From: Cognatishimia maritima
Lineage (GTDB): Bacteria; Pseudomonadota; Alphaproteobacteria; Rhodobacterales; Rhodobacteraceae
NCBI RefSeq assembly: GCF_900129685.1
Contig: NZ_FQWM01000009.1
Span: 1-64,000, forward strand
DNA: 64,000 bases
Reading direction: 5' to 3'
Shown here: positions 1 to 64,000 of the stretch, piece after piece
How positions within the stretch are numbered: position 1 is the stretch's first letter
How the letters are laid out: every line of letters begins with the position of its first letter
Position numbers and translations under genes: made by a program
The notes under the pieces: generated by a model
Told to the model about the DNA's origin: nothing
Database searches by the model: none
The model's input: only the letters and a program-made list of their open reading frames with translations

Positions 1-797
1 TGTTCACCCGGCTGAGTCTGCTGCGGCAAAGCGTTGATCAGACCCTGCGTATAGGGGTGCTGCGGGTCATTGATAATCGAACGGGTGCGCCCCGCTTCGA
101 TGATACGCCCCGCGTACATCACCAATGTGCGTTCTGTCATCTGGCTGACCACGCCAAGGTCATGGGTGATCAGGATCAGCCCCACTTGGTTGGACTGACA
201 CAGTTCCAGCATCAGTTCCATAATGTCGGCCTGAATGGTCACGTCGAGCGCCGTTGTGGGTTCATCCGCGATGATCAACTGCGGGTCCAACAGCAAAGCA
301 ATCGCAATGATGATCCGCTGCCGCATACCGCCGGACAGTTCGTGCGGGTATTGTTCCAGCCGCTCTTCTGGCGACGGAATGTAAACCTCGCGCAGTTTTA
401 CAATCGCGATTTGGCGCGCATCGTCATAGCTGACTTTGCGGTGCGCGCGGATGGTTTCCACCATCTGCTGGCCTATCGTCAGCACAGGGTTCAGCGTGAC
501 CATCGGGTCTTGGAAGATCATCGCCATACGATTGCCGCGCACCCGGCGCAGTTCCGCATCAGACATTTTGACAACGTCTTGGCCATCAAACAGGATTTCG
601 CCGCTGTCGATATAGCCGGGACGGCTCAGCAGGTTCATCAAAGAGAAGCCAGTGATCGACTTCCCCGCGCCGGATTCCCCAACGATGCCAAGCCGTTCGC
701 CTTTGGCCAGATCAAAGGAAATCCCGTTCAGCGCGGTCACGGTCTGATCCCGCATTGCAAATTTGACGGTCAGGTCCCGGACAGAAAGCAATGACAT
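1..797 (-). CDS. Peptide/opine-type ABC transporter ATP-binding protein (DppD/OppD family), partial
   Basis: Read on the minus strand from the ATG at 797; the 3' end runs off the window, leaving about 265 residues. It shows a Walker A (GESGAGKS, about residues 40-47), a Q-loop (IFQDPM), the signature LSGGMRQR, a Walker B with downstream D-loop (ADEPTTALD) and the switch histidine (ITHDLG). The start of the C-terminal HPYTQGL segment typical of oligopeptide transporter ATPases is also visible. It would power uptake through the two permeases just upstream; the gap to the DppC-like gene is only 4 bases. Substrate cannot be told from the ATPase: dipeptide, oligopeptide, nickel and opine systems all look alike here. 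Confidence 0.93.
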   Translation of the reverse strand, partial: MSLLSVRDLTVKFAMRDQTVTALNGISFDLAKGERLGIVGESGAGKSITGFSLMNLLSRPGYIDSGEILFDGQDVVKMSDAELRRVRGNRMAMIFQDPMVTLNPVLTIGQQMVETIRAHRKVSYDDARQIAIVKLREVYIPSPEERLEQYPHELSGGMRQRIIIAIALLLDPQLIIADEPTTALDVTIQADIMELMLELCQSNQVGLILITHDLGVVSQMTERTLVMYAGRIIEAGRTRSIINDPQHPYTQGLINALPQQTQPGE

Positions 798-801
798 CAG
801 A

Positions 802-1764
802 CTACCCCTTGTAAAGTTTGGGGTTGAGCACATCGCGCACCCAATCACCGAGAAGGTTGATGACCAGAACCAGGACCACCAGCACGATCCCGGGAATAAC
901 GGTGATCCACCAGCTGCCGGAATAGATATAGTCAAAGCCCGCCGAAATCAGCGAACCGAGAGACGGCTGGCTCGGTGGCATGCCAAGGCCAAGGAACGAG
1001 AGCGACGCCTCGGAAATGATCGCGTTGGCGACCTGCACGGTCGAGATCACAAAGATCGGCGACAGCGAGTTCGGCAGGATATGCCGCAGCATGATCCGCA
1101 TCGGTCCAAACCCAAGCACTCGCGCGCTGTCGATGTATTCTTTCTTTTTCTCCGCCAGCACCGTCGCCCGCACCGTCCGCGCATATTGCGGCCATTCGGC
1201 GACGCCAATCACGGCAATCAGGAAAAAGACAGCATAGCGGTTAAAGGTCTCTGACCCAAACAGCGCCTGGGTGACCGCAAGGAAGATGATCGCCACCATA
1301 AGGGTCGAGAACGACAATTGGATATCTGCCATCCGCATCAGCAAACTGTCGGTGCGCCCGCCGATATAGCCAGCGATCAGGCCGATCGAAATACCAAGGA
1401 AAGCCTGCAACGCGACGGCGCAGAGGCCAATGATGATCGACAACCGGGTGCCATAAAGGATCGTCGACAGCAAATCGCGCCCCTGATCATCGGTGCCCAA
1501 TGCAAACTCTGGCAAAGCACCCTCTACCCACGCTGGTGGGTATTCCGAGTTCATCAGGTCAATCGACGCCGGATCATAGGGATCATAGGGCGCAATAACC
1601 GGTGCCAGAAAAGACAGCAGCGCGATCAGCAGGAAGATCGCCATGCTGGCCATCGCAACCGGATTGCGCCGGAAGCTATAAGCCATGTTCGAATCCCAAA
1701 TCTTTTCCCACCGGGACGGGGTTGCCTGATGTGGCGCGTGGGTGTCGATGCTCTGCTCGCTCAT
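802..1764 (-). CDS. ABC transporter permease, DppC/OppC type
   Basis: A 320-residue inner-membrane permease. It has the short cytoplasmic N-terminus and first membrane segment (about residues 35-57) of the OppC_N domain, a large periplasmic loop, and about five further membrane helices. The EAA-like coupling loop (about DSARVLGFGPMR) contacts the ATPase. It overlaps the DppB-like gene by 4 bases and is followed at once by the ATPase gene, so the system is one operon read as binding protein, permease B, permease C, ATPase. Family assignment is firm, substrate unknown. Confidence 0.93.
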   Translation of the reverse strand: MSEQSIDTHAPHQATPSRWEKIWDSNMAYSFRRNPVAMASMAIFLLIALLSFLAPVIAPYDPYDPASIDLMNSEYPPAWVEGALPEFALGTDDQGRDLLSTILYGTRLSIIIGLCAVALQAFLGISIGLIAGYIGGRTDSLLMRMADIQLSFSTLMVAIIFLAVTQALFGSETFNRYAVFFLIAVIGVAEWPQYARTVRATVLAEKKKEYIDSARVLGFGPMRIMLRHILPNSLSPIFVISTVQVANAIISEASLSFLGLGMPPSQPSLGSLISAGFDYIYSGSWWITVIPGIVLVVLVLVINLLGDWVRDVLNPKLYKG

Positions 1765-2741
1765 GCGCCCATCCTCGCCAGATTCACGGTTGGATTCACG
1801 AGGCCATAGATCAGGTCAACGATGGTGTTGGTCACCACGAAGATAAAGCCAACGACAATCAGATAAGCCACGATGAGGGGCGTATCGACCCGGTTCACAG
1901 CTTCTAGGAACATGAATCCCATGCCCGGCCACTGGAACACGGTTTCAGTCAGGATCGTATAGGCCACCATGGTCCCGATCTGCACACCGCCCACGGTGAT
2001 CACCGGTAAAAGCGTGTTTTTCAACGCGTGTACGAAATAGATGCGCCATGGGTTGATGCCCTTTGCCTTGGCATACCGCACGTATTCACTTTCCAGAACT
2101 TCCATCATCTCTGCCCGGATCAGGCGCACGAAGAGCGGCAACATGATCGATGCCAAGGCAATGGACGGCAGAATAATATGCGCCCAGCCGTCGAATGTCA
2201 GGAAATTGGTCTCCCAATAGCCCCAGACATGCACCAGATCACCCCGTCCGAAACTTGGCAGCCAGCCGAGTTCAACCGAAAAGACAAAGATCATCATGAT
2301 CGCGGTCAGGAACACCGGGATTGAAATGCCGACAATCGACAGACCCATGATCAGGCGTGACAGAACGGCATTGGGTTTGATCGCCGTGTAAACACCTAAG
2401 GGCACCGAGAGGCCAATGATGATGATTGTTGCGCCAAACACCAGCTCTAGCGTGGCGGGCAACTTTTTCATGATCACGTCCAGCGCCGGCTCCTTAAAGA
2501 AATAGGACGTCCCAAGATCGCCTTGGATCGCATTGCCAACAAAGCGAATATATTGCTGCAGGAAGGGATCGTTCAGCCCAAGCTCCTCGCGCAGCTGCTG
2601 ACGCACCTCTTCAGAGACCGACTGCCCCACCAACTCACGGAGCGGATCACCCAGGTTGCCCTGAATGGCAAAGCCGATCAACGAGATGACAAACATCACC
2701 GCAATGGCCTGAAAAACTCGTTTTACGAGATAGGCAAACAT
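1761..2741 (-). CDS. ABC transporter permease, DppB/OppB type
   Basis: A 326-residue permease with an N-terminal membrane helix (MFAYLVKRVFQ...) and about six helices in total. The EAA loop (YAKAKGINPWR) lies near residue 230. The ATG at 2741 is preferred because GGTGGAG lies directly upstream; an in-frame GTG at 2750 would overlap that ribosome binding site. It pairs with the DppC-like permease to form the heterodimeric channel. The pair resembles dipeptide/oligopeptide permeases; no residue fixes the substrate. Confidence 0.92.
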   Translation of the reverse strand: MFAYLVKRVFQAIAVMFVISLIGFAIQGNLGDPLRELVGQSVSEEVRQQLREELGLNDPFLQQYIRFVGNAIQGDLGTSYFFKEPALDVIMKKLPATLELVFGATIIIIGLSVPLGVYTAIKPNAVLSRLIMGLSIVGISIPVFLTAIMMIFVFSVELGWLPSFGRGDLVHVWGYWETNFLTFDGWAHIILPSIALASIMLPLFVRLIRAEMMEVLESEYVRYAKAKGINPWRIYFVHALKNTLLPVITVGGVQIGTMVAYTILTETVFQWPGMGFMFLEAVNRVDTPLIVAYLIVVGFIFVVTNTIVDLIYGLVNPTVNLARMGA

Positions 2742-2830
2742 GATCTCCACCCAAATTAGATCGTTCCGGCCCCCGGTTCACGCAATCAGGGGCGGAGTAA
2801 GACACCGTTGATGTCTTATGACGGAATTGG

Positions 2831-2858
2831 CCGGGCCAGCCAAGCGTGGCCAGCCCGG
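2831..2858 (-). terminator. Stable intercistronic hairpin between the binding-protein gene and the permease genes
   Basis: On the minus strand CCGGGC...GCCCGG closes a long GC-rich stem with two central mismatches and a four-base CGCT loop. No T-run follows, so it is more likely a processing or partial-stop hairpin than a full terminator. Such hairpins after a solute-binding-protein gene often keep its mRNA more abundant than the permease part; that role is inferred here. Confidence 0.5.
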
Positions 2859-2869
2859 ACCCACAGGGA

Positions 2870-4426
2870 TTATTCAGAGACCACGAGGTCGCCGAAGTAC
2901 GGGAAGTTCAACGCGTTTACGATGTCTTCCGCGTTCATATTGTCCTTGGCACCCCAAGCGAGGTTCTGCCAATGCAGCGGGATAAAGGCCGCTTCGTCAT
3001 AAAGCATCGCCTCCAGCTTCTGCAGCGCCTCACCCCGTTTCGCGGGATCGGTTTCCGTGTTGGACATGTCCATCAGCTTGTCGGTTTCTGGGTTACAGAA
3101 GTTGCCAGAGTTGTACTGACCATTGCCGGTATCGGCATCTGGGCAGGCAGACAGGAACTGGTGGAAGTTTGCGGAGTCTTCGGTATCCGCGTGCCAGCCG
3201 ATCATCATCATATCCGCCGCGCGCTCGTCGAACTTGGGCCAGTATTGCGCTTTTGGCATGGTCTGCAAATCAACGGTGATGTTGATCTGAGACAGCATAG
3301 ACGCCACTGCCTGCGCGATCCGGTCGTCATTCACATAGCGGTTGTTGGGCGCCATCATGGTGATCGAGAACCCATCGGCATACCCCGCCTCGGCCATCAG
3401 CGCCTTGGCTTTGTCCAGATCAAACCGCGGGGTCAGATCAGGGTTGTAGCCCAGATACCCTTCGGGGGAGGCTTGCGCCGCCACGGTGCCAAAGCCGCGC
3501 ATGATGCGGTCGACGATCCCGGCGTTGTTCACGGCATAGTCAATCGCCTGACGCACGCGTTTGTCCTTAAAGGCTTCAACACGTTCTTGGTTCATTTGGA
3601 ATGTGATGATCCGTGTACCCGGCATGGTGATCAGGTTCACGCCCTCAGCCTTATCCACGCGATCAAGATCGGTCGGTGGCACAGGCGCGATAAAGTCAAC
3701 GTCGCCTGACAGCAGGGCTGCAACGCGGGTTGGGTCTTCTTTGATTGGGGTCAGGATGATTTCATCAACGTTGCCCGGAGACGCGGTGTCCCAATAGCCG
3801 TCAAAGCGATCAAACGTGACTTTCACGCCCTGTTCACGGTCGGTGACGATATACGGACCCGTGCCTGACATATTGCGAGACGCAAAGCTGTCACCGTGTT
3901 TGACGATTTCCGCTTTGTCTTTGCCGTCGTCGGTCGTGCCGGAATAATAGGCGCTGTCCATCGCAAAGATGTAAGTCGCCGTGTGCAGGATCAGCGGATA
4001 AGGCGCGGCGGTTTTCAGATCGACAGTGTAGTCGTCGACAACTTCAACATCGGTGAAAGGTGTGAAAATACCTTTGAAGTCCGCGCTTTCCTTGATGCGG
4101 TCAAAGGTCCAGTCGATGTCTTTCGCGGTGAAATCATTGCCGCTGTGGAACTTGACACCTTCACGCAGCTTGAACCGCATGGTGTTTTCGTCAATCTGCT
4201 CCCAGCTTTCCGCCAGACGCGCTTCGAACTGCAGATCTTTGGTCCAACGGACCAGCGGGTCAAATACCATATGCGACAGTTGCAGGGTGCCGCCAGACAG
4301 CTGCTCATAGGGATCAAGCGAAACCGGATCAGCGTCATAAGCAACGCGCACAGTTTCAGCAAAAGCCCCGCCAGACAGCACGGCGAGAAGCGCAGCAGTT
4401 GCTACGCCAGTGGTAAATTTTTTCAT
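2870..4426 (-). CDS. ABC transporter periplasmic solute-binding protein, family 5 (peptide/opine type)
   Basis: A 518-residue SBP_bac_5 protein. The ATG at 4426 begins MKKFTTGV, follows a GGGAG ribosome binding site, and starts a clear signal peptide with cleavage expected after GGAFA (about residue 23). An upstream in-frame extension of 24 codons lacks signal-peptide character and was rejected. The mature protein begins ETVRVAYDADPVSLDPYEQ, the usual opening of this family, and runs through the typical LAESWEQ and FHSGNDFTAKD segments. It delivers substrate to the permeases encoded downstream. Peptides, glutathione, opines or similar compounds are possible. Confidence 0.93.
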   Translation of the reverse strand: MKKFTTGVATAALLAVLSGGAFAETVRVAYDADPVSLDPYEQLSGGTLQLSHMVFDPLVRWTKDLQFEARLAESWEQIDENTMRFKLREGVKFHSGNDFTAKDIDWTFDRIKESADFKGIFTPFTDVEVVDDYTVDLKTAAPYPLILHTATYIFAMDSAYYSGTTDDGKDKAEIVKHGDSFASRNMSGTGPYIVTDREQGVKVTFDRFDGYWDTASPGNVDEIILTPIKEDPTRVAALLSGDVDFIAPVPPTDLDRVDKAEGVNLITMPGTRIITFQMNQERVEAFKDKRVRQAIDYAVNNAGIVDRIMRGFGTVAAQASPEGYLGYNPDLTPRFDLDKAKALMAEAGYADGFSITMMAPNNRYVNDDRIAQAVASMLSQINITVDLQTMPKAQYWPKFDERAADMMMIGWHADTEDSANFHQFLSACPDADTGNGQYNSGNFCNPETDKLMDMSNTETDPAKRGEALQKLEAMLYDEAAFIPLHWQNLAWGAKDNMNAEDIVNALNFPYFGDLVVSE

Positions 4427-4666
4427 AATAGACGCTCCCAGTTTATTATGGTCCCAGTATTGGCGCGGCTTGGAAATGTGCAAATGCCAGTTTTGCATGG
4501 GGCCATGCGCATGACGAATACAGCGTCATATGTCGATTAACCAATTGAAATACATCATTGATTTTCCTTGCGCTTTGCACGGCCCGACGATTAGCATGGA
4601 CCTTGACGCTAGGTCGTGCGCCTGAAAGGCGTCATTCTTCTCGTCCACCAGACAGGCCGAAAACAC

Positions 4667-5098
4667 GTGAAAGACACGCTTGATACCAAGATCATTGCCG
4701 CCCTGCAGGCCAACGCGCGGCAGTCCACCGCCAGCATTGCAAAGGCGCTTGGCGTGGCACGCACCACTGTGCATGAACGTATCGCACGGATGGAGGAACG
4801 TGGGCAGATCAAGGGCTATACGGTGGTGCTTGGGCAGCCTGATGAAACGCCGATGGTGCAGGTGATTGTGCAACTCGCCGTGCACCAGCCAGAGACCGCG
4901 CAGATCATCCGCAGGATCGCGGCCTATCCTGAGGTGAAGCAATGCCTGTCGGTGAATGGAGAATTCGACCTGATCATTGTGGCCGAAGCACCGCGCATCG
5001 AAGATCTTGATATTCTCACCGATGAATTCGGCGCGATCCCCGGCGTCAATCGCACCAAAACCCATGTGGTCTTTGGGCGTCGGATCGACCGCCGCTGA
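4667..5098 (+). CDS. Lrp/AsnC-family transcriptional regulator
   Basis: About 143 residues from a GTG at 4667, giving the usual N-terminus (V/M)KDTLDTKIIAALQANARQS of Lrp proteins. A longer in-frame start exists at 4616 (GTG) but adds residues unlike the family. The winged helix-turn-helix is at about residues 4-60 (STASIAKALGVARTTVHERIARMEERG), followed by the RAM ligand-binding domain (about 65-140). It lies divergent from the transporter and directly upstream of a saccharopine-dehydrogenase-family gene. It therefore probably senses an amino acid, with lysine a candidate, and controls that gene. The ligand is inferred from context only. Confidence 0.88.
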   Translation: MKDTLDTKIIAALQANARQSTASIAKALGVARTTVHERIARMEERGQIKGYTVVLGQPDETPMVQVIVQLAVHQPETAQIIRRIAAYPEVKQCLSVNGEFDLIIVAEAPRIEDLDILTDEFGAIPGVNRTKTHVVFGRRIDRR

Positions 5099-5111
5099 CA
5101 TATCGTCAGAT

Positions 5112-5129
5112 TTGTCGTCATATTGACAA
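5112..5129. promoter_or_regulatory. Inverted repeat in front of the dehydrogenase gene, candidate Lrp operator
   Basis: TTGTC and GACAA form perfect 5-base arms around an 8-base AT-rich centre (GTCATATT), about 85 bases upstream of the dehydrogenase start and just after the Lrp-type gene. Position and dyad symmetry fit an Lrp-family site; no consensus is available to prove it. Confidence 0.35.
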
Positions 5130-5212
5130 TCCCAACCAACATTTCGTCGCCTTGCTGGCTGGCTTTTGAACAGCCTGCTCCGCATCCTGAGATTAGGAGA
5201 AGGAGGCCAAAA

Positions 5213-6319
5213 ATGCGTTGGAACATTTGTGTGGTCGGAGCAGGCAACATCGGGCAGATGATCGCGACGCTCCTGAAACAGTCACCAAACTATCGCGTCA
5301 GCGTCGCGGATTGCGATCTGGCGGCCCTGTCATCGATCAGAGACCTTGATATCGCAACCAAACAGATCGACGCCAATGATCCAGACGGGTTGGCAGCGGC
5401 CCTGTCAGATTTTGATGCTGTGATTTCCGCAGCGCCCTTTTATCTGACTCCACAAATCGCCACCGCCGCCAAAGCGGCTGGGGCGCATTATTTTGACCTG
5501 ACCGAAGATGTCGCCGCCACACAAGCCGTGCGCGATCTTGCACAAGACGCCAAGACAGCCTTTATGCCGCAATGTGGCCTTGCGCCGGGGTTTGTCGGCA
5601 TTGCCGGCGCGGCCTTGGCTGAAGAGTTCGACACGCTCGACAGCCTGCACATGCGGGTCGGGGCGTTGCCGCTCTATCCGACCAATGCGCTAAAATACAA
5701 TCTTACCTGGTCAACCGAGGGGCTGATCAACGAATACTGCAACCCCTGCGATGCCATCGTGAACGGTGAACGCACCAAAACCCAGCCCCTGGAAGATTAC
5801 GAAATCCTTGGACATGACGGCGTTGAATATGAATGCTTCAACACCTCCGGCGGTCTTGGCACATTGCCGGAAACGCTCGACGGAAAGGCCCGCGCGGTGT
5901 CGTATCGATCGATCCGCTATCCCGGTCATTGTGAGATCTTGAAGCTCTTGCTGCATGACCTTGGGTTGGATCGGCGTCGCGATTTATTGAAAGAAATATT
6001 TGAGGCCGCCCTGCCCCGTACGGATCAGGATGTGGTCTTGGTGTTCTGCACTGCGAAAGGCCACAAGGACGGCAGCCTGCGCGAGAAAAGCTATATCAAC
6101 AAATCCTTCGCCCGAGAGATCGATGGCCGCATCTGGAGTGCGATCCAAGTCACCACAGCCGCTGGCGTATTGGGCGCGGTGGATTTGATGCGCCAAGGAA
6201 AGCTGCCAACGGTCGGTTTTGTACGACAAGAACAGGTGCGCCTGCAGGATTTCCTCTTAACAGAATTCGGCGCGCTTTATCAGAAAGGTGATGTCAGCAC
6301 CCTGCATCACGCCGCCTAG
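5213..6319 (+). CDS. Saccharopine dehydrogenase-family oxidoreductase, possible lysine 6-dehydrogenase
   Basis: A 368-residue protein starting at the ATG at 5213, 8 bases after a strong GGAGAAGGAGG ribosome binding site; the longer in-frame start at 5123 has no such site. The N-terminus is a Rossmann fold ([12 protein letters not shown], about residues 4-15), followed by the acidic end of the second strand and [12 protein letters not shown], as in saccharopine dehydrogenases. The length is close to single-domain lysine 6-dehydrogenases (about 370 residues) rather than bifunctional LKR/SDH proteins. It probably oxidises lysine or a related diamino acid with NAD(P). The adjacent Lrp-type regulator supports amino acid catabolism; exact substrate is inference. 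Confidence 0.8.
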
Positions 6320-6655
6320 ACACGCCCTATACGGGAGAATGAAAATTTTTCACAACCCAAAGCAAATGCAGATTTGACAAGACGCAATTGTCACGCAAGT
6401 CTAGTCTCACGATGATTTTATTTGAATATCCGGCGCATCAGGGTTTTGGAGGATGACGCTGGATAAGGCGGGCCGCGCAGCAATGCGCGGCCTTCTCTGT
6501 TTGTAAAACGCGTTATTTTTCAGCGGCTTATTATTACGCAGTCGTCTTTCTTTGAACGCATCCAAAAAACACTCTGTCGCTTTCGCGCCCTGAAATGGCG
6601 AATCTCATCTCAAATCGACAAGATTCGATTCGCGAACGTTACGTCTGATTATGGT
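6320..6655. other. Intergenic region between the dehydrogenase and glpD
   Basis: About 336 bases without a convincing gene. It holds a TTGACA hexamer near 6375, a 17-codon ORF (6453-6506) behind TGGAGG, and a strong hairpin (6471-6492) inside that ORF. Nothing further was recognised in 6510-6655. Confidence 0.6.
6471..6503 (+). terminator. Perfect 9-bp hairpin followed by a T-rich tract
   Basis: GGCCGCGCA and TGCGCGGCC form a perfect 9-bp stem with loop GCAA at 6471-6492, followed by TTCTCTGTTTG. It could end the upstream dehydrogenase transcript, or be the 3' end of a short RNA started from the TTGACA region near 6375. Confidence 0.6.
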
Positions 6656-8230
6656 CTATCCGTTGCCATTGCCTAAAATATAAGCATCCACCTTGGCGCG
6701 TTCGTCATCTGTCAAACGCAGACCCAATTTGGTACGACGCCAAAGGAAATCGTCACCGGATTGCACCCATTCAACACGCTTGGCCCAATCCAGTTCAGCC
6801 GCCGTAATTCCGGCCCCAAAACCTTCGCCCAGTGCCTCGGCAGACTTGGCCTCACCATAGATGTCAAAGACCTCGGTCCCGTAGGTGCGCAGCAAACGCA
6901 ACGCGTCTTTGTCGCTGAGGAACGGGTAGCGGGCTTTGATTTGGTCCAACAAAGCCGGACCGCCATCAACCGCGAAATTGCCGCCCGGCAATGTCTGCCC
7001 AGCGGTCCATTTCCCCGGCAGATGGGGAAAGAACCCGGCGATTTTCTCGAGCGCACTTTCCGCCAAACGCCGATAGGTTGTGATCTTGCCGCCAAACACG
7101 TTCAGGATCGGCGCACCGCCGTCCTCATTCACGCGCAGCACATAATCCCGCGTCGCGGCCGTCGCGCTGGTTGCCCCGTCGTTATACAGCGGACGTACGC
7201 CAGAGTAGGTCCAAACAACATCATCTGACGTCAGCGTCTGTTTGAAATAGTTGTTGGCAAAGGCCAGCAGGTAATCCCGTTCTTCATCCGTACAGACCGG
7301 GCGCTCATCAAAGCTCGCGTGATCAGCATCGGTTGTTCCGATCAATGTAAAGTCCTGCTCATACGGGATCGAAAAGATGATCCGCCCGTCCTCGCCCTGG
7401 AAGAAGTAGCATTTGTCGTGATCGTAAAGCCGCTTGGTGACAATATGACTGCCCCGAACAAGCCGCACGTTTTCAGAGCTGTTGATCCCAGCCACACCTT
7501 GGATCACATCCATCACCCAAGGACCCCCGGCATTCACCAGCATCTTTGCGCGGAATTCCTGCGTGGCCCCGGTATGACGATCTTCTGTTGAAACCACCCA
7601 CAGGTCGCCCTCGCGCCGGGCCGATGTCACCTTGGTGCGAGTCATAATTTTGGCCCCGCGCGCCTCCGCATCGCGCGCGTTCAAAACCACCAAGCGGCTG
7701 TCCTGCACCCAGCAGTCGGAATATTCATAAGCCTTGGCAAAGCGATCCTCCAGCGGTGCGCCCTCTGGCCCCGATGTCAGATCAACCGTCTTGGTGCCCG
7801 GCAAAATTTTCCGCCCGCCAAGGTGGTCATACATAAACAGACCCAAACGGATCAGCCACGCGGGGCGGCGGCCCTTCATCCATGGCATAAAGGTGGTCAG
7901 CAGCTTGGATGTTGGCGTTTCAGAATCAAACCGCATGTCTTTGTGATAGGGCAGTACAAAGCGCTTCGGCCAGCTGATGTGGGGCATCGCCGTCAGCAGG
8001 GTTTCGCGCTCTTTCAAAGCTTCTCGAACGAGGCGGAATTCGAAGAACTCCAGATAGCGCAAACCGCCGTGGAATAGTTTGGTCGAGGATGACGAAGTGG
8101 CCGAAGCGAGGTCATTCATCTCTGCCAAAGCAACGGTCAGACCTCGGCCTGCCGCGTCACGTGCGATGCCGCAGCCATTGATGCCGCCGCCAATAACGAA
8201 AAGATCATAGGTTTTTTGAGTGTCAGACAT
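6656..8230 (-). CDS. glpD: Aerobic glycerol-3-phosphate dehydrogenase
   Basis: A 524-residue FAD enzyme that oxidises sn-glycerol 3-phosphate to dihydroxyacetone phosphate at the inner membrane and passes electrons to quinone. The ATG at 8230 starts MSDTQKTYDLFVIGGGINGCG, placing the dinucleotide-binding motif at about residues 13-20. A long upstream in-frame extension is a shadow of the regulator gene in another frame. The DAO-type core, the SSSTKLFHGGLRYLE segment and a C-terminal GlpD domain ending RTKLGLRLTDDER are present, and length is normal. It overlaps the end of the DeoR-family regulator by 8 bases, so the two are co-transcribed. Confidence 0.95.
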   Translation of the reverse strand: MSDTQKTYDLFVIGGGINGCGIARDAAGRGLTVALAEMNDLASATSSSSTKLFHGGLRYLEFFEFRLVREALKERETLLTAMPHISWPKRFVLPYHKDMRFDSETPTSKLLTTFMPWMKGRRPAWLIRLGLFMYDHLGGRKILPGTKTVDLTSGPEGAPLEDRFAKAYEYSDCWVQDSRLVVLNARDAEARGAKIMTRTKVTSARREGDLWVVSTEDRHTGATQEFRAKMLVNAGGPWVMDVIQGVAGINSSENVRLVRGSHIVTKRLYDHDKCYFFQGEDGRIIFSIPYEQDFTLIGTTDADHASFDERPVCTDEERDYLLAFANNYFKQTLTSDDVVWTYSGVRPLYNDGATSATAATRDYVLRVNEDGGAPILNVFGGKITTYRRLAESALEKIAGFFPHLPGKWTAGQTLPGGNFAVDGGPALLDQIKARYPFLSDKDALRLLRTYGTEVFDIYGEAKSAEALGEGFGAGITAAELDWAKRVEWVQSGDDFLWRRTKLGLRLTDDERAKVDAYILGNGNG

Positions 8231-8996
8231 ATCCGTCTTCCAATGTGATAAGTTTCGTACCGCCCGCCTCTGCCGCGTCGACAAAGGATTGGGGCAGGCG
8301 TTTGTCAGTGATGACGTAATCCAGATCAGCGACACCGCAGATCCGAACCGGGGCGTTGCGTTCAAACTTGGACGCATCCGCCACCAGAATTTTCGTGCGC
8401 GCGTTTTCCAGAATGGCGCGGGCAACAGCGACTTCGCGCTCGTCAAAATCCAAAACTGCGCCGTCTTCGTCCAAAGACGAAGTGCCGATGATCGCGAAAT
8501 CTGCCTTGTAGCGCCGCATGAATTCCACTGCTTCGGCCCCGACAACCGCCCCGTCAGATTGGCGCACGGACCCGCCAGCGATCACCAATGAATTCAACCG
8601 CGCCCCGCGCAGGATGTGGATGACGTTGATATTGTTGGTGATGACGGTCAGGTCCTCGTGCATGGCCAACGCGGCGGCAACCTGTTCTGTTGTGGTGCCA
8701 ATGTTCAGAATGATCGACGCCCCGTTCGGGATCAGGTCCGCGGCGCGGCGCGCAATCGCCTCTTTGATCTGTGCATTGCGCAGGCGCCGCTCTTCGTAGC
8801 CAAAGGACGCACTAGAGACGAGTTTCCGCGCCCCGCCATGGGTCCGTGTGGCCAATCCCCGGTCACAGAGTTCTGTCAGATCGCGCCGGATGGTCTGCGT
8901 GGTCACGGCAAAACGGCTCGCCAAATCGTCAACTTCAACCCGATCTTCGGATTTCAGCAGGCTTAGTATCTGTTCTTGGCGGTCATTTAGGGCCAT
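8223..8996 (-). CDS. glpR: DeoR-family regulator of glycerol-3-phosphate use
   Basis: 257 residues from the ATG at 8996, which follows GAGGT at six bases; an alternative ATG at 9017 adds only MKISRSQ. The N-terminal winged helix (RQEQILSLLKSEDRVEVDDLASRF then TTQTIRRDL, about residues 5-45) and the TRTHGGA linker are classic DeoR features. The C-terminal DeoRC sensor (about 75-235) contains the INIGTTTE sugar-phosphate loop. It is translationally coupled to glpD, so it very likely represses the glycerol-3-phosphate operon and responds to glycerol 3-phosphate. Name given from context and family. Confidence 0.88.
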   Translation of the reverse strand: MALNDRQEQILSLLKSEDRVEVDDLASRFAVTTQTIRRDLTELCDRGLATRTHGGARKLVSSASFGYEERRLRNAQIKEAIARRAADLIPNGASIILNIGTTTEQVAAALAMHEDLTVITNNINVIHILRGARLNSLVIAGGSVRQSDGAVVGAEAVEFMRRYKADFAIIGTSSLDEDGAVLDFDEREVAVARAILENARTKILVADASKFERNAPVRICGVADLDYVITDKRLPQSFVDAAEAGGTKLITLEDGYV

Positions 8997-9010
8997 CTGG
9001 GACCTCGATA

Positions 9011-9051
9011 TTTTCATTTCACACTCGAAATAGCGCGAATGAACATGAAAG
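9011..9051. promoter_or_regulatory. Imperfect inverted repeat upstream of glpR, candidate operator
   Basis: TTTCATTTCA and TGAACATGAAA are imperfect inverted arms about 15-40 bases upstream of glpR, around CTCGAAATAGCGCGAA. GlpR operators of other bacteria contain TTCG/CGAA half-sites. The match is loose. Confidence 0.3.
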
Positions 9052-9202
9052 GCCAGAAATTTTGGGAATTTTGTGTTCACTTGGGTGCGACGCAGCGCCC
9101 CACAGCAAGAATACACAAAAAGCGACGCAGAATGCCGTTTTCCGTTCGCCTCACTGCGATCTTGGGCGTTAGATTGCAAGGCGGACACACGGACGGAAAC
9201 GC

Positions 9203-9907
9203 ATGTCGGATATATTTGAGGGACTGCGGGCGGCTTTTTGGCTGATCTTCACTTTGGACGCGGATCTTATCGAGATTTCGCTGCGGTCGCTTTACGTCAC
9301 AACAAGCGCGGTTCTGATTGCGTCCTTCATTGGCCTGCCGCTTGGCTGCTGGCTTGCCCTGCGCAGGTTTCGCTATCGCCGCACGGTCATCGCCATCTTG
9401 AACGCCCTAATGGGCCTGCCGCCGGTTGTGGTCGGGCTGATCGTTTACCTGTTGCTTTCCCGCTCTGGACCGTTTGGCGTCTTTGGCCTGCTTTTTACGC
9501 CGACCGCGATGATCATTGCGCAGGTCATTATTCTGACGCCCCTGATTGCCTCGATTGCCCATCAGGCGATCCGTGATCTTTGGGCCGAATACCACGATCT
9601 GCTGATTTCCCTGAACACCTCGCGATTTCAGCGCATGGGCACCTTGCTTTGGGACGGGCGGCGCGCCTTGCTGACGGCCTCCTTGGCCGGTTTTGGGCGC
9701 GGCATCGGAGAGGTCGGCGCGATTATGATTGTCGGCGGCAATATCGATCATGTCACCCGCGTCCTGACCACCGCAATCGCGCTTGAAACCGGCAAAGGCG
9801 ATTTCGCTTTGGCGCTCGGCCTAGGCTTTGTTTTGATTTTCCTTGCGATTGTGGTGAACCTTGCGATCCACCGCGTTTCTGGCACCGAGGTGCGTGGCCG
9901 ATGGTGA
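9203..9907 (+). CDS. tupB: Tungstate-type ABC transporter permease
   Basis: A 234-residue permease with about five membrane helices and the binding-protein-dependent transport domain. Features include FIGLPLGCWLALRRFRYRR near the first helices, LMGLPPVVVGLIVYLLLSRSGP and the GRGIGEVGAIMIVGGNID region characteristic of TupB/WtpB proteins. It overlaps the ATPase gene by 7 bases and lies in an operon with a TupA-like binding protein. The TupB family imports tungstate for tungsten or molybdenum enzymes; molybdate cannot be excluded. The gene order permease-ATPase-binding protein differs from the common A-B-C order. Confidence 0.87.
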   Translation: MSDIFEGLRAAFWLIFTLDADLIEISLRSLYVTTSAVLIASFIGLPLGCWLALRRFRYRRTVIAILNALMGLPPVVVGLIVYLLLSRSGPFGVFGLLFTPTAMIIAQVIILTPLIASIAHQAIRDLWAEYHDLLISLNTSRFQRMGTLLWDGRRALLTASLAGFGRGIGEVGAIMIVGGNIDHVTRVLTTAIALETGKGDFALALGLGFVLIFLAIVVNLAIHRVSGTEVRGRW

Positions 9908-10617
9908 CGTCGATCCTGCCTCTGCGCGCAAGCGACCTAAAGGTGCGCAAAAGCCGGCGTCTGTTGCTGGACGGCGTTTCGCTTTCGCTGTCGGGCACCG
10001 GCACCACCATCGTGCTTGGCCCCAATGGCGCGGGGAAATCCACGCTTTTGAAAACCCTGCACGGGATGGAGCGGCTGGCGGGTGGTGACATCCAATGGGC
10101 GCTGCCTGACAAACAGGCCCGTGACCGGCAAGCCTTTGTGTTTCAGACCCCTATCTTAATGCGCCGGACCGTGCTTGAAAACGTTGCCTACCCGCTGCGC
10201 CTGAATGGGACTTCGCGCAAAGACGCCTTTCGCATCGCAACCGACTGGCTCAACCGTGTCCATCTTGGCAAAGCCCTGAACCAACGCGCCACTGACCTGT
10301 CCGGCGGCGAACGCCAAAAAATGGCGCTGGTCCGCGCTTTGATCCGCGACCCCGAGGTGCTGTTTCTGGATGAGCCCTGCGCCAATCTTGATGGCCGCGC
10401 CACGCGCGAAATCGAGGACCTCTTGCAAGAAGTGCACGCGGCGGGCACGCGTCTGATCATGGCCACGCATGATCTGGGACAGGCGCGGCGTCTGGCGCAT
10501 GATGTGATTTTCATGCACAAGGGCGCGCTTTTGGAACAAACCCCTGCCACCACATTTTTTGAAAACCCCATGACGGCCCAGGCACAGGCCTTTTTGAACG
10601 GAGACATTGTCGAATGA
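9901..10617 (+). CDS. tupC: Tungstate-type ABC transporter ATP-binding protein
   Basis: A 238-residue ABC ATPase with Walker A GPNGAGKST (about residues 40-48), Q-loop FVFQTPILM, signature LSGGERQK, Walker B/D-loop VLFLDEPCANLD and switch histidine MATHDLGQARR. The short length, without a C-terminal regulatory domain, agrees with TupC rather than ModC. It overlaps the permease and binding-protein genes by a few bases on each side, which implies translational coupling. Confidence 0.88.
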   Translation: MVTSILPLRASDLKVRKSRRLLLDGVSLSLSGTGTTIVLGPNGAGKSTLLKTLHGMERLAGGDIQWALPDKQARDRQAFVFQTPILMRRTVLENVAYPLRLNGTSRKDAFRIATDWLNRVHLGKALNQRATDLSGGERQKMALVRALIRDPEVLFLDEPCANLDGRATREIEDLLQEVHAAGTRLIMATHDLGQARRLAHDVIFMHKGALLEQTPATTFFENPMTAQAQAFLNGDIVE

Positions 10618-11417
10618 TCCTGCGACCCCTTTTTGCCCTGCTCACTTTGGCCACGGCGACGCTCGTTCAGGCGGACGAAATGAAACTCGCGGTCACAACA
10701 AGCTTTCACAACTCGGGCCTCGCAGAGATCCTTTTGCCTGCCATCAAAGACGACATCGACCTTGATGTGCATCTTTTGGTGGTCGGCACAGGTCAGGCCC
10801 TGCGGCTGGGTCGCGCCGGGGATGTGGACGCCATTCTGGTGCATTCCAAAGCGGCCGAAGAAACCTTTGTGGCCGAAGGGTTCGCACCCCACCGCCGAGA
10901 GATCATGTTCAACGATTTTGTCCTGATCGGTCCCAATGATGACCCCGCCAAAGTCGGCGAGGCTGCAACGGCAGCAGACGCGCTGCGGCGCATTGAAGCC
11001 ACTCAAGCAGGATTTGCATCGCGCGGCGATGACAGTGGCACCCACAAGAAGGAAAAAGCGCTTTGGGCGGAAGCGGGTTTTGACAGTGCTGACCTGTCGC
11101 CTGAATGGTATCGCGCCGCAGGGGCTGGCATGGGGGCAACGTTGAATGTGGCCTCAGGCCTCAATGCCTATGTCCTCAGCGACCGTGCAAGCTGGCTGAA
11201 TTTTGGCAACAAAGGCGATCTGACACTCCTTTTCGCAGGCGACCCGGTGCTGTTCAATCAATATGCCTACCTGCCTGTCAGCCCGACCCGCCATGCCCAT
11301 GTCAATCACGACGCCGCCCTGCGGCTTGAGGCGTGGCTGACCAGCGAGGCAGCCAAATTGCTGATCGACGGCTACCGGCTAAATGGTGAACAACTCTTTA
11401 CCTTCAACGCGCAATAA
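10614..11417 (+). CDS. tupA: Tungstate-type periplasmic binding protein
   Basis: 267 residues. A signal peptide of about 20 residues (MILRPLFALLTLATATLVQA) precedes the mature start DEMKLAVTTSFHNSGLAE, matching the TTT/S oxyanion-contacting start of TupA proteins. Further family features are GRAGDVDAILVHSKAAEE, the FNDFVLIGPNDDP segment and a SRGDDSGTHKKE oxyanion loop. It starts within the last codons of tupC (ATGA-type overlap). It would bind tungstate, and possibly molybdate, in the periplasm. Confidence 0.88.
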   Translation: MILRPLFALLTLATATLVQADEMKLAVTTSFHNSGLAEILLPAIKDDIDLDVHLLVVGTGQALRLGRAGDVDAILVHSKAAEETFVAEGFAPHRREIMFNDFVLIGPNDDPAKVGEAATAADALRRIEATQAGFASRGDDSGTHKKEKALWAEAGFDSADLSPEWYRAAGAGMGATLNVASGLNAYVLSDRASWLNFGNKGDLTLLFAGDPVLFNQYAYLPVSPTRHAHVNHDAALRLEAWLTSEAAKLLIDGYRLNGEQLFTFNAQ

Positions 11418-11516
11418 GCGGCCAGTACCCGCACCGCCTGCGCACTTTGCCGAATGACGCCTTGCCATTCGGCCCCGCTCCGCGCAGGGTGGCGCAAAAT
11501 CGACAAAAGGTCCGCC

Positions 11517-11963
11517 ATGTCCGCCCCCACCCTCACCCCCAAAGTTGGTGCCATCGCCGTTATCCTGCGTGACGGCCATTTCCTGATGGTGCAACGGGGC
11601 AAGGCGCCCGGCATTGGCCTGTGGGGGTTTCCCGGCGGACACGTTGAACTGGGTGAAACCGCGCAAGAGGCCGCCGTGCGGGAACTTTTTGAGGAAACCA
11701 CCGTCATCGGCACACCGCAGGCCTATTTGACCAATGTCGATGTGATTGGCCGGGATGAGGATGGCGCGATCCTCTATCACTATCTGCTGGCCGTCGTGCC
11801 CTGCACTTATGTTTCAGGCATCCCCAAGGCGGGCGACGACGCGGCAGCAGCAGAATGGGTGCCGGTGCGCGATGTGGTCAACGAGGTCCGCCCCCTCAGT
11901 TGGGGTGTCGCCAAAGTTGCGAAACAGATTGCGGCAAAGCTTAGCGAAGCAACGCAGCCTTAG
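11517..11963 (+). CDS. NUDIX hydrolase
   Basis: A 148-residue NUDIX protein from the ATG at 11517 (weak AAAGG site); the start at 11454 gives a non-family N-terminus. The NUDIX box runs about residues 40-62 as [17 protein letters not shown] then FEETTV: the catalytic RE..EE core is complete, but the usual glycine after EEx is a threonine. The short N-terminal strand ([19 protein letters not shown]) resembles ADP-ribose or ADP-sugar hydrolases. It probably cleaves a nucleoside diphosphate derivative; substrate unknown. Its last codons overlap flhB on the other strand, so the genes converge. Confidence 0.88.
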
Positions 11964-13084
11964 TTCGGATCAGTCCGCAGCTCAGATCCAGTGGGTGGCT
12001 TTCGCTTTGGATCGCGTTTCAGTGCCATCACGAAGCTGATGATTTCCGCCACCACTTCCCAATGTTCAACCGGCACCTGATCGTCGACCTCGATCACGTC
12101 ATAAAGCGTGCGCGCGAGCGGTTTGTTCTCGATAATCGGCACCTCATGTTCATGCGCGATCAAACGGATCTGGCGGGCCATCAAGTCTGCCCCTTTGGCC
12201 ACACAGACCGGCGCAACATCGACGCCCTGTTCATACCGCAATGCCACAGCGTAGTGCGTCGGGTTGGTCAGGATCACATTGGCCGTCGGCACTGCGGTGG
12301 CAATCCGTTGCTGCGCACGTTGGCGTCGCAACTGCGCGCGTTTCCCACGGATCAGGGGATCACCTTCGGCCTCTTTCATCTCATCCCGGATTTCCTTGAC
12401 CGACATCATCTGCTTTCTGCGCCAGTCAAAGCGTTTCCACAGAATGTCGAGAATGGCCACCGGCACCAGAAAAACCGCGGCCATGATCAAAAGCTGTCGC
12501 GTGGCATCTGACATATAGCCCGGCAGATGCTCTGGCACGAACCCCGTGCCCTGCCAGATGTCGCGGACGGCGCTATTTGTCACCCAAAGCGCCATGCCAC
12601 CCACGACCAGAACCTTCACAAGGCTTTTGACAAATTCAACCAGCGTATTGGCCGAGAACTGACGCTTGAGGCCCTCGAAAATGGAAATTTTCGACCATTT
12701 TGGTTTGATCCGCTCAGCAGCGACAACCGTCTCTCCTTGAATCAGAACGCCAACGATACCGCCCAACAGGATCAGCCCAAAAACTGGCGCGATCGCCAGC
12801 ACGATCCGGCTGATGAAATCCCAGAAAACATCGCCCAAAGTCGCAACACCCGGACGTTCAACACCGACATGGATGCGCCCGGCGTTGTCCACCAAGGAGG
12901 CCAAGGCATCCACCAGTTTTGGGCCCTGCCATTGCAAGGCAATCGCCACCACCCCAATCAGCGACACGACAACCATCATATTGCCGGTTTCGCGCGAGGC
13001 AGGGACATCGCCTTTCTTGCGCGCATCGCGCAGCTTCTTCTCGGTCGGCTCCTGGGTCTTGTTGCTTCTGTCTTCTTCTGCCAT
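11960..13084 (-). CDS. flhB: Flagellar export switch protein FlhB
   Basis: 374 residues. The cytoplasmic N-terminus ([20 protein letters not shown]) and four membrane helices (about residues 35-215) are followed by a cytoplasmic domain with the self-cleaving NPTH motif ([14 protein letters not shown], near residue 270). Cleavage at NPTH switches the flagellar type III apparatus from hook to filament export, usually together with FliK. It is the last of a minus-strand run flgB-flgC-fliE-fliQ-sltF-flhA-fliR-flhB. Length and motifs are normal. Confidence 0.96.
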
Positions 13085-13087
13085 CGC

Positions 13088-13843
13088 TCAGAACCTAAAC
13101 AATCCGAACCAGCTGCTGAATTCTCCCAGCCAGTGGTGGATCATGCTAGGCGCTGCGACACCAAGGATAAAGAGACCAACCGCAATCAGCATGGCTGCAG
13201 CGACAAAGAAGACGGGAAGTTGGGGCATCATCCGGTTGGCGAGACCCATGCCAAGGTTCAGGATCACACCCATCACGAAAAACGGCGCAGCGATAGAGGC
13301 CCCAATATAAAGGCTCTTGCTGCCCGCATGAACGATCTGCTTGGCCAGATCACCGGCAAAGATCACACCCGGTGGGAAGACCGCATAGCTTTCCATCATC
13401 CCGCGTAAAATGATGTGATGCGTGTCCGTCACAAAGATCAGGGCAACGGTCGCAATCAACAGCAGCGTCGCAACCAAAGTCGCGCCTTCAAACGAACCGA
13501 GTGACGGCCCAAAGGCATTGGCAAGACCCGACACCTGCCCCACTTGGTAGCCCGCGAAATCCATCGCCGACAGCAGGATACGCGCGGTGACACCAATCCA
13601 AACGCCCACCGTGATCTCAGCCATCAGCAACAGAAACATCGCGGTCGGCGTGTTTGGCGCGCCTGCGACCACCGGCACCACCGGATAAAGCGCCAGACAC
13701 AGGACCAAGGCAAACGACAGCCGTGCGCGCACCGGAATTTGCGCTTCGCCAAATCCCGGCAGGAACATCATCGCGCTGCCAATCCGCCCAACCACCAGCA
13801 AGTAGCCAAACAGCACCGTCGCGATATAGGAGTTCAGGTCCAT
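13088..13843 (-). CDS. fliR: Flagellar export gate protein FliR
   Basis: 251 residues with about six membrane helices. The N-terminus MDLNSYIATVLFGYLLVVGRIGSAMMFLPGF and the segment VGQVSGLANAFGPSLGSFEG are typical FliR. With FliP and FliQ it forms the helical export gate in the MS ring; fliQ is in the window but fliP is not. It is 3 bases from flhA and 3 from flhB, consistent with one transcript. Confidence 0.95.
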   Translation of the reverse strand: MDLNSYIATVLFGYLLVVGRIGSAMMFLPGFGEAQIPVRARLSFALVLCLALYPVVPVVAGAPNTPTAMFLLLMAEITVGVWIGVTARILLSAMDFAGYQVGQVSGLANAFGPSLGSFEGATLVATLLLIATVALIFVTDTHHIILRGMMESYAVFPPGVIFAGDLAKQIVHAGSKSLYIGASIAAPFFVMGVILNLGMGLANRMMPQLPVFFVAAAMLIAVGLFILGVAAPSMIHHWLGEFSSWFGLFRF

Positions 13844-13846
13844 CTC

Positions 13847-15943
13847 TTAGCCGCCAATGGTGGCCACTGTCTTAAGCGAGGCCTTGCGGTGCACTTCATT
13901 GTGGGAAATCACCTGCGTCATCGGGCTGACGCGCTCTAGGATCGAGCGCACATAGGGGCGGCTATCTGGCGCGACCAGCAATGCAGGCCATTGATCCCCG
14001 GCGGCAAACTCTTGAATTTCTTTACGCACGGCCAGCACAAATTCCTGCACCCGTTGCGGCGACATGATGAAATTCGTCTCATCCCCGGTTTTGGAAATCG
14101 CGTTCTGCATCTCAGTTTCCCAGGTCTGGCCCAGCGTCACCACCGGCACATAGCCCTGCGGGTCGACAAGGCTCTGGCAAATCTGTTTGCTCAGTTGCGC
14201 GCGTACATGTTCGACGATGGTCTGCACGTTTTTCGTGGTGCCCGAAGCCTCGGCCACCGCTTCAATGATCTTGGGTAGGTTGCGGATCGACACCCGCTCG
14301 CTCATCAACGCCTGCAAAACATGCTGCATCAGAACCAGCGGCGCGCTGTTGGAAATCTCGGTCAGCAGCTTCTGATAATCTTTGCTTTGCCCGTTCACCA
14401 ACTCTTGCGTGGCGGCGTAGGTCAGCAACTCGGGCATATGCTCTTTGATGATCTCGGTCAGGTGTGTCGTGACGACGCTTTCGGGGTCCACAACCGTCAT
14501 GCCGCGCGCTTCGGCTTCTGACGCGCGGCTTTGGTCGACCCAAATCGCGTTCAGACCAAAAGTCGGTTCGCGCGTGCGCTCTCCGGGGATGTCCACAGCG
14601 GCACCAGAGGGTTCAATCACCATCATCGCACCGGGGCGCAATTCGCCCTTGGCAGTTTCCACACCGTGGATCGAAATCGCGTAACTCATGGCGGGCAGCG
14701 TCGCGTCATCTTTGATGCGCACCGGTGGGATCACAAAGCCATAATCCTTGATGAACAGGTTGCGCAGGCTTTTCACCTTGCCCGGCAGCGCCGCATCAGG
14801 AGAGTTGATCAGCGGCACCAAAGCACTGCCCAGATCAAGCCGCAGATCATCCAGTTTCAGCATTTCTTTGATCGGATCAACCGGCTTTTCTCTTTCCTCC
14901 TTACGGGCGAGCTCATCCGCAACTTGTTTTTTGGCCTGATCCGCAAGTGATCCCTGCATGACGTAGCCCATAACCGCCATGCCCGTTGCAAGGACGGCGA
15001 ACACAACGAAAGGAAACCCCGGCAGGAAACCCACCACAAAACAAAGCGCCGAGGCCATGTAAAGCGCGCGCGGGAAGTTGCCGAGCTGTTTCAGAACCGC
15101 TTCGTTGGTTGCACCCTTTGTGCCGCCCTTCGTGACAAGCAAACCCGCGGCCAAGGACACAACAAGCGCCGGGATTTGGGTCACCAGACCGTCGCCAATC
15201 GTTAGCACCGTATAGTTGCTGGCCGCCTGACCAACCGTCAGATCATAGCTTGCCACGCCAATCAGAATGCCACCGACGACGTTGATGATGGTAATGATCA
15301 GACCGGCAACCGCATCACCACGCACAAACTTTGAGGCACCGTCCATCGCGCCGAAAAAGGCGCTTTCTTCTTCCAGAACCCGGCGACGCTCGCGCGCCTC
15401 GTGTTCATCAATCATGCCCGCGCCAAGGTCCGCATCAATCGCCATCTGTTTGCCCGGCATCGCGTCCAAGCTGAACCGCGCCGCGACTTCGGCGATCCGG
15501 GTCGAACCTTTGGTGATCACGATGAAGTTGATGATCACAAGGATCGAGAAAATCACGATCCCGATGATGAAATCCCCGCCGACAATAAATCGACTGAACC
15601 CTTCGATCACTTTGCCCGCGGCATCCGTCCCAGTGTGCCCCTGGCTGAGGATCAGCCGCGTCGAACTGACGTTCAGCGCCAGCCGCAGCATGGTCACAAC
15701 CAGCAAAAGCGTCGGGAAAGAGTTAAAGTCCAAGGGCGTCGGTATCCACAGCGCCACCATCAGGATCAGCACCGCCAGCGACAGGGAAATTGCCAAGCCG
15801 AAATCCAACAGGATCGGCGGCAATGGCACGAACAACATGCCAAGGATCATCACCACGCCAAGCGCAAAAACCACATCGCGGTTCGCAAGCAACTGCGCGA
15901 AACCGCCGGTAACGTTGGGTGTGTCTGTATTGGACGCGGTCAT
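13847..15943 (-). CDS. flhA: Flagellar export gate protein FlhA
   Basis: 698 residues from the ATG at 15943, six bases after TGAGGA; a 48-codon upstream in-frame extension overlaps sltF and is rejected. About eight N-terminal membrane helices (residues 15-310) include the FHIPEP-family signature region (GSTRIAEVAARFSLDAMPGKQMAID). A cytoplasmic domain (about 320-698) forms the nonameric docking ring for substrates and chaperones. Family length is about 690-700 residues. It couples proton motive force to export. Confidence 0.97.
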   Translation of the reverse strand: MTASNTDTPNVTGGFAQLLANRDVVFALGVVMILGMLFVPLPPILLDFGLAISLSLAVLILMVALWIPTPLDFNSFPTLLLVVTMLRLALNVSSTRLILSQGHTGTDAAGKVIEGFSRFIVGGDFIIGIVIFSILVIINFIVITKGSTRIAEVAARFSLDAMPGKQMAIDADLGAGMIDEHEARERRRVLEEESAFFGAMDGASKFVRGDAVAGLIITIINVVGGILIGVASYDLTVGQAASNYTVLTIGDGLVTQIPALVVSLAAGLLVTKGGTKGATNEAVLKQLGNFPRALYMASALCFVVGFLPGFPFVVFAVLATGMAVMGYVMQGSLADQAKKQVADELARKEEREKPVDPIKEMLKLDDLRLDLGSALVPLINSPDAALPGKVKSLRNLFIKDYGFVIPPVRIKDDATLPAMSYAISIHGVETAKGELRPGAMMVIEPSGAAVDIPGERTREPTFGLNAIWVDQSRASEAEARGMTVVDPESVVTTHLTEIIKEHMPELLTYAATQELVNGQSKDYQKLLTEISNSAPLVLMQHVLQALMSERVSIRNLPKIIEAVAEASGTTKNVQTIVEHVRAQLSKQICQSLVDPQGYVPVVTLGQTWETEMQNAISKTGDETNFIMSPQRVQEFVLAVRKEIQEFAAGDQWPALLVAPDSRPYVRSILERVSPMTQVISHNEVHRKASLKTVATIGG

Positions 15944-15950
15944 ATAGTCC

Positions 15951-16760
15951 TCAGAAAAGTTCTTTGTAGTCCGGCAACATGGGCCGGATTTCAGTGTTAG
16001 AGTAAATCGAATAGCTGCTGCCGTCCGAAACACCCCAGAAAACAGGGGGTGGTGGGTCACGCGGCGCAACGACTTCGGCCACAGCAACCGGCGCGTAAGA
16101 CCGTGCCAAGGCCGTCAGACGATCAATGTCACGCTCGACCACCTTGCGGTTCCGCTCAAGCGACGCCAGATAGCGCGCTTGATGCACATCGGTTGCAGAG
16201 TGATACCGCCCTGCCGCTTTCTGCCAACTGCCGGTTTCCTGATAAAGCCCCAGCAAAAAACGCGCGGCGTAGTCCGCGTTCATCTCGGGATCAAAGGCGG
16301 CTTCTTGGCTTGGGAACTGGTCGCCATGCCAACGCAGATTGATCTGCATACAGCCCACATCGATGCTGGTGATCCCCTGTGCCTGCTTTTCACGCACCCA
16401 ATTCTGGGCGTCCAAACGCGATTTGAAAAACGCGCCCTCGCCGTTGGCATTCACCGTCCATGGCCAAACAGCCAGCCCCGCAGGGCCATTGCGCCCGGCC
16501 TCTTGGATACCGATCGACAGCAACAGATTATCCGGGATGCCGTATTTTTGCTGCGCTTCTAGGATCGCCGCCACACAGCGCGCGCCGGTGGTGGGCCGGT
16601 TTTTTGCGGGCACCTGCACAACTGGCGCTGGCACGGGTGCCGCCGAGGCATAGAGGTTGGTGAAGAGATCGGCCTGCACCGCCGCCGGACCCAGAGCCAA
16701 AGCCGGAGCCAGCAAGCCCGCGACGATCATCCCAAGTGCCTTGCCCCAACCGCGCGCCAT
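15951..16760 (-). CDS. Flagellum-specific lytic transglycosylase, SltF type
   Basis: 269 residues. A signal peptide (about 1-30, ending VQA) precedes an SLT domain (about 60-200). The catalytic glutamate is E87 in LSIGIQEAGRNG, with the later motifs VGCMQINLRW and AARFLLGLYQETGSWQKAAGRYHS. It cuts peptidoglycan so the rod can pass. Here FlgJ has only a rod-binding domain, so a separate enzyme is needed; Rhodobacter sphaeroides uses SltF in this way. Position inside the export operon, between fliQ and flhA, supports the role. The C-terminal tail (about 215-269) is unrelated to the catalytic fold. Confidence 0.85.
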   Translation of the reverse strand: MARGWGKALGMIVAGLLAPALALGPAAVQADLFTNLYASAAPVPAPVVQVPAKNRPTTGARCVAAILEAQQKYGIPDNLLLSIGIQEAGRNGPAGLAVWPWTVNANGEGAFFKSRLDAQNWVREKQAQGITSIDVGCMQINLRWHGDQFPSQEAAFDPEMNADYAARFLLGLYQETGSWQKAAGRYHSATDVHQARYLASLERNRKVVERDIDRLTALARSYAPVAVAEVVAPRDPPPPVFWGVSDGSSYSIYSNTEIRPMLPDYKELF

Positions 16761-16762
16761 AT

Positions 16763-17032
16763 CTAAACGCCCCCGGAGACGATCAGGTCAAAGACCCGAT
16801 CCGACAGTCTGGTCAGCGTGCCAAAGATGAAAGGCAGGGTCAGCGCCAATATCGCAAAGATCGCGATGATCTTAGGCACGAAGGTCAGCGTCATCTCTTG
16901 GATCTGTGTCAGCGCTTGGACAAAAGAAATCACCAAGCCCACCACCAACGCGCCCGCCAAAATCGGCGCGCTGCCCAGAAGTATGGTGTTGATTGTCAGC
17001 CGGATGACCTCATATGCGCCTGTGCTGTCCAT
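16763..17032 (-). CDS. fliQ: Flagellar export gate protein FliQ
   Basis: 89 residues with two membrane helices, the normal FliQ size. The N-terminus MDSTGAYEVIRLTINTILLGSAP and the LIQEMTLTFVPKI-like segment (here ALTQIQEMTLTFVPKIIA) are characteristic. It is part of the FliPQR gate. Gene order fliE-fliQ-sltF-flhA places it in the export operon. Confidence 0.95.
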   Translation of the reverse strand: MDSTGAYEVIRLTINTILLGSAPILAGALVVGLVISFVQALTQIQEMTLTFVPKIIAIFAILALTLPFIFGTLTRLSDRVFDLIVSGGV

Positions 17033-17065
17033 TCGGGCATCCTTAGTAAAAGACGCAAGCGATCC

Positions 17066-17389
17066 TTAGATCGGCATGCGCATGATGTCTTGATAGGCCT
17101 CCACGATCTTATCGCGCACGGCGACAGACACACGCACTGTGCTTTCCATCGTCATGGTCGCCTCGACCACCTGCTGAATGCCCGCCTTGCCGGTCAGGCC
17201 CTGTGTCGCGACCTCATCGCCCTGCCGCACGTTTTCGACAGATTGCGCGGCCGCTGTGCGCAGCATGTCGCCAAAAGACTGCGGTGCGTCAGAGCCTTCC
17301 GCAACCTGCGCCGGGCTTTTCAGGGACTTTGCGTTCCCGTATGCCCCTTGAATGGCGGCATTGGAACGGATCGAAGAAAAATCACTCAT
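17066..17389 (-). CDS. fliE: Flagellar hook-basal body protein FliE
   Basis: 107 residues, the usual FliE length. The C-terminal half (VEATMTMESTVRVSVAVRDKIVEAYQDIMRMPI) carries the conserved helix that links the MS ring or export gate to the rod. It is 9 bases downstream of flgC on the minus strand, in the classical flgB-flgC-fliE order. Confidence 0.95.
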   Translation of the reverse strand: MSDFSSIRSNAAIQGAYGNAKSLKSPAQVAEGSDAPQSFGDMLRTAAAQSVENVRQGDEVATQGLTGKAGIQQVVEATMTMESTVRVSVAVRDKIVEAYQDIMRMPI

Positions 17390-17398
17390 CGTTCAGCC

Positions 17399-17809
17399 CT
17401 ATTCTATCATGTCAATCAAACGGTTCCGCATCTGGCGGGCGTTTTCCAGCATCGTCAGGTTCGCCTCATACGACCGGCTCGCCTCTCGCATGTTGCTCAT
17501 CTCGATCAGCGGGTTCACGTTTGGCATTTTCACATAGCCCGCATCATCCGCTGCCGGATGGGATGGCTCATAGCGCACAGTGAAATCTGTCAAGTCGCGA
17601 TCAATATCGACGATCTCTACCTGCGACACACCGCTGCCGTCATCAATCAACTCACCAAAGCTGATGGTCTTGCGGCGATACGGATCACCGCCGGGCGTGT
17701 CTGCGGTGGAGTTCGCATTGGCGACGTTTTCAGACACCACCCGCATGCGCTCACCCTGCGCCCGAAGGCCGCTGGTGGCAATCTTTCCGATGAGGCTGAG
17801 GCTATCCAT
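17399..17809 (-). CDS. flgC: Flagellar proximal rod protein FlgC
   Basis: 136 residues. The N-terminal rod motif (SGLRAQGERMRVVSENVANANSTA) and C-terminal segment (MSNMREASRSYEANLTMLENARQMRNRLIDMI) are those of FlgC. It is exported through the type III gate and polymerises in the rod. It lies 11 bases from flgB. Confidence 0.96.
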   Translation of the reverse strand: MDSLSLIGKIATSGLRAQGERMRVVSENVANANSTADTPGGDPYRRKTISFGELIDDGSGVSQVEIVDIDRDLTDFTVRYEPSHPAADDAGYVKMPNVNPLIEMSNMREASRSYEANLTMLENARQMRNRLIDMIE

Positions 17810-17820
17810 TTATCTGCCCC

Positions 17821-18168
17821 CTACCCTGACACGGCGCGCAGCATCTCATGTGCTTTGCGATACAGGTTGGCGGCAATCTTGTACTGACCCGCGGTGGAAC
17901 TCGCTTCGAGGATCTGCTCCTCAAGGATCACATTGTTGCCTGACAGGTCCGCGCCCCATGTGGATTCGCTTTCAAAGATAGCGGCGCCTGGCGCTTCGGC
18001 TTGTCCCGCAGCCACCTCAAGATAGGAATCAAAACTCTCGACTTCTTTCGCGCGATACCCCGCCGTATCGGCGTTCGCGATGTTTTCGGACACCACTTTC
18101 TGCCGGTCGGACAACCACTTGAGTCTTTGCGATGCAAGCTCAAATAGATTTGTCACTTCGATATTCAT
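17821..18168 (-). CDS. flgB: Flagellar proximal rod protein FlgB
   Basis: 115 residues from the second of two adjacent ATGs (18168), which has the better spacing to AGGAG; starting at 18171 adds one methionine. The N-terminal motif (SDRQKVVSENIANADTAGYRAKEV) is typical FlgB, and the C-terminus (TAGQYKIAANLYRKAHEMLRAV) matches rod proteins. First gene of the minus-strand rod/export operon, divergent from fliI. Confidence 0.95.
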   Translation of the reverse strand: MNIEVTNLFELASQRLKWLSDRQKVVSENIANADTAGYRAKEVESFDSYLEVAAGQAEAPGAAIFESESTWGADLSGNNVILEEQILEASSTAGQYKIAANLYRKAHEMLRAVSG

Positions 18169-18216
18169 CATGGACTCCTGCGCATTTATTGTTGATTATA
18201 GCAAGTATAACAAAGA

Positions 18217-18231
18217 TTAACATAGGGTTTA
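18217..18231. promoter_or_regulatory. CtrA-like box between flgB and fliI
   Basis: TTAA-N7-TTTA, one mismatch from the CtrA consensus TTAA-N7-TTAA, in the 68-base divergent gap between flgB and fliI. One site could serve both operons. Confidence 0.5.
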
Positions 18232-18236
18232 TTCTT

Positions 18237-19598
18237 GTGTCCAAGGTTTTTTTGGAACTGAAAGCCAAGATATCTTCGCTGGAAGCCATGCAAATCATGG
18301 GCCGCGTGCAGTCTATTGTTGGGATGTCCTTGACCGTTTCCGGCCTGCAACGCGCTGTTGGCATCGGCCAACGCTGCATTGTCAAAGGCGCCAACGGCCC
18401 CGTGATGGCCGAGGTCATCGGCGCTGATTCAGACGGGCTGCGGCTTTTGCCCTTTGGCACCTGGAACGGCGTTGCCGTCGGCGACCCGGTGGAATTGATC
18501 CAACACGAAGAAGGCATATGCCCGGATGACAGCTGGATCGGCACCGTTGTCGATGGGCTGGGCAGGCCGCTTGGCCACGCGCCACGTTTCAAGAAAGGCC
18601 GCACGCGATCCTCTGGGCGCAACGGCCCTCCCCCCGCCTTTGCCCGCCGGCGCGTAGGGCAAAAACTGCAGACCCAAATCAAATGTATCGACGTCTTTAC
18701 CCCGCTCTGCCAAGGCCAGCGGATGGGCGTTTTTGCAGGCTCTGGCGTTGGCAAATCCACCCTGATGGCGATGCTCGCGCGGAACACCAACGCCGATGTC
18801 ATTGTGATTGGCCTTGTCGGCGAACGTGGACGCGAGGTGCAGGAATTTATCCAAGAAGACCTTGGTCCCGAAGGCATGGCACGCTCTGTCGTTGTCGTCG
18901 CCACCGGCGACGAAGCGCCGCTGTTGCGCCGACAAGCCGCCTATACAGCCACCACCGTGGCAGAGCATTTCCGCACGCAGGGCCGTCAGGTTTTGCTGCT
19001 GCTGGATTCCGTCACCCGCTTTGCCATGGCGCAGCGCGAGATCGGCCTTTCTAGCGGCGAACCCCCAACCACCAAAGGCTACCCGCCCACCGTCTTTTCA
19101 GAACTGCCCCACCTTCTGGAACGCGCCGGTCCCGGGCGCGACGGCGAAGGCGATATCACGGCGATCTATACCGTGCTTGTGGACGGCGACGACATGAACG
19201 AACCGATAGCCGATGCAATCCGCGGGATTGTCGATGGGCACTTGGTGCTGGACCGGAACATTGCCGAGAAAAACCGTTACCCGGCGATCAATATCCAGCG
19301 CTCAATCTCGCGGATGCTGCCCGCCTGCCATACAGACGAAGAATACAAAATCATGCATGAGGCGCGCAAAGCGCTGGCGAAGTTTGCCGATATGGAAGAT
19401 CTGATCCGCGTCGGGGCCTACAAGCCCGGCTCGGACCCTGAAATCGATGCAGCCGCGCAGTTCTTTCGGTCGGCCGACGCCTTTCTCGCGCAACGCAAGG
19501 CTGAGAAAATGACGTCTGATCAAGCCTTTGCTGAAATCTTCCGCATGCTTCTGGAAGCAGGCATCGACGTGCCCATCGACCTTGGCGCCACCGCATAA
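18237..19598 (+). CDS. fliI: Flagellar export ATPase FliI
   Basis: 453 residues from a GTG at 18237 that follows AGGG at nine bases. The in-frame ORF extends upstream to 18132 but that part overlaps flgB and its promoter. Walker A is GSGVGKST (about residue 165); GLVGERGREVQEF and the SSGEPPTTKGYPPTVFSELPHL run follow, as in all FliI/F1-beta relatives. It unfolds or releases export substrates at the gate. Its usual partner fliH is not in the window, while a FliJ-like gene lies far away at 41701. Confidence 0.95.
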   Translation: MSKVFLELKAKISSLEAMQIMGRVQSIVGMSLTVSGLQRAVGIGQRCIVKGANGPVMAEVIGADSDGLRLLPFGTWNGVAVGDPVELIQHEEGICPDDSWIGTVVDGLGRPLGHAPRFKKGRTRSSGRNGPPPAFARRRVGQKLQTQIKCIDVFTPLCQGQRMGVFAGSGVGKSTLMAMLARNTNADVIVIGLVGERGREVQEFIQEDLGPEGMARSVVVVATGDEAPLLRRQAAYTATTVAEHFRTQGRQVLLLLDSVTRFAMAQREIGLSSGEPPTTKGYPPTVFSELPHLLERAGPGRDGEGDITAIYTVLVDGDDMNEPIADAIRGIVDGHLVLDRNIAEKNRYPAINIQRSISRMLPACHTDEEYKIMHEARKALAKFADMEDLIRVGAYKPGSDPEIDAAAQFFRSADAFLAQRKAEKMTSDQAFAEIFRMLLEAGIDVPIDLGATA

Positions 19599-19627
19599 AA
19601 AAACCGGCCACCCGGGGGTGGGTGGCC
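19596..19627 (-). terminator. Intrinsic terminator of the flagellin gene
   Basis: GGCCACCC (19606-19613) and GGGTGGCC (19620-19627) make an 8-bp stem with a six-base loop; read on the minus strand it is followed by GGTTTTTTTA. The T-run overlaps the fliI stop codon, so it serves the convergent flagellin transcript. On the plus strand no T-run follows. Confidence 0.85.
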
Positions 19628-19712
19628 GATCATCGCTCCTTCAAAGGAGAACTTTATCCAATCAATCGTTACGGAAAGCCTTTGAAGCAGCTTAACCGCT
19701 ATTCCGATTGAA

Positions 19713-20537
19713 TTAACGGAACAGAGACAGGATGTTCTGCGGGGCTTGGTTCGCGATAGACAGCGACTGTGTCGCCAACTGTTGCTGAACCTGTAGCGCC
19801 TGCAGACGTGCTGCTTCTGCTTCCATATCCGCGTCAACCATGGAGGAAACACCGCTGTCCAGCGTGTCACCCAATGCGTCCAAGAAGCCTTGCTGACCTT
19901 CGATGGTTTTCTCGGTCACGCCCAGAGATGTCACAGCTTCAATCGCCAGACCCAGTTGGGTTTCAGCAGTTGCCAGATCAGTCTGAAGGTTGGTCGAGGT
20001 GGTCAGGTCAACCGCGGCCAGCGCAGTTTGGATTGCGCCCAGATCAACAGAGTCAAAGGTCATGGTTGTGGCTGCGAATGTACCGCCAGTCCGGCTGATA
20101 CCAGTTACGACAGTCTGTGTCACAACCGCACCAGAAACCAAATCTTCACCGTTGAAAGTCGCCTGAGAAATCGCTGTGCCAATCTGAGTCACCAGAGAAT
20201 CCAGTTCAAGCTGAACGTCGGCCAGGTCAATACCAGAGCCTTGTGCGAACGCGACGCGCTCAGAGAAGTCCTGTGTCAGCTGCTGAACGTTTTCAGCGCC
20301 AAGACGGGCTGTTGCGACGGAATTCTTAGTGGATGTCAGGCCTTCGTTGATGGCCTTGAACATGCCGCTATCACCCTTCATCGTCTCGGAGATAGCGAAA
20401 TATGCAGCGTTGTCTTTACCGGTAGAAATCTGAAGGCCGGTGGAAACGCGGTTCTGAGTTTCATTAAGGCTCTTGTTCACCATGCTAAGGGTGGACAGAG
20501 CAACCATTGCGGAACTGTTAGTGAGAATGGACGACAT
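19713..20537 (-). CDS. fliC: Flagellin
   Basis: 274 residues, short like most alphaproteobacterial flagellins. The conserved N-terminal coiled-coil half (ILTNSSAMVALSTLSMVNKS, RVSTGLQISTGKDNAAYFAI) and C-terminal half (LQVQQQLATQSLSIANQAPQ, ending ILSLFR) flank a very short variable domain. A GGAGAG ribosome binding site precedes the ATG. It is monocistronic, with its own terminator and a CtrA-like box upstream. The flaF and flbT genes that usually sit beside flagellin in this group are absent from the window. Confidence 0.95.
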   Translation of the reverse strand: MSSILTNSSAMVALSTLSMVNKSLNETQNRVSTGLQISTGKDNAAYFAISETMKGDSGMFKAINEGLTSTKNSVATARLGAENVQQLTQDFSERVAFAQGSGIDLADVQLELDSLVTQIGTAISQATFNGEDLVSGAVVTQTVVTGISRTGGTFAATTMTFDSVDLGAIQTALAAVDLTTSTNLQTDLATAETQLGLAIEAVTSLGVTEKTIEGQQGFLDALGDTLDSGVSSMVDADMEAEAARLQALQVQQQLATQSLSIANQAPQNILSLFR

Positions 20538-20624
20538 TTAATGCTCTCCTCTTATTCTCTATTATATGATCAGTCTTCTGACTGAAGCGGCTTAGCGCCA
20601 ACACCAACACTATACGCGCCTTGG

Positions 20625-20639
20625 TTAAAGCGCGGTTTA
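20625..20639. promoter_or_regulatory. CtrA-like box upstream of flagellin
   Basis: TTAA-N7-TTTA about 90 bases upstream of the flagellin start; one mismatch from consensus. Confidence 0.45.
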
Positions 20640-20668
20640 CGTTTCTTAATAAATCCCTGATTTCGGGG

Positions 20669-21154
20669 TCAAAATTCCCGATCTATTGTCATTTTTGACA
20701 CAGTTTGGTCGCTGACTTTCTGCCCAGACTTACCATAAAGGCCATCCAGACTATGCCTTTGCGTCGCCTTTTCGATCTCGCGCGCTACGGAACCGGCGGC
20801 GGCAGCCATACGCGATAAAAGTGTGCTGTTCTCTGTCACCGTGGTGCTCAGCTCTTGCAAAAGCTCCGGCAACTGGCGTGTCAGGGCCGCGTCTTTCTTA
20901 ATGAATGGCTCGACCAGTGGCTTCTTCAATTCCAACCATTTCAGCAGGCCGGACTTCTCTTCGAACATGTCGCTGACAACATTCAGGTCGCCGTCGTTGA
21001 TGGCCTTGATCTCTTTTTTCAGCAGCGTGATCGCCTCGCGCAGCTTTTCGGCAAAGGCGTCGATGTTCTGCAAATCCATCGCCGTCGGATCGCCGGCACC
21101 ACCCGTGCGGGATTTCTTGCGTTCATTCATGCGAAACTGGCGCGCAGCAATCAT
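20669..21154 (-). CDS. FlgN-like flagellar export chaperone
   Basis: 161 residues, helical and rich in charged residues. The region DAFAEKLREAITLLKKEIKA, followed by MFEEKSGLLKWLELKKPLVEPFI, resembles the FlgN core that binds hook-junction proteins FlgK and FlgL. The ATG at 21154 follows CGAGGG at five bases; a later ATG at 21079 is possible. It follows flgI and flgJ on the same strand, where chaperones are often found. Assignment rests on weak pattern similarity and context. Confidence 0.6.
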   Translation of the reverse strand: MIAARQFRMNERKKSRTGGAGDPTAMDLQNIDAFAEKLREAITLLKKEIKAINDGDLNVVSDMFEEKSGLLKWLELKKPLVEPFIKKDAALTRQLPELLQELSTTVTENSTLLSRMAAAAGSVAREIEKATQRHSLDGLYGKSGQKVSDQTVSKMTIDREF

Positions 21155-21165
21155 CGTGACCCTCG

Positions 21166-21459
21166 TTACTCTGGCTTATAGGCCGCCATCATCTGCTGGA
21201 CATTGGCCGTCATACCCAGCCCGCCCTGCTCTACCAGACTCTTTGAAAGTGCCTCGGACATAAAGGTCCGCCACATCTGGCCGTCATTGTCCCCGGTGCC
21301 CATGTCGACTGTCTTGAGCATCTCATCGACAAACTGCTGCAGGAACACCGCCTCAAAATCCTTGGCGGCCTGCACGTCGTCTTGCGACAGCGCGGCTTTC
21401 TGTTCAGCCATCTGCGCCTTGGCCTGCGCGAGGGAAGAGATCAGTGGCAGGTCAGTCAT
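21166..21459 (-). CDS. flgJ: FlgJ-like rod-binding protein, single domain
   Basis: 97 residues covering only the N-terminal rod-cap domain (AAKDFEAVFLQQFVDEMLKTVD, then WRTFMSEALSKSLVEQGGLGM). The C-terminal muramidase domain of enterobacterial FlgJ is absent; the SltF-like protein at 15951 can supply that activity. The start overlaps the end of flgI, so the genes are coupled. Confidence 0.88.
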   Translation of the reverse strand: MTDLPLISSLAQAKAQMAEQKAALSQDDVQAAKDFEAVFLQQFVDEMLKTVDMGTGDNDGQMWRTFMSEALSKSLVEQGGLGMTANVQQMMAAYKPE

Positions 21460-22595
21460 CAGATAATCTCCAGATCCGCATGCAGCGCGCCGGAGGATTT
21501 GATTGCCTGCAAAATAGAAATCGTCTGCCGTGCCCCAACACCGATGGCGTTAAGTCCATCCACAAGGTCTTGCAGGCTGACGTCGCCCTCAAGAATAGTG
21601 AACTTGCTGTCTTGCTCTTCGACGTCCAATTCCGTGTCCGGCACAATCACTGTGGTGCCGCCGATCGAAATAGGTTCCGGCTGCGAGACATTGAACCGTT
21701 CGCGCACTTTAACGGTAAGGCCGCCCTGGCTGATCGCCACCTGGCCAATTCGCACGTTGGAGCCAATCACAATGGTGCCGGATTTTTCATCCACAACCAC
21801 CCGCGCTACAGAGTCCGGCTGAACAGTCAGGTTTTCAATGACCGACACAAACTCGGCCACATTGCCCTTGTCATGTACGCGAATTTCAATGGTGCCCGGG
21901 TCCAAGACCTGCGCGTATTGCGCGCCAAGTTCCGTGTTCACCACATCGCGCACGCGGGTCGCCGTGGTGAAATCAGGAGTCCGCAAAGCCACGCGGAAGC
22001 TGCTGAGCTCAGCAAGGCTGAACGGCACTTCACGCTCAATAATGCCACCGTTGTCGATCCGGGCAATCGTTGGAACGCCTTCGGTGATGGTGGCGGCATT
22101 GCCTTCGGCCCGAAAACCAGAGACGGCCACGGCGCCCTGCGCGACGGCGTAGACCTCGCCATCAGCCCCTGCAAGCGGCGTCACCAGCAAGGTGCCGCCT
22201 CGCAGGCTGGTCGCATCGCCAAGCGAAGATACGGTGACGTCAATCGGCGCACCGCGACGGCCAAAAGGGGGAAGTTTGGCGGTCACCATGACGGCTGCTG
22301 TGTTTTTGGTTTTCAACAGATCAGCGTCGATATTTGCGACGCCGAGCCGCTCCAGCATGCCGCGCATGGATTCCCGCGTGAACGGGCTGTTTGACAGCTT
22401 GTCGCCGGTGCCCAGAAGGCCGACAACCAGCCCGTAGCCAATCAGGTGGTTCTCGCGCACACCTTCAAAGCTGGCGATATCCTTAATGCGCACCTCTGCC
22501 TTGGCATCCTGCGCCCACAGGACGCTGCCAAGCAGCATCGCGGCGCAAAGGACTATCGCGGTCAGGCGGTCGGAAATTGTTTGGTACTGCTCCAT
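21459..22595 (-). CDS. flgI: Flagellar P-ring protein FlgI
   Basis: 378 residues from the ATG at 22595, six bases after AGGAAAG. A Sec signal peptide (about 1-33, ending DAKA) precedes the mature protein beginning EVRIKDIASFEGVRENHLIGYGLVVGL, a diagnostic FlgI start. The conserved PPFGRRGAPIDVTVSSLGDA and TPLAGADGEVYAVAQGA segments follow. It assembles the periplasmic ring around the rod, assisted by FlgA (31076). First gene of the flgI-flgJ-flgN run. Confidence 0.96.
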   Translation of the reverse strand: MEQYQTISDRLTAIVLCAAMLLGSVLWAQDAKAEVRIKDIASFEGVRENHLIGYGLVVGLLGTGDKLSNSPFTRESMRGMLERLGVANIDADLLKTKNTAAVMVTAKLPPFGRRGAPIDVTVSSLGDATSLRGGTLLVTPLAGADGEVYAVAQGAVAVSGFRAEGNAATITEGVPTIARIDNGGIIEREVPFSLAELSSFRVALRTPDFTTATRVRDVVNTELGAQYAQVLDPGTIEIRVHDKGNVAEFVSVIENLTVQPDSVARVVVDEKSGTIVIGSNVRIGQVAISQGGLTVKVRERFNVSQPEPISIGGTTVIVPDTELDVEEQDSKFTILEGDVSLQDLVDGLNAIGVGARQTISILQAIKSSGALHADLEII

Positions 22596-22652
22596 AGGTC
22601 TTTCCTGTATGCCCACCCAAGAATTACCCAATTATTCTTGCCACGTCCAGCA

Positions 22653-22667
22653 TTAACCCTAAATTAA
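22653..22667. promoter_or_regulatory. Perfect CtrA box between flgI and the FtcR-like gene
   Basis: TTAA-CCCTAAA-TTAA matches the CtrA consensus TTAA-N7-TTAA exactly, in the 161-base divergent region between flgI and ftcR. It is 58 bases upstream of flgI. Confidence 0.65.
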
Positions 22668-22704
22668 TCTTAATTATTTTTCTTTTTATTATTGAAAGCA
22701 TGAT

Positions 22705-22730
22705 TTATCCTTGCTAGCGATAAAGGATAA
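22705..22730. promoter_or_regulatory. Perfect inverted repeat of TTATCCTT directly upstream of the FtcR-like gene
   Basis: TTATCCTT and AAGGATAA, separated by 10 bases (centres 18 bases apart), end 26 bases before the regulator start. The same octamer recurs in other flagellar intergenic regions. Confidence 0.55.
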
Positions 22731-22756
22731 CATGAATAGGTGGAACGGAGGTGGCC

Positions 22757-23506
22757 ATGCGCGCCTATGTTTTCGAGCCACGCGAGAAACGTCGAGCATC
22801 CCTTCAAGCAGAGCTTGAGAACGTTGGCTTGCAACCGCTCTTTGTCGGTGAAGAGTTCTTTGAAACAGGCCTGGCCCCATTGTCGCAACCCGGCAGTGAG
22901 CACCGCGCCATTCTGATTGGTGAATCCGCAAACACCCACCGGCAAATTCGTGCGGTGCGGGCCTCTGGATGCGCCAACCCATTGATCGTGCTGCGTGATT
23001 TCCGCAACTCGACCGAAACCGCTGCCGCGCTTGATCGTGGCGCAGACGATGTGATTGTCAGCCCGATCAAAGGCTCAGAGGTCTTTTCCCGGATCAATTC
23101 CATCGTGCGTCGTTTCCACGGCCATGCGGCCGAAAGCGTGGTTGTCGGCGAAGTCACCGCCTATTTCGACGGCCGCGACCCCATCGTTTCGGGGGCCCGC
23201 ATTCGGCTGTCAAAGCGCGAACATTCAATCTTTCAGCACCTCGCGCTGAACTCGAACAAGGTGATTTCCAAGAACGCCATCTATGATGCGGTCTACGGGA
23301 TGAGTGCCGATCAGCCCTTTGACAAGGTGATCGACGTCTACATCTGCAAGCTGCGCAAGAAAATCGCCGCAGCCGCGCAAAGCGGGGCGCAGTATATCGA
23401 AACCATTCACGGCCGTGGTTACAAACTTAGCGCACCAGAAGATATGGACCTGCCGCCGACAGAACCTCTGCGCGCAGCAATGCCACTTGAGGCACGGGCC
23501 CAATAG
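22757..23506 (+). CDS. FtcR/Rem-like OmpR-family flagellar regulator with atypical receiver
   Basis: 249 residues from the ATG at 22757, five bases after GGAGG. The N-terminal half (about 1-115) has a receiver-like fold, but the phosphoacceptor position reads AILIGESA with no aspartate. The C-terminal winged helix (about 130-225) contains LSKREHSIFQHLALNSNKVIS and VDVYICKLRKKI-like residues (here VIDVYICKLRKKIAAA), then YIETIHGRGYKLS. FtcR (Brucella) and Rem (Sinorhizobium) are such orphan regulators encoded in flagellar clusters and activate flagellar genes. Regulation of this cluster is inferred from position between flgI and flgL. Confidence 0.78.
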   Translation: MRAYVFEPREKRRASLQAELENVGLQPLFVGEEFFETGLAPLSQPGSEHRAILIGESANTHRQIRAVRASGCANPLIVLRDFRNSTETAAALDRGADDVIVSPIKGSEVFSRINSIVRRFHGHAAESVVVGEVTAYFDGRDPIVSGARIRLSKREHSIFQHLALNSNKVISKNAIYDAVYGMSADQPFDKVIDVYICKLRKKIAAAAQSGAQYIETIHGRGYKLSAPEDMDLPPTEPLRAAMPLEARAQ

Positions 23507-23536
23507 GCCCGCGCCGCATCGCACTTAGCGGCTAAA

Positions 23537-24619
23537 TCAGCGATACCAGTTTAGGATAGACAGGCCAGACAGTCGTGTAGACACGCTATAGCTGGCCTGC
23601 AGCTGCGTCTCCAAACCCTTCATCCGCGTGGCGACCTCATAGGGGTCGATGTTCTCATAGGACGCAATCTGATTGCGTTGCACCATGGACAGATCCCCCA
23701 GCCGTTCTTTGGCTTTTTCGACCAAATTCTGGCTGAACCCGATATTCGCAGAGGCATCCAAACCACCCTGCACACCGCTGGCGAGGGTTTGCACAGCCTC
23801 TTGCATCCAGGCCTTATAGGCATCGGGATCGGGAATTTGTTCAATATCGACAGTGGCCAGCATCGCCAGCCCTTTAATGATATCGCGGAAGGCTGGATCG
23901 TTGGCCTGAATGCCATAGGTCAACTCTTGCCCGGCATCCAAACGCCCTTTGATCCGTTCATTCGGATTGCTGGACCCGTCCAATTCAGGCGTGCCGTTAT
24001 AGAAAGTCTCTTCGTAGTTATAGCCTGCTGTCCCATGCGTACCGGCAAACAGCTGGTCCAACTCCGCCACAATAGCGTTTGCAGAACCTACATCCGTAGG
24101 CCCGGTCCCGATGATCGCCGCCATGACATCCTCAGGCGACAGGCCCGTCCCCGGATTGACCTCACTCCAGCGGTTCATCGCGGGCACTTCGCTTGAGGTG
24201 CCAGAAAACAAAAACTCGCCATTGAAACTGTTGTTCAGCGAACTCAGAACCGCCTCCAGCGCAGATCGCGCCTGTTGCTGAATGGCAAAGGCCCCGGTCC
24301 CAGCGCTTTCCTGATTCAGAAGCGCAAGTTGCATCACTTCCTCGACCGGCGCACGGACCGCATCGACCGACAGCAGCATCGCGTCCAGCTTGTGTTCCAG
24401 CACGTTATTGGCGTCCAGAAAGGACTGTGTGTTTTCCTCTCGCGCGCGCATCGTAATCGCGATCCCGGCCCGTGGCCCCAGATCACCAAACATATCCGCC
24501 CGCCGCCCGGATGACAGTTCCTGCCCCGCCCGCTGCAACGCCAAAGACGCTTCAGATACGCTACTGCGCATGAAGTAGTTGATTTGGTAGGTCGACATCC
24601 GCGTGGACAACCAGCTCAT
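23537..24619 (-). CDS. flgL: Hook-filament junction protein FlgL
   Basis: 360 residues. The start at 24619 follows AGGAGG at six bases. Flagellin-like N-terminal helix (SVSEASLALQRAGQELSSGR) and the short C-terminal helix are as in FlgL. FlgL joins hook-associated protein FlgK to the filament. It lies 10 bases from flgK in the order flgE-flgK-flgL. Sequence identity in this family is low, so neighbours contribute to the call. Confidence 0.9.
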   Translation of the reverse strand: MSWLSTRMSTYQINYFMRSSVSEASLALQRAGQELSSGRRADMFGDLGPRAGIAITMRAREENTQSFLDANNVLEHKLDAMLLSVDAVRAPVEEVMQLALLNQESAGTGAFAIQQQARSALEAVLSSLNNSFNGEFLFSGTSSEVPAMNRWSEVNPGTGLSPEDVMAAIIGTGPTDVGSANAIVAELDQLFAGTHGTAGYNYEETFYNGTPELDGSSNPNERIKGRLDAGQELTYGIQANDPAFRDIIKGLAMLATVDIEQIPDPDAYKAWMQEAVQTLASGVQGGLDASANIGFSQNLVEKAKERLGDLSMVQRNQIASYENIDPYEVATRMKGLETQLQASYSVSTRLSGLSILNWYR

Positions 24620-24629
24620 GCCCTGCCTC

Positions 24630-26048
24630 CTAGACTGCTGCTAACAAGGTATCGAGCATCTCTGCCACAGCCGTCAACATCTTTGAATTGGCGGCAAAGC
24701 TTTGCTCGATCATCATCAGCTTTTGCATTTCCTCGTCGATATTCACGCCTTCGACGTTTTTGCGCGAGGCTTGAATGACTTCAGCAGCAGAGCGGGCCGC
24801 GTTGAAACTCTGCTCGGCCCGCGAGGTGGCCACGCCCTGTGCGGTCACCATATTGGACCCGTAATCAAACAGCGTGACCGAGGCGTTGATCCCCGTTGAT
24901 GGGTCGGCATTCATGGCTTGGTGGATGCCATCAATAAAGGCCTGAACCTGTGTTGAATCCGAGGCCGGTCCCGGCGCAGTCGCGCCCAACCCATCGCGCA
25001 CCATCCAGGCCGATCCGCCAGCGCCAGATTGCACCGCGTCGTTCACGCGCAAACGCGAGGCCAGCCCTTCCAAATTCGCCGGATCGTAGGCAAAACCGTT
25101 GTCCGTGAACAGCCCCGCCTGCCCGACCGCCAAAGAGGCGTCCGCGCTTTCAAAGGCTTGGATGATCCCACGTGCGTATTCATCCAACTGCAGTTGGAAT
25201 TCGGGAATGATATCGCGCTTCAGCGCCGCAAAGCCCGCAAGGCTTCCATGTTCAATACCACGCACACCCGGCACGCCAGGGGTGATTTCCTGCGTGCCTG
25301 CAAAAAACGTGCCGTCGCCCGGATTATAGGTGACGTCCTGCACCTGATCGCCTTCCACCAAGGCCGCGCCACCGGTGGTATAGACGTTGACCCAACCATC
25401 CGTGGTCCGCGTGACCCGAATATCAGTGATGCCCGAAATTTGGTCCAGCACCTGATCGACCTGATCATTATACCCCGCCGCCTCCAGCGTGCCCGGTTCA
25501 AAATCTCGGATCTTCAAGTTCAGGTTTTTGATCTGATACAGCAGGTCGTTGAGGTCAGACACCTCATAACGGATTTCCATATCCACATCGGCGCGCACAC
25601 TGGCCAAACGATCGCTCGCATCGCGGATCGACGCCGTGAGGTTTTCCGCCGCAAAGATCACACCCTGCTGCGCGGCGGTCGAACTTGGCATATTCACAAG
25701 CGTCGTCAAAGACGAGCTGAACTCGCCGAATTTCTCACCCGGAGAGGTGCCATCGCCGGGCTGGCCCAGAAAGATGGTGTAGTCGCGCAGCCCTTCGTGA
25801 ATAGCCTGCTGCTCTGCCATTTTAGAGTTTTCAGACCGCGACATGCGGATCAGAGCGGTGTCGATCTCACGCCGGATTTCCGCGACCAAAACGCCGCCGG
25901 TGCCCAGCGAGGTGCTGACCAGCAGCGTGTTGCGCCGCGTGTAGCCTTCGGTCATGGCATTGGCGACGTTGCCCGCTGTCACACGGGACATCGTTTGATT
26001 GACTGCAAGGCCAGACCCTGCAGCGTAGAGGGCGCCCGAAAGGCTCAT
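24630..26048 (-). CDS. flgK: Hook-associated protein FlgK
   Basis: 472 residues. The N-terminus (SLSGALYAAGSGLAVNQTMS then GNVANAMTEGYTRR) is the FlgK rod/hook motif, and the C-terminus (VEGVNIDEEMQKLMMIEQSF...) matches FlgK. A GGAGG site lies seven bases before the ATG. It is the first hook-filament junction protein, exported after the substrate switch. It sits between flgE and flgL. Confidence 0.95.
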   Translation of the reverse strand: MSLSGALYAAGSGLAVNQTMSRVTAGNVANAMTEGYTRRNTLLVSTSLGTGGVLVAEIRREIDTALIRMSRSENSKMAEQQAIHEGLRDYTIFLGQPGDGTSPGEKFGEFSSSLTTLVNMPSSTAAQQGVIFAAENLTASIRDASDRLASVRADVDMEIRYEVSDLNDLLYQIKNLNLKIRDFEPGTLEAAGYNDQVDQVLDQISGITDIRVTRTTDGWVNVYTTGGAALVEGDQVQDVTYNPGDGTFFAGTQEITPGVPGVRGIEHGSLAGFAALKRDIIPEFQLQLDEYARGIIQAFESADASLAVGQAGLFTDNGFAYDPANLEGLASRLRVNDAVQSGAGGSAWMVRDGLGATAPGPASDSTQVQAFIDGIHQAMNADPSTGINASVTLFDYGSNMVTAQGVATSRAEQSFNAARSAAEVIQASRKNVEGVNIDEEMQKLMMIEQSFAANSKMLTAVAEMLDTLLAAV

Positions 26049-26074
26049 CTAGTCAGCCTCCACTCCAAGCTTGA

Positions 26075-27379
26075 TTACCGTTTCAGCCTGGTTGTCTCTT
26101 CCATCATGTCGTCAACGGTTGTGATCACCTTCGCGTTGGTCGAGAACGCCCGCTGAACGCGGATCAGGTCCGTCATTTCCTGCGCGATGTCCACGTTAGA
26201 GCCTTCCAGGGCCCCTGCGTTGATCGACCCGGTGGACCCTGAATTGGCGCGCAGCGCGGCAAAAGCCCCGGTTTCACCTGAGAGGCTATAGGCGTTGCCC
26301 TTTTGCTCGATCAGGCCGTTGGGGTTGTCGACGACACCCACTGGGATTTCGTAAAGTGGGCGCCGCATGCCGTTGTCAAAGACGCCGAACAGCGTGCCGT
26401 TTTCGTTGATTTCAGTGCGGATCAATTCACCCACACTGGACCCATCACGATCAAATGACTGCGAAAAATCGCCCGCAAACTGCGTGATGCCGGTGAAGGT
26501 TCCGGGTTCCCCCATGCTGATCGTTAAGGTCTGCGGAGTGGTACCATTATCAACTGTGATCGTCGCCATCCCTGTGGCCGCATCAAAGGAGAACGCAGAA
26601 GGCGCGGTCGCGACGGAGGTGATGTTGGTATAGGACTCCGGCGCGCCTGACATGGCGCCCGAGTCTGTGAAGGTCACAGTCATGGACCCAAGGTCTGCGC
26701 CAGTGTGGTCACGGACGGTTACATCCCATTCGTTGGCATTGGTGGTCGGCTGCCAGCTAAAGGAAATACGCTGGGATTCCCCGAGGCCCGTAAAGAATTC
26801 CGACGAGGTTTCAAACGGCGCACCCGGTGTCGCCAGCCCTGTATCTTGCGACGGCAGGTTGCCGGTAATTTCCATCTCGGTCGTCTGTGCTGCTGACAGC
26901 GTGATGTTCCCGATGTTCACGGTTTCCATCGACGCATAAGAGCTGCGGTCGACATTGCCAAGCTGCCCGCTTGAATCGTAAGGGAAGCCCGCTAGGTAAT
27001 ACCCGGCCGCGTTTTGCAAGAAGCCGTCTTTGTCCGGGAGGAAAGACCCTGCCCGCGTCAAGGCATAGTTGGTTTGCACCGTGTCGTTTGGATTCACCGA
27101 TACGATGAAGAACCCATTGCCGCCAATCGCCATATCTGTCGCTGAGGTGGTCGAGATCAGGCCGCCTGCCTGATTGATGTCCATCATCTCATTTGCGACC
27201 ACCGACAAAACGCCGCTGCCGCCACCGCTGTTGCCCGCCGTGGTTGTCACCATCTGCGCAAAGCCGCGCCGGTAGCCAACAGTGTTCGCGTTGGCAATGT
27301 TTTCCGAAATCCCACCAACCGCGGTAGAGTTCGCCTTCAGGCCGCTGACCCCGGTCTGCAATGCACTTGAAATGGACAT
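26075..27379 (-). CDS. flgE: Flagellar hook protein FlgE
   Basis: 434 residues. The N-terminus SISSALQTGVSGLKANSTAV with GGISENIANANTVGYRRG and the C-terminus GALEGSNVDIAQEMTDLIRV are diagnostic of the hook/rod family. Length suits FlgE rather than rod proteins. Serine-, threonine- and glycine-rich central domains D1-D2 form the hook surface. First gene of the flgE-flgK-flgL operon, with a CtrA-like box 61 bases upstream. Confidence 0.95.
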   Translation of the reverse strand: MSISSALQTGVSGLKANSTAVGGISENIANANTVGYRRGFAQMVTTTAGNSGGGSGVLSVVANEMMDINQAGGLISTTSATDMAIGGNGFFIVSVNPNDTVQTNYALTRAGSFLPDKDGFLQNAAGYYLAGFPYDSSGQLGNVDRSSYASMETVNIGNITLSAAQTTEMEITGNLPSQDTGLATPGAPFETSSEFFTGLGESQRISFSWQPTTNANEWDVTVRDHTGADLGSMTVTFTDSGAMSGAPESYTNITSVATAPSAFSFDAATGMATITVDNGTTPQTLTISMGEPGTFTGITQFAGDFSQSFDRDGSSVGELIRTEINENGTLFGVFDNGMRRPLYEIPVGVVDNPNGLIEQKGNAYSLSGETGAFAALRANSGSTGSINAGALEGSNVDIAQEMTDLIRVQRAFSTNAKVITTVDDMMEETTRLKR

Positions 27380-27439
27380 TTTGCTCGCCTCGAAAAATTA
27401 TTATTAGTTGCTCTCAGCTTAAGATATACATGAACTACT

Positions 27440-27454
27440 TTTAAAGAACGTTAA
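27440..27454. promoter_or_regulatory. CtrA-like box upstream of flgE
   Basis: TTTA-N7-TTAA, one mismatch from consensus, 61 bases upstream of flgE on the minus strand. Confidence 0.45.
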
Positions 27455-27527
27455 AGAATAGCGAATTTTATTAATGTTCCCGAATTTTTATTCTTACAAT
27501 TCGCGACCTTACCCTGAATTTATCCTT

Positions 27528-29360
27528 CTAAAGACCCGATTTGCTCAGGTTTTCCAAGGATTTTTGCAGCCGATCAATCCGGTTATCCGCCGCGTAGCGC
27601 GACAATGGAAAGACCGGTGGCGGATCAGTCCGGAAGCTTTGCGCGATTTCCATCCAGCCCTCGGATTCCGTCAGCTTCGGGAAAAACGAAATCACCCGGT
27701 CGGTCACGTCATCGCGATCTGCCCGGTGCGCCGCAATCAACAGATAGGTCGCGTCATCGGCATCAAACTGGCCGGGGAACTCCTGCCAAAGACGCTCATA
27801 AAAGGTGATCGCCTCTGCCCAATTGCCCTTGGCCCACAGGGCCTGCGCCACATGCCGCAGGTTGGAGGGCGTCGGGGTTTTGACATGGGTGCGCAGCAAC
27901 CCTTCGGCATCTCCGATTTTGGCGTAGACACTGGCACGCAGGCGATTGACCACCTCACGTTGATCCGCTGCATCCGGCATCTCTAGCGACGCCAACAGCT
28001 CCTTTGCCTCGCGATATTGTCCGCCAGCGGCCAGAGCTTCGGCTTTTTTTAGGTGAAGCTGGAACTCCAAGTCATCATCCGCACGTTCCGGGTGATGGAT
28101 ACGCAGGTCGCGCAACAGATCAAGCCCGCGCTGGTATTCATCCGCGGCCATGCTGGTGCCACCGGTCTTGTACAAATGGTCACCAACCCGTTCCACATAC
28201 TTCGGGAAGGCCGCATAGTACCGAAACGCCGGCACAAGCTGGTAATGCACGGACAGCCAGTGCGACAGGGGGATATCCCCCGCTTCTCCGGCCGCATAAA
28301 CAGCCTGCAATCGCGCCGAGGCTTTCTCTTCCGCTTGATCAGACGCCGCTGTGCCCGGAAACCGCAGCATAATCGTGCCATAGGCGGTCAGCGCGGCGAT
28401 ATCATCTTGGTTTTTCACGTAAACTTCGGCCAACGTCTGCAGGTTTTGCACCTCCAGAAAGTCCCCTTTCCAAGAGTTTTTGCCGTGCTCCAAGACATCT
28501 CGCGCGGCCAAAATCGCGCCACGCCCGCCATCATCCAGCGCCATCTTCGCCAAAGCTAATCGTGCCCGTGCGGCGTAGCGATCAAAGCCCTTCGCCGCCT
28601 CGAAATACGCCGCCAGCGCCGAGGATTCATTGTTGATAAACTGATGCGCGCGGCCCCGCAAAAAAGACCCAACCGGGGCCTCACTGAGATCTGGGAAATC
28701 CTCCAGCAGACGCAGTGCCTGTTCGGCATGCACATGCGCCCCCACCTCGATCATGGCTTCCGTCAGGATCGGCAACATTTTGTGGGCCACCGGGCGTGTC
28801 TGGTGCATCAGCCCCAACAATCCTGGCTCCAAATTCTCGGCAAGCATAACCGGATCGCCGCTCGAAATCGCCTGCAACACCGCCCAGAAGGCGCGGTCAA
28901 CGCGGTTTGGCGCAGCAAGCGGAGAGGTCTCGAAATCATCCACTGGATAGCCATCGAGCAACCTATGCGCATCGCGCAAAGCGCGCAGCCGCATCTCCCG
29001 GCTTGCCCCTGCGCCATTGATCCCCTCTAGCACCGATCCGGCCTCATAGAGCATCATCTGACCCAGGTAGATTTCCGCGATATCCATCATCACGACGCGC
29101 CCTTCGACGCCGTGCGAATGTGACAGAGCATCGATCTGGGCACTGAGATTTTCGTAAAAACGCTCTTCCGGCCAGCGCCGCAAATCCAGATCGAACAAGG
29201 TTTGTACCCCTGTCCTTGGGGCGAGGATTTCTTCTTTCTTTTCAACCTTGGGCGCGAGAGGTTCAGCTACCTCTTCTTTAGGCGCAGAGGCGGCGACAAG
29301 GGCCGTCGCAGACACGGACCCCAGCAAGATCAACCACAGCCTCTGCAAGATTGCGTTCAT
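27528..29360 (-). CDS. Unrecognised exported helical-repeat protein in the flagellar cluster
   Basis: 610 residues with a signal peptide (about 1-25, LILLGSVSATALVAASA). An acidic, lysine-rich linker (about 26-48) leads into a long alanine- and leucine-rich helical region with TPR/SEL-like helix pairs, for example AADEYQRGLDLLRDL and NWAEAITFYERLWQEFPGQF. No enzyme motif was seen. It lies alone between flgF (divergent) and flgE, with a TATCCTTGC motif in its promoter. A periplasmic scaffold or assembly factor for the basal body or motor is a reasonable guess. MotC-like roles cannot be excluded. Confidence 0.7.
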   Translation of the reverse strand: MNAILQRLWLILLGSVSATALVAASAPKEEVAEPLAPKVEKKEEILAPRTGVQTLFDLDLRRWPEERFYENLSAQIDALSHSHGVEGRVVMMDIAEIYLGQMMLYEAGSVLEGINGAGASREMRLRALRDAHRLLDGYPVDDFETSPLAAPNRVDRAFWAVLQAISSGDPVMLAENLEPGLLGLMHQTRPVAHKMLPILTEAMIEVGAHVHAEQALRLLEDFPDLSEAPVGSFLRGRAHQFINNESSALAAYFEAAKGFDRYAARARLALAKMALDDGGRGAILAARDVLEHGKNSWKGDFLEVQNLQTLAEVYVKNQDDIAALTAYGTIMLRFPGTAASDQAEEKASARLQAVYAAGEAGDIPLSHWLSVHYQLVPAFRYYAAFPKYVERVGDHLYKTGGTSMAADEYQRGLDLLRDLRIHHPERADDDLEFQLHLKKAEALAAGGQYREAKELLASLEMPDAADQREVVNRLRASVYAKIGDAEGLLRTHVKTPTPSNLRHVAQALWAKGNWAEAITFYERLWQEFPGQFDADDATYLLIAAHRADRDDVTDRVISFFPKLTESEGWMEIAQSFRTDPPPVFPLSRYAADNRIDRLQKSLENLSKSGL

Positions 29361-29371
29361 GATTTTTTAAC

Positions 29372-29430
29372 TATCCTTGCAAATTCGCAAATACATCTTG
29401 TTTTAATCTTTATATTGATGGATAGTTTAA
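29372..29430. promoter_or_regulatory. Inverted motif pair between the helical-repeat gene and flgF
   Basis: TTAACTATCC (starting at about 29367) and GGATAGTTTAA (near 29420) are inverted copies differing by one inserted T; the first runs into TATCCTTGC, the motif shared with the ftcR and motA promoters. Confidence 0.4.
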
Positions 29431-29503
29431 CAAGCAACAACCAAGGTTATTTCGTATTCGCACGAATTGTTCTTGAAGGAACGTCGTAAACAGAGGCGCC
29501 AAC

Positions 29504-30241
29504 ATGGGAACCACAAATTACGTCTCCCTTTCCTTGGCCACCGCGCTTGAGCGGAGCCTTGACCTTGCAGCGCACAATATGGCGAACGCCTCCACCGCGG
29601 GCTACAAGGCGCAGCACCCCATTCTTGAAGCGGTCGATCCCGCGAACACCGGCGATTCAACGCAGGCCGTCAATTACGTTCAGGACAAAGGCATCTTTGT
29701 CGACATGGCGCAGGGCAGCTTGGTGCCCACGGGCAACCCGCTGGACGTGGCCGTCAATGGCGATGCCTTTCTGGGATACGAGGCCCCCGGCGGTGAAATT
29801 GCCTATGGCCGCGATGGTCGTTTAACGGTTGATCCCGAAGGGCAGCTTGTCACGTTGGGCGGTTCACCCGTGGTGGATGTCAGCGGCGCGCCGATCACCA
29901 TTCCAGCCGAAGTCGGCACAAGCGTGACCATCGCATTGGACGGCACCATCACCGATCAGAACGGTGGTGTCATTGGCCGCATCGGCCTTTTCAAAGTGGA
30001 CAATCCCAATCAGCTCGCCCCGATTGGCAATGGTCTCTTCTTGGAAGGTGGCGCGGTGGCCGAGCAAACCGAAGAAGCCCGCCTCTCGCAAGGCTATATC
30101 GAGCAGAGCAACGTAAAACCGGTGGTCGAAATGATCCACCTGATGGACATCCAGCGCGCCTATGAACGCGCGGTGAAACTGATGAGCGACGAGAGCGAAC
30201 TGACCAAACAAGCCATCCAACGGCTGGGTCGCGTCGTCTGA
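29504..30241 (+). CDS. flgF: Flagellar proximal rod protein FlgF
   Basis: 245 residues, normal for FlgF. The N-terminal motif (DLAAHNMANASTAGYKAQ) and C-terminal SQGYIEQSNVKPVVEMIHLMDIQRAYERAV match rod proteins. It is followed after 45 bases by flgG, then flgA, flgH and fliL, making a plus-strand operon. Paralogy with FlgG is resolved by order and by the shorter length. Confidence 0.93.
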   Translation: MGTTNYVSLSLATALERSLDLAAHNMANASTAGYKAQHPILEAVDPANTGDSTQAVNYVQDKGIFVDMAQGSLVPTGNPLDVAVNGDAFLGYEAPGGEIAYGRDGRLTVDPEGQLVTLGGSPVVDVSGAPITIPAEVGTSVTIALDGTITDQNGGVIGRIGLFKVDNPNQLAPIGNGLFLEGGAVAEQTEEARLSQGYIEQSNVKPVVEMIHLMDIQRAYERAVKLMSDESELTKQAIQRLGRVV

Positions 30242-30286
30242 CCCCATGCCGCGTGCATGGCAGGACTATAACAGGAGTATGAGGCA

Positions 30287-31072
30287 ATGAAGGCACTTGG
30301 GATCGCAGCAACCGGCATGCAGGCGCAGCAAACCAATGTTGACGTCATCGCCAACAACATCGCCAACGCCAACACCACCGGCTTCAAAAGCGGCCGCGCC
30401 GCCTTTCAGGATCTGATCTATCAGACCATGCTGGAAGAAGGCGCACTGACTTCGACCGAGGGCACGGCCCGCCCGGTTGGCCTGAATGTCGGCCTTGGTG
30501 TGCAAGGCGCGGGCATGGTGCGGTTGAACACGCAAGGCGGACTGATCCAAACCGAAAACCCGCTGGACTTGGCGATCGAAGGCCGCGGGTATTTTGTTGT
30601 GAACCGCCCTGACGGGTCACTTGGCTACACCCGCGCGGGCAATTTCAACCTGTCTGCCGAAGGCACGATTGTGACGCTCGACGGTCACGAAGTCGATCCG
30701 GGCATTACAATTCCAGACGGCACACGGCAGATCACGATCAACGCCGAAGGTGTGGTGATGGCCTTTTTGGAAAACGAGACGACTCCCACCGAACTCGGTC
30801 AAATGACCATGGCGACCTTTCTGAACGACGCAGGCCTGAAGCCCATCGGGAACAACCTTTTGGAAGAAACCAGCGCGTCGGGCGAAGCCACAACCGTAGT
30901 ACCCGGCGACCCCGGCATCGGTGTGATCCGGCAGGGCAGCCTTGAAAACTCAAACGTGAATATCATCCAGCAGATCACCGACCTGATCCAGGCGCAGCGC
31001 GCTTATGAGATGAACTCGAAATCCATCGAAACCGCAGACCAGATGCTGCAGACCGCCAACCAGATCAAATAA
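30287..31072 (+). CDS. flgG: Flagellar distal rod protein FlgG
   Basis: 261 residues, the exact size usual for FlgG. N-terminal NNIANANTTGFKSGRAAF and C-terminal RQGSLENSNVNIIQQITDLI are strongly conserved. An AGGAG-type site precedes the ATG. FlgG forms the distal rod through the P and L rings made by flgI and flgH. Confidence 0.97.
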   Translation: MKALGIAATGMQAQQTNVDVIANNIANANTTGFKSGRAAFQDLIYQTMLEEGALTSTEGTARPVGLNVGLGVQGAGMVRLNTQGGLIQTENPLDLAIEGRGYFVVNRPDGSLGYTRAGNFNLSAEGTIVTLDGHEVDPGITIPDGTRQITINAEGVVMAFLENETTPTELGQMTMATFLNDAGLKPIGNNLLEETSASGEATTVVPGDPGIGVIRQGSLENSNVNIIQQITDLIQAQRAYEMNSKSIETADQMLQTANQIK

Positions 31073-31075
31073 GCC

Positions 31076-31744
31076 ATGACACGTCGCGCCATCCACTTTC
31101 TGATCACCCTCTGGATCGCCCTTCTGCCCGGCGTGGCCTTGGCCGTGCCAGTCACCGACCTTGTGATCGAACGCGCCGAGCAGGAATTTGGGCCCACCCT
31201 GCCCACCAATGGCAGCTTTTCGGTGCGCATGGCGCAGGGCACCCCGGCGGAAGGCGAATTTATCAAAGAATTCTGGATTGACCCGGACAGCGGCCAGTTC
31301 ATCGCCAACCTTGTGACGGAACGCGGAGACATCCGCCGTATTCAGGGCCTCGCGATTTTGAACATTCCAGTGCCCGTGGTCACCCGCCGCGTCATGCCCG
31401 AAGAAATCTTAACCGAAGCTGACATCCAGATAGTCGACATGCCATGGGCGCGGGTCCACAGCTTTGCCGTGACTGAATTTGACGGGCTAAACGGCATGCA
31501 AGTCCGCCGGATGCTGACCCCGGGCCGCCCGGTGCATCGCCAATCTGTTATCCCGCCGATCATTGTGGCGCGTGGCGATCGTGTCATCATCGAATTGAAA
31601 TACGGTCCCTTGCAGCTGACCGCAACAGGCAAGGCCATCAGCGACGCCCATCTCGGCCAGGAGGTGCGCGTGGTGAATCTCTCTAGCAACAAGACAATTA
31701 CCGCTGTCGCACGGGCCGACGGCGTTGTGGAGGCTCTCTTTTGA
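31076..31744 (+). CDS. flgA: P-ring assembly chaperone FlgA
   Basis: 222 residues with a signal peptide (about 1-22, ending VALA) and a C-terminal SAF/FlgA domain (about 95-220: TRRVMPEEILTEADIQIVDM, ARGDRVIIELKYGPLQLTATG). It acts in the periplasm to help FlgI form the P ring. It lies 3 bases after flgG and overlaps flgH. Confidence 0.92.
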   Translation: MTRRAIHFLITLWIALLPGVALAVPVTDLVIERAEQEFGPTLPTNGSFSVRMAQGTPAEGEFIKEFWIDPDSGQFIANLVTERGDIRRIQGLAILNIPVPVVTRRVMPEEILTEADIQIVDMPWARVHSFAVTEFDGLNGMQVRRMLTPGRPVHRQSVIPPIIVARGDRVIIELKYGPLQLTATGKAISDAHLGQEVRVVNLSSNKTITAVARADGVVEALF

Positions 31745-32529
31745 CCTATTCATCCAAAGCGAACCGCGCGCAGAAGCGGGTTTTGGGCTCATTGATCCTA
31801 GGTGCCAGCCTTGTGTTGGCCGGATGCACGCAGAACTATAAAGAACATCGCAACCCCGCGTTCAGTGAAATGGACCCGCAGTTGGTGCCAGAAGTGAACC
31901 GCGTCAGCGTCCCGCTCCCAGCCGCCGAACCGCGCCGCACCCCCAAACGCGCCGAGGCATCAAGCCTTTGGAACCGGGGCACTAGCAGCTTCTTTGACGA
32001 CCAGCGTGCCGAAAGTGTCGGAGACATCCTGACAGTGGTCATCAACATCAAAGACGACGCGCAACTGCGCAACCAGTCTGAACGCTCACGCTCTGGATCG
32101 ACGGACCTCGAAGCCCCCGGTTTCTTTGGCTACGGCAGCCAACTCACCAAGATCCTGCCTGGCGTCGATGACGATGACCTGCCCGATAGCGGAAATGTCG
32201 TTGACCTTGGCAACAGTTCGGCCTCTGCGGGTGCCGGGTCCATCCGCCGCAACGAAGCCATCAATCTGCGGATCGCGGCCTTGATCATCAAGGAACTGCC
32301 CAACGGCAATTTCGTCATTGCCGGGCGGCAAGAGGTCAAGGTGAACTCTGAACTGCGCGAACTGCGCGTTGCGGGCATCATCCGCCCCGAGGACATCAGC
32401 ACCGCCAACACCGTGGGCTATGACAAGATCGCCGAGGCGCGTATCACCTATGGCGGTCGCGGGCAGATTTCCGTCGTGCAACAGCCACGCTATGGCGAAG
32501 ATTTCCTCGACGTGATCCTGCCCTACTAG
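31741..32529 (+). CDS. flgH: Flagellar L-ring lipoprotein FlgH
   Basis: 262 residues. It starts at a TTG that overlaps the flgA stop (TTGA), with GGAGG about eight bases upstream. The lipobox LAGC gives the acylated cysteine near residue 29. Conserved FlgH features include SLWNRGTSSFFDDQRAESVGD, the GSIRRNEAINLRIAALIIKELPNGNFVI region and GIIRPEDISTANTV. It forms the outer-membrane ring around the rod. Confidence 0.96.
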   Translation: MTYSSKANRAQKRVLGSLILGASLVLAGCTQNYKEHRNPAFSEMDPQLVPEVNRVSVPLPAAEPRRTPKRAEASSLWNRGTSSFFDDQRAESVGDILTVVINIKDDAQLRNQSERSRSGSTDLEAPGFFGYGSQLTKILPGVDDDDLPDSGNVVDLGNSSASAGAGSIRRNEAINLRIAALIIKELPNGNFVIAGRQEVKVNSELRELRVAGIIRPEDISTANTVGYDKIAEARITYGGRGQISVVQQPRYGEDFLDVILPY

Positions 32530-32535
32530 CACCCC

Positions 32536-33021
32536 ATGAAGAAACTGATCCTCATATTGCTCGGGCCCCTGATCCTGGGGCCCGCTGGCTATTTTGCTGG
32601 GAAAATGCTCATGCCAGAGCCGCAGCCCGCAGTTGAGGATGGAGACGCAGCCGGAAAAGCGGGCGCGGCCCATGCCACAGCAGAAGAAATCCTATACAAG
32701 ATGCCGCTTGGCAAATTCACCATTCAGGTGCTGCAGCCGAAATCTGTGCTGCATATTCTTCTGGATCTGGATGTCTATATCGCGGGCGCTGCCGATTTTG
32801 AGCGCCTAAACGGGTTAGAGGGCCGTAACCGCATGCGCGACGCCACAGTGGGCATCATCTCTGATATGGCTGAATCGACGCTCTGGCTGGAAAAGGGCGA
32901 AGAAGACAACATCAATCAGCAAGAACTGGCGACTGATATCGTGCGGAAACTGCATATGAAGTTCCGCCCCTTGCGCACCGCCAAAATCAACGAATTCCAC
33001 GCCGAACGCAGTCTACGCTAA
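32536..33021 (+). CDS. FliL-like flagellar basal-body-associated protein
   Basis: 161 residues: one N-terminal membrane helix (about 3-26), an alanine-rich linker, then a periplasmic domain (about 50-160). The latter starts YKMPLGKFTIQVLQPKSVLHILLDLDVYI, similar to FliL's lead strands. FliL surrounds the stator and increases torque or stator recruitment. It is 6 bases after flgH and ends the operon. Sequence conservation in FliL is low, so the name is withheld as certain. Confidence 0.65.
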   Translation: MKKLILILLGPLILGPAGYFAGKMLMPEPQPAVEDGDAAGKAGAAHATAEEILYKMPLGKFTIQVLQPKSVLHILLDLDVYIAGAADFERLNGLEGRNRMRDATVGIISDMAESTLWLEKGEEDNINQQELATDIVRKLHMKFRPLRTAKINEFHAERSLR

Positions 33022-33041
33022 AGCCTGATCAATGATGTGAA

Positions 33042-33710
33042 TTAGGTCGCCGCCGCGAGGATCGCCTCTGCCGGCACGGTCTCATCACCGAAGAGTTTGA
33101 AATAGTTCTGACCTTCCGTGAACAGCACCTCTTGGACAATGGCTTTACGGTAAACGAATGACTGAACAGCCGCGTCCTCTGCATCCGTCGCGGTGATGCT
33201 CACCTCGTAGCTCCCGTCAAGCACAGGGTTACCAAAGTCGTCCAACCCGTCCCATTCCAGCTTTTGCAAGGCGGAATGTTCCGTCGAAAGGCCCGTCATT
33301 GTCCGCACCACGGTATCTGTCAACGGATCGCGGATTTCTGCAGTCACCGATTGTGTGCCCTCGGGCACTTGATAATAGCTGTCGACCACACCGTCCGTGA
33401 GCGTCAGTTGGTTAGAGTAAACGGTGACTTCCTTGCCCAAAAGGTCCGCACCACTGGCTGACAGCAGTGATGAAATTTGCCCGCCGATGCCTTCGAGGTT
33501 CGAGTTGGTTTTGACCGCCTGCTCCACCTGACTGAGCTGAGCAAGCTGGGACACGAACTGCGTTGCGTCCATCGGCTGCAGCGGGTCCTGGTATTGCACC
33601 TGCGCCGTCAGCAAAGTCAGGAAACGCGTATAGTCCTCGCCCAGCTGCGACAACGAGGTCGTGCTGCTGGTGCCGGTCGCTGCACCTGAGGATATGGGGG
33701 ACAATGCCAT
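33042..33710 (-). CDS. flgD: Hook-capping protein FlgD
   Basis: 222 residues. The N-terminal signature (YTRFLTLLTAQVQYQDPLQPMDATQFVSQLAQLSQVEQ) is diagnostic of FlgD. An FlgD Ig-like core (about 110-200) follows with LEWDGLDDFGNPVLDGSYEVSI. FlgD caps the growing hook and leaves with the junction proteins. It lies 10 bases after fliK on the minus strand, so hook length control and hook capping share a transcript. Confidence 0.95.
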   Translation of the reverse strand: MALSPISSGAATGTSSTTSLSQLGEDYTRFLTLLTAQVQYQDPLQPMDATQFVSQLAQLSQVEQAVKTNSNLEGIGGQISSLLSASGADLLGKEVTVYSNQLTLTDGVVDSYYQVPEGTQSVTAEIRDPLTDTVVRTMTGLSTEHSALQKLEWDGLDDFGNPVLDGSYEVSITATDAEDAAVQSFVYRKAIVQEVLFTEGQNYFKLFGDETVPAEAILAAAT

Positions 33711-33720
33711 GCGATCTCTC

Positions 33721-35184
33721 CTAGGTCATCAGGTCCAGCTGACCATTGCCAATGGTCGCGGTTTCGGTCGCTGTGGCCCCATCTTCGGCAGATGCTGCGC
33801 CACCATCGCCGCTTGCACCACCGCTTGATCCGTTTTCACCCCCAACATCTTGCTGTTGGTTTTCGCTGAATTCCTGAAAGTCGACCGAGGCCTCGCCGCC
33901 CTGCCCGATGATCTGCGCCAGCAATTCGCGTTCACCCCGCAGGCTGCTTAGGACATGTGCGCTTTCGGCACGGACCACAACGGACAGCGACCCATCGCTG
34001 TTGGTCTTCATTTCAATCTCGACGTTGCCCAATCCGCGTGGGTTCAACTCCACTTTGGTGGTGCCCTCACTGAATTCAACAGAGCGCAATTGACCAACGA
34101 CAGCCTGCGTGAATTTGGTCTGCGGCGCGTCGGGGCGGGCCGATTGAGACACTTGCTGCGCCGCCTCTGACACCGCGCCCGATGCTTGCACCACGCTCGC
34201 AACTTCTTGCGGGATCACCGGCGTCATCTCGCGCGGCACATCCACCAATCCAGCGGTCGATGTCGTGAGGCGTGCCGCAACATCAGCCACGACGTGTCCT
34301 GCAGGCTTCTCAGCCAGTTGATCAGCGGCCAGTTTACCCAGCACTTCAGCCGCCTGAGACGTCGCGGGGGCAGCCGAGTCAGAACCCGCGCCCTGAACTG
34401 CGGCGTTTGCATTTGCCACCTCAGGCAGCGTCGGTTGCGTTGGTGTGGTTTGGACCAAACCCGAAACCGTGGCCGCGGGGCTTGCCTGCGACGATTGGTT
34501 TTGCTGCGATGCTGCCGGCACGACCACCTGCGGCGCAGGCTGCCCGACGTCTTCCAGCACTGGCGCAATCGCGACCGGGTGCTGGGGTTTCGCTGCCGGA
34601 CGCAATACCGCCTGAACCTTTGTTGTGATCGCCGCAATCGCTGAAAGTTGCGGTTCGCTTACCAATGGAGCCAGCGCGTCAGAACCCGAGATTTTGGCGG
34701 GGAGCGCTTGAAGATTTTGCTGAAGCGCGTTCAACACAACCGTCGGTGCAGCCAGCAGGGGCAATTTGCCCATCTCAAAGGCGGTCAGATCGATCTTGCC
34801 GTCAGCTTGCAACCCTTCCTCGCCCTGCCCCGCCATCAGCGTGGTTTTGATCTGCTCCAACGCACCAAGCAGGTTTGTCAGTGTCGCGAAGATGTCGCCG
34901 ATCTCTTCTTTGACATCCAGACCAAGGTCCGCGCCATCCACAAGCGCTTCGATCTCTGTGATCAGGGTTGAAAGCTCTTCCAGGTCTGGCGCGAGGGCAT
35001 CAAAGATCGCCATGGCAGGCCCATCTGCTGCCGGGATCGCGCGGCCGGGCTGCGCAAGCTGTGCGGTAATGAGGTTCAGAAACCCGCCGCCCTGCCCGTT
35101 TTGCGCAGATGCCCCCTGCACAGCACCTTGGGCCGCCGGAGCGGCGCCCAACATGGACAGCAATGGATTGATCACGGCTTGCAT
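33721..35184 (-). CDS. fliK: Flagellar hook-length control protein FliK
   Basis: 487 residues, low-complexity (Ala, Gln, Ser, Pro) through residues 200-360 as expected for a molecular ruler. The C-terminal Flg_hook domain (about 360-440) contains VELNPRGLGNVEIEMKTNSDG and the segment VVRAESAHVLSSLRGERELLAQII. It signals FlhB to stop hook export. Its promoter holds a perfect CtrA box. Confidence 0.9.
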   Translation of the reverse strand: MQAVINPLLSMLGAAPAAQGAVQGASAQNGQGGGFLNLITAQLAQPGRAIPAADGPAMAIFDALAPDLEELSTLITEIEALVDGADLGLDVKEEIGDIFATLTNLLGALEQIKTTLMAGQGEEGLQADGKIDLTAFEMGKLPLLAAPTVVLNALQQNLQALPAKISGSDALAPLVSEPQLSAIAAITTKVQAVLRPAAKPQHPVAIAPVLEDVGQPAPQVVVPAASQQNQSSQASPAATVSGLVQTTPTQPTLPEVANANAAVQGAGSDSAAPATSQAAEVLGKLAADQLAEKPAGHVVADVAARLTTSTAGLVDVPREMTPVIPQEVASVVQASGAVSEAAQQVSQSARPDAPQTKFTQAVVGQLRSVEFSEGTTKVELNPRGLGNVEIEMKTNSDGSLSVVVRAESAHVLSSLRGERELLAQIIGQGGEASVDFQEFSENQQQDVGGENGSSGGASGDGGAASAEDGATATETATIGNGQLDLMT

Positions 35185-35263
35185 CTCTTATCTGCCTCGC
35201 GAAAACTCTGTTTCGTTAAGGATAAGAGACCACAAAGCAAGGAAAAAACAAAGATAAATGTGA

Positions 35264-35278
35264 TTAAGGATAGATTAA
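35264..35278. promoter_or_regulatory. Perfect CtrA box upstream of fliK
   Basis: TTAA-GGATAGA-TTAA matches TTAA-N7-TTAA exactly, 79 bases upstream of fliK. The N7 contains part of the AAGGATA motif; further copies flank it at 35218-35225 (AAGGATAA) and 35286-35292 (TATCCTT). Confidence 0.65.
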
Positions 35279-35297
35279 ACCAACCTATCCTTGGGGG

Positions 35298-35798
35298 TTA
35301 TTGGACGCGAGAGGCCGTCACGCCCGCCAGTTTCACAGCGGAAACCATCTGCCCACTCAGCGCCAGCTGTGCCAGATCTGTGGACCCACCATCAACCGAA
35401 TGCACACCCTGCGCCATTTCAAGAATGATATGGCCGATGATCTCACCCAGTTTTTGACCGGACAAATCTTGCGCCTTCGCAAAATCCTTGGGCTGCACAA
35501 GGACAAGTGCGCCATAGGGAATGTCGATGGAAAGCTCTTCGGCCAGCACATCGCCAAGACTTGCGCCCGGCAGCACTTCGGTTTCTTCCATAACCGCGAA
35601 GGGGCGTGTCATCTCAGTGTCGGACGCCAAAGTCACCACTGGCACATCCATCAGCGAGCCAAGCACCGCTGCCAAGGGGGACGCCCCTTGCTCTGCCTCT
35701 ACGGTTAATGATCCACCCCAGATTTGCCCGATGAGTCCGCTGTGTTCCACTATATATTCCCTCACGACATAAATATCTCGTGATCTCAAGGTAACCAT
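35298..35798 (-). CDS. Unrecognised cytoplasmic protein, flagellar cluster
   Basis: About 166 residues from the ATG at 35798, with GGGAG just upstream. A longer in-frame start at 35996 exists but would cover a stretch rich in DnaA-like boxes and lacks a good ribosome binding site. No membrane segment or signal peptide. Visible features are a hydrophobic strand-rich middle (LGSLMDVPVVTLASDTEM), a PYGALVLVQPKDF strand and a helical C-terminus (GEIIGHIILEMAQGV). No family was recognised. It lies upstream of fliK and downstream of an OmpR-type regulator, all on the minus strand, so a flagellar role is likely but unspecified. Confidence 0.65.
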   Translation of the reverse strand: MVTLRSRDIYVVREYIVEHSGLIGQIWGGSLTVEAEQGASPLAAVLGSLMDVPVVTLASDTEMTRPFAVMEETEVLPGASLGDVLAEELSIDIPYGALVLVQPKDFAKAQDLSGQKLGEIIGHIILEMAQGVHSVDGGSTDLAQLALSGQMVSAVKLAGVTASRVQ

Positions 35799-35971
35799 AT
35801 TCTCCCAAAAGGAGAAATATTGCTTTGTAAATCCGGTGCACTCATCCCAAAGTCGTATTCTGGTCTCATCCTGAGCGTTTAGAACGTCTCTAAGTTGAGA
35901 AACCGCGTTGTTGCTCTCGAAAACGGTCAATAAAACAACGGGCATGGGCAGATTTAGGTGGGATGGAAAAG

Positions 35972-36034
35972 ATATCCACAACCAATTGTGCCTCAAACCA
36001 AGAAATGTGGATCACATAATTGAGCTGTGGATAT
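35972..36034. promoter_or_regulatory. Three DnaA-box-like sites
   Basis: ATATCCACA (35972-35980), TGTGGATCA (36006-36014) and TGTGGATAT (36026-36034): the outer two are perfect inverted copies and 8/9 matches to the DnaA box TTATCCACA. They lie 174-236 bases upstream of the unrecognised gene at 35298 and just past the end of the OmpR-type regulator gene. Confidence 0.4.
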
Positions 36035-36082
36035 TTACAATTCTTTCGTTGACAGCGCTATCAGGCCGAATATTTCCGGCCC

Positions 36083-36778
36083 TCAGCGCATCAATCGCTG
36101 CATGCCCATCTCATCAATGGTTAACGTATAACCTGCAGAGCGCACTGTGTTCACGGTGATGTGCTCTCCGAAAACGGCTGTCAGCTTCTTCCTGATCTTG
36201 GCAACATGCACGTCGAACTTCCGATCCCCATAGTCCCAAGGCCGATGATCAATGGCATAGCTCAACTCATCGCGGCTGACGATTTCACCGGCGTGACTGA
36301 TCAGAATATGCGCGACCTGCGCCTCTGCCGAGGTCAGCCCGGCACGGCTGGCGATATACGCTCCGTCGTCCCAATTTTCGGAATCCTGTAGAATTTCAAG
36401 ACCTTCAGGAGAGTCCAACAGCCCCACCCGCGCCCGCAACCGCAGCGCCAGAAGGCGCAAGGAGAACGGAAAGCCGATGACATCGTCCGCCCCGGCCAAC
36501 AACGCGCGCTCTGCTTCTTGCGCAGAGTCCCGGCGGTCAATGACCATGACAAAAGGGAACCCGGCGGATTTCAGTGCCGCAATGTGATCCTCACGATCTG
36601 CCACGCGCCCAAGAATGACGACGGGTGGGCGCGCCCCATCGGAGGCGGCCACCGCGCTGGCGGGGTCTTGGAAGATCTCTGCGCCAACATCACAGATCGC
36701 ACCGAACAAGTGGCGCAAGGACAGCGCCATGCCGGGATCGCTGTCGATAATATATGCGTATGCGGTGCTCACTGACAT
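36083..36778 (-). CDS. OmpR-family response regulator with atypical receiver
   Basis: 231 residues. The N-terminal receiver-like part (about 1-118) starts AYIIDSDPGMALSLRHLFG but has VVILGRVADRED where the phosphorylated aspartate should be, so it is probably not phosphorylated. The C-terminal winged helix (about 135-225) has LTSAEAQVAHILISHAGEIVSRDEL and RKFDVHVAKIRKKL, then INTVRSAGYTL-like residues (VNTVRSAGYTLTI). It is a second orphan regulator of the same architecture as the FtcR-like protein at 22757. Role in flagellar control inferred from position. Confidence 0.8.
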   Translation of the reverse strand: MSVSTAYAYIIDSDPGMALSLRHLFGAICDVGAEIFQDPASAVAASDGARPPVVILGRVADREDHIAALKSAGFPFVMVIDRRDSAQEAERALLAGADDVIGFPFSLRLLALRLRARVGLLDSPEGLEILQDSENWDDGAYIASRAGLTSAEAQVAHILISHAGEIVSRDELSYAIDHRPWDYGDRKFDVHVAKIRKKLTAVFGEHITVNTVRSAGYTLTIDEMGMQRLMR

Positions 36779-37043
36779 TGCGCCTTAATTCCGCCCGATT
36801 CTTCGTCTTCGAAATACAGACAATACCGCGATTCTTTGATCATTGTTGAAATTTCCCAAAAGCCCCACCAAATGGCGTCCGTTCAGACCGCTGTTATCCC
36901 CAAGATCAAAGGCAAGGAAAACTTCCTTTAACCATTAATTTCTTTTTGCCACCAAATTTTGGCAAAAATTTAACCCAAGGAATAATATTGTTGGTCCAAG
37001 GCAGCAGAATGCGCCTTTCATCACTCAGAATGGAGTAGCAGCT

Positions 37044-37256
37044 ATGGCAGGAGCCCTTGCGTCCGCAGCGGACACACGTGTCGCGCTTAAGGCAGTTGCA
37101 TCAATTGACCGCCTGATCGAAACCGATACTGGCGATCTCGCCCTCAGAGAAATCCTTGTATCTGCCGCCAGCGTTCTGCGCCGACATGCGGATGCCCCTT
37201 TGCTGGACACGGTTCTTTCCCCTGTGGATGAGACCCGCCCAAAGTACCTTCACTGA
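37044..37256 (+). CDS. Small unrecognised protein
   Basis: 70 residues, helical, with no membrane segment. A GGAG site lies about nine bases before the ATG, and a hairpin of GCCGGG/CCCGGC follows the stop codon (37270-37294). No family recognised. It lies between the OmpR-type regulator and the MucR gene. Codon use looks coding, but short length leaves doubt. Confidence 0.5.
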   Translation: MAGALASAADTRVALKAVASIDRLIETDTGDLALREILVSAASVLRRHADAPLLDTVLSPVDETRPKYLH

Positions 37257-37269
37257 TGGCCAAGGATTG

Positions 37270-37294
37270 ATGCCGGGATGATCCCTCAACCCGG
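37270..37294 (+). terminator. Weak hairpin after the small protein gene
   Basis: GCCGGG and CCCGGC form a 6-bp GC stem around a 12-base loop; no T-run follows. Confidence 0.3.
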
Positions 37295-37379
37295 CGCGCA
37301 TGTAAGGACAAGTCGGCTCAACCCCAAGTTTTACAGGGGTTTACGCATCACGTTTTCGGCATGAGAACTGTAACTATTC

Positions 37380-37409
37380 TTGACGAAAATGTAACAAGAC
37401 CCGTATATT
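37380..37409 (+). promoter_or_regulatory. Sigma-70-like promoter of the MucR gene
   Basis: TTGACG, an 18-base spacer and TATATT lie 45-74 bases upstream of the ATG at 37454; this is the clearest housekeeping-type promoter in the cluster. Confidence 0.55.
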
Positions 37410-37453
37410 GCGCGCTGTTACCAGGGATTTAGACCATTGCAGCAAGTATTAGC

Positions 37454-37924
37454 ATGAACAAAATTGACACCCCCTCCGCAAGTGCCGTCGCAACTGTTGT
37501 CGCGGCCTTTGCCCAACGCCCTGACGTGACAAGCGACCAAATCGTTGATCTGGCCCGTCGCCTGCTTCCGGTCTTTGCAACGGACCCGGTGGCGCGTGCC
37601 GCCGCCGTTGTACCGCGCGCGGTCGAAGCCGCTGCTGCACCAGCGCGCAGCACCCCCGCGCCTGCCCTGCCCCTGTCAGAGGCGGTGACAGACGACAAAG
37701 TCTTTTGTCTTTGCTGCGGCAAAGGCTTCACCATGCTGAAGCGCCACCTGAATGCAGAGCATGGACTGACCGAAGAAGAATACCGCAAGGTCTTTGAATT
37801 GCCCGATTCCATGCCCCTCGTCGCGCCCAACTATTCAGAGCGCAAAGCGGCCTACGCCAAACAGGCCGGACTGGGAAAATACAGCCGGGAAACCCCCGAA
37901 AAACCCCAACCCCGCATCCGTTAA
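37454..37924 (+). CDS. MucR/Ros-family zinc-finger regulator
   Basis: 156 residues. The MucR zinc finger is at about residues 78-102: C-x2-C (CLCC), nine residues, H-x4-H (HLNAEH), followed by the family segment GLTEEEYRKVFELPDSMPLVAPNYSERKAAYAKQAGLGKY. The N-terminal ~50 residues include an oligomerisation-type helix, then an Ala/Pro linker. MucR/Ros proteins are H-NS-like regulators of exopolysaccharide, motility and virulence in alphaproteobacteria. Its position before motB suggests it links motility to surface polysaccharide state. Confidence 0.88.
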   Translation: MNKIDTPSASAVATVVAAFAQRPDVTSDQIVDLARRLLPVFATDPVARAAAVVPRAVEAAAAPARSTPAPALPLSEAVTDDKVFCLCCGKGFTMLKRHLNAEHGLTEEEYRKVFELPDSMPLVAPNYSERKAAYAKQAGLGKYSRETPEKPQPRIR

Positions 37925-38086
37925 GGCACGCGACGACCGCGCCCGCCTTAATCTCTGCCACATTCTTGCCTTATTTGCGCCTTCCTGAGGTCGATCTTTG
38001 ACGTGATATCTTGATCGATCCAACCTGCGCAGAAGCCAGCGTTGAGAATAAGCCGGGCAAACCGGCGGACGTGAGGCAATAAAACG

Positions 38087-39442
38087 ATGGCTGATGGCAC
38101 CGTTAATATCATTCGGAAAATCGAAGTCGTCGAAGGCGGCGGCCACCACGGTGGTGCATGGAAAGTGGCCTATGCCGACTTTATGACCGCCATGATGGCG
38201 TTCTTTTTGTTGATGTGGATTCTATCCTCCTCTGACGAGCAGAAGCTGCGCGGGATTGCCGAATATTTTACAAACGCCACCCTGCCCGGCGGTAGCGGTG
38301 TTCTGGATGGGGCGACGCTTGGCCCGCCCGGCACGATGACGGCCTCCAATGGCTCCACCGTTGCGCGCGGCGCAGAGTTTGGTGAGATCGATGACCCTTC
38401 CCCCGCGAAATGGGAAGTCATGGACACGACCCCAACGGCTGACCCCGAAATGAAAACGCGCGGCACAAGCCAGGGTCACCATGAGAATCCAGCCTCAGGT
38501 GCCGCCAGCGAAACCTTCCAGTCCGATTCAACTGAGGACGCGGTGACCAACGCACATTTGGCAGGTCAGGCGGACGCGCCCGCTGAAACCACCGATCCAA
38601 AACACCTCGCAGAGGCGGTGGATGTCGCGAAGATGGACTCGGCGGCGGCGGCGGATGCCTCTGAACAGGTTGAGCAATTTGAAAAGATGGCAGCCGGTGA
38701 CATCGACAACCCCAATCCTGATCACACGGCGGATATCGAACGGTTCGAAGACCTGCAGAGCAAGATTTTGCAGGCAATGGAAGCAGCGCCGGACCTCGCG
38801 CCGCTACAGGAAAACATCATCTTTGAACGCACCCCCGAAGGCATGCTGATCCAGATCGTTGATAGCCAGGGCAAGCCGATGTTTGCCAGCGGCAGCGCGA
38901 CGATGAATGAGACCACGATGAAGCTGATGGCGCTTTTGGGTGAGTCACTGACCGCTCTGCCAAACGATATGGTGATTTCTGGCCACACCGATGCCGTGCC
39001 GTTCACCAATCGCAAATCGTATGACAACTGGGATCTGTCCACCGACCGCGCCAATGCGATGCGTCGTATCCTAAAGGACAATGGCGTCACGCCTGACCGC
39101 ATCACCCGCGTGTCGGGCATGGCCGCGACCCAGCTTTTAAAACCAGAGGCCCCGACCGACGCTTCAAACCGCCGGATCGAAGTGATGCTGGCCTACGAAA
39201 AACTTCAGGCCCCTACCCCCGCGCCGGTTCAAACGCCAGCCCCTGCCCAAACCCAACAGGCCGCCGCCCCAGAAGCGCCCGCACCGGCTGTGACTCCGGT
39301 CCAAGTGGCGGAACCGGTCGAGATGGCAAAACCAGAGATGGTCGCCGAAGCGCCGCGTCTGGCTGAATCTTTGGTGATCGAAGAAAAGCCGTCGCTCTTG
39401 GATGAGCAAGTGTTTGAGAACCTCAGAAGCGCGCTGCGCTAA
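38087..39442 (+). CDS. motB: Flagellar stator protein MotB
   Basis: 451 residues. The N-terminus has GGGHHGGAWKVAYADFMTAM leading into one membrane helix (about 30-48), with the proton-binding aspartate D31. An acidic, low-complexity linker (about 80-240) precedes the OmpA-like peptidoglycan-binding domain (about 255-375: SGHTDAVPFTNRKSYDNWDL, STDRANAMRRIL). A long Pro/Ala tail follows. Larger than enteric MotB (about 308), as often in alphaproteobacteria. It works with MotA at 40835. Confidence 0.93.
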   Translation: MADGTVNIIRKIEVVEGGGHHGGAWKVAYADFMTAMMAFFLLMWILSSSDEQKLRGIAEYFTNATLPGGSGVLDGATLGPPGTMTASNGSTVARGAEFGEIDDPSPAKWEVMDTTPTADPEMKTRGTSQGHHENPASGAASETFQSDSTEDAVTNAHLAGQADAPAETTDPKHLAEAVDVAKMDSAAAADASEQVEQFEKMAAGDIDNPNPDHTADIERFEDLQSKILQAMEAAPDLAPLQENIIFERTPEGMLIQIVDSQGKPMFASGSATMNETTMKLMALLGESLTALPNDMVISGHTDAVPFTNRKSYDNWDLSTDRANAMRRILKDNGVTPDRITRVSGMAATQLLKPEAPTDASNRRIEVMLAYEKLQAPTPAPVQTPAPAQTQQAAAPEAPAPAVTPVQVAEPVEMAKPEMVAEAPRLAESLVIEEKPSLLDEQVFENLRSALR

Positions 39443-39445
39443 AGG

Positions 39446-40636
39446 TTAATTCGCCTGCATCGACAGTCGGAATTGGCTCCAATCAATGGGGCCAATTTTC
39501 GCGTTTTGGCTGATGCCATTGACGGGCTGCATACCAAGGATCACCAAAATCGCCAATGTTGTCAGCGTGGTGAGTGCAAAAAGCCGGAACCGGCGGCGGC
39601 GTTTCAGCGCCTGTGGCGAGGGCTTTTTCAACGCTTCGGCAACAACCGGGGTCTTCTCTTCTGGTGCCGCGCCGTCCACAGGCAGCGTCACATAAAGGAA
39701 GGCCGCATCGTGGCTTACGTCCACTGCCCCAATCGCTTTGCGCAGAACCGACCGCAGCGATGCTGGCAAAAGATCGGCTTCAATCCGAACCGTGCCCGGC
39801 GCGGCGTCCCCAGCCTCGGCCCGCTGAATCGCCAGCAACTGGCGGTCATCGCGGAGGAACAATTGGCCAGCATTGCGAATATCCAATTGGGCCCCTGCCC
39901 CGCCGGAAATCACAAAATGGTTGCCATCTTCGCTTATGGAAAAGGCGGGCGCATCGGTCTCGTCCTTCATATCCGCAAGCGAGGTAAAGGCCGCCCCCGG
40001 AAAAACTGATTGCGCGCTGGTGACCACCGCGCCCTTTTCCTTTGGCAGTTTGGGCGCAGGCGGGTCGCGGCGCGCGGCCTCTCGACCCAGATCAAGGTGC
40101 AGATTGCGCAGCGGTTTTTCAGCGGCTGGGGCGGGCGGCGGCACCGGCGCGCGGCGGCTTGCGAAATGCAATGCGCCATCCGATGTGGCGACTTCCACCT
40201 CACGCGCTGCCTGCGCGCTGGCAACCGGCGCTGCTGTAACCATAGGTTCGCTGTCGACCCCAAGGAAGGCGCTGGGTTCCAGCCCTTCTTCAAGCGCGAA
40301 GGCAAAGTTCACCGAATAGTCATCCGCTTCTTCAACCAGCTGCGGAGAGTCCGCCAGCAACGTCGCAAGGCTGCGTTGATCGGAATAGCGCAGCTGCCGT
40401 GTTGGGAAGCCGTGCACCGGCGGGTAGACGCAGATCTCTTTGGCGCGCAATCCAAGTTGCTTGCGCAGACGCGCGGCGAAAATCCCCGCTTCTTCCTGAC
40501 GGAACAGCAGCAACTGGCAATCGCCGCTTGGCATCAAGCACACCGCCAGCCGCATTTTACGCGGCCAATCACGATGCACCATCCGAAGGTCATCTTCTTC
40601 AAGCAATACGACCAAGATGTTTTCGCTGCCAGACAT
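39446..40636 (-). CDS. Unrecognised membrane-anchored protein between motB and motA
   Basis: 396 residues from the ATG at 40636 (GGGGAAG three bases upstream); an in-frame start at 40654 is possible. The N-terminal ~125 residues look like a compact alpha/beta domain (LAVCLMPSGDCQLLLFRQEE). A proline/alanine-rich linker (about 150-215) follows, then a second beta-rich domain (about 225-330) and one membrane helix near the C-terminus (FRLFALTTLTTLAILVILGM). A basic stretch (LKRRRRFR) just before the helix suggests most of the protein is cytoplasmic. No family recognised. Its place between the stator genes suggests a motor-associated role. Confidence 0.7.
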   Translation of the reverse strand: MSGSENILVVLLEEDDLRMVHRDWPRKMRLAVCLMPSGDCQLLLFRQEEAGIFAARLRKQLGLRAKEICVYPPVHGFPTRQLRYSDQRSLATLLADSPQLVEEADDYSVNFAFALEEGLEPSAFLGVDSEPMVTAAPVASAQAAREVEVATSDGALHFASRRAPVPPPAPAAEKPLRNLHLDLGREAARRDPPAPKLPKEKGAVVTSAQSVFPGAAFTSLADMKDETDAPAFSISEDGNHFVISGGAGAQLDIRNAGQLFLRDDRQLLAIQRAEAGDAAPGTVRIEADLLPASLRSVLRKAIGAVDVSHDAAFLYVTLPVDGAAPEEKTPVVAEALKKPSPQALKRRRRFRLFALTTLTTLAILVILGMQPVNGISQNAKIGPIDWSQFRLSMQAN

Positions 40637-40664
40637 GTTCTTCCCCAAGCGCAACGTTTGACGT

Positions 40665-40679
40665 TAACTTATCCTTTAA
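40665..40679. promoter_or_regulatory. CtrA-like box in the motA upstream region
   Basis: TTAA-N7-TTTA, one mismatch from consensus, 29 bases upstream of the divergent gene at 40636 and about 155 bases upstream of motA. It overlaps a TTATCCTT copy (40670-40677). Confidence 0.45.
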
Positions 40680-40764
40680 GTTTAGCCATGGTTGAGTGGT
40701 TTATCCATAGTTATTCTTGTATTTTCCATGAAAAAGCGCATTCTATCCTCTGAATTCGCCTTTA

Positions 40765-40775
40765 ATCCTTGCTAG
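40765..40775 (+). promoter_or_regulatory. ATCCTTGCTAG motif upstream of motA
   Basis: An 11-base word identical to 22707-22717 upstream of the FtcR-like gene, in the same orientation and at similar distance (59 and 39 bases) from the downstream start codon. Confidence 0.5.
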
Positions 40776-40834
40776 AATACCCTTGCCTATGGCAAAAATA
40801 AGGCAAATAGAGCAGCTGCGAAAAGCGACCCAAA

Positions 40835-41701
40835 ATGAATATTGTCATTGGCTTTATCCTTGTCATCGTCCTCGTCTTTGGCGGCTTCTTGTGGTCGGGC
40901 GGGGAAATGGGGCCGATTTTACACGCCCTCCCCTACGAAGGCATGATGATCGGCGGCGCCTCTTTGGGCGCCTTTGTCGCAGCGAATTCGTTCAAAGATG
41001 TGATCGCTACATTCAAGGCGGTCTTCAAATCCCTTAAGGGGCCGAAGTGGAAGCAAAGCGATTACATTGATCTGCTGAACCTGATGTACGGTCTGGTTAA
41101 AATTTACCAGAAGGACGGCATCCTTGCCCTGGACGAGCATATCGAAAACCCGCATGACAGTTCGATTTTCTCGCAGTTTCCAAAAATCCAACACGACCAC
41201 CATGCGATTGATCTGATCACCGACAGTTTCCGCATGCTGGCGCTGAACTTTGACGATCCGTTCCAAACTGAGGATGTGATCAACAAAAAGCTAAAGAAAC
41301 ACCATCACGAGGTTTTGACGCCCGCACATGGGCTACAAACCGTGGCCGACGGCTTGCCCGCGATCGGGATTGTTGCCGCGGTTTTGGGTGTTATCAAAAC
41401 CATGGGGTCGATTGACAAGCCGCCTGCGGTGCTGGGCGAAATGATCGGCGGCGCGCTGGTTGGTACCTTCCTTGGGGTTTTCCTGGCCTATTGTTTTGTG
41501 GCCCCTCTTTCTGGTCGCCTGACCGCAATCGAAGAACAGGACGGCGCGTTCTATAACGTGATCCGCGATATCTTTATCGCCATCCTGCATGACCATTCGC
41601 CGACCATCTGCGTGGAAATCGGACGCGGCAATATCCCGACGACGCTGCAGCCGTCTTTCTATGAAATGGAAGAGGCGCGTCAGGATCTTGCCGGGGCATA
41701 A
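40835..41701 (+). CDS. motA: Flagellar stator protein MotA
   Basis: 288 residues with four membrane helices. Typical MotA segments are the first helices (MNIVIGFILVIVLVFGGFL, MMIGGASLGAFVAANS), a charged cytoplasmic loop (about 60-165), and LPAIGIVAAVLGVIKTMGSI with LGEMIGGALVGTFLGVFLAYCFV. It forms the proton channel with MotB. The start at 40835 has only a weak ribosome site. The fliJ-like gene begins at the motA stop (overlap of one base). Confidence 0.94.
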   Translation: MNIVIGFILVIVLVFGGFLWSGGEMGPILHALPYEGMMIGGASLGAFVAANSFKDVIATFKAVFKSLKGPKWKQSDYIDLLNLMYGLVKIYQKDGILALDEHIENPHDSSIFSQFPKIQHDHHAIDLITDSFRMLALNFDDPFQTEDVINKKLKKHHHEVLTPAHGLQTVADGLPAIGIVAAVLGVIKTMGSIDKPPAVLGEMIGGALVGTFLGVFLAYCFVAPLSGRLTAIEEQDGAFYNVIRDIFIAILHDHSPTICVEIGRGNIPTTLQPSFYEMEEARQDLAGA

Positions 41702-42138
41702 TGGACCGCACCCGTCGCATTCAGGCCCTGCAGGTTCTGCAACGGATCAAGGAACACGAGCTGGATGGCCACGCGGCCAAGATGGGGCTGATCCGGTCCC
41801 ATCAAGCGCAGGTGCAATCCGAAATTGACAAGCTGGATGAACGTCTCGCGAAAGAGGCGCATATTTCAACGCCCGAGGCCGCGCCGTTTTTGGCGGGTTT
41901 CTTAAAGGCCATCCAAACCCGCCGCGCCTTCTTAGAAAAAGAAATGGCCCGGCTGGATAAAGATGCGGCCCAGATCGAAGGCAAGCTGTTTGACACCTAC
42001 ACCGAAGCGCGGTCAAACGAAGCGGTCTTGGATAAAACCCTGGTTGAAAAGCGCCGCGAGGACGATCTGGCCGAAAGCGCCTCCCTCGAAGAGGTGGCGC
42101 GCAATCGCTATCTGCGTCAGATGCGCGGGGAGACGTAG
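41701..42138 (+). CDS. fliJ: FliJ-like coiled-coil export protein
   Basis: 145 residues, almost wholly helical with heptad-like spacing (LQVLQRIKEHELDGHAAKMG, FLEKEMARLDKDAAQIEGKL). The size and profile fit FliJ, the stalk between the FliI ring and FlhA. It begins on the last base of the motA stop codon. FliJ proteins diverge strongly, so the call leans on context and coiled-coil character. fliI itself lies 22 kb away. Confidence 0.7.
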   Translation: MDRTRRIQALQVLQRIKEHELDGHAAKMGLIRSHQAQVQSEIDKLDERLAKEAHISTPEAAPFLAGFLKAIQTRRAFLEKEMARLDKDAAQIEGKLFDTYTEARSNEAVLDKTLVEKRREDDLAESASLEEVARNRYLRQMRGET

Positions 42139-42148
42139 CCGTAGACCG

Positions 42149-42180
42149 GCCCCCACCGACGGGAGGGGGCTGGCCTTTGT
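42149..42180 (+). terminator. Terminator after motA-fliJ
   Basis: GCCCCC (42149-42154) and GGGGGC (42165-42170) pair around a ten-base loop, followed by TGGCCTTTGTTCTT; T content is moderate. Confidence 0.5.
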
Positions 42181-42185
42181 TCTTA

Positions 42186-42581
42186 TCAAGCGGCGTTCTG
42201 AAATCCAGCTGCCCACATCTCGCGGATTTGGGTCGCGAGGGTTGTCGGGTCAAACGGCTTCGCAATAAAGCCCAGTTCATATTGGCCCAGAAGGCTGTCC
42301 TTTTCGGACTCCCCGACTTTGGCGGTCATGTAGATCGCTGGAATTTGCTCATAGCCCGGAATCTCACGAATTTTGGCAATGGTCTCTGGCCCGGTCAGCC
42401 CCGGCATCTGCACATCACAGAGCAACAGGTCCGGCGCGAAATCTTCGACGATGTCCAACGCCACCGTGCCCAGTTCCGCCTGCGCGACCGTAAAGCCGCC
42501 GATCAATTCCAGCGCCATATTTGCGATTTCGCGAATATCGCCCTCGTCTTCCACATGCAGAATTTTTGTCAGCTCACCCAT
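42186..42581 (-). CDS. CheY-like single-domain response regulator
   Basis: 131 residues from the ATG at 42581 with GAGGAAA upstream; a TTG at 42587 is also in frame. Acidic pocket HVEDEGD near residue 12, phosphoacceptor D56 (LLLCDVQMPG), T/A switch (YMTAK) and K108 (GFIAKPFDP) are complete. No output domain. It follows the large histidine kinase by 33 bases and is probably a phosphoryl carrier or motor-acting receiver for that kinase and its HPt partner. Confidence 0.92.
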   Translation of the reverse strand: MGELTKILHVEDEGDIREIANMALELIGGFTVAQAELGTVALDIVEDFAPDLLLCDVQMPGLTGPETIAKIREIPGYEQIPAIYMTAKVGESEKDSLLGQYELGFIAKPFDPTTLATQIREMWAAGFQNAA

Positions 42582-42613
42582 ATTCAATTTCCTCGTTATC
42601 CAACGTTCTGCGT

Positions 42614-45600
42614 TTAACCGCGCGCCCGGCGACGTGCTTTCCCACGTCCTGCACCCGAAGGCCGCGCAAATCTTGAAACCACGCCGCGTTCCGCTTCTGG
42701 CGCTTCAACCTGTGTTACCATGACAATCACCGGCAGCGAGTCTGGCAGTTGTCCGCCTGTGACGGGGATGATCGTCATGCAATGGGCCAAGCCCACTTTG
42801 TCAAAATGCAGGATGGCATCAAATTGATCTTCGCCTGCCAGCACCATGGCCTGCGCCGCATCGCCCGCCTGCACCAACGTGACATCATCGGTATCCACAT
42901 GCGGCAAGTCCTTAGAGCCGACCGCCATCAGGCGGAAGCCATCTTCGGTGCTATCCAATGTCGGGATCATGTTCAGCCAATTGCTGTACATATTTGTCCG
43001 CAAGCTGTTCAAGATCGCGCCATCTGACATGTTCATGTCTTCCGACTTGGCCTGCAAGACAGAGACCTTGAGGTTCGACAGCATCTCTTTTTCAAAGAGG
43101 TCTGTTACCAAAGTCCGCCCTTCGTCTGACAGCCAATTAAAGACCGAGGACTGACCAACAACACCCTTGCCGCTGACGACTTGGCTAACGGTCACGCTGC
43201 CGACTTCCAATTCCACTTGAAAGCCGCCCGATTGCAGCTGAGACAGCAGAACCTGCATTTCGGACCCATCAGCAACCTGCGCCGCCGCCTTCGCTGCGAT
43301 TTCCTCGCGCGCCGCAATTTCTGCCGCTGGATCAGTTTCCATCCCTGCCCCGCTGAACATCGCAACTTCGCTGTCGAGCTTTTCAAGCGGCATCAGTTGC
43401 TGGCCGACCAGTCGCGGCAGATCAACGAAGAACTCGGTGCCAATATTATTTTCAGAGGCGAAGAAAATCGCGCCTTTGTGGCTTTCGACAATCATCTTCG
43501 CGATGGCCAGACCAAGCCCAGTGCCGCCTTGGGACCGGGTGTCGCCCATATCGGCTTGGGTAAATTTGTCAAAGATCGTCGCCTGCGCCTCTTTCGGAAT
43601 GCCGGGGCCGAAGTCACGCAATGCAAAGCGCACGCGGCCACGGTGTACCGACAAGGACACGATGATCTCTTTGTCCGCACCCGAGAACTTGGCGGCGTTT
43701 GACATCAGGTTGTCCATGACCTGCAGCAGGCGATCCTTCTCGCCCATGGTCATAAAGCCACCGTCGACCTCTTCCAGATGCAGGCGCATCGTGCATTTGA
43801 ACTTCTCGGCGTAGAACTTGTTGGACTCCATCGCCTGTTCGACCACTTCGAGCATGTCGACCGGCGCAAGTTTCAGGTCCATCTTGCCGTTCTCGAATTT
43901 TTCCATATCGAGAATGTCGTTGATCAGCAGCACCAGCCGGTCGCAGTTATCCGCCGCCATGCCGATCATCTTGTCCATCTGCGGGGTCAGTTCGCCAATC
44001 GCCCCAGATTTCGCCAGACCCAGCGCGCCTTTCATCGAGGTCAGAGGCGTGCGCAATTCGTGGCTGACCGTGGCGACAAATTCGTTTTTGGCTTTCTCGG
44101 CCACTTTGCGCGCGGTGATGTCGCGATAGATCGCGATCAAGCGCGGCTCATCATTGTCGGGCTGGACATATTCCAGCGAAATTTCATATGGCGTGCCGTC
44201 GCCTGCGGTGACCTCCCAGGTCATGCGGCGTTGCGGCCCTTCTTCCAAGGCTTGGCAGCGCATTTCCAAAGCGCGCAGGTCGTTGTCAGTCAGAATGTCC
44301 TTCGCGCTGCGGCCTTTCCACGTGCCACCCACGCGATCCTCGATCAGCTTTTCAGTGGCGGTGCGGTTACAATACAGCAGGTCCAGTGATCCGGGGCGCA
44401 GCACGACCACCTGATCTTCGATCAGTTCCAGACTGTCATGGAAGCTTTCATCGGAAATGCCCTTGCGGGTCTGGGTCATATCGGTGGCGACCACCGCGAT
44501 TTCAGACAGCAGATCACCCGCGCCAGACACAGGAATCACGGTGCACTGCGCCCAAGCCGCAGTGCCATCCTCGCGCAGGATTTTCAGCGGCCCATCCCAC
44601 GGCGCGCCGACCTCCATCGCTTTCATAATATCGTTGCGCAGAATCTCTTGCTCACGCTCTGGCAGCAGGTCAGACAACGGCGTTCCCAAAAGCATCGATC
44701 GTTCGCGATCCGTTGTTGCGCAGAAGCTTTCGTTCACATGCAAAATGCGCCCATCGGGTTTGAGCATACAAAAGACGGTGTGTTCTTCGACCGCGCTGCG
44801 ATAAAAAATCTTTGACCTGATTTCGCTTTCCAGCACGTCCTTCTGTTGCTCGGCCAGCAAAATGTTGCGGCGCAATTGCAGGATCAGGAACAGCAGCGAA
44901 CAAATGATAAAAGTGGTCATCCCAAGGATGGCCCACTTGTAGCTTCTGAAGATCCGCGCGGTGGCCTGCAGCAGGTAATTTTCGTAAGGACGCACGCGCA
45001 GGGAAATCAGAAGGTCGTGCACCTCTTGATAGTTCTGCGGGGCCTGCCACACGACATTGCCGGCGGCGATGGATTCCTCGGCTTCTGCATCAATGCTCAG
45101 CATCGCATTGATGACCAAAGCCAAGGTGTCATTTGGCACCTCTGCATTGGCCGAAAGCACCCATTCAGGATAAAGCGGGGTCGACACCCAAAACGGAAAA
45201 TCCGGGAAGGCCATGGGGGAAAGGGGGACAAAATCGTCCAGATTGATCACACCCTCAGCCGCCAATTGTTCCAGCACACCTGCTGGCACCACGCCCGCAT
45301 CAACAAGTCCGGTCTGCACGGCATAAACCACTTCGCGCTGGTTCCCGCCCGAGAACACCAGCTCGCTTAGCATGTCTTCGACATCCAAACGGCGGCGACG
45401 GAATTCCTGTTCGGCCAGCCACCAGCCGGAAAAATCGCTGGCGGCAACCGCCATTACGCTGGCACCGCGCAACTGGTTGATCTGACGCACCGGGCTATCG
45501 GCGCGCACAAAAATCAGGGCACCGATATCGCTATAGGTCCGCTCCTCCCAGAAACGCGCCCGCGACAACACCGCCCGTGCGCCGCTTTCGACCTCGGCCG

Positions 45601-45964
45601 TGACGTACATCGCCGGGTTCGTCAGCGCGAAATCGACCGCGCCGGTGGCCATGGCTTCGATCAGGGCCGCATGGGAAAACGGCTGCACATTAAAACGATA
45701 TGGGGATTCTGCGAATTGCGCTTCGCGGTTCAGATAGTCAATCGTGGGCCGCCAGGATTCAAGCGCGCGCGTCGCGCCCTCGGTGGAAAGGACCCCCACC
45801 GTGAAAACCTCTGTATCGGCTGAGAACTGTGCCTGCTGAGCATCTGCTGCGGTGGCGCGTGCCAGCAACGCAACTGTCAAAGCGGCGAGTAAGATCCAGA
45901 ACCCGAACCATCGGCGCAGCGCTTTAAGCGCATGCCAAAAGTCTGTGTTATGCGCCATCCACAT
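42614..45964 (-). CDS. Multidomain histidine kinase with PhnD-type periplasmic sensor
   Basis: About 1116 residues from the ATG at 45964, which follows GGAG at four bases; in-frame starts at 45991 and 45979 also exist. A membrane helix (about 16-36) precedes a PhnD/TtrS-like periplasmic binding domain (about 53-320), then a second helix (about 344-364). Two PAS-like segments (about 385-500, 510-620) lead to HisKA with H635 (VSHELRTPL) and HATPase (N-box NLMSNAAKFS, G1 DFGPGIPK, G2 GGTGLGLAIAK). The C-terminal ~220 residues hold a receiver-like half with FDAILHFDKVG but no full acidic pocket. It overlaps the HPt gene by 17 bases. Confidence 0.88.
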   Translation of the reverse strand: MWMAHNTDFWHALKALRRWFGFWILLAALTVALLARATAADAQQAQFSADTEVFTVGVLSTEGATRALESWRPTIDYLNREAQFAESPYRFNVQPFSHAALIEAMATGAVDFALTNPAMYVTAEVESGARAVLSRARFWEERTYSDIGALIFVRADSPVRQINQLRGASVMAVAASDFSGWWLAEQEFRRRRLDVEDMLSELVFSGGNQREVVYAVQTGLVDAGVVPAGVLEQLAAEGVINLDDFVPLSPMAFPDFPFWVSTPLYPEWVLSANAEVPNDTLALVINAMLSIDAEAEESIAAGNVVWQAPQNYQEVHDLLISLRVRPYENYLLQATARIFRSYKWAILGMTTFIICSLLFLILQLRRNILLAEQQKDVLESEIRSKIFYRSAVEEHTVFCMLKPDGRILHVNESFCATTDRERSMLLGTPLSDLLPEREQEILRNDIMKAMEVGAPWDGPLKILREDGTAAWAQCTVIPVSGAGDLLSEIAVVATDMTQTRKGISDESFHDSLELIEDQVVVLRPGSLDLLYCNRTATEKLIEDRVGGTWKGRSAKDILTDNDLRALEMRCQALEEGPQRRMTWEVTAGDGTPYEISLEYVQPDNDEPRLIAIYRDITARKVAEKAKNEFVATVSHELRTPLTSMKGALGLAKSGAIGELTPQMDKMIGMAADNCDRLVLLINDILDMEKFENGKMDLKLAPVDMLEVVEQAMESNKFYAEKFKCTMRLHLEEVDGGFMTMGEKDRLLQVMDNLMSNAAKFSGADKEIIVSLSVHRGRVRFALRDFGPGIPKEAQATIFDKFTQADMGDTRSQGGTGLGLAIAKMIVESHKGAIFFASENNIGTEFFVDLPRLVGQQLMPLEKLDSEVAMFSGAGMETDPAAEIAAREEIAAKAAAQVADGSEMQVLLSQLQSGGFQVELEVGSVTVSQVVSGKGVVGQSSVFNWLSDEGRTLVTDLFEKEMLSNLKVSVLQAKSEDMNMSDGAILNSLRTNMYSNWLNMIPTLDSTEDGFRLMAVGSKDLPHVDTDDVTLVQAGDAAQAMVLAGEDQFDAILHFDKVGLAHCMTIIPVTGGQLPDSLPVIVMVTQVEAPEAERGVVSRFARPSGAGRGKARRRARG

Positions 45965-46322
45965 TCTGCTCCATTTCATCGAGCAGCGCATTCAGAAGAT
46001 CATCGACAAAGTCGGTGTTGAGGGGGCGTTCGCCTGCAAGCAGCGTGTCGATATGCTGTTCCAGCTGCGCCGCCAGGGCCCCCATCCGGGGCTGGCCAAC
46101 GCTGCCGCATATGCCATGCAGCTTATGGGCTTGTGCGCGAATTTCCATGCAGGCGGATTCTTCCGTCTCTGGATCTTCAAGACGTTCTAGGAGTGTGCAG
46201 AAACTTTCGATGCGATCTTCCAAAGACGCGATGAACCGCTCACGAATTTTCGCGAGTCCGGCCTCCAGAAGGGCCGCTTTGTCGGCGTCCATTCCCTGCA
46301 TCATTGTCTGCTCACCCAACAT
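45948..46322 (-). CDS. Histidine phosphotransfer (HPt) protein
   Basis: 124 residues from the ATG at 46322, seven bases after GAGG; the longer TTG start at 46334 would overlap that site. The HPt motif AHKLHGICGSVG gives phospho-accepting H66 in a four-helix bundle. It is co-transcribed with the histidine kinase (overlap of 17 bases) and a CheY-like receiver, giving kinase-HPt-receiver parts of a phosphorelay in one operon. Confidence 0.88.
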   Translation of the reverse strand: MLGEQTMMQGMDADKAALLEAGLAKIRERFIASLEDRIESFCTLLERLEDPETEESACMEIRAQAHKLHGICGSVGQPRMGALAAQLEQHIDTLLAGERPLNTDFVDDLLNALLDEMEQNVDGA

Positions 46323-46414
46323 CTTATTCCTCAACGCTCTTCAGGCGCTGATTTTATTGCCCACTCAGGTTACCACGATTGACGGTGCCTGTGTGGCAAA
46401 ATCAGCCTCGGTCG

Positions 46415-46429
46415 TTAACAAATGGTTAA
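46415..46429. promoter_or_regulatory. Perfect CtrA box upstream of the HPt-kinase operon
   Basis: TTAA-CAAATGG-TTAA, exact consensus, 93 bases upstream of the HPt start; each half is within GTTAAC. Confidence 0.65.
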
Positions 46430-46507
46430 CGTTTTCCATGGTTTACTGTCGTTTTTGGCCATCTGGTGCCCTCTGGACACGAGCCGCGCCACGCAGTTGG
46501 CGCTCGG

Positions 46508-46529
46508 CCGCGGCACTTCTGCGCCGCGG
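46508..46529 (-). terminator. GC-rich hairpin after the GGDEF-like response regulator
   Basis: CCGCGGC and GCCGCGG pair around an 8-base loop 19 bases past the stop codon at 46548; there is no T-run, so termination would be Rho-aided or partial. Confidence 0.4.
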
Positions 46530-46547
46530 GGGGTTCAATGGGTCAGC

Positions 46548-47501
46548 CTAGGCGGCGAAACGGCCGCCCCCCGATCGCGGGCTGCTGGACACCTCGTTCA
46601 GTTTTTCAACCGCGCGATCCAAAAAGCGCAGGTCGCCGCGTTTTTCAAACAGTTTCGGTGCCGCAATTTCGCCGATCTGCGCGGTAAAGCCGGTGGCGAC
46701 CTCTTCGCAATACACAAGATCGGGGTCATTCAGCATCATCACAAATTCATCATGCAGGCTGTCTGCCGTCGGCAATTTGTTCTTCGCCCCAACACAGACA
46801 AAAACCCCACCACCGAGATAAGACAGGAAAGCCTGCGCGCCAACCAGACAATCAGAAATCACCTCAGCCACATCGGTGACCACGTAGGTGAACTCCTCGA
46901 TGTCAGAGCCGGCATGCACCGCCTCAAGTTCTGGCACGCGGATCGCAAAGGCCGCCATGGCAAATTGCTTCTGCTCCAACATCAGCATGACATAGTTATC
47001 CAGCGCAGCACTCTTCACCACGCCGCGCACATCTTTGACGGTGACCGGGTCTTTGAACGGTGGCTTCGGCGCGGCAGCCGTAGCAGCCGGCGCGCTTGCG
47101 GCAGCAGCGGCAGCTTTGCGTGCCTCAGATTGCAGGCGGTCCGCCAAGCGGATGCGCGTCATCAACTCGGTCGTATCAAAAGGCTTGGTCACATAGTCTG
47201 TCGCGCCCGCCATAAAAGCGCGGTCGACATACTCTTTGTTGTTCATCGCGGTGATCATAATCACCGGCGAATTTTTGTAATGCTCCATCTGGCGGACGTG
47301 CTGACACAGTTCCGTCCCGTCCATCCCCGGCATTTGAATGTCGAACATGAAGCCTTCGAACGGCGTCGGCGATGCAGCGATCTTCTGCAAGGCATCTTCG
47401 CCCGATTCCGCCAGGGTCACATCCGTGTACCCATGCGCCTCAAGGGTCGCACTTAGAATTTCGCGGATCAGTTCGTCGTCATCGACGGCAAGGATCTTCA
47501 T
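46548..47501 (-). CDS. Response regulator with degenerate GGDEF-like output domain
   Basis: About 317 residues from the ATG at 47501, six bases after GGAG. The receiver (1-120) is intact: D7-D9 pocket, D54 (FMFDIQMPG), T84-A85 and K106 (VTKPF). An alanine-rich linker (about 125-147) leads to a C-terminal domain (about 160-305). There FLSYLGGGVFVCVG sits where a diguanylate cyclase would have LGGDEF, so GGDEF is GGGVF (229-233). Catalysis is therefore unlikely; a c-di-GMP- or protein-binding role is possible. A perfect CtrA box lies upstream. Confidence 0.85.
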   Translation of the reverse strand: MKILAVDDDELIREILSATLEAHGYTDVTLAESGEDALQKIAASPTPFEGFMFDIQMPGMDGTELCQHVRQMEHYKNSPVIMITAMNNKEYVDRAFMAGATDYVTKPFDTTELMTRIRLADRLQSEARKAAAAAASAPAATAAAPKPPFKDPVTVKDVRGVVKSAALDNYVMLMLEQKQFAMAAFAIRVPELEAVHAGSDIEEFTYVVTDVAEVISDCLVGAQAFLSYLGGGVFVCVGAKNKLPTADSLHDEFVMMLNDPDLVYCEEVATGFTAQIGEIAAPKLFEKRGDLRFLDRAVEKLNEVSSSPRSGGGRFAA

Positions 47502-47959
47502 CTTTTTCTCCAGTCGCGTCACCGCCAAATTGCGGGACATCTAAGCTTCTGCGTCCGTTTGCCAGAGCCCTTGGGTGGGATGCTTCTGCATCGGCCAAAC
47601 CGGCGGGGCTTTGTTAAAGTCTCATTGTTGAAGTTATCAGGACAATTATGGCGCAAATGGGGCAAACTTTTGGATTGAGTGCAGCATTTGCGATTTTCCA
47701 ACTGGGACTGCCTGACACCTCTGGTTTTTAACCCGACTTTAACCTTCAAAAACAGCAGGTTGTCGGTTCTGATTGTTTTTTCATCACTTGTATACAGTGT
47801 AACCTAGGGTTGATCCCTTGCCAAGCAGCGCGTTCTTGCCCGTCAAAGGCGCATTCGCCTGTGATCGATTCCCCACAGTCGTGTCAGTCGGACGTGGTGA
47901 ATTGTCCGCAACTTGGAAACAGTGCCCCAGAATTTATCACGGATCGGGGGTATTTTTTC
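47502..47959. other. Intergenic region between the response regulator and the replication initiator
   Basis: 458 bases with no supported gene. It contains a perfect CtrA box (47728-47742) serving the response regulator, an AT-rich stretch near 47750-47810 with the palindrome TGTATACA, and no obvious terminator for the convergently placed rep gene end. Confidence 0.6.
47728..47742. promoter_or_regulatory. Perfect CtrA box upstream of the GGDEF-like response regulator
   Basis: TTAA-CCCGACT-TTAA, exact consensus, about 227 bases upstream of the ATG at 47501. Confidence 0.6.
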
Positions 47960-49219
47960 CTAGTCGTCAAAAACGCCCGGCACAAGGTCTTCCCAGAAGG
48001 CAAAAATGGCCGAGGAATTCAGCGCAGAATTCCAGCCATGGGCGCGGAATTCCTCGCGTGAAAGGTCGTCGTCCAGCGTCGCCATAAAGAGCCGCTTGTC
48101 CGCATCCCGCTGAGTCGGGTTCCGGCCTGCCACCACATCGGCCACAATAGCAAAGCGCCGCCCGCGCTCGGCCTTGGCCGCACGGCGAGTATCAACCTCT
48201 GATTCTTCCGCGCGCCGCTTCGCCTCGCGCGCCTCCGCCAGCTGCCGCGCGGCCTCTGTTGGTTCAGGCGTTGCCTCGCGCGCTGGCTTGTAATCATCCC
48301 GGATCGCCGCGGTCAGATAGCCGACCTTGGACTTCACCGTGTCCTGGTCAGACATATAAGAGAGCTTTTCCTGCACATAGTCTTCGCCGTGCTCTGCAAT
48401 CCATTGCCGCGCCAGCCGGTCCGAAATCCCCTGCGCAAGCAGCGCTTTATAGACAGGCAGGTTCCGCGTCCCGTCGCTGTCATCAATCTGGAACATGGCA
48501 AGCTGCGGGTTTTCCTTGATCAGAAACCGAATGTCGGTGACCGCCCTGCCCTTTTTCTGAAATTCCGGCGTGATCTCAATATCGCTGCTTTTGTTCACCT
48601 CGGCGACGGCGGGTTTGATGATCTTGGCATTGAGGTGCTTGAAGCTCTCGTAATAGCTCGACCCGTCCACCCCCATCAGTTTGCGGAAGGTATCAAGCGA
48701 CCACCAGCCGGTGCTGCCGGTCCTGACAAAGCGATAACAGTTTTCATAAAGCGCCAGCCCGTGGCCGGAACTGAAGTTCTTTTGGATATGCACATTGATC
48801 AGCGCATAGATTTTCGGGTCATGCAGCTTTTGCGCCAAGGCCGGCGAATAGGCATATTCGCAAATGCCGTTTTTCAGTTTGGCAAAGGACAAAAGCGAAC
48901 TGACGCCCCACTCCTGCTTGCCATCCTCATCCAGCATATCCCACTCGGCCACGGTTTCGGCGAGCGCACGCAGGCTCGCGCGCAGCGTATCAAAATCGTT
49001 GGAGTTATATCCGACCATCATCGCCAACGTCCGCGCATCAATCGAATGGCTTTGGGCAGAGGTCAAAGAGTCATAGGCATTGAGCAAAAGCACGTTGGAG
49101 AGCTTGCGCTGCAGAAGGCTGAGTTTGCCACTGATATGGATCGCGGCCACGTTCTTTTTGACCGTTTCCCGCCGCAATGCGCCGGTCAGTTTATCCATAT
49201 CAATCTGGGTTTGCGCCAT
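47960..49219 (-). CDS. Plasmid replication initiator, Rep_3 family
   Basis: 419 residues from the ATG at 49219; a longer in-frame start at 49339 would run through origin repeats and is less likely. The N-terminal winged-helix domain (about 15-130) has the family-typical AAIHISGKLSLLQRKLSNVLLLNAYDSL. The second winged helix (about 150-250) contains SLDTFRKLMGVDGSSYYESFKHLNAKIIKPAVAEVN. A C-terminal helical region rich in E/R (about 330-390) follows. Rep_3 proteins bind iterons and open the origin. It lies next to an iteron array and parAB, the usual plasmid layout; in Roseobacters this resembles RepB-type rather than RepABC or DnaA-like modules. Confidence 0.85.
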   Translation of the reverse strand: MAQTQIDMDKLTGALRRETVKKNVAAIHISGKLSLLQRKLSNVLLLNAYDSLTSAQSHSIDARTLAMMVGYNSNDFDTLRASLRALAETVAEWDMLDEDGKQEWGVSSLLSFAKLKNGICEYAYSPALAQKLHDPKIYALINVHIQKNFSSGHGLALYENCYRFVRTGSTGWWSLDTFRKLMGVDGSSYYESFKHLNAKIIKPAVAEVNKSSDIEITPEFQKKGRAVTDIRFLIKENPQLAMFQIDDSDGTRNLPVYKALLAQGISDRLARQWIAEHGEDYVQEKLSYMSDQDTVKSKVGYLTAAIRDDYKPAREATPEPTEAARQLAEAREAKRRAEESEVDTRRAAKAERGRRFAIVADVVAGRNPTQRDADKRLFMATLDDDLSREEFRAHGWNSALNSSAIFAFWEDLVPGVFDD

Positions 49220-49486
49220 GATTCTCACTGACTCGATTTTGCCCGAGAGACTGGCATAAATAGGTACCCGAGCGCAATAAATCTCTGGGTTCTTTAACCC
49301 ATCCCGCAAACGGGTACCCAAAGACTCCGCTTGACTCATGGGGTGCGATCTCCCTTCGAATCAGGTGGTCGCTGACCGACTCAGGGAGTCAAAAACGACC
49401 CATTGGCAGGTCCGAAAGCCAGAAATATGGGGCCAAAGCGGCAGAAAACCACCATATCTTGCGGTCTTTTGAACCCACCGGGAATC

Positions 49487-49596
49487 GGTGCCCTTTGTCC
49501 TGCATCTGGGTACCATTGATCCCGTAGCCAGGCACCTTAAGGCCTGTAAACGGGTGCCTTTCGTCCCGGATGCAGGTCCCCAAACTTACTTAACTC
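49487..49596. repeat. Iteron array: five 22-bp repeats
   Basis: Repeat cores start at 49487 (GGTGCC), 49509 (GGTACC), 49531 (GGCACC), 49553 (GGTGCC) and 49575 (GGTCCC), each exactly 22 bases apart. The best units share GGTGCCtTT..GTCC.G.A. The 22-bp period is two helical turns, typical for Rep_3 iterons. Outlying copies occur at 49263 and 49313. Confidence 0.8.
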
Positions 49597-49786
49597 CTTG
49601 ATTCGAAAGTATTATTCGAACCCAAAGAATCTAAAGTTCTTATACAAAATAAACTCTTTGTTGGGGGTGTGTTTTCTATTTTTGGAATAGGAATAGGAGC
49701 CACTTGGCCATCTTTGGACTTCAAAAGCCAAATTATGTACCTTCAAGAAAGGCAATGCTTCCGCCTTTGCAAAATGTGCGCTAGAT

Positions 49787-49800
49787 TCGGATATATCCGA
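49787..49800. promoter_or_regulatory. Perfect 14-bp palindrome in front of parA
   Basis: TCGGATATATCCGA is its own reverse complement and ends 33 bases before the parA start. It is a candidate operator for par autoregulation or a centromere-like site. Confidence 0.5.
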
Positions 49801-49833
49801 TAAACAGGCGAACATAATCAGAGGCAACGAACA

Positions 49834-51210
49834 GTGAGCAAAGCTCCCACACTTCCCCTGCCCCCGTATCTGAACCTCGATCCCAAGGCTGCGGCAGAGA
49901 AGTTACCCGACCCTATCGACACCACACGATTCGCGAAAGCCGCCGCTTTCTGCGCCAAGGGACGTGCCGACATGGCGCGTCGTGGCTATGCGCCGGATGG
50001 ACAAAAGAGGTTGCGGAAATTCTCGATCTGGGAGATCACCAAATACCTGATCCCCATCGCCCCGGCCCATCTGCGCCGTGTCTTGAAGGCCAACCCAGAC
50101 TTGCCCCAGGGCGAAGGCGTCGGTGGCTCAAAATGGTTCACTTTGGAAGAGGTCCTGGTGCTTCGCCATTACTTTCACCAAGAGGGCGTCAGCACCAAAG
50201 AATACCTGCCCTACCGGCCCGAGGGCTTGCCTGCCAAGGTGGTGGCCGTCGCGAACTTCAAAGGCGGGGTTGGCAAGACATCTACGGCCGCGCATTTGGC
50301 CATGTCGGCGGCGCTGGATGGATACAAGGTTCTGGTCATTGATCTGGACTCTCAGGGGTCCATGACCTCAATCCTTGGTGGCAAGGTGCCGGATGAATGG
50401 AGCACCGTCTTCCCGCTGATTGCCAAGGATTACGCCAAGGCCGTGGTTGCTGAAAACGAAGTGCGCGCCGCAGGTGGGCAGCCCGAGATCGCCTTGGATG
50501 AAACCCTGAAGGAAGCGCTTGGGGTGACATCCAAAGATGTGATCCAGAAAACCCATTGGCCGAACATCGACCTGATCGGGGCGCAGCTTAATCTCTATTG
50601 GGCCGAGTTCCAGATCCCTGTTTGGCGCATGGGTCTACGCAACTGGCCGCTGTGGGATGGCCTGACCAATTTCTTGGAAGATGAAGGCGTGTTGGATAAA
50701 TACGACATCGTCTTCCTCGATACGCCCCCTGCCCTCGGTTATCTGACGATCAATGGTTTGGCGGCAGCTGATATCTTGCTTGTCCCTCTTGGGGCATCGT
50801 TTCTGGAGTTTGATTCCACTGGGCGCTTCTTTGACATGCTCTATTCGACATTTGCCAGCATCGAAGACGGTGAAAACACTGCCGCGCGGGCGGCGGGTTT
50901 ACCGGAACTTAAGTTTGAATGGGATGTAGTGAGGGCGATTGTCACCCGCTTTGACGCCAGCCAGCAGACCGATATGGCAAATGTGATCCAGGCCTATTTT
51001 GGCGATTTTATGAATGCCTACCGGCAGGACTACACGGCTTTGGTGGGCCAGGCTGGCGAACAGGTGAACGGGATTTATGAAGCGGACTACCGCGACTTCA
51101 ATCGAGATACCTATGTGCGTGGTCGGGAAACTTTTGATCGCACCTACGCGGAGTTCAAAGAGCTGCTGATTGGAAGCTGGTGGCGCGATACGCAGATGGA
51201 GGACAAGTGA
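49834..51210 (+). CDS. parA: Plasmid partition ATPase ParA (type Ia)
   Basis: 458 residues from a GTG start. An N-terminal ~130-residue extension with a DNA-binding-type helix-turn-helix region (FSIWEITKYLIPIAP... EEVLVLRHYF) marks a type Ia ParA able to repress its own promoter. The deviant Walker A is NFKGGVGKTS (141-150), followed by VIDLDSQGSMTS and DIVFLDTPPALGYLTING. It positions plasmid copies with ParB. The stop codon overlaps the ParB start. Confidence 0.93.
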   Translation: MSKAPTLPLPPYLNLDPKAAAEKLPDPIDTTRFAKAAAFCAKGRADMARRGYAPDGQKRLRKFSIWEITKYLIPIAPAHLRRVLKANPDLPQGEGVGGSKWFTLEEVLVLRHYFHQEGVSTKEYLPYRPEGLPAKVVAVANFKGGVGKTSTAAHLAMSAALDGYKVLVIDLDSQGSMTSILGGKVPDEWSTVFPLIAKDYAKAVVAENEVRAAGGQPEIALDETLKEALGVTSKDVIQKTHWPNIDLIGAQLNLYWAEFQIPVWRMGLRNWPLWDGLTNFLEDEGVLDKYDIVFLDTPPALGYLTINGLAAADILLVPLGASFLEFDSTGRFFDMLYSTFASIEDGENTAARAAGLPELKFEWDVVRAIVTRFDASQQTDMANVIQAYFGDFMNAYRQDYTALVGQAGEQVNGIYEADYRDFNRDTYVRGRETFDRTYAEFKELLIGSWWRDTQMEDK

Positions 51211-52265
51211 TGGCAAAACGCAGACGTTTGGTGGCACCGGATCAATCAGAACTCGAGAGGCTTGATGAGGGTTTCGCCGCGAAACCGCCTTTGGGGAGCG
51301 GGATGGCGCCGCCAATTGCACAGGTTGCCGGAGAGGCTGCCGCGCTTGGCGGAATGGCGGGTGTTAGTGATCGGGTGGCCGCAGCCAGAGATAGCGCCGA
51401 TGCGGAGAAATGGCGGTCGGCCGAACAAGAAGGGCGTGCAATAGAATCGATTCCGCTTGCAGACATTCAAGCAGATTACCTGCGTCGCGACCGCATAGAA
51501 GACACCGTTGAAGCGCGCGAGGAGTTGTTGAATTCCATCCGGCAAAATGGCTTGCGCGCCCCGATCGAGGTGGTTGCGCTGGCAGAGGGCTATGGGCTGA
51601 TTGCCGGGCATCGTCGACTGGACGCTTTCAAAACGCTGGCAGGGCAAGATCCGCAATTTGCGCGTATTCCCGCCTTTCTGCGTCGCCCTGCGGATAGTGC
51701 CGATGCCTACGTTAACATGGTCGAAGAAAACGAAGTCCGGGCCAATCTTTCGCACTATGAACGCGGGCGGATTGCGGTGGTTTCGGCACAAAGTGGGGTG
51801 TTTGAGACGGTTGAAGAGGCCATCAATCGGTTGTTCGAACACGGGTCGAAATCTAAACGCTCTAAGATTCGCAGTTTTGCGGCTGTACATGAAGCCTTGG
51901 GGGATTTGTTGCAGTTTCCGAAGGAGCTGACTGAGCGCACCGGGCTCAAGGTGGCCGCGGCGCTGCGGGGTGGGGCGCAGCCTCGGCTGCGGGCGGCACT
52001 GGCAGATCAAAGTGCTTTGACCGCCCAGCAGGAAATGCAGGCGCTAGAGCGAGCGATTGAAGATCAGGGACCGCTTGAAAAGGAACCCTCTCGGGGTGGC
52101 CGGCCGAATGAATATCACAGGCTGCCGGCAGTTCCGTTGGAGGGCGGCGGGAGCCTCTCTGTGCAGTTCGGAATAAATGGCATGCGCTTGGAGGTGAAGG
52201 GCAGGGAGGTTCCGCAGGACCTTGCCGATGAGACATTGGCGCAGGTCAAAGCCTTGCTCGGCTAG
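51210..52265 (+). CDS. parB: Plasmid partition protein ParB
   Basis: 351 residues from the ATG at 51210, overlapping the parA stop (TGATG) with GGAGG eight bases upstream. The ParB N-terminal nuclease-like/CTPase domain (about 85-180) includes the box as IAGHRRLDAF (GHRR in place of the usual GERR) and VEENEVRANLSHYERG. A helix-turn-helix region follows (about 190-250). A perfect inverted repeat resembling a parS half-site pair lies inside its 5' end. Confidence 0.9.
   Translation: MAKRRRLVAPDQSELERLDEGFAAKPPLGSGMAPPIAQVAGEAAALGGMAGVSDRVAAARDSADAEKWRSAEQEGRAIESIPLADIQADYLRRDRIEDTVEAREELLNSIRQNGLRAPIEVVALAEGYGLIAGHRRLDAFKTLAGQDPQFARIPAFLRRPADSADAYVNMVEENEVRANLSHYERGRIAVVSAQSGVFETVEEAINRLFEHGSKSKRSKIRSFAAVHEALGDLLQFPKELTERTGLKVAAALRGGAQPRLRAALADQSALTAQQEMQALERAIEDQGPLEKEPSRGGRPNEYHRLPAVPLEGGGSLSVQFGINGMRLEVKGREVPQDLADETLAQVKALLG
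51270..51286. promoter_or_regulatory. Inverted repeat inside parB, parS-like
   Basis: GGTTTCG and CGAAACC flank a three-base centre. The GTTTC/GAAAC half-sites recall the chromosomal parS arms, but centre length and context differ, and the RepABC-type 16-bp parS pattern is not met. Confidence 0.35.
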
Positions 52266-52314
52266 TTTCGCATAGAAACCCTCTACGAGAGCGCCTTATT
52301 AGCATCCATCGGTA

Positions 52315-52340
52315 GCACATATTTTTGGCGTATTATGTGC
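52315..52340. repeat. Inverted repeat after parB
   Basis: GCACATA and TATGTGC, perfect 7-base arms around a 12-base loop, 50 bases past the parB stop. Confidence 0.4.
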
Positions 52341-52351
52341 GCTACCCTCCG

Positions 52352-52376
52352 AAGCCCTTGGAGGGCTTTCGTTTAC
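52352..52376 (+). terminator. Terminator-like hairpin after parAB
   Basis: AAGCCCT and AGGGCTT form a perfect 7-bp stem with loop TGG, then TCGTTTA. It overlaps the end of the convergent DUF3833 gene. Confidence 0.5.
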
Positions 52377-52888
52377 AGATCCGAAGACGGAGTCCCTGAG
52401 ACAGGGCGCAGGGTTGCAAAAAGCTCTCCGACTTTGATGCCAAATTTGCGGAACTTGCTGCGGTTGAGGATGACGCCGCTTTCAGACAGGTACATCCAGT
52501 CCTCCACCGAGACGATGTGGTTTCCGGCGTCGGCACCGAGTTTGAGACGGTAGAGCGATTTTACCGATGTGCCCTCGATCACACCCCCTGCTTGGCCAAT
52601 GATGTCGCCAGCCGTCGCGGTATAGCGCCCGTCGTCTCTTAGCGTGATCGACCAACAGCGCTGTTCTGTTGCGCCGCTTGCAAAGCGAAACGCCTCGCGC
52701 AGTTGTCCTCGATTGCCGTCCCATTCCCCTTCCATGTCCGCAACAAAGCGAGACACGAGGCGGCCGGTTGGGCCAAAGATGACACCTTCGGATTTGATGG
52801 ATCCTGACAGGTGTTGGCGCAAGTCGAAGGTCATAGACCCTGTTTTGTCGTCAAAGGCGGCAGGCGGATCAGGCAGTCGTTTAAGCAT
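52373..52888 (-). CDS. DUF3833-family protein
   Basis: 171 residues from the ATG at 52888 (GGAG upstream). The longer ORF from 52987 overlaps the CFA-like gene. Beta-rich, lipocalin-like pattern: FDLRQHLSGSIKSEGVIFGPTGRLVSRFVADMEGEW and WSITLRDDGRYTATAGDIIGQAGG, typical of DUF3833. No lipobox or signal peptide visible, unlike many relatives. Last gene of a four-gene operon divergent from rpoE-chrR, so likely part of the RpoE stress regulon acting on membrane lipids. Confidence 0.8.
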   Translation of the reverse strand: MLKRLPDPPAAFDDKTGSMTFDLRQHLSGSIKSEGVIFGPTGRLVSRFVADMEGEWDGNRGQLREAFRFASGATEQRCWSITLRDDGRYTATAGDIIGQAGGVIEGTSVKSLYRLKLGADAGNHIVSVEDWMYLSESGVILNRSKFRKFGIKVGELFATLRPVSGTPSSDL

Positions 52889-54038
52889 GGGCCAACTCCA
52901 CTTGGACAACGTCCGTTTGACCAACCGCAAAAGACGCCGCGCAGATTTCGAGGTAGAAAACCCAGCTGCGTAGGAACTGTCGGTCATAGCCCAGTGTCAG
53001 AACCTTTTCGCTTTGATCGCGCAGGCGCTCGGCCCAAAGGCGGCAGGTGCGGGCGTAGTCTTGACCAAAGGCGAAGTTGTCACACACGGTCAGCCCGGCA
53101 CGGCGGGCCTGATCGGCGATGACCGCATCCGACAAAAGCATTCCGCCGGGAAAGGTATATTGGCGAATATAATCACTGCCGCGCCGGTAGAGGTCAAAGT
53201 AGCTGTCCTGCACCGTAATGGCCTGAACCACTGCACGGCCGCTTTCGGCAAGGCGCGCTTTCAGGGTGTTGAAATAGCTTGGCCAATATTTTTCGCCGAC
53301 CGCCTCGATCATTTCGATAGAGACGATGTTGTCATAGGTGCCTTCGGTCTTGCGGTAGTCTTCCAAACGGATCTCGGCGCTGCCGTCCAGCCGCGCTTCG
53401 GCATAGCCCTTTTGGCTGGGAGAGATCGTCAGCCCTGTCACAGCGCGGCCCTGATCGGCGGCGCGTTCGGCAAAGCCGCCCCAGCCGCAGCCGATTTCAA
53501 GCACCCGTTCGCCATCTCCAAGCCGACTGAGCACGCGGTCGTATTTGCGGGTCTGGGCCTGTTGCAGGCTGCTATCTTCGGGCGAAAAGAGTGCCGAGGA
53601 ATAGGTCATGCCAGGATCAAGCCAAAGCTGGTAGAATTCATTGCCGACATCGTAGTGGGCTTTGATATTGCGAGACGCGCCTTTCACGGAATTGGCGCGC
53701 AGCAGACGATCCACGATCAGGAACTTGAATCGGTTGAGGCGGCTGGGGTTGGCGAAGCCTTCAAAGGTATCGAGGTTGCGCAGCGCAACCGCGACCAGAC
53801 GTTCTATTGATGTGGTCTCCCACAGCCCCGCCACATAGGTCTCGCCCAAGCCCACGTCGCCGCGTGCGGCCAGTGCGGTAATCACGGACCAATCTTTGAT
53901 GTCCATATCACCTTCTTCACCGCTGTCGCCAAAGTGATGGACCTGCCCATCAGGTGTGCGCAAACGCAGGCGACCCACTTTGATCTGACCGCAGGCGTTC
54001 AGAAATTCGTGTTTCACGGCGTCAGTCAGCAGGGTCAT
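52881..54038 (-). CDS. SAM-dependent fatty-acyl phospholipid methyltransferase, CFA-synthase family
   Basis: 385 residues. The SAM-binding motif is VLEIGCGWGGFAERAA (about residues 178-193), preceded by IKAHYDVGNEFYQLWLDPGMTYSSALF and followed by VSIEMIEAVGEKYWPSYF, all core cyclopropane synthase features. Such enzymes methylate double bonds of membrane lipid chains. In Rhodobacter sphaeroides a related methylase in the RpoE regulon makes methylated chains leading to furan fatty acids, so a true cyclopropane product is not assured. It overlaps both neighbouring genes (4 and 8 bases). Confidence 0.88.
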   Translation of the reverse strand: MTLLTDAVKHEFLNACGQIKVGRLRLRTPDGQVHHFGDSGEEGDMDIKDWSVITALAARGDVGLGETYVAGLWETTSIERLVAVALRNLDTFEGFANPSRLNRFKFLIVDRLLRANSVKGASRNIKAHYDVGNEFYQLWLDPGMTYSSALFSPEDSSLQQAQTRKYDRVLSRLGDGERVLEIGCGWGGFAERAADQGRAVTGLTISPSQKGYAEARLDGSAEIRLEDYRKTEGTYDNIVSIEMIEAVGEKYWPSYFNTLKARLAESGRAVVQAITVQDSYFDLYRRGSDYIRQYTFPGGMLLSDAVIADQARRAGLTVCDNFAFGQDYARTCRLWAERLRDQSEKVLTLGYDRQFLRSWVFYLEICAASFAVGQTDVVQVELAHA

Positions 54039-54796
54039 CGGGTGATCTCCTTTTCGGGTGGGGCAGGGCGGGTGCGGTAGGTCGCGCCGCGCAGTTTCAA
54101 AAGCAGCGCTTGCCAGTAAATCAGCGCGACGGTGCGCAGGGGGCCAAAGGGGCGGCGTAAGGCGGCCCAGAGGATGGCACGATTGGTTAGCGGGGCGCGG
54201 GTGCCGCGCAGATTGGCAAAAAGCGTTTGATTTCCTTGGGTTAGCAAAATTTTGATAAGGATGGAGTTATCTAACACATTGAAATTAAAAGAATAATCTC
54301 CGCTCACTTCCAAATACGGTGAAACATGCATGTTCTTTTCGGCACAGAGCGTGCTTTCAGGTGTAATAGGCTCGAAATTTGGGTTGTGGCACAGATAGGA
54401 ATGGCGATCTCCGAACGGGTTAGAGACCTCAGCAATGACCGCCAGCAGATCGTCGCCTTTCATCGCCAGCCAGAAGCTGACGGGGTTGAATATATAGCCC
54501 AGAAAGCGGGGTTGCGTCAGAAGGCGCAGGTCGTAATCAGTAAGCCCGGCCTCTGCAAAAACGCGACGGGCCCATGCGTCGCCTGCGCCTTTGCCTTGTG
54601 GTCCGCCGTGTGACCGATCGTGCACAGAGGCAAGGTTGAACCGGTTGCGCGAAAAGAGCAGGGGGCCACGCTGGGCGTCTGGGTCGATCAGCACATAGTC
54701 GATCGAATAGGTGAAGCTGCGCGACAGGTCGCCGCCCCGGCTGTGGGTTGTGGTGGCGCGGATGTGTTCCGGCCAGCTATCCATGTCGCGGCTCAT
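54035..54796 (-). CDS. DUF1365-family protein
   Basis: 253 residues. DUF1365 features include TYSIDYVLIDPDAQ, FGDRHSYLCHN and FNPVSFWLAM, plus FNFNVLDNSILIKI. This family almost always lies beside an FAD amine oxidase-like gene and a CFA-like gene, and members are implicated in lipid modification (the furan fatty acid pathway in Rhodobacter). Four-base overlaps on both sides show translational coupling. Chemistry of the protein itself is not visible in the sequence. Confidence 0.87.
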   Translation of the reverse strand: MSRDMDSWPEHIRATTTHSRGGDLSRSFTYSIDYVLIDPDAQRGPLLFSRNRFNLASVHDRSHGGPQGKGAGDAWARRVFAEAGLTDYDLRLLTQPRFLGYIFNPVSFWLAMKGDDLLAVIAEVSNPFGDRHSYLCHNPNFEPITPESTLCAEKNMHVSPYLEVSGDYSFNFNVLDNSILIKILLTQGNQTLFANLRGTRAPLTNRAILWAALRRPFGPLRTVALIYWQALLLKLRGATYRTRPAPPEKEITR

Positions 54797-56070
54797 ACGG
54801 TCACCCGATTAAGCGACTTAGCCACGCGCACGGCGCTGGCAAATCCGTCTTCGTGAAAGCCGTGGCGCAGATAGGCCCCGGCGTACCAAGTTTGGTTCTG
54901 TCCTTGGATGTCGGCAATCGTGCCCTGTGCCTTCAGCGCCGCAAGGTCAAAGACCGGATGGCGGAAGGTTTTTTCGTCATAGACCAACGACGGGTCAACA
55001 TCGCGCACGGGATTTAGGGACACAAACAGCGGGTCATCTTCAGGGATGTTCTGCAGGCGGTTCATCCAATAGGTGACGCCGATGGCCGGACGCGTATCGC
55101 GGGCGTCGGCTTTATAGACCCAGCTGGACCAGCAGGCTTTGCGATGGGGCATCTGCGCTTGGTCGGCGTGCAGGATCATATGGTTGTCCTGATAGCGCAG
55201 ATCGCCAAGTGCGGCGGCTTCGGTTGGTGTTGGGTTGGCCAGCATGCGCAGGGCGTCATCAGAGTGGCAGGCAAAGATGACCTGATCAAAGCGCTGCGGT
55301 TCTGCGCCGGGGCTTGTGATCTGACCCCCTGCGGCATCACGATGGACATATGTCACTGGCGCGCCGGTGCGCAGGGTGACGCCCCGGTCGGTGAGGTTTT
55401 GCGCCAGACGCGTCACATATTCAACGCTGCCGCCTTTCACCGTCCACCATTGGTGCTGTCCGGTTGCTGACAGAAGTGCGTGGTTGCGGAAAAACCGCAC
55501 GAGGGAACGCGCGGGGAAACCTTGGATTTCTTCGGGTGGGGTGGACCAGATCGCGCCGCAGATGGGCATCAGGTAGTAGCGGCGAAACCACTCGCCCAGT
55601 TGCATCTCGTTCACCAGCTCGCCAATTGTGGTGCCGTCCTGTGCCAGCCGTTCCGCGCCGCCGTTAAAGCGCATGATATCGCGCAGCATGCGAAAGAAGC
55701 TGGGGCGCAAGAGGTTGCGGCGTTGGCCGGTCACGGCGGCGAGGTCGCGCAAGCCGTATTCGACGCGGCCATTGTCGATGGTGGCCCCAAAACTCATGTC
55801 GCTTTTGACAACGGGCACATCTAGGTCGCGGAACATGGCCGTCAGATGCGGGTAGTTCACATAGTTGAAAACAATAAAGCCCGTATCGACCGGCTGATCG
55901 CCCGCTTTGCCCGCGATCACGGTGCGCGCGTGTCCCCCCAATTTCGGTGCGGCCTCAAATAGGGTCACGTCATGGCGGTCGGCCAGCAGATAGGCAGCGG
56001 CCATGCCCGAGATGCCTCCGCCGATAATGGCAATGCGTTGGGGCAGGGGGCTTGGGATGTCAAAGGACAT
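54793..56070 (-). CDS. FAD-dependent amine oxidase-like protein, lipid desaturase candidate
   Basis: 425 residues. The FAD motif RIAIIGGGISGMAAAYLLADRH (about residues 11-32) is followed by VTLFEAAPKLGGHARTV. The C-terminus has the second FAD segment (WYAGAYLRHGFHEDG). In this operon type the protein is thought to act on fatty acid chains (desaturation) rather than on amines. First gene of the operon; its ATG at 56070 lies 79 bases from the divergent rpoE promoter -35 element. A TAATCC-N18-TAGAAT promoter-like pair lies upstream. Confidence 0.88.
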   Translation of the reverse strand: MSFDIPSPLPQRIAIIGGGISGMAAAYLLADRHDVTLFEAAPKLGGHARTVIAGKAGDQPVDTGFIVFNYVNYPHLTAMFRDLDVPVVKSDMSFGATIDNGRVEYGLRDLAAVTGQRRNLLRPSFFRMLRDIMRFNGGAERLAQDGTTIGELVNEMQLGEWFRRYYLMPICGAIWSTPPEEIQGFPARSLVRFFRNHALLSATGQHQWWTVKGGSVEYVTRLAQNLTDRGVTLRTGAPVTYVHRDAAGGQITSPGAEPQRFDQVIFACHSDDALRMLANPTPTEAAALGDLRYQDNHMILHADQAQMPHRKACWSSWVYKADARDTRPAIGVTYWMNRLQNIPEDDPLFVSLNPVRDVDPSLVYDEKTFRHPVFDLAALKAQGTIADIQGQNQTWYAGAYLRHGFHEDGFASAVRVAKSLNRVTV

Positions 56071-56095
56071 GCGTTCTCCTTGGTTCTTTTATGAT

Positions 56096-56124
56096 TCTAC
56101 GGGAAAAATTCGCCTTCGGATTAA
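56096..56124 (-). promoter_or_regulatory. RpoE-type promoter for the lipid operon
   Basis: On the minus strand TAATCC, 18 bases and TAGAAT precede the ATG at 56070 by about 25 bases. The 18-base spacing equals that of the divergent TGATCC element; -35 differs from TGATCC at one base. Confidence 0.5.
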
Positions 56125-56148
56125 AAATTCTCGGTCCGAAGAAAAAAA

Positions 56149-56178
56149 TGATCCAAGGCTCGACCCACTGCGTATTGA
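56149..56178 (+). promoter_or_regulatory. RpoE-type promoter for rpoE-chrR
   Basis: TGATCC (56149-56154), an 18-base spacer and TATTGA (56173-56178). TGATCC is the -35 element of RpoE-ChrR promoters in Rhodobacter sphaeroides, so rpoE appears autoregulated. Transcription would start near 56185. Confidence 0.6.
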
Positions 56179-56266
56179 GGGTATGCTGACGTTGGAGCGA
56201 ACCCTGAATGATCAACCGCACCGTGCCATACTGGCGCAGCGGCAGGGGCGTGGGACACGGGACACT

Positions 56267-56848
56267 TTGAACGAAGCGGTGCAACAGGACTATTCGGACC
56301 AAACGGTCTGGATGTTGGCGGTGAAACAGGATCGGGATCGCGCGGCCTTTGCGCGGCTCTTTGATTTTTACGCACCGCGCCTGAAGGGTTTCGTCATGCG
56401 GTCCGGCGTGTCTGCGGCCCAAGCCGAAGAGATCGTGCAGGAGGTCATGTTGACCGTGTGGCGCAAGGCCCATCTGTTTGATCCGCACCGGGCGCAGGTC
56501 AGTAGTTGGATTTATCAGATCGCACGCAATCGTCAGATTGATGTGCTGCGCAAAGAGAGCCGCCCGATGCCGGAAGAGCTCTCAGAAGAATTGAAAGACG
56601 GGGGGTCGCCTCAGGAAGATGCCAGTCAGATCATGGCGGTGGAACAAGAGGCCCAAACCCTGCGCATGGCTTTGGCACGGCTAAAGCCAGGACAACGGGA
56701 AATGGTTGAGAAAGCCTACCTTGGGGAGCTTTCTCATAGCGAAATACAAGCGGAGACCGGGTTGCCGTTAGGCACCATCAAGTCCCGCATCCGGCTGGGG
56801 CTTGAGAAACTCCGGCATGAATTGAAGGAACTGAGAGCGGATGACTGA
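56267..56848 (+). CDS. rpoE: ECF sigma factor of the RpoE-ChrR (ECF11) type
   Basis: 193 residues if started at the TTG at 56267. The ATG at 56183 lies at the predicted transcription start, and earlier starts lie upstream of it, so they are unlikely. With this start, 15 residues precede MLAVKQDRDRAAFARLFDFY, matching known RpoE proteins. Sigma region 2 (AQAEEIVQEVMLTVWRKAHLFDP, SSWIYQIARNRQID) and region 4 (MVEKAYLGELSHSEIQAETG, LPLGTIKSRIRLGLEKLR) are clear. It overlaps chrR by 8 bases. In the family it directs the singlet oxygen response. Confidence 0.87.
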   Translation: MNEAVQQDYSDQTVWMLAVKQDRDRAAFARLFDFYAPRLKGFVMRSGVSAAQAEEIVQEVMLTVWRKAHLFDPHRAQVSSWIYQIARNRQIDVLRKESRPMPEELSEELKDGGSPQEDASQIMAVEQEAQTLRMALARLKPGQREMVEKAYLGELSHSEIQAETGLPLGTIKSRIRLGLEKLRHELKELRADD

Positions 56849-57476
56849 CATTCGGCATCATATTTCTGACCCGCTGATGGCGGCCTATGCGGCAGGCAAT
56901 CTGGCGCACCCTTACGCCTTGGTGATGGCGAGCCACATTTCCATGTGCGATGACTGTCGTGCGCGGCTGACGGCGCATGAGGTGGCGGGGGCTGCTGTCA
57001 TGTTGGACAGCGACGCGGTGGCTGTGTCTGCTGATTTGAAAGCGGGTATTCTGGCGCGGCTGGACGAGCCTGCACCAAAAGAGGTGGTTTACAAGAAATC
57101 CGGCGTGTTTCCTGGCCCTGTGATGGAGGCCCTGAAGGGGCAGCCGCCCAAGTGGAAGTCTTTGGGGTTTGGCGTGCGCCAGTCGATTTTGGAAGACAGC
57201 AAAGAGGGCTCTGTCCGTTTGCTCTACATCCCCGGCGGCGAAGCGGTGCCAGAGCACAGTCATAATGGGCTGGAACTGACATTGGTCTTGCAGGGCAGCT
57301 TTAGCGACGCGACGGGCCGGTTTGGTGTCGGGGATCTGGAGATCGCGGATGACGATCTGGAGCACACGCCGCACGCCGACCCCGGCGAGGCCTGCATATG
57401 CCTTGCGGCAACCGGTGCGCCGTTGCGGTTCAGCAAATGGATGCCAAGGCTGTTTCAGCCGATATTCCGCATCTGA
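56841..57476 (+). CDS. chrR: Zinc-binding anti-sigma factor ChrR
   Basis: 211 residues. The N-terminal zinc anti-sigma domain has H6 and the H32-x3-C36-x2-C39 signature (SHISMCDDC). The C-terminal cupin (about 115-205) carries a metal site with PEHSHNGLELTLVLQG and a later histidine-rich LEHTPHADPGE. It holds RpoE inactive until singlet oxygen or organic peroxide triggers its degradation (known for the Rhodobacter protein). It is coupled to rpoE by overlap and followed by a strong terminator. Confidence 0.93.
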   Translation: MTDIRHHISDPLMAAYAAGNLAHPYALVMASHISMCDDCRARLTAHEVAGAAVMLDSDAVAVSADLKAGILARLDEPAPKEVVYKKSGVFPGPVMEALKGQPPKWKSLGFGVRQSILEDSKEGSVRLLYIPGGEAVPEHSHNGLELTLVLQGSFSDATGRFGVGDLEIADDDLEHTPHADPGEACICLAATGAPLRFSKWMPRLFQPIFRI

Positions 57477-57507
57477 GTTTGTCAGCCGAAAACCGAGCAA
57501 CATGATG

Positions 57508-57542
57508 CCCCCGCGTTGAAGGCGGGGGTTTCTATTTGTCTT
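57508..57542 (+). terminator. Intrinsic terminator after chrR
   Basis: CCCCCGC and GCGGGGG (57508-57528) form a 7-bp GC stem with a seven-base loop, followed by TTTCTATTTGTCTT. Confidence 0.8.
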
Positions 57543-57558
57543 GTCGGTGCAGCCTTGC

Positions 57559-58980
57559 TTAGGCCTTGGCGACAAAGTGGCGTAGCATGTGCACGTCATA
57601 AAGAGGCATTGCCATCACCTCGTCGCCGATGACAGTGGTCGCAGGGGACAAGTGGCGCACAGACGGGAGTGCAGTGCGTAGCCCAGCCCCAACTTTCAAG
57701 CCTTTGCTGATCGGACAATTGTGGATCAAACCCTTGGAAAGCATGTCTTCGGTCAAGGGGTCATAACGGGAGTTTGGTCCTGCGCCGGCGGTATTGATGA
57801 CGAAACCCGTTTCGTCCTGTGTGACTGCGCCGCTCGCGTCGATGACATGTACCGTAGCACCATCTGCGCCATGTTCGACCTTCTGCACCAGACCGGTCAC
57901 GATGCGCGCCTGCCCAGATTTTATAAAGCCGTGCAGGTCTTGAATGGTGTCGCGGGTGCCGCCGCGCAGCCAGAAACGAAGCGTGGCTGGCACGATACGG
58001 GCCTCGTTGGCGTTTGTGATGTATGCCGATAACGGGTTCTCAAGGAAATGCGCGCGAAAGCCCGCACGGATTTCGCGCATTTCATCGCCACGTGCCAAGG
58101 CCGCGTCAATTTCACGGCGCACTTCCTTGAGGAAGCTTTCTGCCGTTGCGTGCCCCTTGCTAAAGCTTGGAATAGTGAGTTTGCGCGGCAAGCGCGGAAT
58201 GAGTGCCGCAGGGACTTCGCCATCGGGTGCGCAAAAGGCCAATTTGACGTCGGCATCGGGCAGCAAACTTTGGCACAGGCGCAGCACGTCCAGCATGGCG
58301 GCGTTGCCACCGATGCAAAAGATTTCTCGACCCGCTTTGATGTGCTCTGCGATCTGGGCCTCAAAGCCAAAGACATTTGGCACTGCAAAAGCGCCTTCGT
58401 CACCTTCGATGCGTAGGGTCGAGGGGCCGCCCGGAGCGATGTCGGCTGAGTCGGCGTAGATGACACCATTGGCGTTAGTCTGCACCAAATTACCGGCATC
58501 AGAGGTATCAATTGCCGTGGCTTCATCATTGATCAGCTCGACCTGAACGCCCTTGATGCGTAGCGCGGCCAGCACTTTTTCCGTGTGTTCGACCATAAAG
58601 TCGCCATAGAATTCACGCGGTGCATTCAGACCGTGGATATTGCCCGCATCAACAAGCGGCTGTGCGGATGCAAGCCAATTCGGAGTGCGGTCAGCCATTG
58701 TGCTTTGAATGCTCTGCCAATTGTCGGAAAGCCATCGCGCGAACTCTCGATCAATGTCATCGGCGGGCGAATTTAGCAAATAGGCATAGCGCCAAGGCGT
58801 GCCTGCCTCGCCTTTGGCGTAGGCCGCGCCGCGCCCGAGTTCTGCAATATTTTTCCCAAGAAGGATCAACCGGTCGCCTGACTCCAGCGCGCATTTTTCC
58901 AGGAAGGCTACGGCGGTTGTGCCGTCCCCGACGATCAAATGGGTCTTTGCATGTGTTTTGGCGCGCGCAGTGTCGATCAT
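57559..58980 (-). CDS. FAD/NAD(P)-binding protein of the HI0933/FAD_NAD_binding_9 type
   Basis: 473 residues from the ATG at 58980; the ORF extends to 59205 without a good start. The N-terminal nucleotide-binding loop reads HLIVGDGTTAVAFLE, a variant Rossmann motif. A second one (FCIGGNAAMLDVLRL, about 215-230) and a C-terminal GFVINTAGAGPN segment are as in FAD_NAD_binding_9 proteins. Substrate unknown. It stands alone, convergent to chrR. Confidence 0.75.
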   Translation of the reverse strand: MIDTARAKTHAKTHLIVGDGTTAVAFLEKCALESGDRLILLGKNIAELGRGAAYAKGEAGTPWRYAYLLNSPADDIDREFARWLSDNWQSIQSTMADRTPNWLASAQPLVDAGNIHGLNAPREFYGDFMVEHTEKVLAALRIKGVQVELINDEATAIDTSDAGNLVQTNANGVIYADSADIAPGGPSTLRIEGDEGAFAVPNVFGFEAQIAEHIKAGREIFCIGGNAAMLDVLRLCQSLLPDADVKLAFCAPDGEVPAALIPRLPRKLTIPSFSKGHATAESFLKEVRREIDAALARGDEMREIRAGFRAHFLENPLSAYITNANEARIVPATLRFWLRGGTRDTIQDLHGFIKSGQARIVTGLVQKVEHGADGATVHVIDASGAVTQDETGFVINTAGAGPNSRYDPLTEDMLSKGLIHNCPISKGLKVGAGLRTALPSVRHLSPATTVIGDEVMAMPLYDVHMLRHFVAKA

Positions 58981-59167
58981 TCTTCGTCCATCTTTTTTGA
59001 GGGGCAGCGCATCGGCTGCCAAAACCGGAGTGGCGACCACGGCGTTGCAAATTGCCTGATTCTGTCGCTGTGAAAAAAATAGGAAAAATTTCACGAAAGG
59101 AAATGCGACGACCGACGATTTATGTGTTTTCCGCGTCTGAAACGGGTCGGTGTCTAATTTGTATGCA

Positions 59168-59196
59168 AAAAGCCCGCAAGACAGTCTCGCGGGCTT
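59168..59196 (-). terminator. Intrinsic terminator of gap
   Basis: AAGCCCGC and GCGGGCTT form an 8-bp stem; on the minus strand it is followed by TTTTTGC, 25 bases past the gap stop codon. Confidence 0.8.
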
Positions 59197-59220
59197 CGTC
59201 GGCAAACGTTTTGAAGGTTC

Positions 59221-60222
59221 TTACAGAAGCGTACCCATGGCGCGGCCGGTGTTGACCATGCGGCAGGAGAAGCCCCATTCGTTGTCATACCAGCTGACCA
59301 CACGCACCAGACCTTCGGAGGTCACGGATGTTTGTGGGGCCGCGAAGGTCGACGAATGCGCATCGTGGTTGAAGTCGATGGAGACCAGCGGGCGCTCTTC
59401 GTAGCCGAGGACGCCTTTCATCGGGCCTTCTGCGGCTTCTTTGATCGCTGCATTGATCGCTTCAACGGTTGCTGGTTTTTCTGGCACGAACGACAGGTCA
59501 ACCAAAGAGACGTTTGCGGTTGGCACGCGAATGGCAGACCCTTCCAAGCGGCCTTTCAGATGTGGCAGCACTTCGGAGATCGCGCGGGCGGCGCCGGTGG
59601 AGGTTGGGATCATCGACAGCGCGGCGGCGCGGGCACGGTAGAGGTCTTTGTGCGCAGCGTCGTGGGTTGGCTGATCGCCTGTGTAGGCGTGGATCGTGGT
59701 CATGTAGCCGGTTTTGATGCCGAAGGTGTCATCCAGAACTTTGGCAACGGGTGCCAAGCAGTTGGTGGTGCAAGATGCGTTGGAAACGATCACATCGTCT
59801 GCGGTCAGGTCTTTGTCGTTCACGCCGAAGACAACGGTGCGGTCGACCTCTTTGCCAGGGGCAGAGATCAGCACGCGCTTGGAACCGTTTTTCAGGTGTT
59901 TCGCCGCGCCGTCACGGGTGGTGAAGATGCCGGTGCATTCATACGCGATGTCGACGCCGTCCCATGGCAGCTCTTCGGGGTTCCGAATCGCGGTCAGTTT
60001 GATCTTTTGGCCGTTCACAACCATGTCGTCGCCATCTACCTGCACGTCGGCATTCAAACGGCCATGAACAGAGTCGAATTTCAGCAGGTGTGCCAGCGTT
60101 TCGGCTGGGGCCAAATCGTTGATAGCGACGACTTTTACGTCCTCGACACCTTGCTCCACGATGGCGCGCAGCACGTTGCGGCCAATGCGGCCAAATCCGT
60201 TGATTGCGATATTCAGGGTCAT
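59221..60222 (-). CDS. gap: Type I glyceraldehyde-3-phosphate dehydrogenase
   Basis: 333 residues, the standard length. N-terminal NAD fold INGFGRIGRNVLRAI, catalytic C151 in SNASCTTNCLAPVAKVL, and the C-terminal VSWYDNEWGFSCRM motif. It oxidises glyceraldehyde 3-phosphate to 1,3-bisphosphoglycerate or works in reverse. Tandem LacI-type operators lie just upstream, and the divergent gene is a LacI regulator, so expression is probably sugar-controlled. A chromosomal copy probably exists as well. Confidence 0.96.
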   Translation of the reverse strand: MTLNIAINGFGRIGRNVLRAIVEQGVEDVKVVAINDLAPAETLAHLLKFDSVHGRLNADVQVDGDDMVVNGQKIKLTAIRNPEELPWDGVDIAYECTGIFTTRDGAAKHLKNGSKRVLISAPGKEVDRTVVFGVNDKDLTADDVIVSNASCTTNCLAPVAKVLDDTFGIKTGYMTTIHAYTGDQPTHDAAHKDLYRARAAALSMIPTSTGAARAISEVLPHLKGRLEGSAIRVPTANVSLVDLSFVPEKPATVEAINAAIKEAAEGPMKGVLGYEERPLVSIDFNHDAHSSTFAAPQTSVTSEGLVRVVSWYDNEWGFSCRMVNTGRAMGTLL

Positions 60223-60262
60223 CCCGATGTCTCCGATCTTGTTTCTTGCCGCCAGTCAAATT

Positions 60263-60299
60263 GTTAGCGGTAACGTTGGCGCAACCGTTATCGATAACG
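60263..60299. promoter_or_regulatory. Tandem LacI-family operators between gap and the regulator
   Basis: GTTAGCGGTAAC (60263-60274, near-palindrome) and CGTTATCGATAACG (60286-60299, perfect palindrome) have centres 24 bases apart, 41-77 bases upstream of gap. CG-centred palindromes with this symmetry are typical LacI-family sites. Confidence 0.65.
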
Positions 60300-60396
60300 A
60301 CGTAAAAATGCAAGTCTCTATCCCGCGCGCATGTTATTTCCAGTGGCAGAGAGAATGGTGCTTGCAGTTGGGAGGCGGGTCATTGACGATGCGCGC

Positions 60397-61395
60397 ATGA
60401 CGAAGCGGTTGAATTTGAAAGATGTGGCGGAACTGGTGGGTGTCAGTGAAATGACCGCCAGCCGCGCCCTGCGGGGGGCACCCGACGTGTCCGAAAAAAC
60501 CCGCCAGAGGGTTGAGGCGGCGGCGCGGTCCATCGGTTATGTGCCCAACCGCATTGCCGGGTCTTTGTCCTCGCAATCGGTCAATCTGGTGGCCGTCGTT
60601 GTGCCCTCTTTGAACAGCTATGTCTTCCCAGAGGTCCTCTCGGGCATTTCTTCAGTGCTGCGCGACAGTGATTTGAAACCGGTGGTTGGGGTCTCGGGCT
60701 ATGACCTTGAGGAAGAAGAAAGCGTCATCCGCGAAATGCTCAGCTGGCGGCCTTCGGGTTTGGTGGTTGCGGGGCTGGAGCACACGGAAACCACCCGCAA
60801 TATGCTGCGCAATGCCCATTGCCCGGTGGTAGAGGTGATGGATACCGATGGGACGCCCGTTGGGCATTGTGTCGGGATCTCGCATTTGGATGCCGGGCGC
60901 GAGATGGCGCGGGTTATTGTCGACCGTGGGTTTCGCAAGATTGGCTTTATCGGCACCAAGATGCCACAGGATTTCCGCGCGATGAAACGGCTTGAAGGGT
61001 TTGAGATGGGCCTTGCCGAGGCGGGGCTGTCTTTGCATGACGCCGAGAAATTTCCGGGAGATTCCTCTATTCAACGTGGTCGACAGCTGACCGAACAAGT
61101 GCTGTCGCGCTCGCCGGATTTGGAGTGTCTTTATTATTCCAGCGATGTGATGAGTGTTGGTGGTTATATGCATTGTCTGGCAGCCGGGCTGACGCCACCC
61201 AAAGACATTGCTTTGGCGGGCTTCAACAATCTGCAGATCCTTGAAGGGCTGCCTTTGCGGCTTGCAACGACAGATGCCTGTCGCCGCGAGATTGGAGTGC
61301 GCGCGGCAGAGATCATCCTTGCGGGTCCCTGCGAAGATGTACCTTGGGTCACCGAACAGATGCAGCCGCAGATCACGCTAGGAGAGAGCCTTTAG
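60397..61395 (+). CDS. LacI-family transcriptional regulator (GntR-like subgroup)
   Basis: 332 residues from the ATG at 60397; in-frame starts at 60331 and between lack family residues. The LacI helix-turn-helix LNLKDVAELVGVSEMTASRALRG occupies about residues 4-26, with the hinge helix GYVPNRIAGSLSSQ. The periplasmic-binding-protein-like core (about 60-330) includes LVAVVVPSLNSYVFPEVLSGI and DIALAGFNNLQILEGLPLRLATT, as in gluconate-operon repressors. It is divergent from gap, so control of that gene is likely; ligand unknown. Confidence 0.9.
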   Translation: MTKRLNLKDVAELVGVSEMTASRALRGAPDVSEKTRQRVEAAARSIGYVPNRIAGSLSSQSVNLVAVVVPSLNSYVFPEVLSGISSVLRDSDLKPVVGVSGYDLEEEESVIREMLSWRPSGLVVAGLEHTETTRNMLRNAHCPVVEVMDTDGTPVGHCVGISHLDAGREMARVIVDRGFRKIGFIGTKMPQDFRAMKRLEGFEMGLAEAGLSLHDAEKFPGDSSIQRGRQLTEQVLSRSPDLECLYYSSDVMSVGGYMHCLAAGLTPPKDIALAGFNNLQILEGLPLRLATTDACRREIGVRAAEIILAGPCEDVPWVTEQMQPQITLGESL

Positions 61396-62323
61396 CGCTG
61401 TCTGTCCCATGCGCCTCTTGCAGGCATTTCAGGAAAACTTCCGTTTTGCGGTCAGGCCGCAATTGTTTGCGGGTGATCGCGCCGTAGTCGGTACTATAGC
61501 GCGTGTCCTTCGGCGAAATTGCCCAGACCTTGCCCGTTTTCAGAAATGTTTCGGCAACATGATCTGCCAGATAGCCGATGTAGCGGCCTGACTGGATTAG
61601 CAACGAGAGCGCCTCTTCTTCTTTGACGCGAGCAGCACGCGTGAGGCCCAGACCACGCCCTGCGATCATGTTTGGCGAGTTGAAGCCGTAGCCCGCGTAT
61701 TTGTACTGGCCGAGGTTCAGCGACTTTGCACAGGTAGACGGATCGCTGCCATAAAGCGGGTGGGTCTCTCCGCAATAGAGCGTCATCTGTTCGGAATAGA
61801 GCGGCAGATAGTTGAAAGAGGGCGCCAGTTTGTACATTGGCACAATTGCCGTTTCTAGAGAGCCGAGCACGATGCGGGACTCCAAGGCGCTTGGCCGTTC
61901 TAGCACAATCTCCAGATCAACTTCTGGTGCGCGGTTGTCAAACAATTGAATGGCATGATGTATCTTGGCCGCGGGGTTGGTTGAGGATTGATCAAAGATG
62001 CCAATGCGCAGGGTGCCCGTCAGCGTGGCATGCACATTGTCGATCTCGTTTTGAAATTCATCGATGCGCGACAAGAGGCGGCGCGTGGCGGCAATAACTT
62101 GCTCACCTTCCTCGGTCAAAGAGAAGCCGGCAGGGCCACGATTACACAAAATAAGGCCGATTCGCGTTTCCAGATCGGCGATATGTTTGGAGATCGTGGA
62201 GCGGCCAATGTTCAGTTCAAGCTCTGAAGCCGCAAAGCCACCGCATTCAGTGACGGTCAGAAATATACGCAATAAACGTATGTCGATGTCGCTTAGAGAC
62301 GATAAAACTGCGCGTTTGACCAA
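61373..62323 (-). CDS. LysR-family transcriptional regulator
   Basis: 316 residues from a TTG at 62323, with AAGGAAA upstream; a TTG at 62350 is also in frame but has no ribosome site. The winged helix (about residues 13-72) contains LLRIFLTVTECGGFAASELE and RSTISKHIADLETRIG. The effector domain follows (about 95-300). Its gene end overlaps the LacI-type gene by 23 bases (convergent). It is divergent from a BCCT transporter gene and probably regulates it; ligand likely a betaine or carnitine-type compound. Confidence 0.88.
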   Translation of the reverse strand: MVKRAVLSSLSDIDIRLLRIFLTVTECGGFAASELELNIGRSTISKHIADLETRIGLILCNRGPAGFSLTEEGEQVIAATRRLLSRIDEFQNEIDNVHATLTGTLRIGIFDQSSTNPAAKIHHAIQLFDNRAPEVDLEIVLERPSALESRIVLGSLETAIVPMYKLAPSFNYLPLYSEQMTLYCGETHPLYGSDPSTCAKSLNLGQYKYAGYGFNSPNMIAGRGLGLTRAARVKEEEALSLLIQSGRYIGYLADHVAETFLKTGKVWAISPKDTRYSTDYGAITRKQLRPDRKTEVFLKCLQEAHGTDSAKGSLLA

Positions 62324-62403
62324 TTCTAGGTTTCCTTGGTGTGAAACCAATGGAGGGAATGTTGTTAATTATCAAACTTGAAACAGCAAGTAAAATCAAG
62401 GGA

Positions 62404-62449
62404 CCAACGTCTCTTGAGGTTTCGGACGCCTTAACAACATCGACGTTGG
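62404..62449. promoter_or_regulatory. Perfect inverted repeat between the LysR gene and the BCCT gene
   Basis: CCAACGTC (62404-62411) and GACGTTGG (62442-62449) are perfect 8-base inverted copies separated by 30 bases, in the divergent intergenic region; candidate regulator site. Confidence 0.4.
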
Positions 62450-62530
62450 CTGAGTCAACGACATATCGCGGGCCTGGGGAGGTCGGGGCGATTGAATGCT
62501 GGTCCGAAACAAAATGACAGTGAGGTATCT

Positions 62531-64000
62531 ATGTCTATTAAACCCCCATTAATGGACCTGCACATTGAAACCGCAGATAGCGGATTCTATGCCGGGTTCA
62601 GTAAAAACGTTGCGGTGATTTCCAAGATCATCATTGCCACGCTTGTGATCTGGGCCGTCGTGTTCCCAGAGTCTGCTGGTCGGATCTTGAACACGATCAA
62701 CGGGTTCATCTTGGCAAACACCGCCTATTGGTACATCTGGATCGTCGCTCTATTCGTGATCCTTTGTATCGTCCTCGCCCTTTGGCCTGCTGCCGGACGG
62801 TTGAGATTGGGTGTCGAAGGAGATCGGCCAGAGTTCTCGAACTTCAGCTGGTTCTCGATGATGTTTGGTGCCGGTATCGGTGTCGGCATGCTGACCTGGG
62901 CTGTTGCAGAACCGATGTATCACTTCGGCAACAACCCTGAAGTCATCCAGGGTATGGTCGAAGGGTCGTCCGCCGAAAACATCCGCAACGCTTACAAATG
63001 GTCCTTCCTGCACTGGGGCTTTGGCGCTTGGGCATGTTACGCGATTGCCGGTCTGGCGCTGGCATACTTCTGCTACCGTCGTGGTCTGCCACTGACCATG
63101 CGGTCGTCGCTGACTCCGTTGTTCGGTAAAGCTCTGTCTGGCCCTCTGGGTCACGTGATCGACATCGTTGCGGTTGTTGCAACCATTCTGGGTGTGGCGC
63201 AAACGCTGGGCTTTGGTGTGGAGCAGTTCGTTGCGGGTCTGACCCGGATCGGCGTTGGCGGTCTGACAAACGAAGCAGGCACGGCGAACACGATTGGTAT
63301 CGTGGTTGCGATCCTTGCGATCATGGCAGCGTCCACTGCGTCGGCGCTGTCTGGTGTTGGTAAAGGCATCAAGTGGCTGTCCAACCTGAACATGGGTCTG
63401 TCGATCTTCCTACTGTCCTTCTTCCTGCTGTTCGGCTCGACCTTCTTTGGTCTGCAGGCGCTGGTTGTCGGCATCTGGGACTACATCATCGCACTGCCTG
63501 ACCTGTTGTTCCGCGTCTGGCGCACTGATGGTGTTGAAGGCTCTGTCGCAACCAAGCTGGAAGGCTGGCAGGGTGCGTGGTCTGTGTTCTACTGGGCATG
63601 GTGGGTGGCCTTTGCGCCATTCGTGGGCCTTTTCTTGGCACGTATCTCCAAAGGTCGCACCATCCGTGAGTTCGTTCTTGGCGCGATGATCGTTCCTTCC
63701 ATCATGTGTTTCGTTTGGTTCACATGGGCCGGTGGTACGGCCATCGATCTGGAACTGAACGGCGGCGCAAACGGTAGCATCGCCGGTGCACCGGACGGCG
63801 ACAAGATCTTTGCGATGATCCAATTCATGCTGAGCGATGCGCTAAGCTGGATCATGTCTGTGATCATCGTTGTCCTGCTGATGACCTATCTGGTCACAAC
63901 GGCTGACTCTGCGGTTCTGATCGTGAACACCATCAACGCGGCAGGTGACGAAGGCCCGAAAGCACGTCCACATATCTACTTCTGGGGTATTGCCCTGGGT
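62531..64000 (+). CDS. BCCT-family transporter (betaine/choline/carnitine type), partial
   Basis: The first 490 residues are in the window; the gene runs off the end. The ATG follows GAGGT. About ten membrane helices are visible, with the glycine-rich BCCT signature MFGAGIGVGMLTWAVAEP (about residues 110-127). Typical tryptophan-rich substrate segments include FYWAWWVAFAPFVGLFLARIS and FVWFTWAGG, then LVTTADSAVLIVNTI. It imports a quaternary amine such as glycine betaine, choline, carnitine or DMSP. Codon use here is strongly biased toward GGT/CTG, suggesting high expression. Confidence 0.93.
   Translation, partial: MSIKPPLMDLHIETADSGFYAGFSKNVAVISKIIIATLVIWAVVFPESAGRILNTINGFILANTAYWYIWIVALFVILCIVLALWPAAGRLRLGVEGDRPEFSNFSWFSMMFGAGIGVGMLTWAVAEPMYHFGNNPEVIQGMVEGSSAENIRNAYKWSFLHWGFGAWACYAIAGLALAYFCYRRGLPLTMRSSLTPLFGKALSGPLGHVIDIVAVVATILGVAQTLGFGVEQFVAGLTRIGVGGLTNEAGTANTIGIVVAILAIMAASTASALSGVGKGIKWLSNLNMGLSIFLLSFFLLFGSTFFGLQALVVGIWDYIIALPDLLFRVWRTDGVEGSVATKLEGWQGAWSVFYWAWWVAFAPFVGLFLARISKGRTIREFVLGAMIVPSIMCFVWFTWAGGTAIDLELNGGANGSIAGAPDGDKIFAMIQFMLSDALSWIMSVIIVVLLMTYLVTTADSAVLIVNTINAAGDEGPKARPHIYFWGIALG

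Follow-up and report, generated by a model that had tools for sequence, protein, structure and literature searches.

The 64-kb window (the whole stretch of DNA analysed) lies on a contig of 136,296 bp, C6, which with a probability of about 0.93 is a closed circular fla2-type plasmid carrying a RepB/Rep_3-ParAB module, with flagellar blocks flanking its origin and motility inherited with the replicon. The earlier note had placed a flagellar cluster on the same molecule as a Rep_3/ParAB module, and this was confirmed, as all of these genes lie on C6, a circle of 136,201 bp once its ends are joined.

The Rep_3 initiator, iterons, parA and parB that the note had seen beside the flagellar cluster were recovered, the domains by profile search and the iteron stretch by alignment. 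The initiator (RepB-type; PF01051 and PF21205, with E values of 5.9e-19 and 1.7e-16 for the N- and C-domain) is encoded on the minus strand at 47960..49219. Its ORF is open to 49339; 49219 is most likely the start, because Phaeobacter relatives align from residue 41, iterons occupy the upstream part and stops lie inside the longer match in two relatives. Over residues 41-458, Rep is 73.1% identical to that of the RepB-I replicon pPGA1_78, and from this identity (73%) we infer that C6 is of the RepB-I type. The putative iteron array (49260..49575) has cores at 49263, 49313, 49487, 49509, 49531 and 49553; these six cores, GG(T/C)(A/G)CC, fall within 49263-49558, four of them spaced exactly 22 bp, and the stretch could be aligned in all six replicons (C6 and five relatives). 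On the plus strand follow parA (49834..51210; ParA-type AAA_31 ATPase, E 4.4e-30) and parB (51210..52265; ParB_N, E 1.1e-07), whose products are 93–95% and 60–74% identical, respectively, in five relatives. Replicase and parAB together are the set found in RepB plasmids of Rhodobacterales. A parS-like palindrome, GTTTCGCCGCGAAAC, lies within the 5′ part of parB (51271..51285). The palindrome search returned this one match, and at least one match (with no more than one mismatch) also appeared in 5 of 100 shuffles. The six replicons together have 17 exact copies, of which 14 are within or next to parAB, and there is no exact copy in 160 kb of G002, a relative described below. A distance of at most 2 kb from the flagellar response regulator, as first proposed for the whole module, holds for rep (419 bp) and approximately for the iterons (1.7–2.0 kb), and fails for parA (2.3 kb) and parB (3.7 kb).

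Base composition was analysed along the replicons. In C6, 516 bp separate the GC-skew minimum from the rep-parA gap; over all five replicons examined the separation is 376–1299 bp. None of 1000 shuffles of 1-kb blocks matched the skew amplitude for any of the five. Strand-dependent skew at third positions, its sign switching from one arm to the other and its intervals excluding zero, was obtained in four of five replicons (G007 in one arm only; G001 was left out). The G+C content of C6 is 56.7%, compared with 56.6% for contig C3 (from 8 of its roughly 51 stretches of 20 kb) and 56.7% for C10 (from 5 of roughly 31); one 20-kb sample each from C9, C11 and C13 gave 56.7%, 55.4% and 58.1%. C6 combines plasmid-type replication with a G+C content near that of the chromosome, the combination by which chromids are recognised.

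The first and last 95 bp of C6 are identical, and joining them makes a 332-aa gene whole across the junction. Among the 14 contigs such a self-overlap was seen in C6 only (C13, its start apparently masked, was not judged). In a relative, G005, the genes flanking the junction (g134 and g0) are adjacent, and g130-g134 and g0-g2 form one run on a single contig. Exact end overlaps of 77 bp occur in the contigs of G006 and G008; none was found in those of G001, G005 (120 kb of a 264-kb contig compared) and G007. The contig of G001 contains 654 N. From the assembly overlap, the restored gene and the gene order of one relative, C6 appears to be circular.

Two other explanations of the contig were weighed, and both were rejected. 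The circle could be an assembly artefact produced by a repeat at the contig ends, as repeats in this assembly give 95-bp overlaps too, and one end of the 5.8-kb contig C5 overlaps with each of the two C4 ends. However, C5 takes part in all four remaining overlaps of 95 bp or more and none joins an end of C6, the 25-bp end words of C6 occur at its own ends only (plus strand searched), closing yields an intact gene, and the genes on either side of the junction adjoin in G005; an artefact is thus very improbable. Equally hard to credit is that rep/parAB are left over from a plasmid that integrated beside a chromosomal flagellar cluster. In its favour, the gene block is chromosomal in G002, though without rep/parAB, and for Sulfitobacter the chromosomal integration of a different plasmid, not a flagellar one, has been published (PMC13386836). 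Against it, no chromosome flanks the module: C6 closes on itself, the order across the junction recurs in G005, both arms show the skew switch at rep/parA, and the module is placed likewise in two relatives whose contigs close into circles of roughly 99 and 113 kb. Neither of the outcomes that the earlier note had named against itself, chromosomal genes or an integrated remnant, was found in these sequence comparisons.

Flagellar block A (11960..47540, 37 called ORFs) was assigned with NCBIfam and Pfam and from the gene order common to annotated Sulfitobacter flagellar plasmids. It begins with flhB (from 11960), fliR, flhA, SLT, fliQ, fliE, flgC, flgB, fliI and flagellin, continues with flgI, flgL, flgK, flgE, flgF, flgG, flgA, flgH, flgD and fliK, and ends with a mucR-type regulator, motB, motA and two-component genes. 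Several NCBIfam scores, those of FlhB, FliR, FliI and FlgL among them, do not reach the curated equivalog cut-offs; flhA (13847..15943, minus strand; TIGR01398, E 1.2e-257) is above its own. ORFs 21166-21459 and 35298-35996 have no Pfam match, and their rod-binding and sigma-factor labels were given by position. As ORFs were called by a simple in-house script, some small ones may be wrong. Towards the module lie genes for a response regulator, a histidine kinase with a phosphonate-binding-type sensor and an Hpt protein (42186..46322, minus strand; Pfam), and then the edge response regulator (46548..47540, minus strand; Response_reg, E 1.3e-28), which is 87–93% identical in six related genomes with this FlhA. 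Beyond the window is a second flagellar block (C6:72693-83297), so the origin lies between two flagellar blocks; the cluster, first put at 30 kb, comprises about 35.6 kb in block A plus this second block. Export, basal-body, hook, filament and motor genes are all present in the C6 set. Next to parB, a conserved replicon segment (52373..57476) encodes a DUF3833 protein, a CMAS-type methyltransferase, an amine oxidase, an ECF sigma factor and a ChrR-type cupin protein; GAPDH (59221..60222, minus strand) belongs to it as well. It was found in all six related genomes with this FlhA, G001 lacking matches to its genes 1 and 3.

FlhA of C6 is the only one found in its own genome (one match), so the flagellar genes follow this replicon, as the earlier note had held. 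Its best plasmid matches are in Sulfitobacter (71–72%), followed by the fla2 reference plasmid pMaD5 (67.7%); the second FlhA of G006 and G007 reaches 39% identity only. By these comparisons the C6 flagellar set is fla2-like and nearest to the fla2 reference of Marinovum algicola DG898, fla1 and fla3 references lying outside the direct comparison.

TTAA-N7-TTAA, which we take to be a CtrA-type box, occurs six times in C6, whereas 30 mononucleotide shuffles gave 0.5 occurrences on average and 2 at most. Five of the six are upstream of flagellar-block genes, and the box was seen by eye in all seven upstream regions compared. ChpT, a CtrA-phosphorelay protein, is encoded on C3. For the edge regulator, earlier described as CtrA-controlled, a candidate box was located 188 bp upstream (47728..47742); CtrA control itself is presumed from the motif.

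Taken together, domains, repeats and skew suggest that the iterons in the rep-parA gap are bound by Rep and that replication sets out from there in both directions. ParA, and ParB on GTTTCGCNGCGAAAC sites, would partition C6 as in low-copy plasmids, and the host CtrA relay probably switches on both flagellar blocks. As these blocks flank the origin and include what, by search, is the cell's only flagellar export gate, swimming should be inherited with the replicon and lost with it.

The distribution of the replicon was followed in nine genomes of the genus (probably Cognatishimia). This Rep (threshold of at least 85% identity; 85–86% observed) is present in six of the nine, C6 included, and in all six it shares a contig with FlhA. 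Three states were seen: FlhA on the replicon (6/9), such an FlhA missing (in G003, and in G004, which is fragmented), and a chromosomal block without rep/parAB (G002). A monomeric IDH is encoded solely on the replicon in six of the nine genomes; it is chromosomal in G002, partial in G004 and absent in G003. The joint absence of FlhA, Rep and IDH from G003 is what loss of the replicon would give. We call C6 chromid-like and no more, as G003 manages without the IDH of the replicon. Within the genus the replicon is old; trees of plasmid and chromosome genes disagree on G006, G007 and G008, which leaves room for some non-vertical inheritance. At E<=1e-200, FlhA matched 13 of 295 family genomes, G000 counted. 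In two outgroups, G146 and G052 (FlhA 79 and 78% identical), the cluster is contiguous, and the stretches examined around it have no match to this rep/parAB, to g51-g58 or to g66. Flagellar-block genes were found near relatives of Rep (flank matches at 45% identity and 60% coverage) at no fewer than 4 of 80 loci (80 of 152 relatives), many flanks being incomplete; going by their length, the four are contigs of G001, G005, G006 and G008.

In G002, a single-contig genome, the same gene block lies in the chromosome, opened at the position of rep/parAB, with the module missing (one assembly); no trace of rep, parA or parB turned up in 160 kb (best tblastn E 0.11). The block begins 18 kb beyond hemY, and the next conserved gene is about 199 kb away on the other side of hemY. 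The chromosome of G002 is rearranged, judging from these gene positions. The chromosome may have been the original home of the fla2 block in the genus, a RepB plasmid having captured it at the g47/g51 junction, a reading that we hold tentatively and at somewhat less than even odds; in the opposite direction, the plasmid came first and G002 then integrated it, losing rep/parAB. In the tree of the flagellar gene cluster, built from 20 of 21 chosen proteins (g32 was left out, as G001 has no match covering 60%), G002 is sister to every plasmid copy, so that either direction takes one event. Block A of G002 has no plasmid-like arm skew (difference 0.03, interval -0.04 to 0.10), which fits a chromosomal origin, whereas the other arm keeps a weak plasmid-like one (-0.10, interval -0.23 to -0.01). 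Capture from the chromosome is further opposed by the position of the block near hemY, which looks like an insertion: its right-hand neighbours (genes 112-117) match genes beside hemY in G003, at a site whose gene content differs from genome to genome. Moreover, the block is opened at the module that a replicon would need to shed on integration, and the fla2-like clusters of Sulfitobacter and Marinovum are plasmid-borne. An unrooted tree of the hemY region, built from 12 proteins of 8 genomes, places G002 with G008 (0.972) but contains a support of 0.458, and so decides nothing on direction.

Flagellar plasmids of Roseobacters, which the earlier note took as known, have been published for Rhodobacterales, RepB types included (PMC12363192, PMC13386836), and C6 belongs to this known kind. 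In the former survey (Tomasch et al. 2025) 21 of 43 fla2 clusters are on plasmids, carried by DnaA-like, RepB and RepABC types, and fla2 clusters lack the fla1-only proteins CP1-4; its RepB fla2 plasmids appear to be of the same kind as C6. The names Cognatishimia and Thalassobius do not occur in its main text, the taxa of the RepB fla2 plasmids being given in supplements. Sulfitobacter plasmids can carry the sole flagellar cluster, and conserved 92-kb flagellar plasmids are described in S. mediterraneus (PMC13386836). One of these, P3 (NZ_CP069007, 92 kb), resembles C6 in its fla2-like cluster with a regulator-Hpt-kinase-motA edge and in having parB-parA-rep past the regulator; unlike in C6, the cluster is contiguous and parB starts about 14 kb past the regulator, the best ParA match is 31%, and there is no Rep match at E 1e-8. 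The source of the fla2 reference, the flagellar chromid pMaD5 (CP010860, 143 kb), is similar to C6 in size but has another gene order, and its annotation lists no replication gene at 30-56 kb or 98-120 kb. Phaeobacter inhibens pPGA1_78 (NC_018287) shares the RepB type and has the Rep compared above, and differs in carrying siderophore genes (PMC4062626), with no flagellar gene in the 6 kb read. In the literature searched, supplements aside, no report was found of a replication module between two flagellar blocks or of a chromosomal fla2 version opened at the replication module. The origin position between flagellar blocks and the permuted chromosomal copy in G002 are the new features.

That the placement of origin and parS-like sites between the blocks is functional, ParAB holding the origin near the pole for polar transertion and early-replicated dosage, is an unlikely reading, of which the transertion idea has been discussed (PMC12363192). 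If it were true, the flagellar genes of both arms would be transcribed, translated and inserted at the pole, and the species with the chromosomal block would be a natural experiment without that arrangement. The fla2 set is tied to one RepB-type replicon genus-wide (probably in Cognatishimia). As three states occur within one genus, why fla2 clusters are often on plasmids, whether through transfer or through location or dosage near the origin, becomes testable there.

The genome that holds the window amounts to 3.28 Mb in 14 contigs. The window corresponds to C6:1-64000, and contig C6 has a size of 136,296 bp, of which the first 95 bp are the same as the last 95 bp. Closure of the circle produces an uninterrupted 332-aa gene spanning the junction, called ABC-ATPase-like after the adjoining transporter-type genes. 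When the 28 contig ends were compared, C6 was the sole contig with an end-to-start join by 95 bp. Four further overlaps of at least 95 bp, at the ends of C3, C4 and C14, were every one with the 5.8-kb contig C5; a 20-bp end match of C7 may be due to chance, and the start of C13, which matches itself at all lengths, was read as a masked run. In the related genome G005, a single contig has the genes flanking the junction (ORFs g130-g134 and g0-g2) in one run between 231 and 239 kb, and exact 77-bp end overlaps are present in contigs of G006 and G008. More ParA-type ATPases, two on C7 and one on C12 (L034, L035, L036), may mark other extrachromosomal replicons.

The Rep_3 initiator, parA and parB that the earlier note had placed in the window were borne out by Pfam, and the Rep_3 match is the single one in the whole genome. 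The gene lies on the minus strand at 47960-49219 or 47960-49339. Phaeobacter relatives align from residue 41 onward, the longer match contains stops in two relatives, and the iterons fall within the 5′ stretch of the longer ORF; 49219 thus appears to be the better start. Four iteron cores are at exact 22-bp spacing with two more closer to rep, and the iteron stretch is alignable in all six replicons. The window has one copy of the palindrome GTTTCGCNGCGAAAC (51271-51285), which by itself is weak evidence: with ≤1 mismatch allowed, a match also turned up in 5 of 100 shuffles. The six replicons together contain 17 exact copies, 14 of which are in parAB or adjacent to it; 160 kb of G002 contained none. 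We propose it as a candidate parS.

In 5/5 replicons (three closed circles and two open contigs, the gaps of the relatives being placed by tblastn), the distance between the cumulative GC-skew minimum and the rep-parA gap was 376-1299 bp. The skew amplitude was reached by 0/1000 block shuffles for each of them. For C6, third-position skew differs between the strands by +0.26 in block A and by -0.28 in the opposite arm. In this test, which covered C6, G005, G006, G007 and G008, the arms of G005, G006 and G008 were likewise opposite in sign, with intervals without zero, and the difference was absent in block A of G007 (0.03).

Flagellar block A extends from flhB to the terminal response regulator (11960-47540). 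Block B, beyond the window (C6:72693-83297), carries a response regulator, flaF, flbT, DUF1217, fliG, fliP, fliN, fliH, fliF, fliL and fliM, alongside two ORFs that matched no Pfam family. FlhA gave a single match in the genome, the one on C6. Between the blocks lie, on one side, the rep/parAB module, the ECF sigma/ChrR-type/CMAS cluster, GAPDH and monomeric isocitrate dehydrogenase (IDH) and, on the other, a variable accessory region. In the Sulfitobacter flagellar plasmids, as in the outgroups G146 and G052 and in G007, the blocks are joined at flhB, whereas in C6 they are apart there; the split in C6 is therefore probably secondary. C6 has six TTAA-N7-TTAA sites of CtrA type; 30 mononucleotide shuffles, which control less strictly than dinucleotide shuffles would, averaged 0.5 sites and never exceeded 2. 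Of the six, five precede flagellar-block genes and the sixth lies upstream of g60. Read by eye, the site precedes the terminal response regulator in 7/7 sequences compared. ChpT is encoded on contig C3. A histidine kinase (window:42614-45958) whose periplasmic domain is of the phosphonate-binding type adjoins motA and a single-domain response regulator, and may be a sensor that acts on the fla2 motor.

Nine genomes of the genus were compared. FlhA relatives at 81-89% were found in six genomes besides our own, and G003 and G004 gave no FlhA match. A second, distant FlhA (39%) is seen in two species (G006:C15:133950 and G007:C2:77347), that of G007 with one in-frame TGA. Rep at 85-86% is present in five genomes besides our own, on the FlhA contig every time; weak matches (26-35%) occur additionally in G004, G006 and G007 and a short fragment in G001, and G002 and G003 have no Rep match. 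The module abuts the terminal regulator in 5/6 replicons; the rep-to-g62 segment of G001, on a contig whose ends share no exact overlap, has the reverse orientation yet still lies between the blocks. All six replicons carry monomeric IDH (L002:4608-6842). In G002 the gene belongs to the chromosomal block, with one TAA counted inside the match; G004 has part of it, on a 3.1-kb contig, and G003 gave no match. Genes for an ECF sigma factor, a ChrR-type cupin protein, a CMAS-type methyltransferase, an amine oxidase and DUF3833 (window:52373-57476) are kept beside the origin of this replicon in the genus, and resemble the singlet-oxygen rpoE-chrR-cfa group.

G002 is a single contig of 3,252,335 bp, on which g47-to-g11 (1340-1380 kb) are followed by 8 kb of other genes, g80-to-g68, IDH and g58-to-g51 up to 1406.7 kb. 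Judged from the sequence of this one assembly, the block is the plasmid circle opened at rep/parAB. Rep has no match anywhere in G002, and no remnants of Rep, ParA or ParB were seen in the 160 kb examined. To the left are 18 kb, after which the shared backbone begins with a tRNA-Thr and hemY; genes 31-43 of these 18 kb match nothing in the stretches compared, whose only match to gene 44 is at another site in G003. To the right, genes 112-117 match near-hemY genes of G003 and also g86-g91 of C6, and genes 120-123 have their matches elsewhere in G000 (our own genome), G003, G005, G006 and G007. For the direction of the switch, plasmid-first has slightly better odds than chromosome-first. Genomes of the genus differ in what lies beyond hemY (L163:12041-12116). 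G006 has the next conserved gene after ~1 kb and G003 after 19 kb, and G000 and G002 continue with other genes. A tRNA-Thr(CGT) comes after hemY in G000 and G002, but the G006 stretch yielded none, in a scan without L169, L184 and L188.

In a published survey, 21 of 43 fla2 clusters are plasmid-borne, the plasmids being of DnaA-like, RepB and RepABC types, and cell-pole linkage is suggested as a possible reason (PMC12363192; preprint PMC11974857). Other reports describe flagellar plasmids in Sulfitobacter, with a different plasmid integrated in a chromosome (PMC13386836), and a fla2 chromid in Marinovum, where motility is strain-specific (PMC12843797); the RepB-I labels follow PMC4062626, PMC4148982 and PMC9025767. 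Because of these published plasmids (PMC12363192, PMC13386836) and the chromid (PMC12843797), the flagellar-plasmid phenomenon is already known, and what C6 adds is an unusual position of the origin and an informative chromosomal counterpart.
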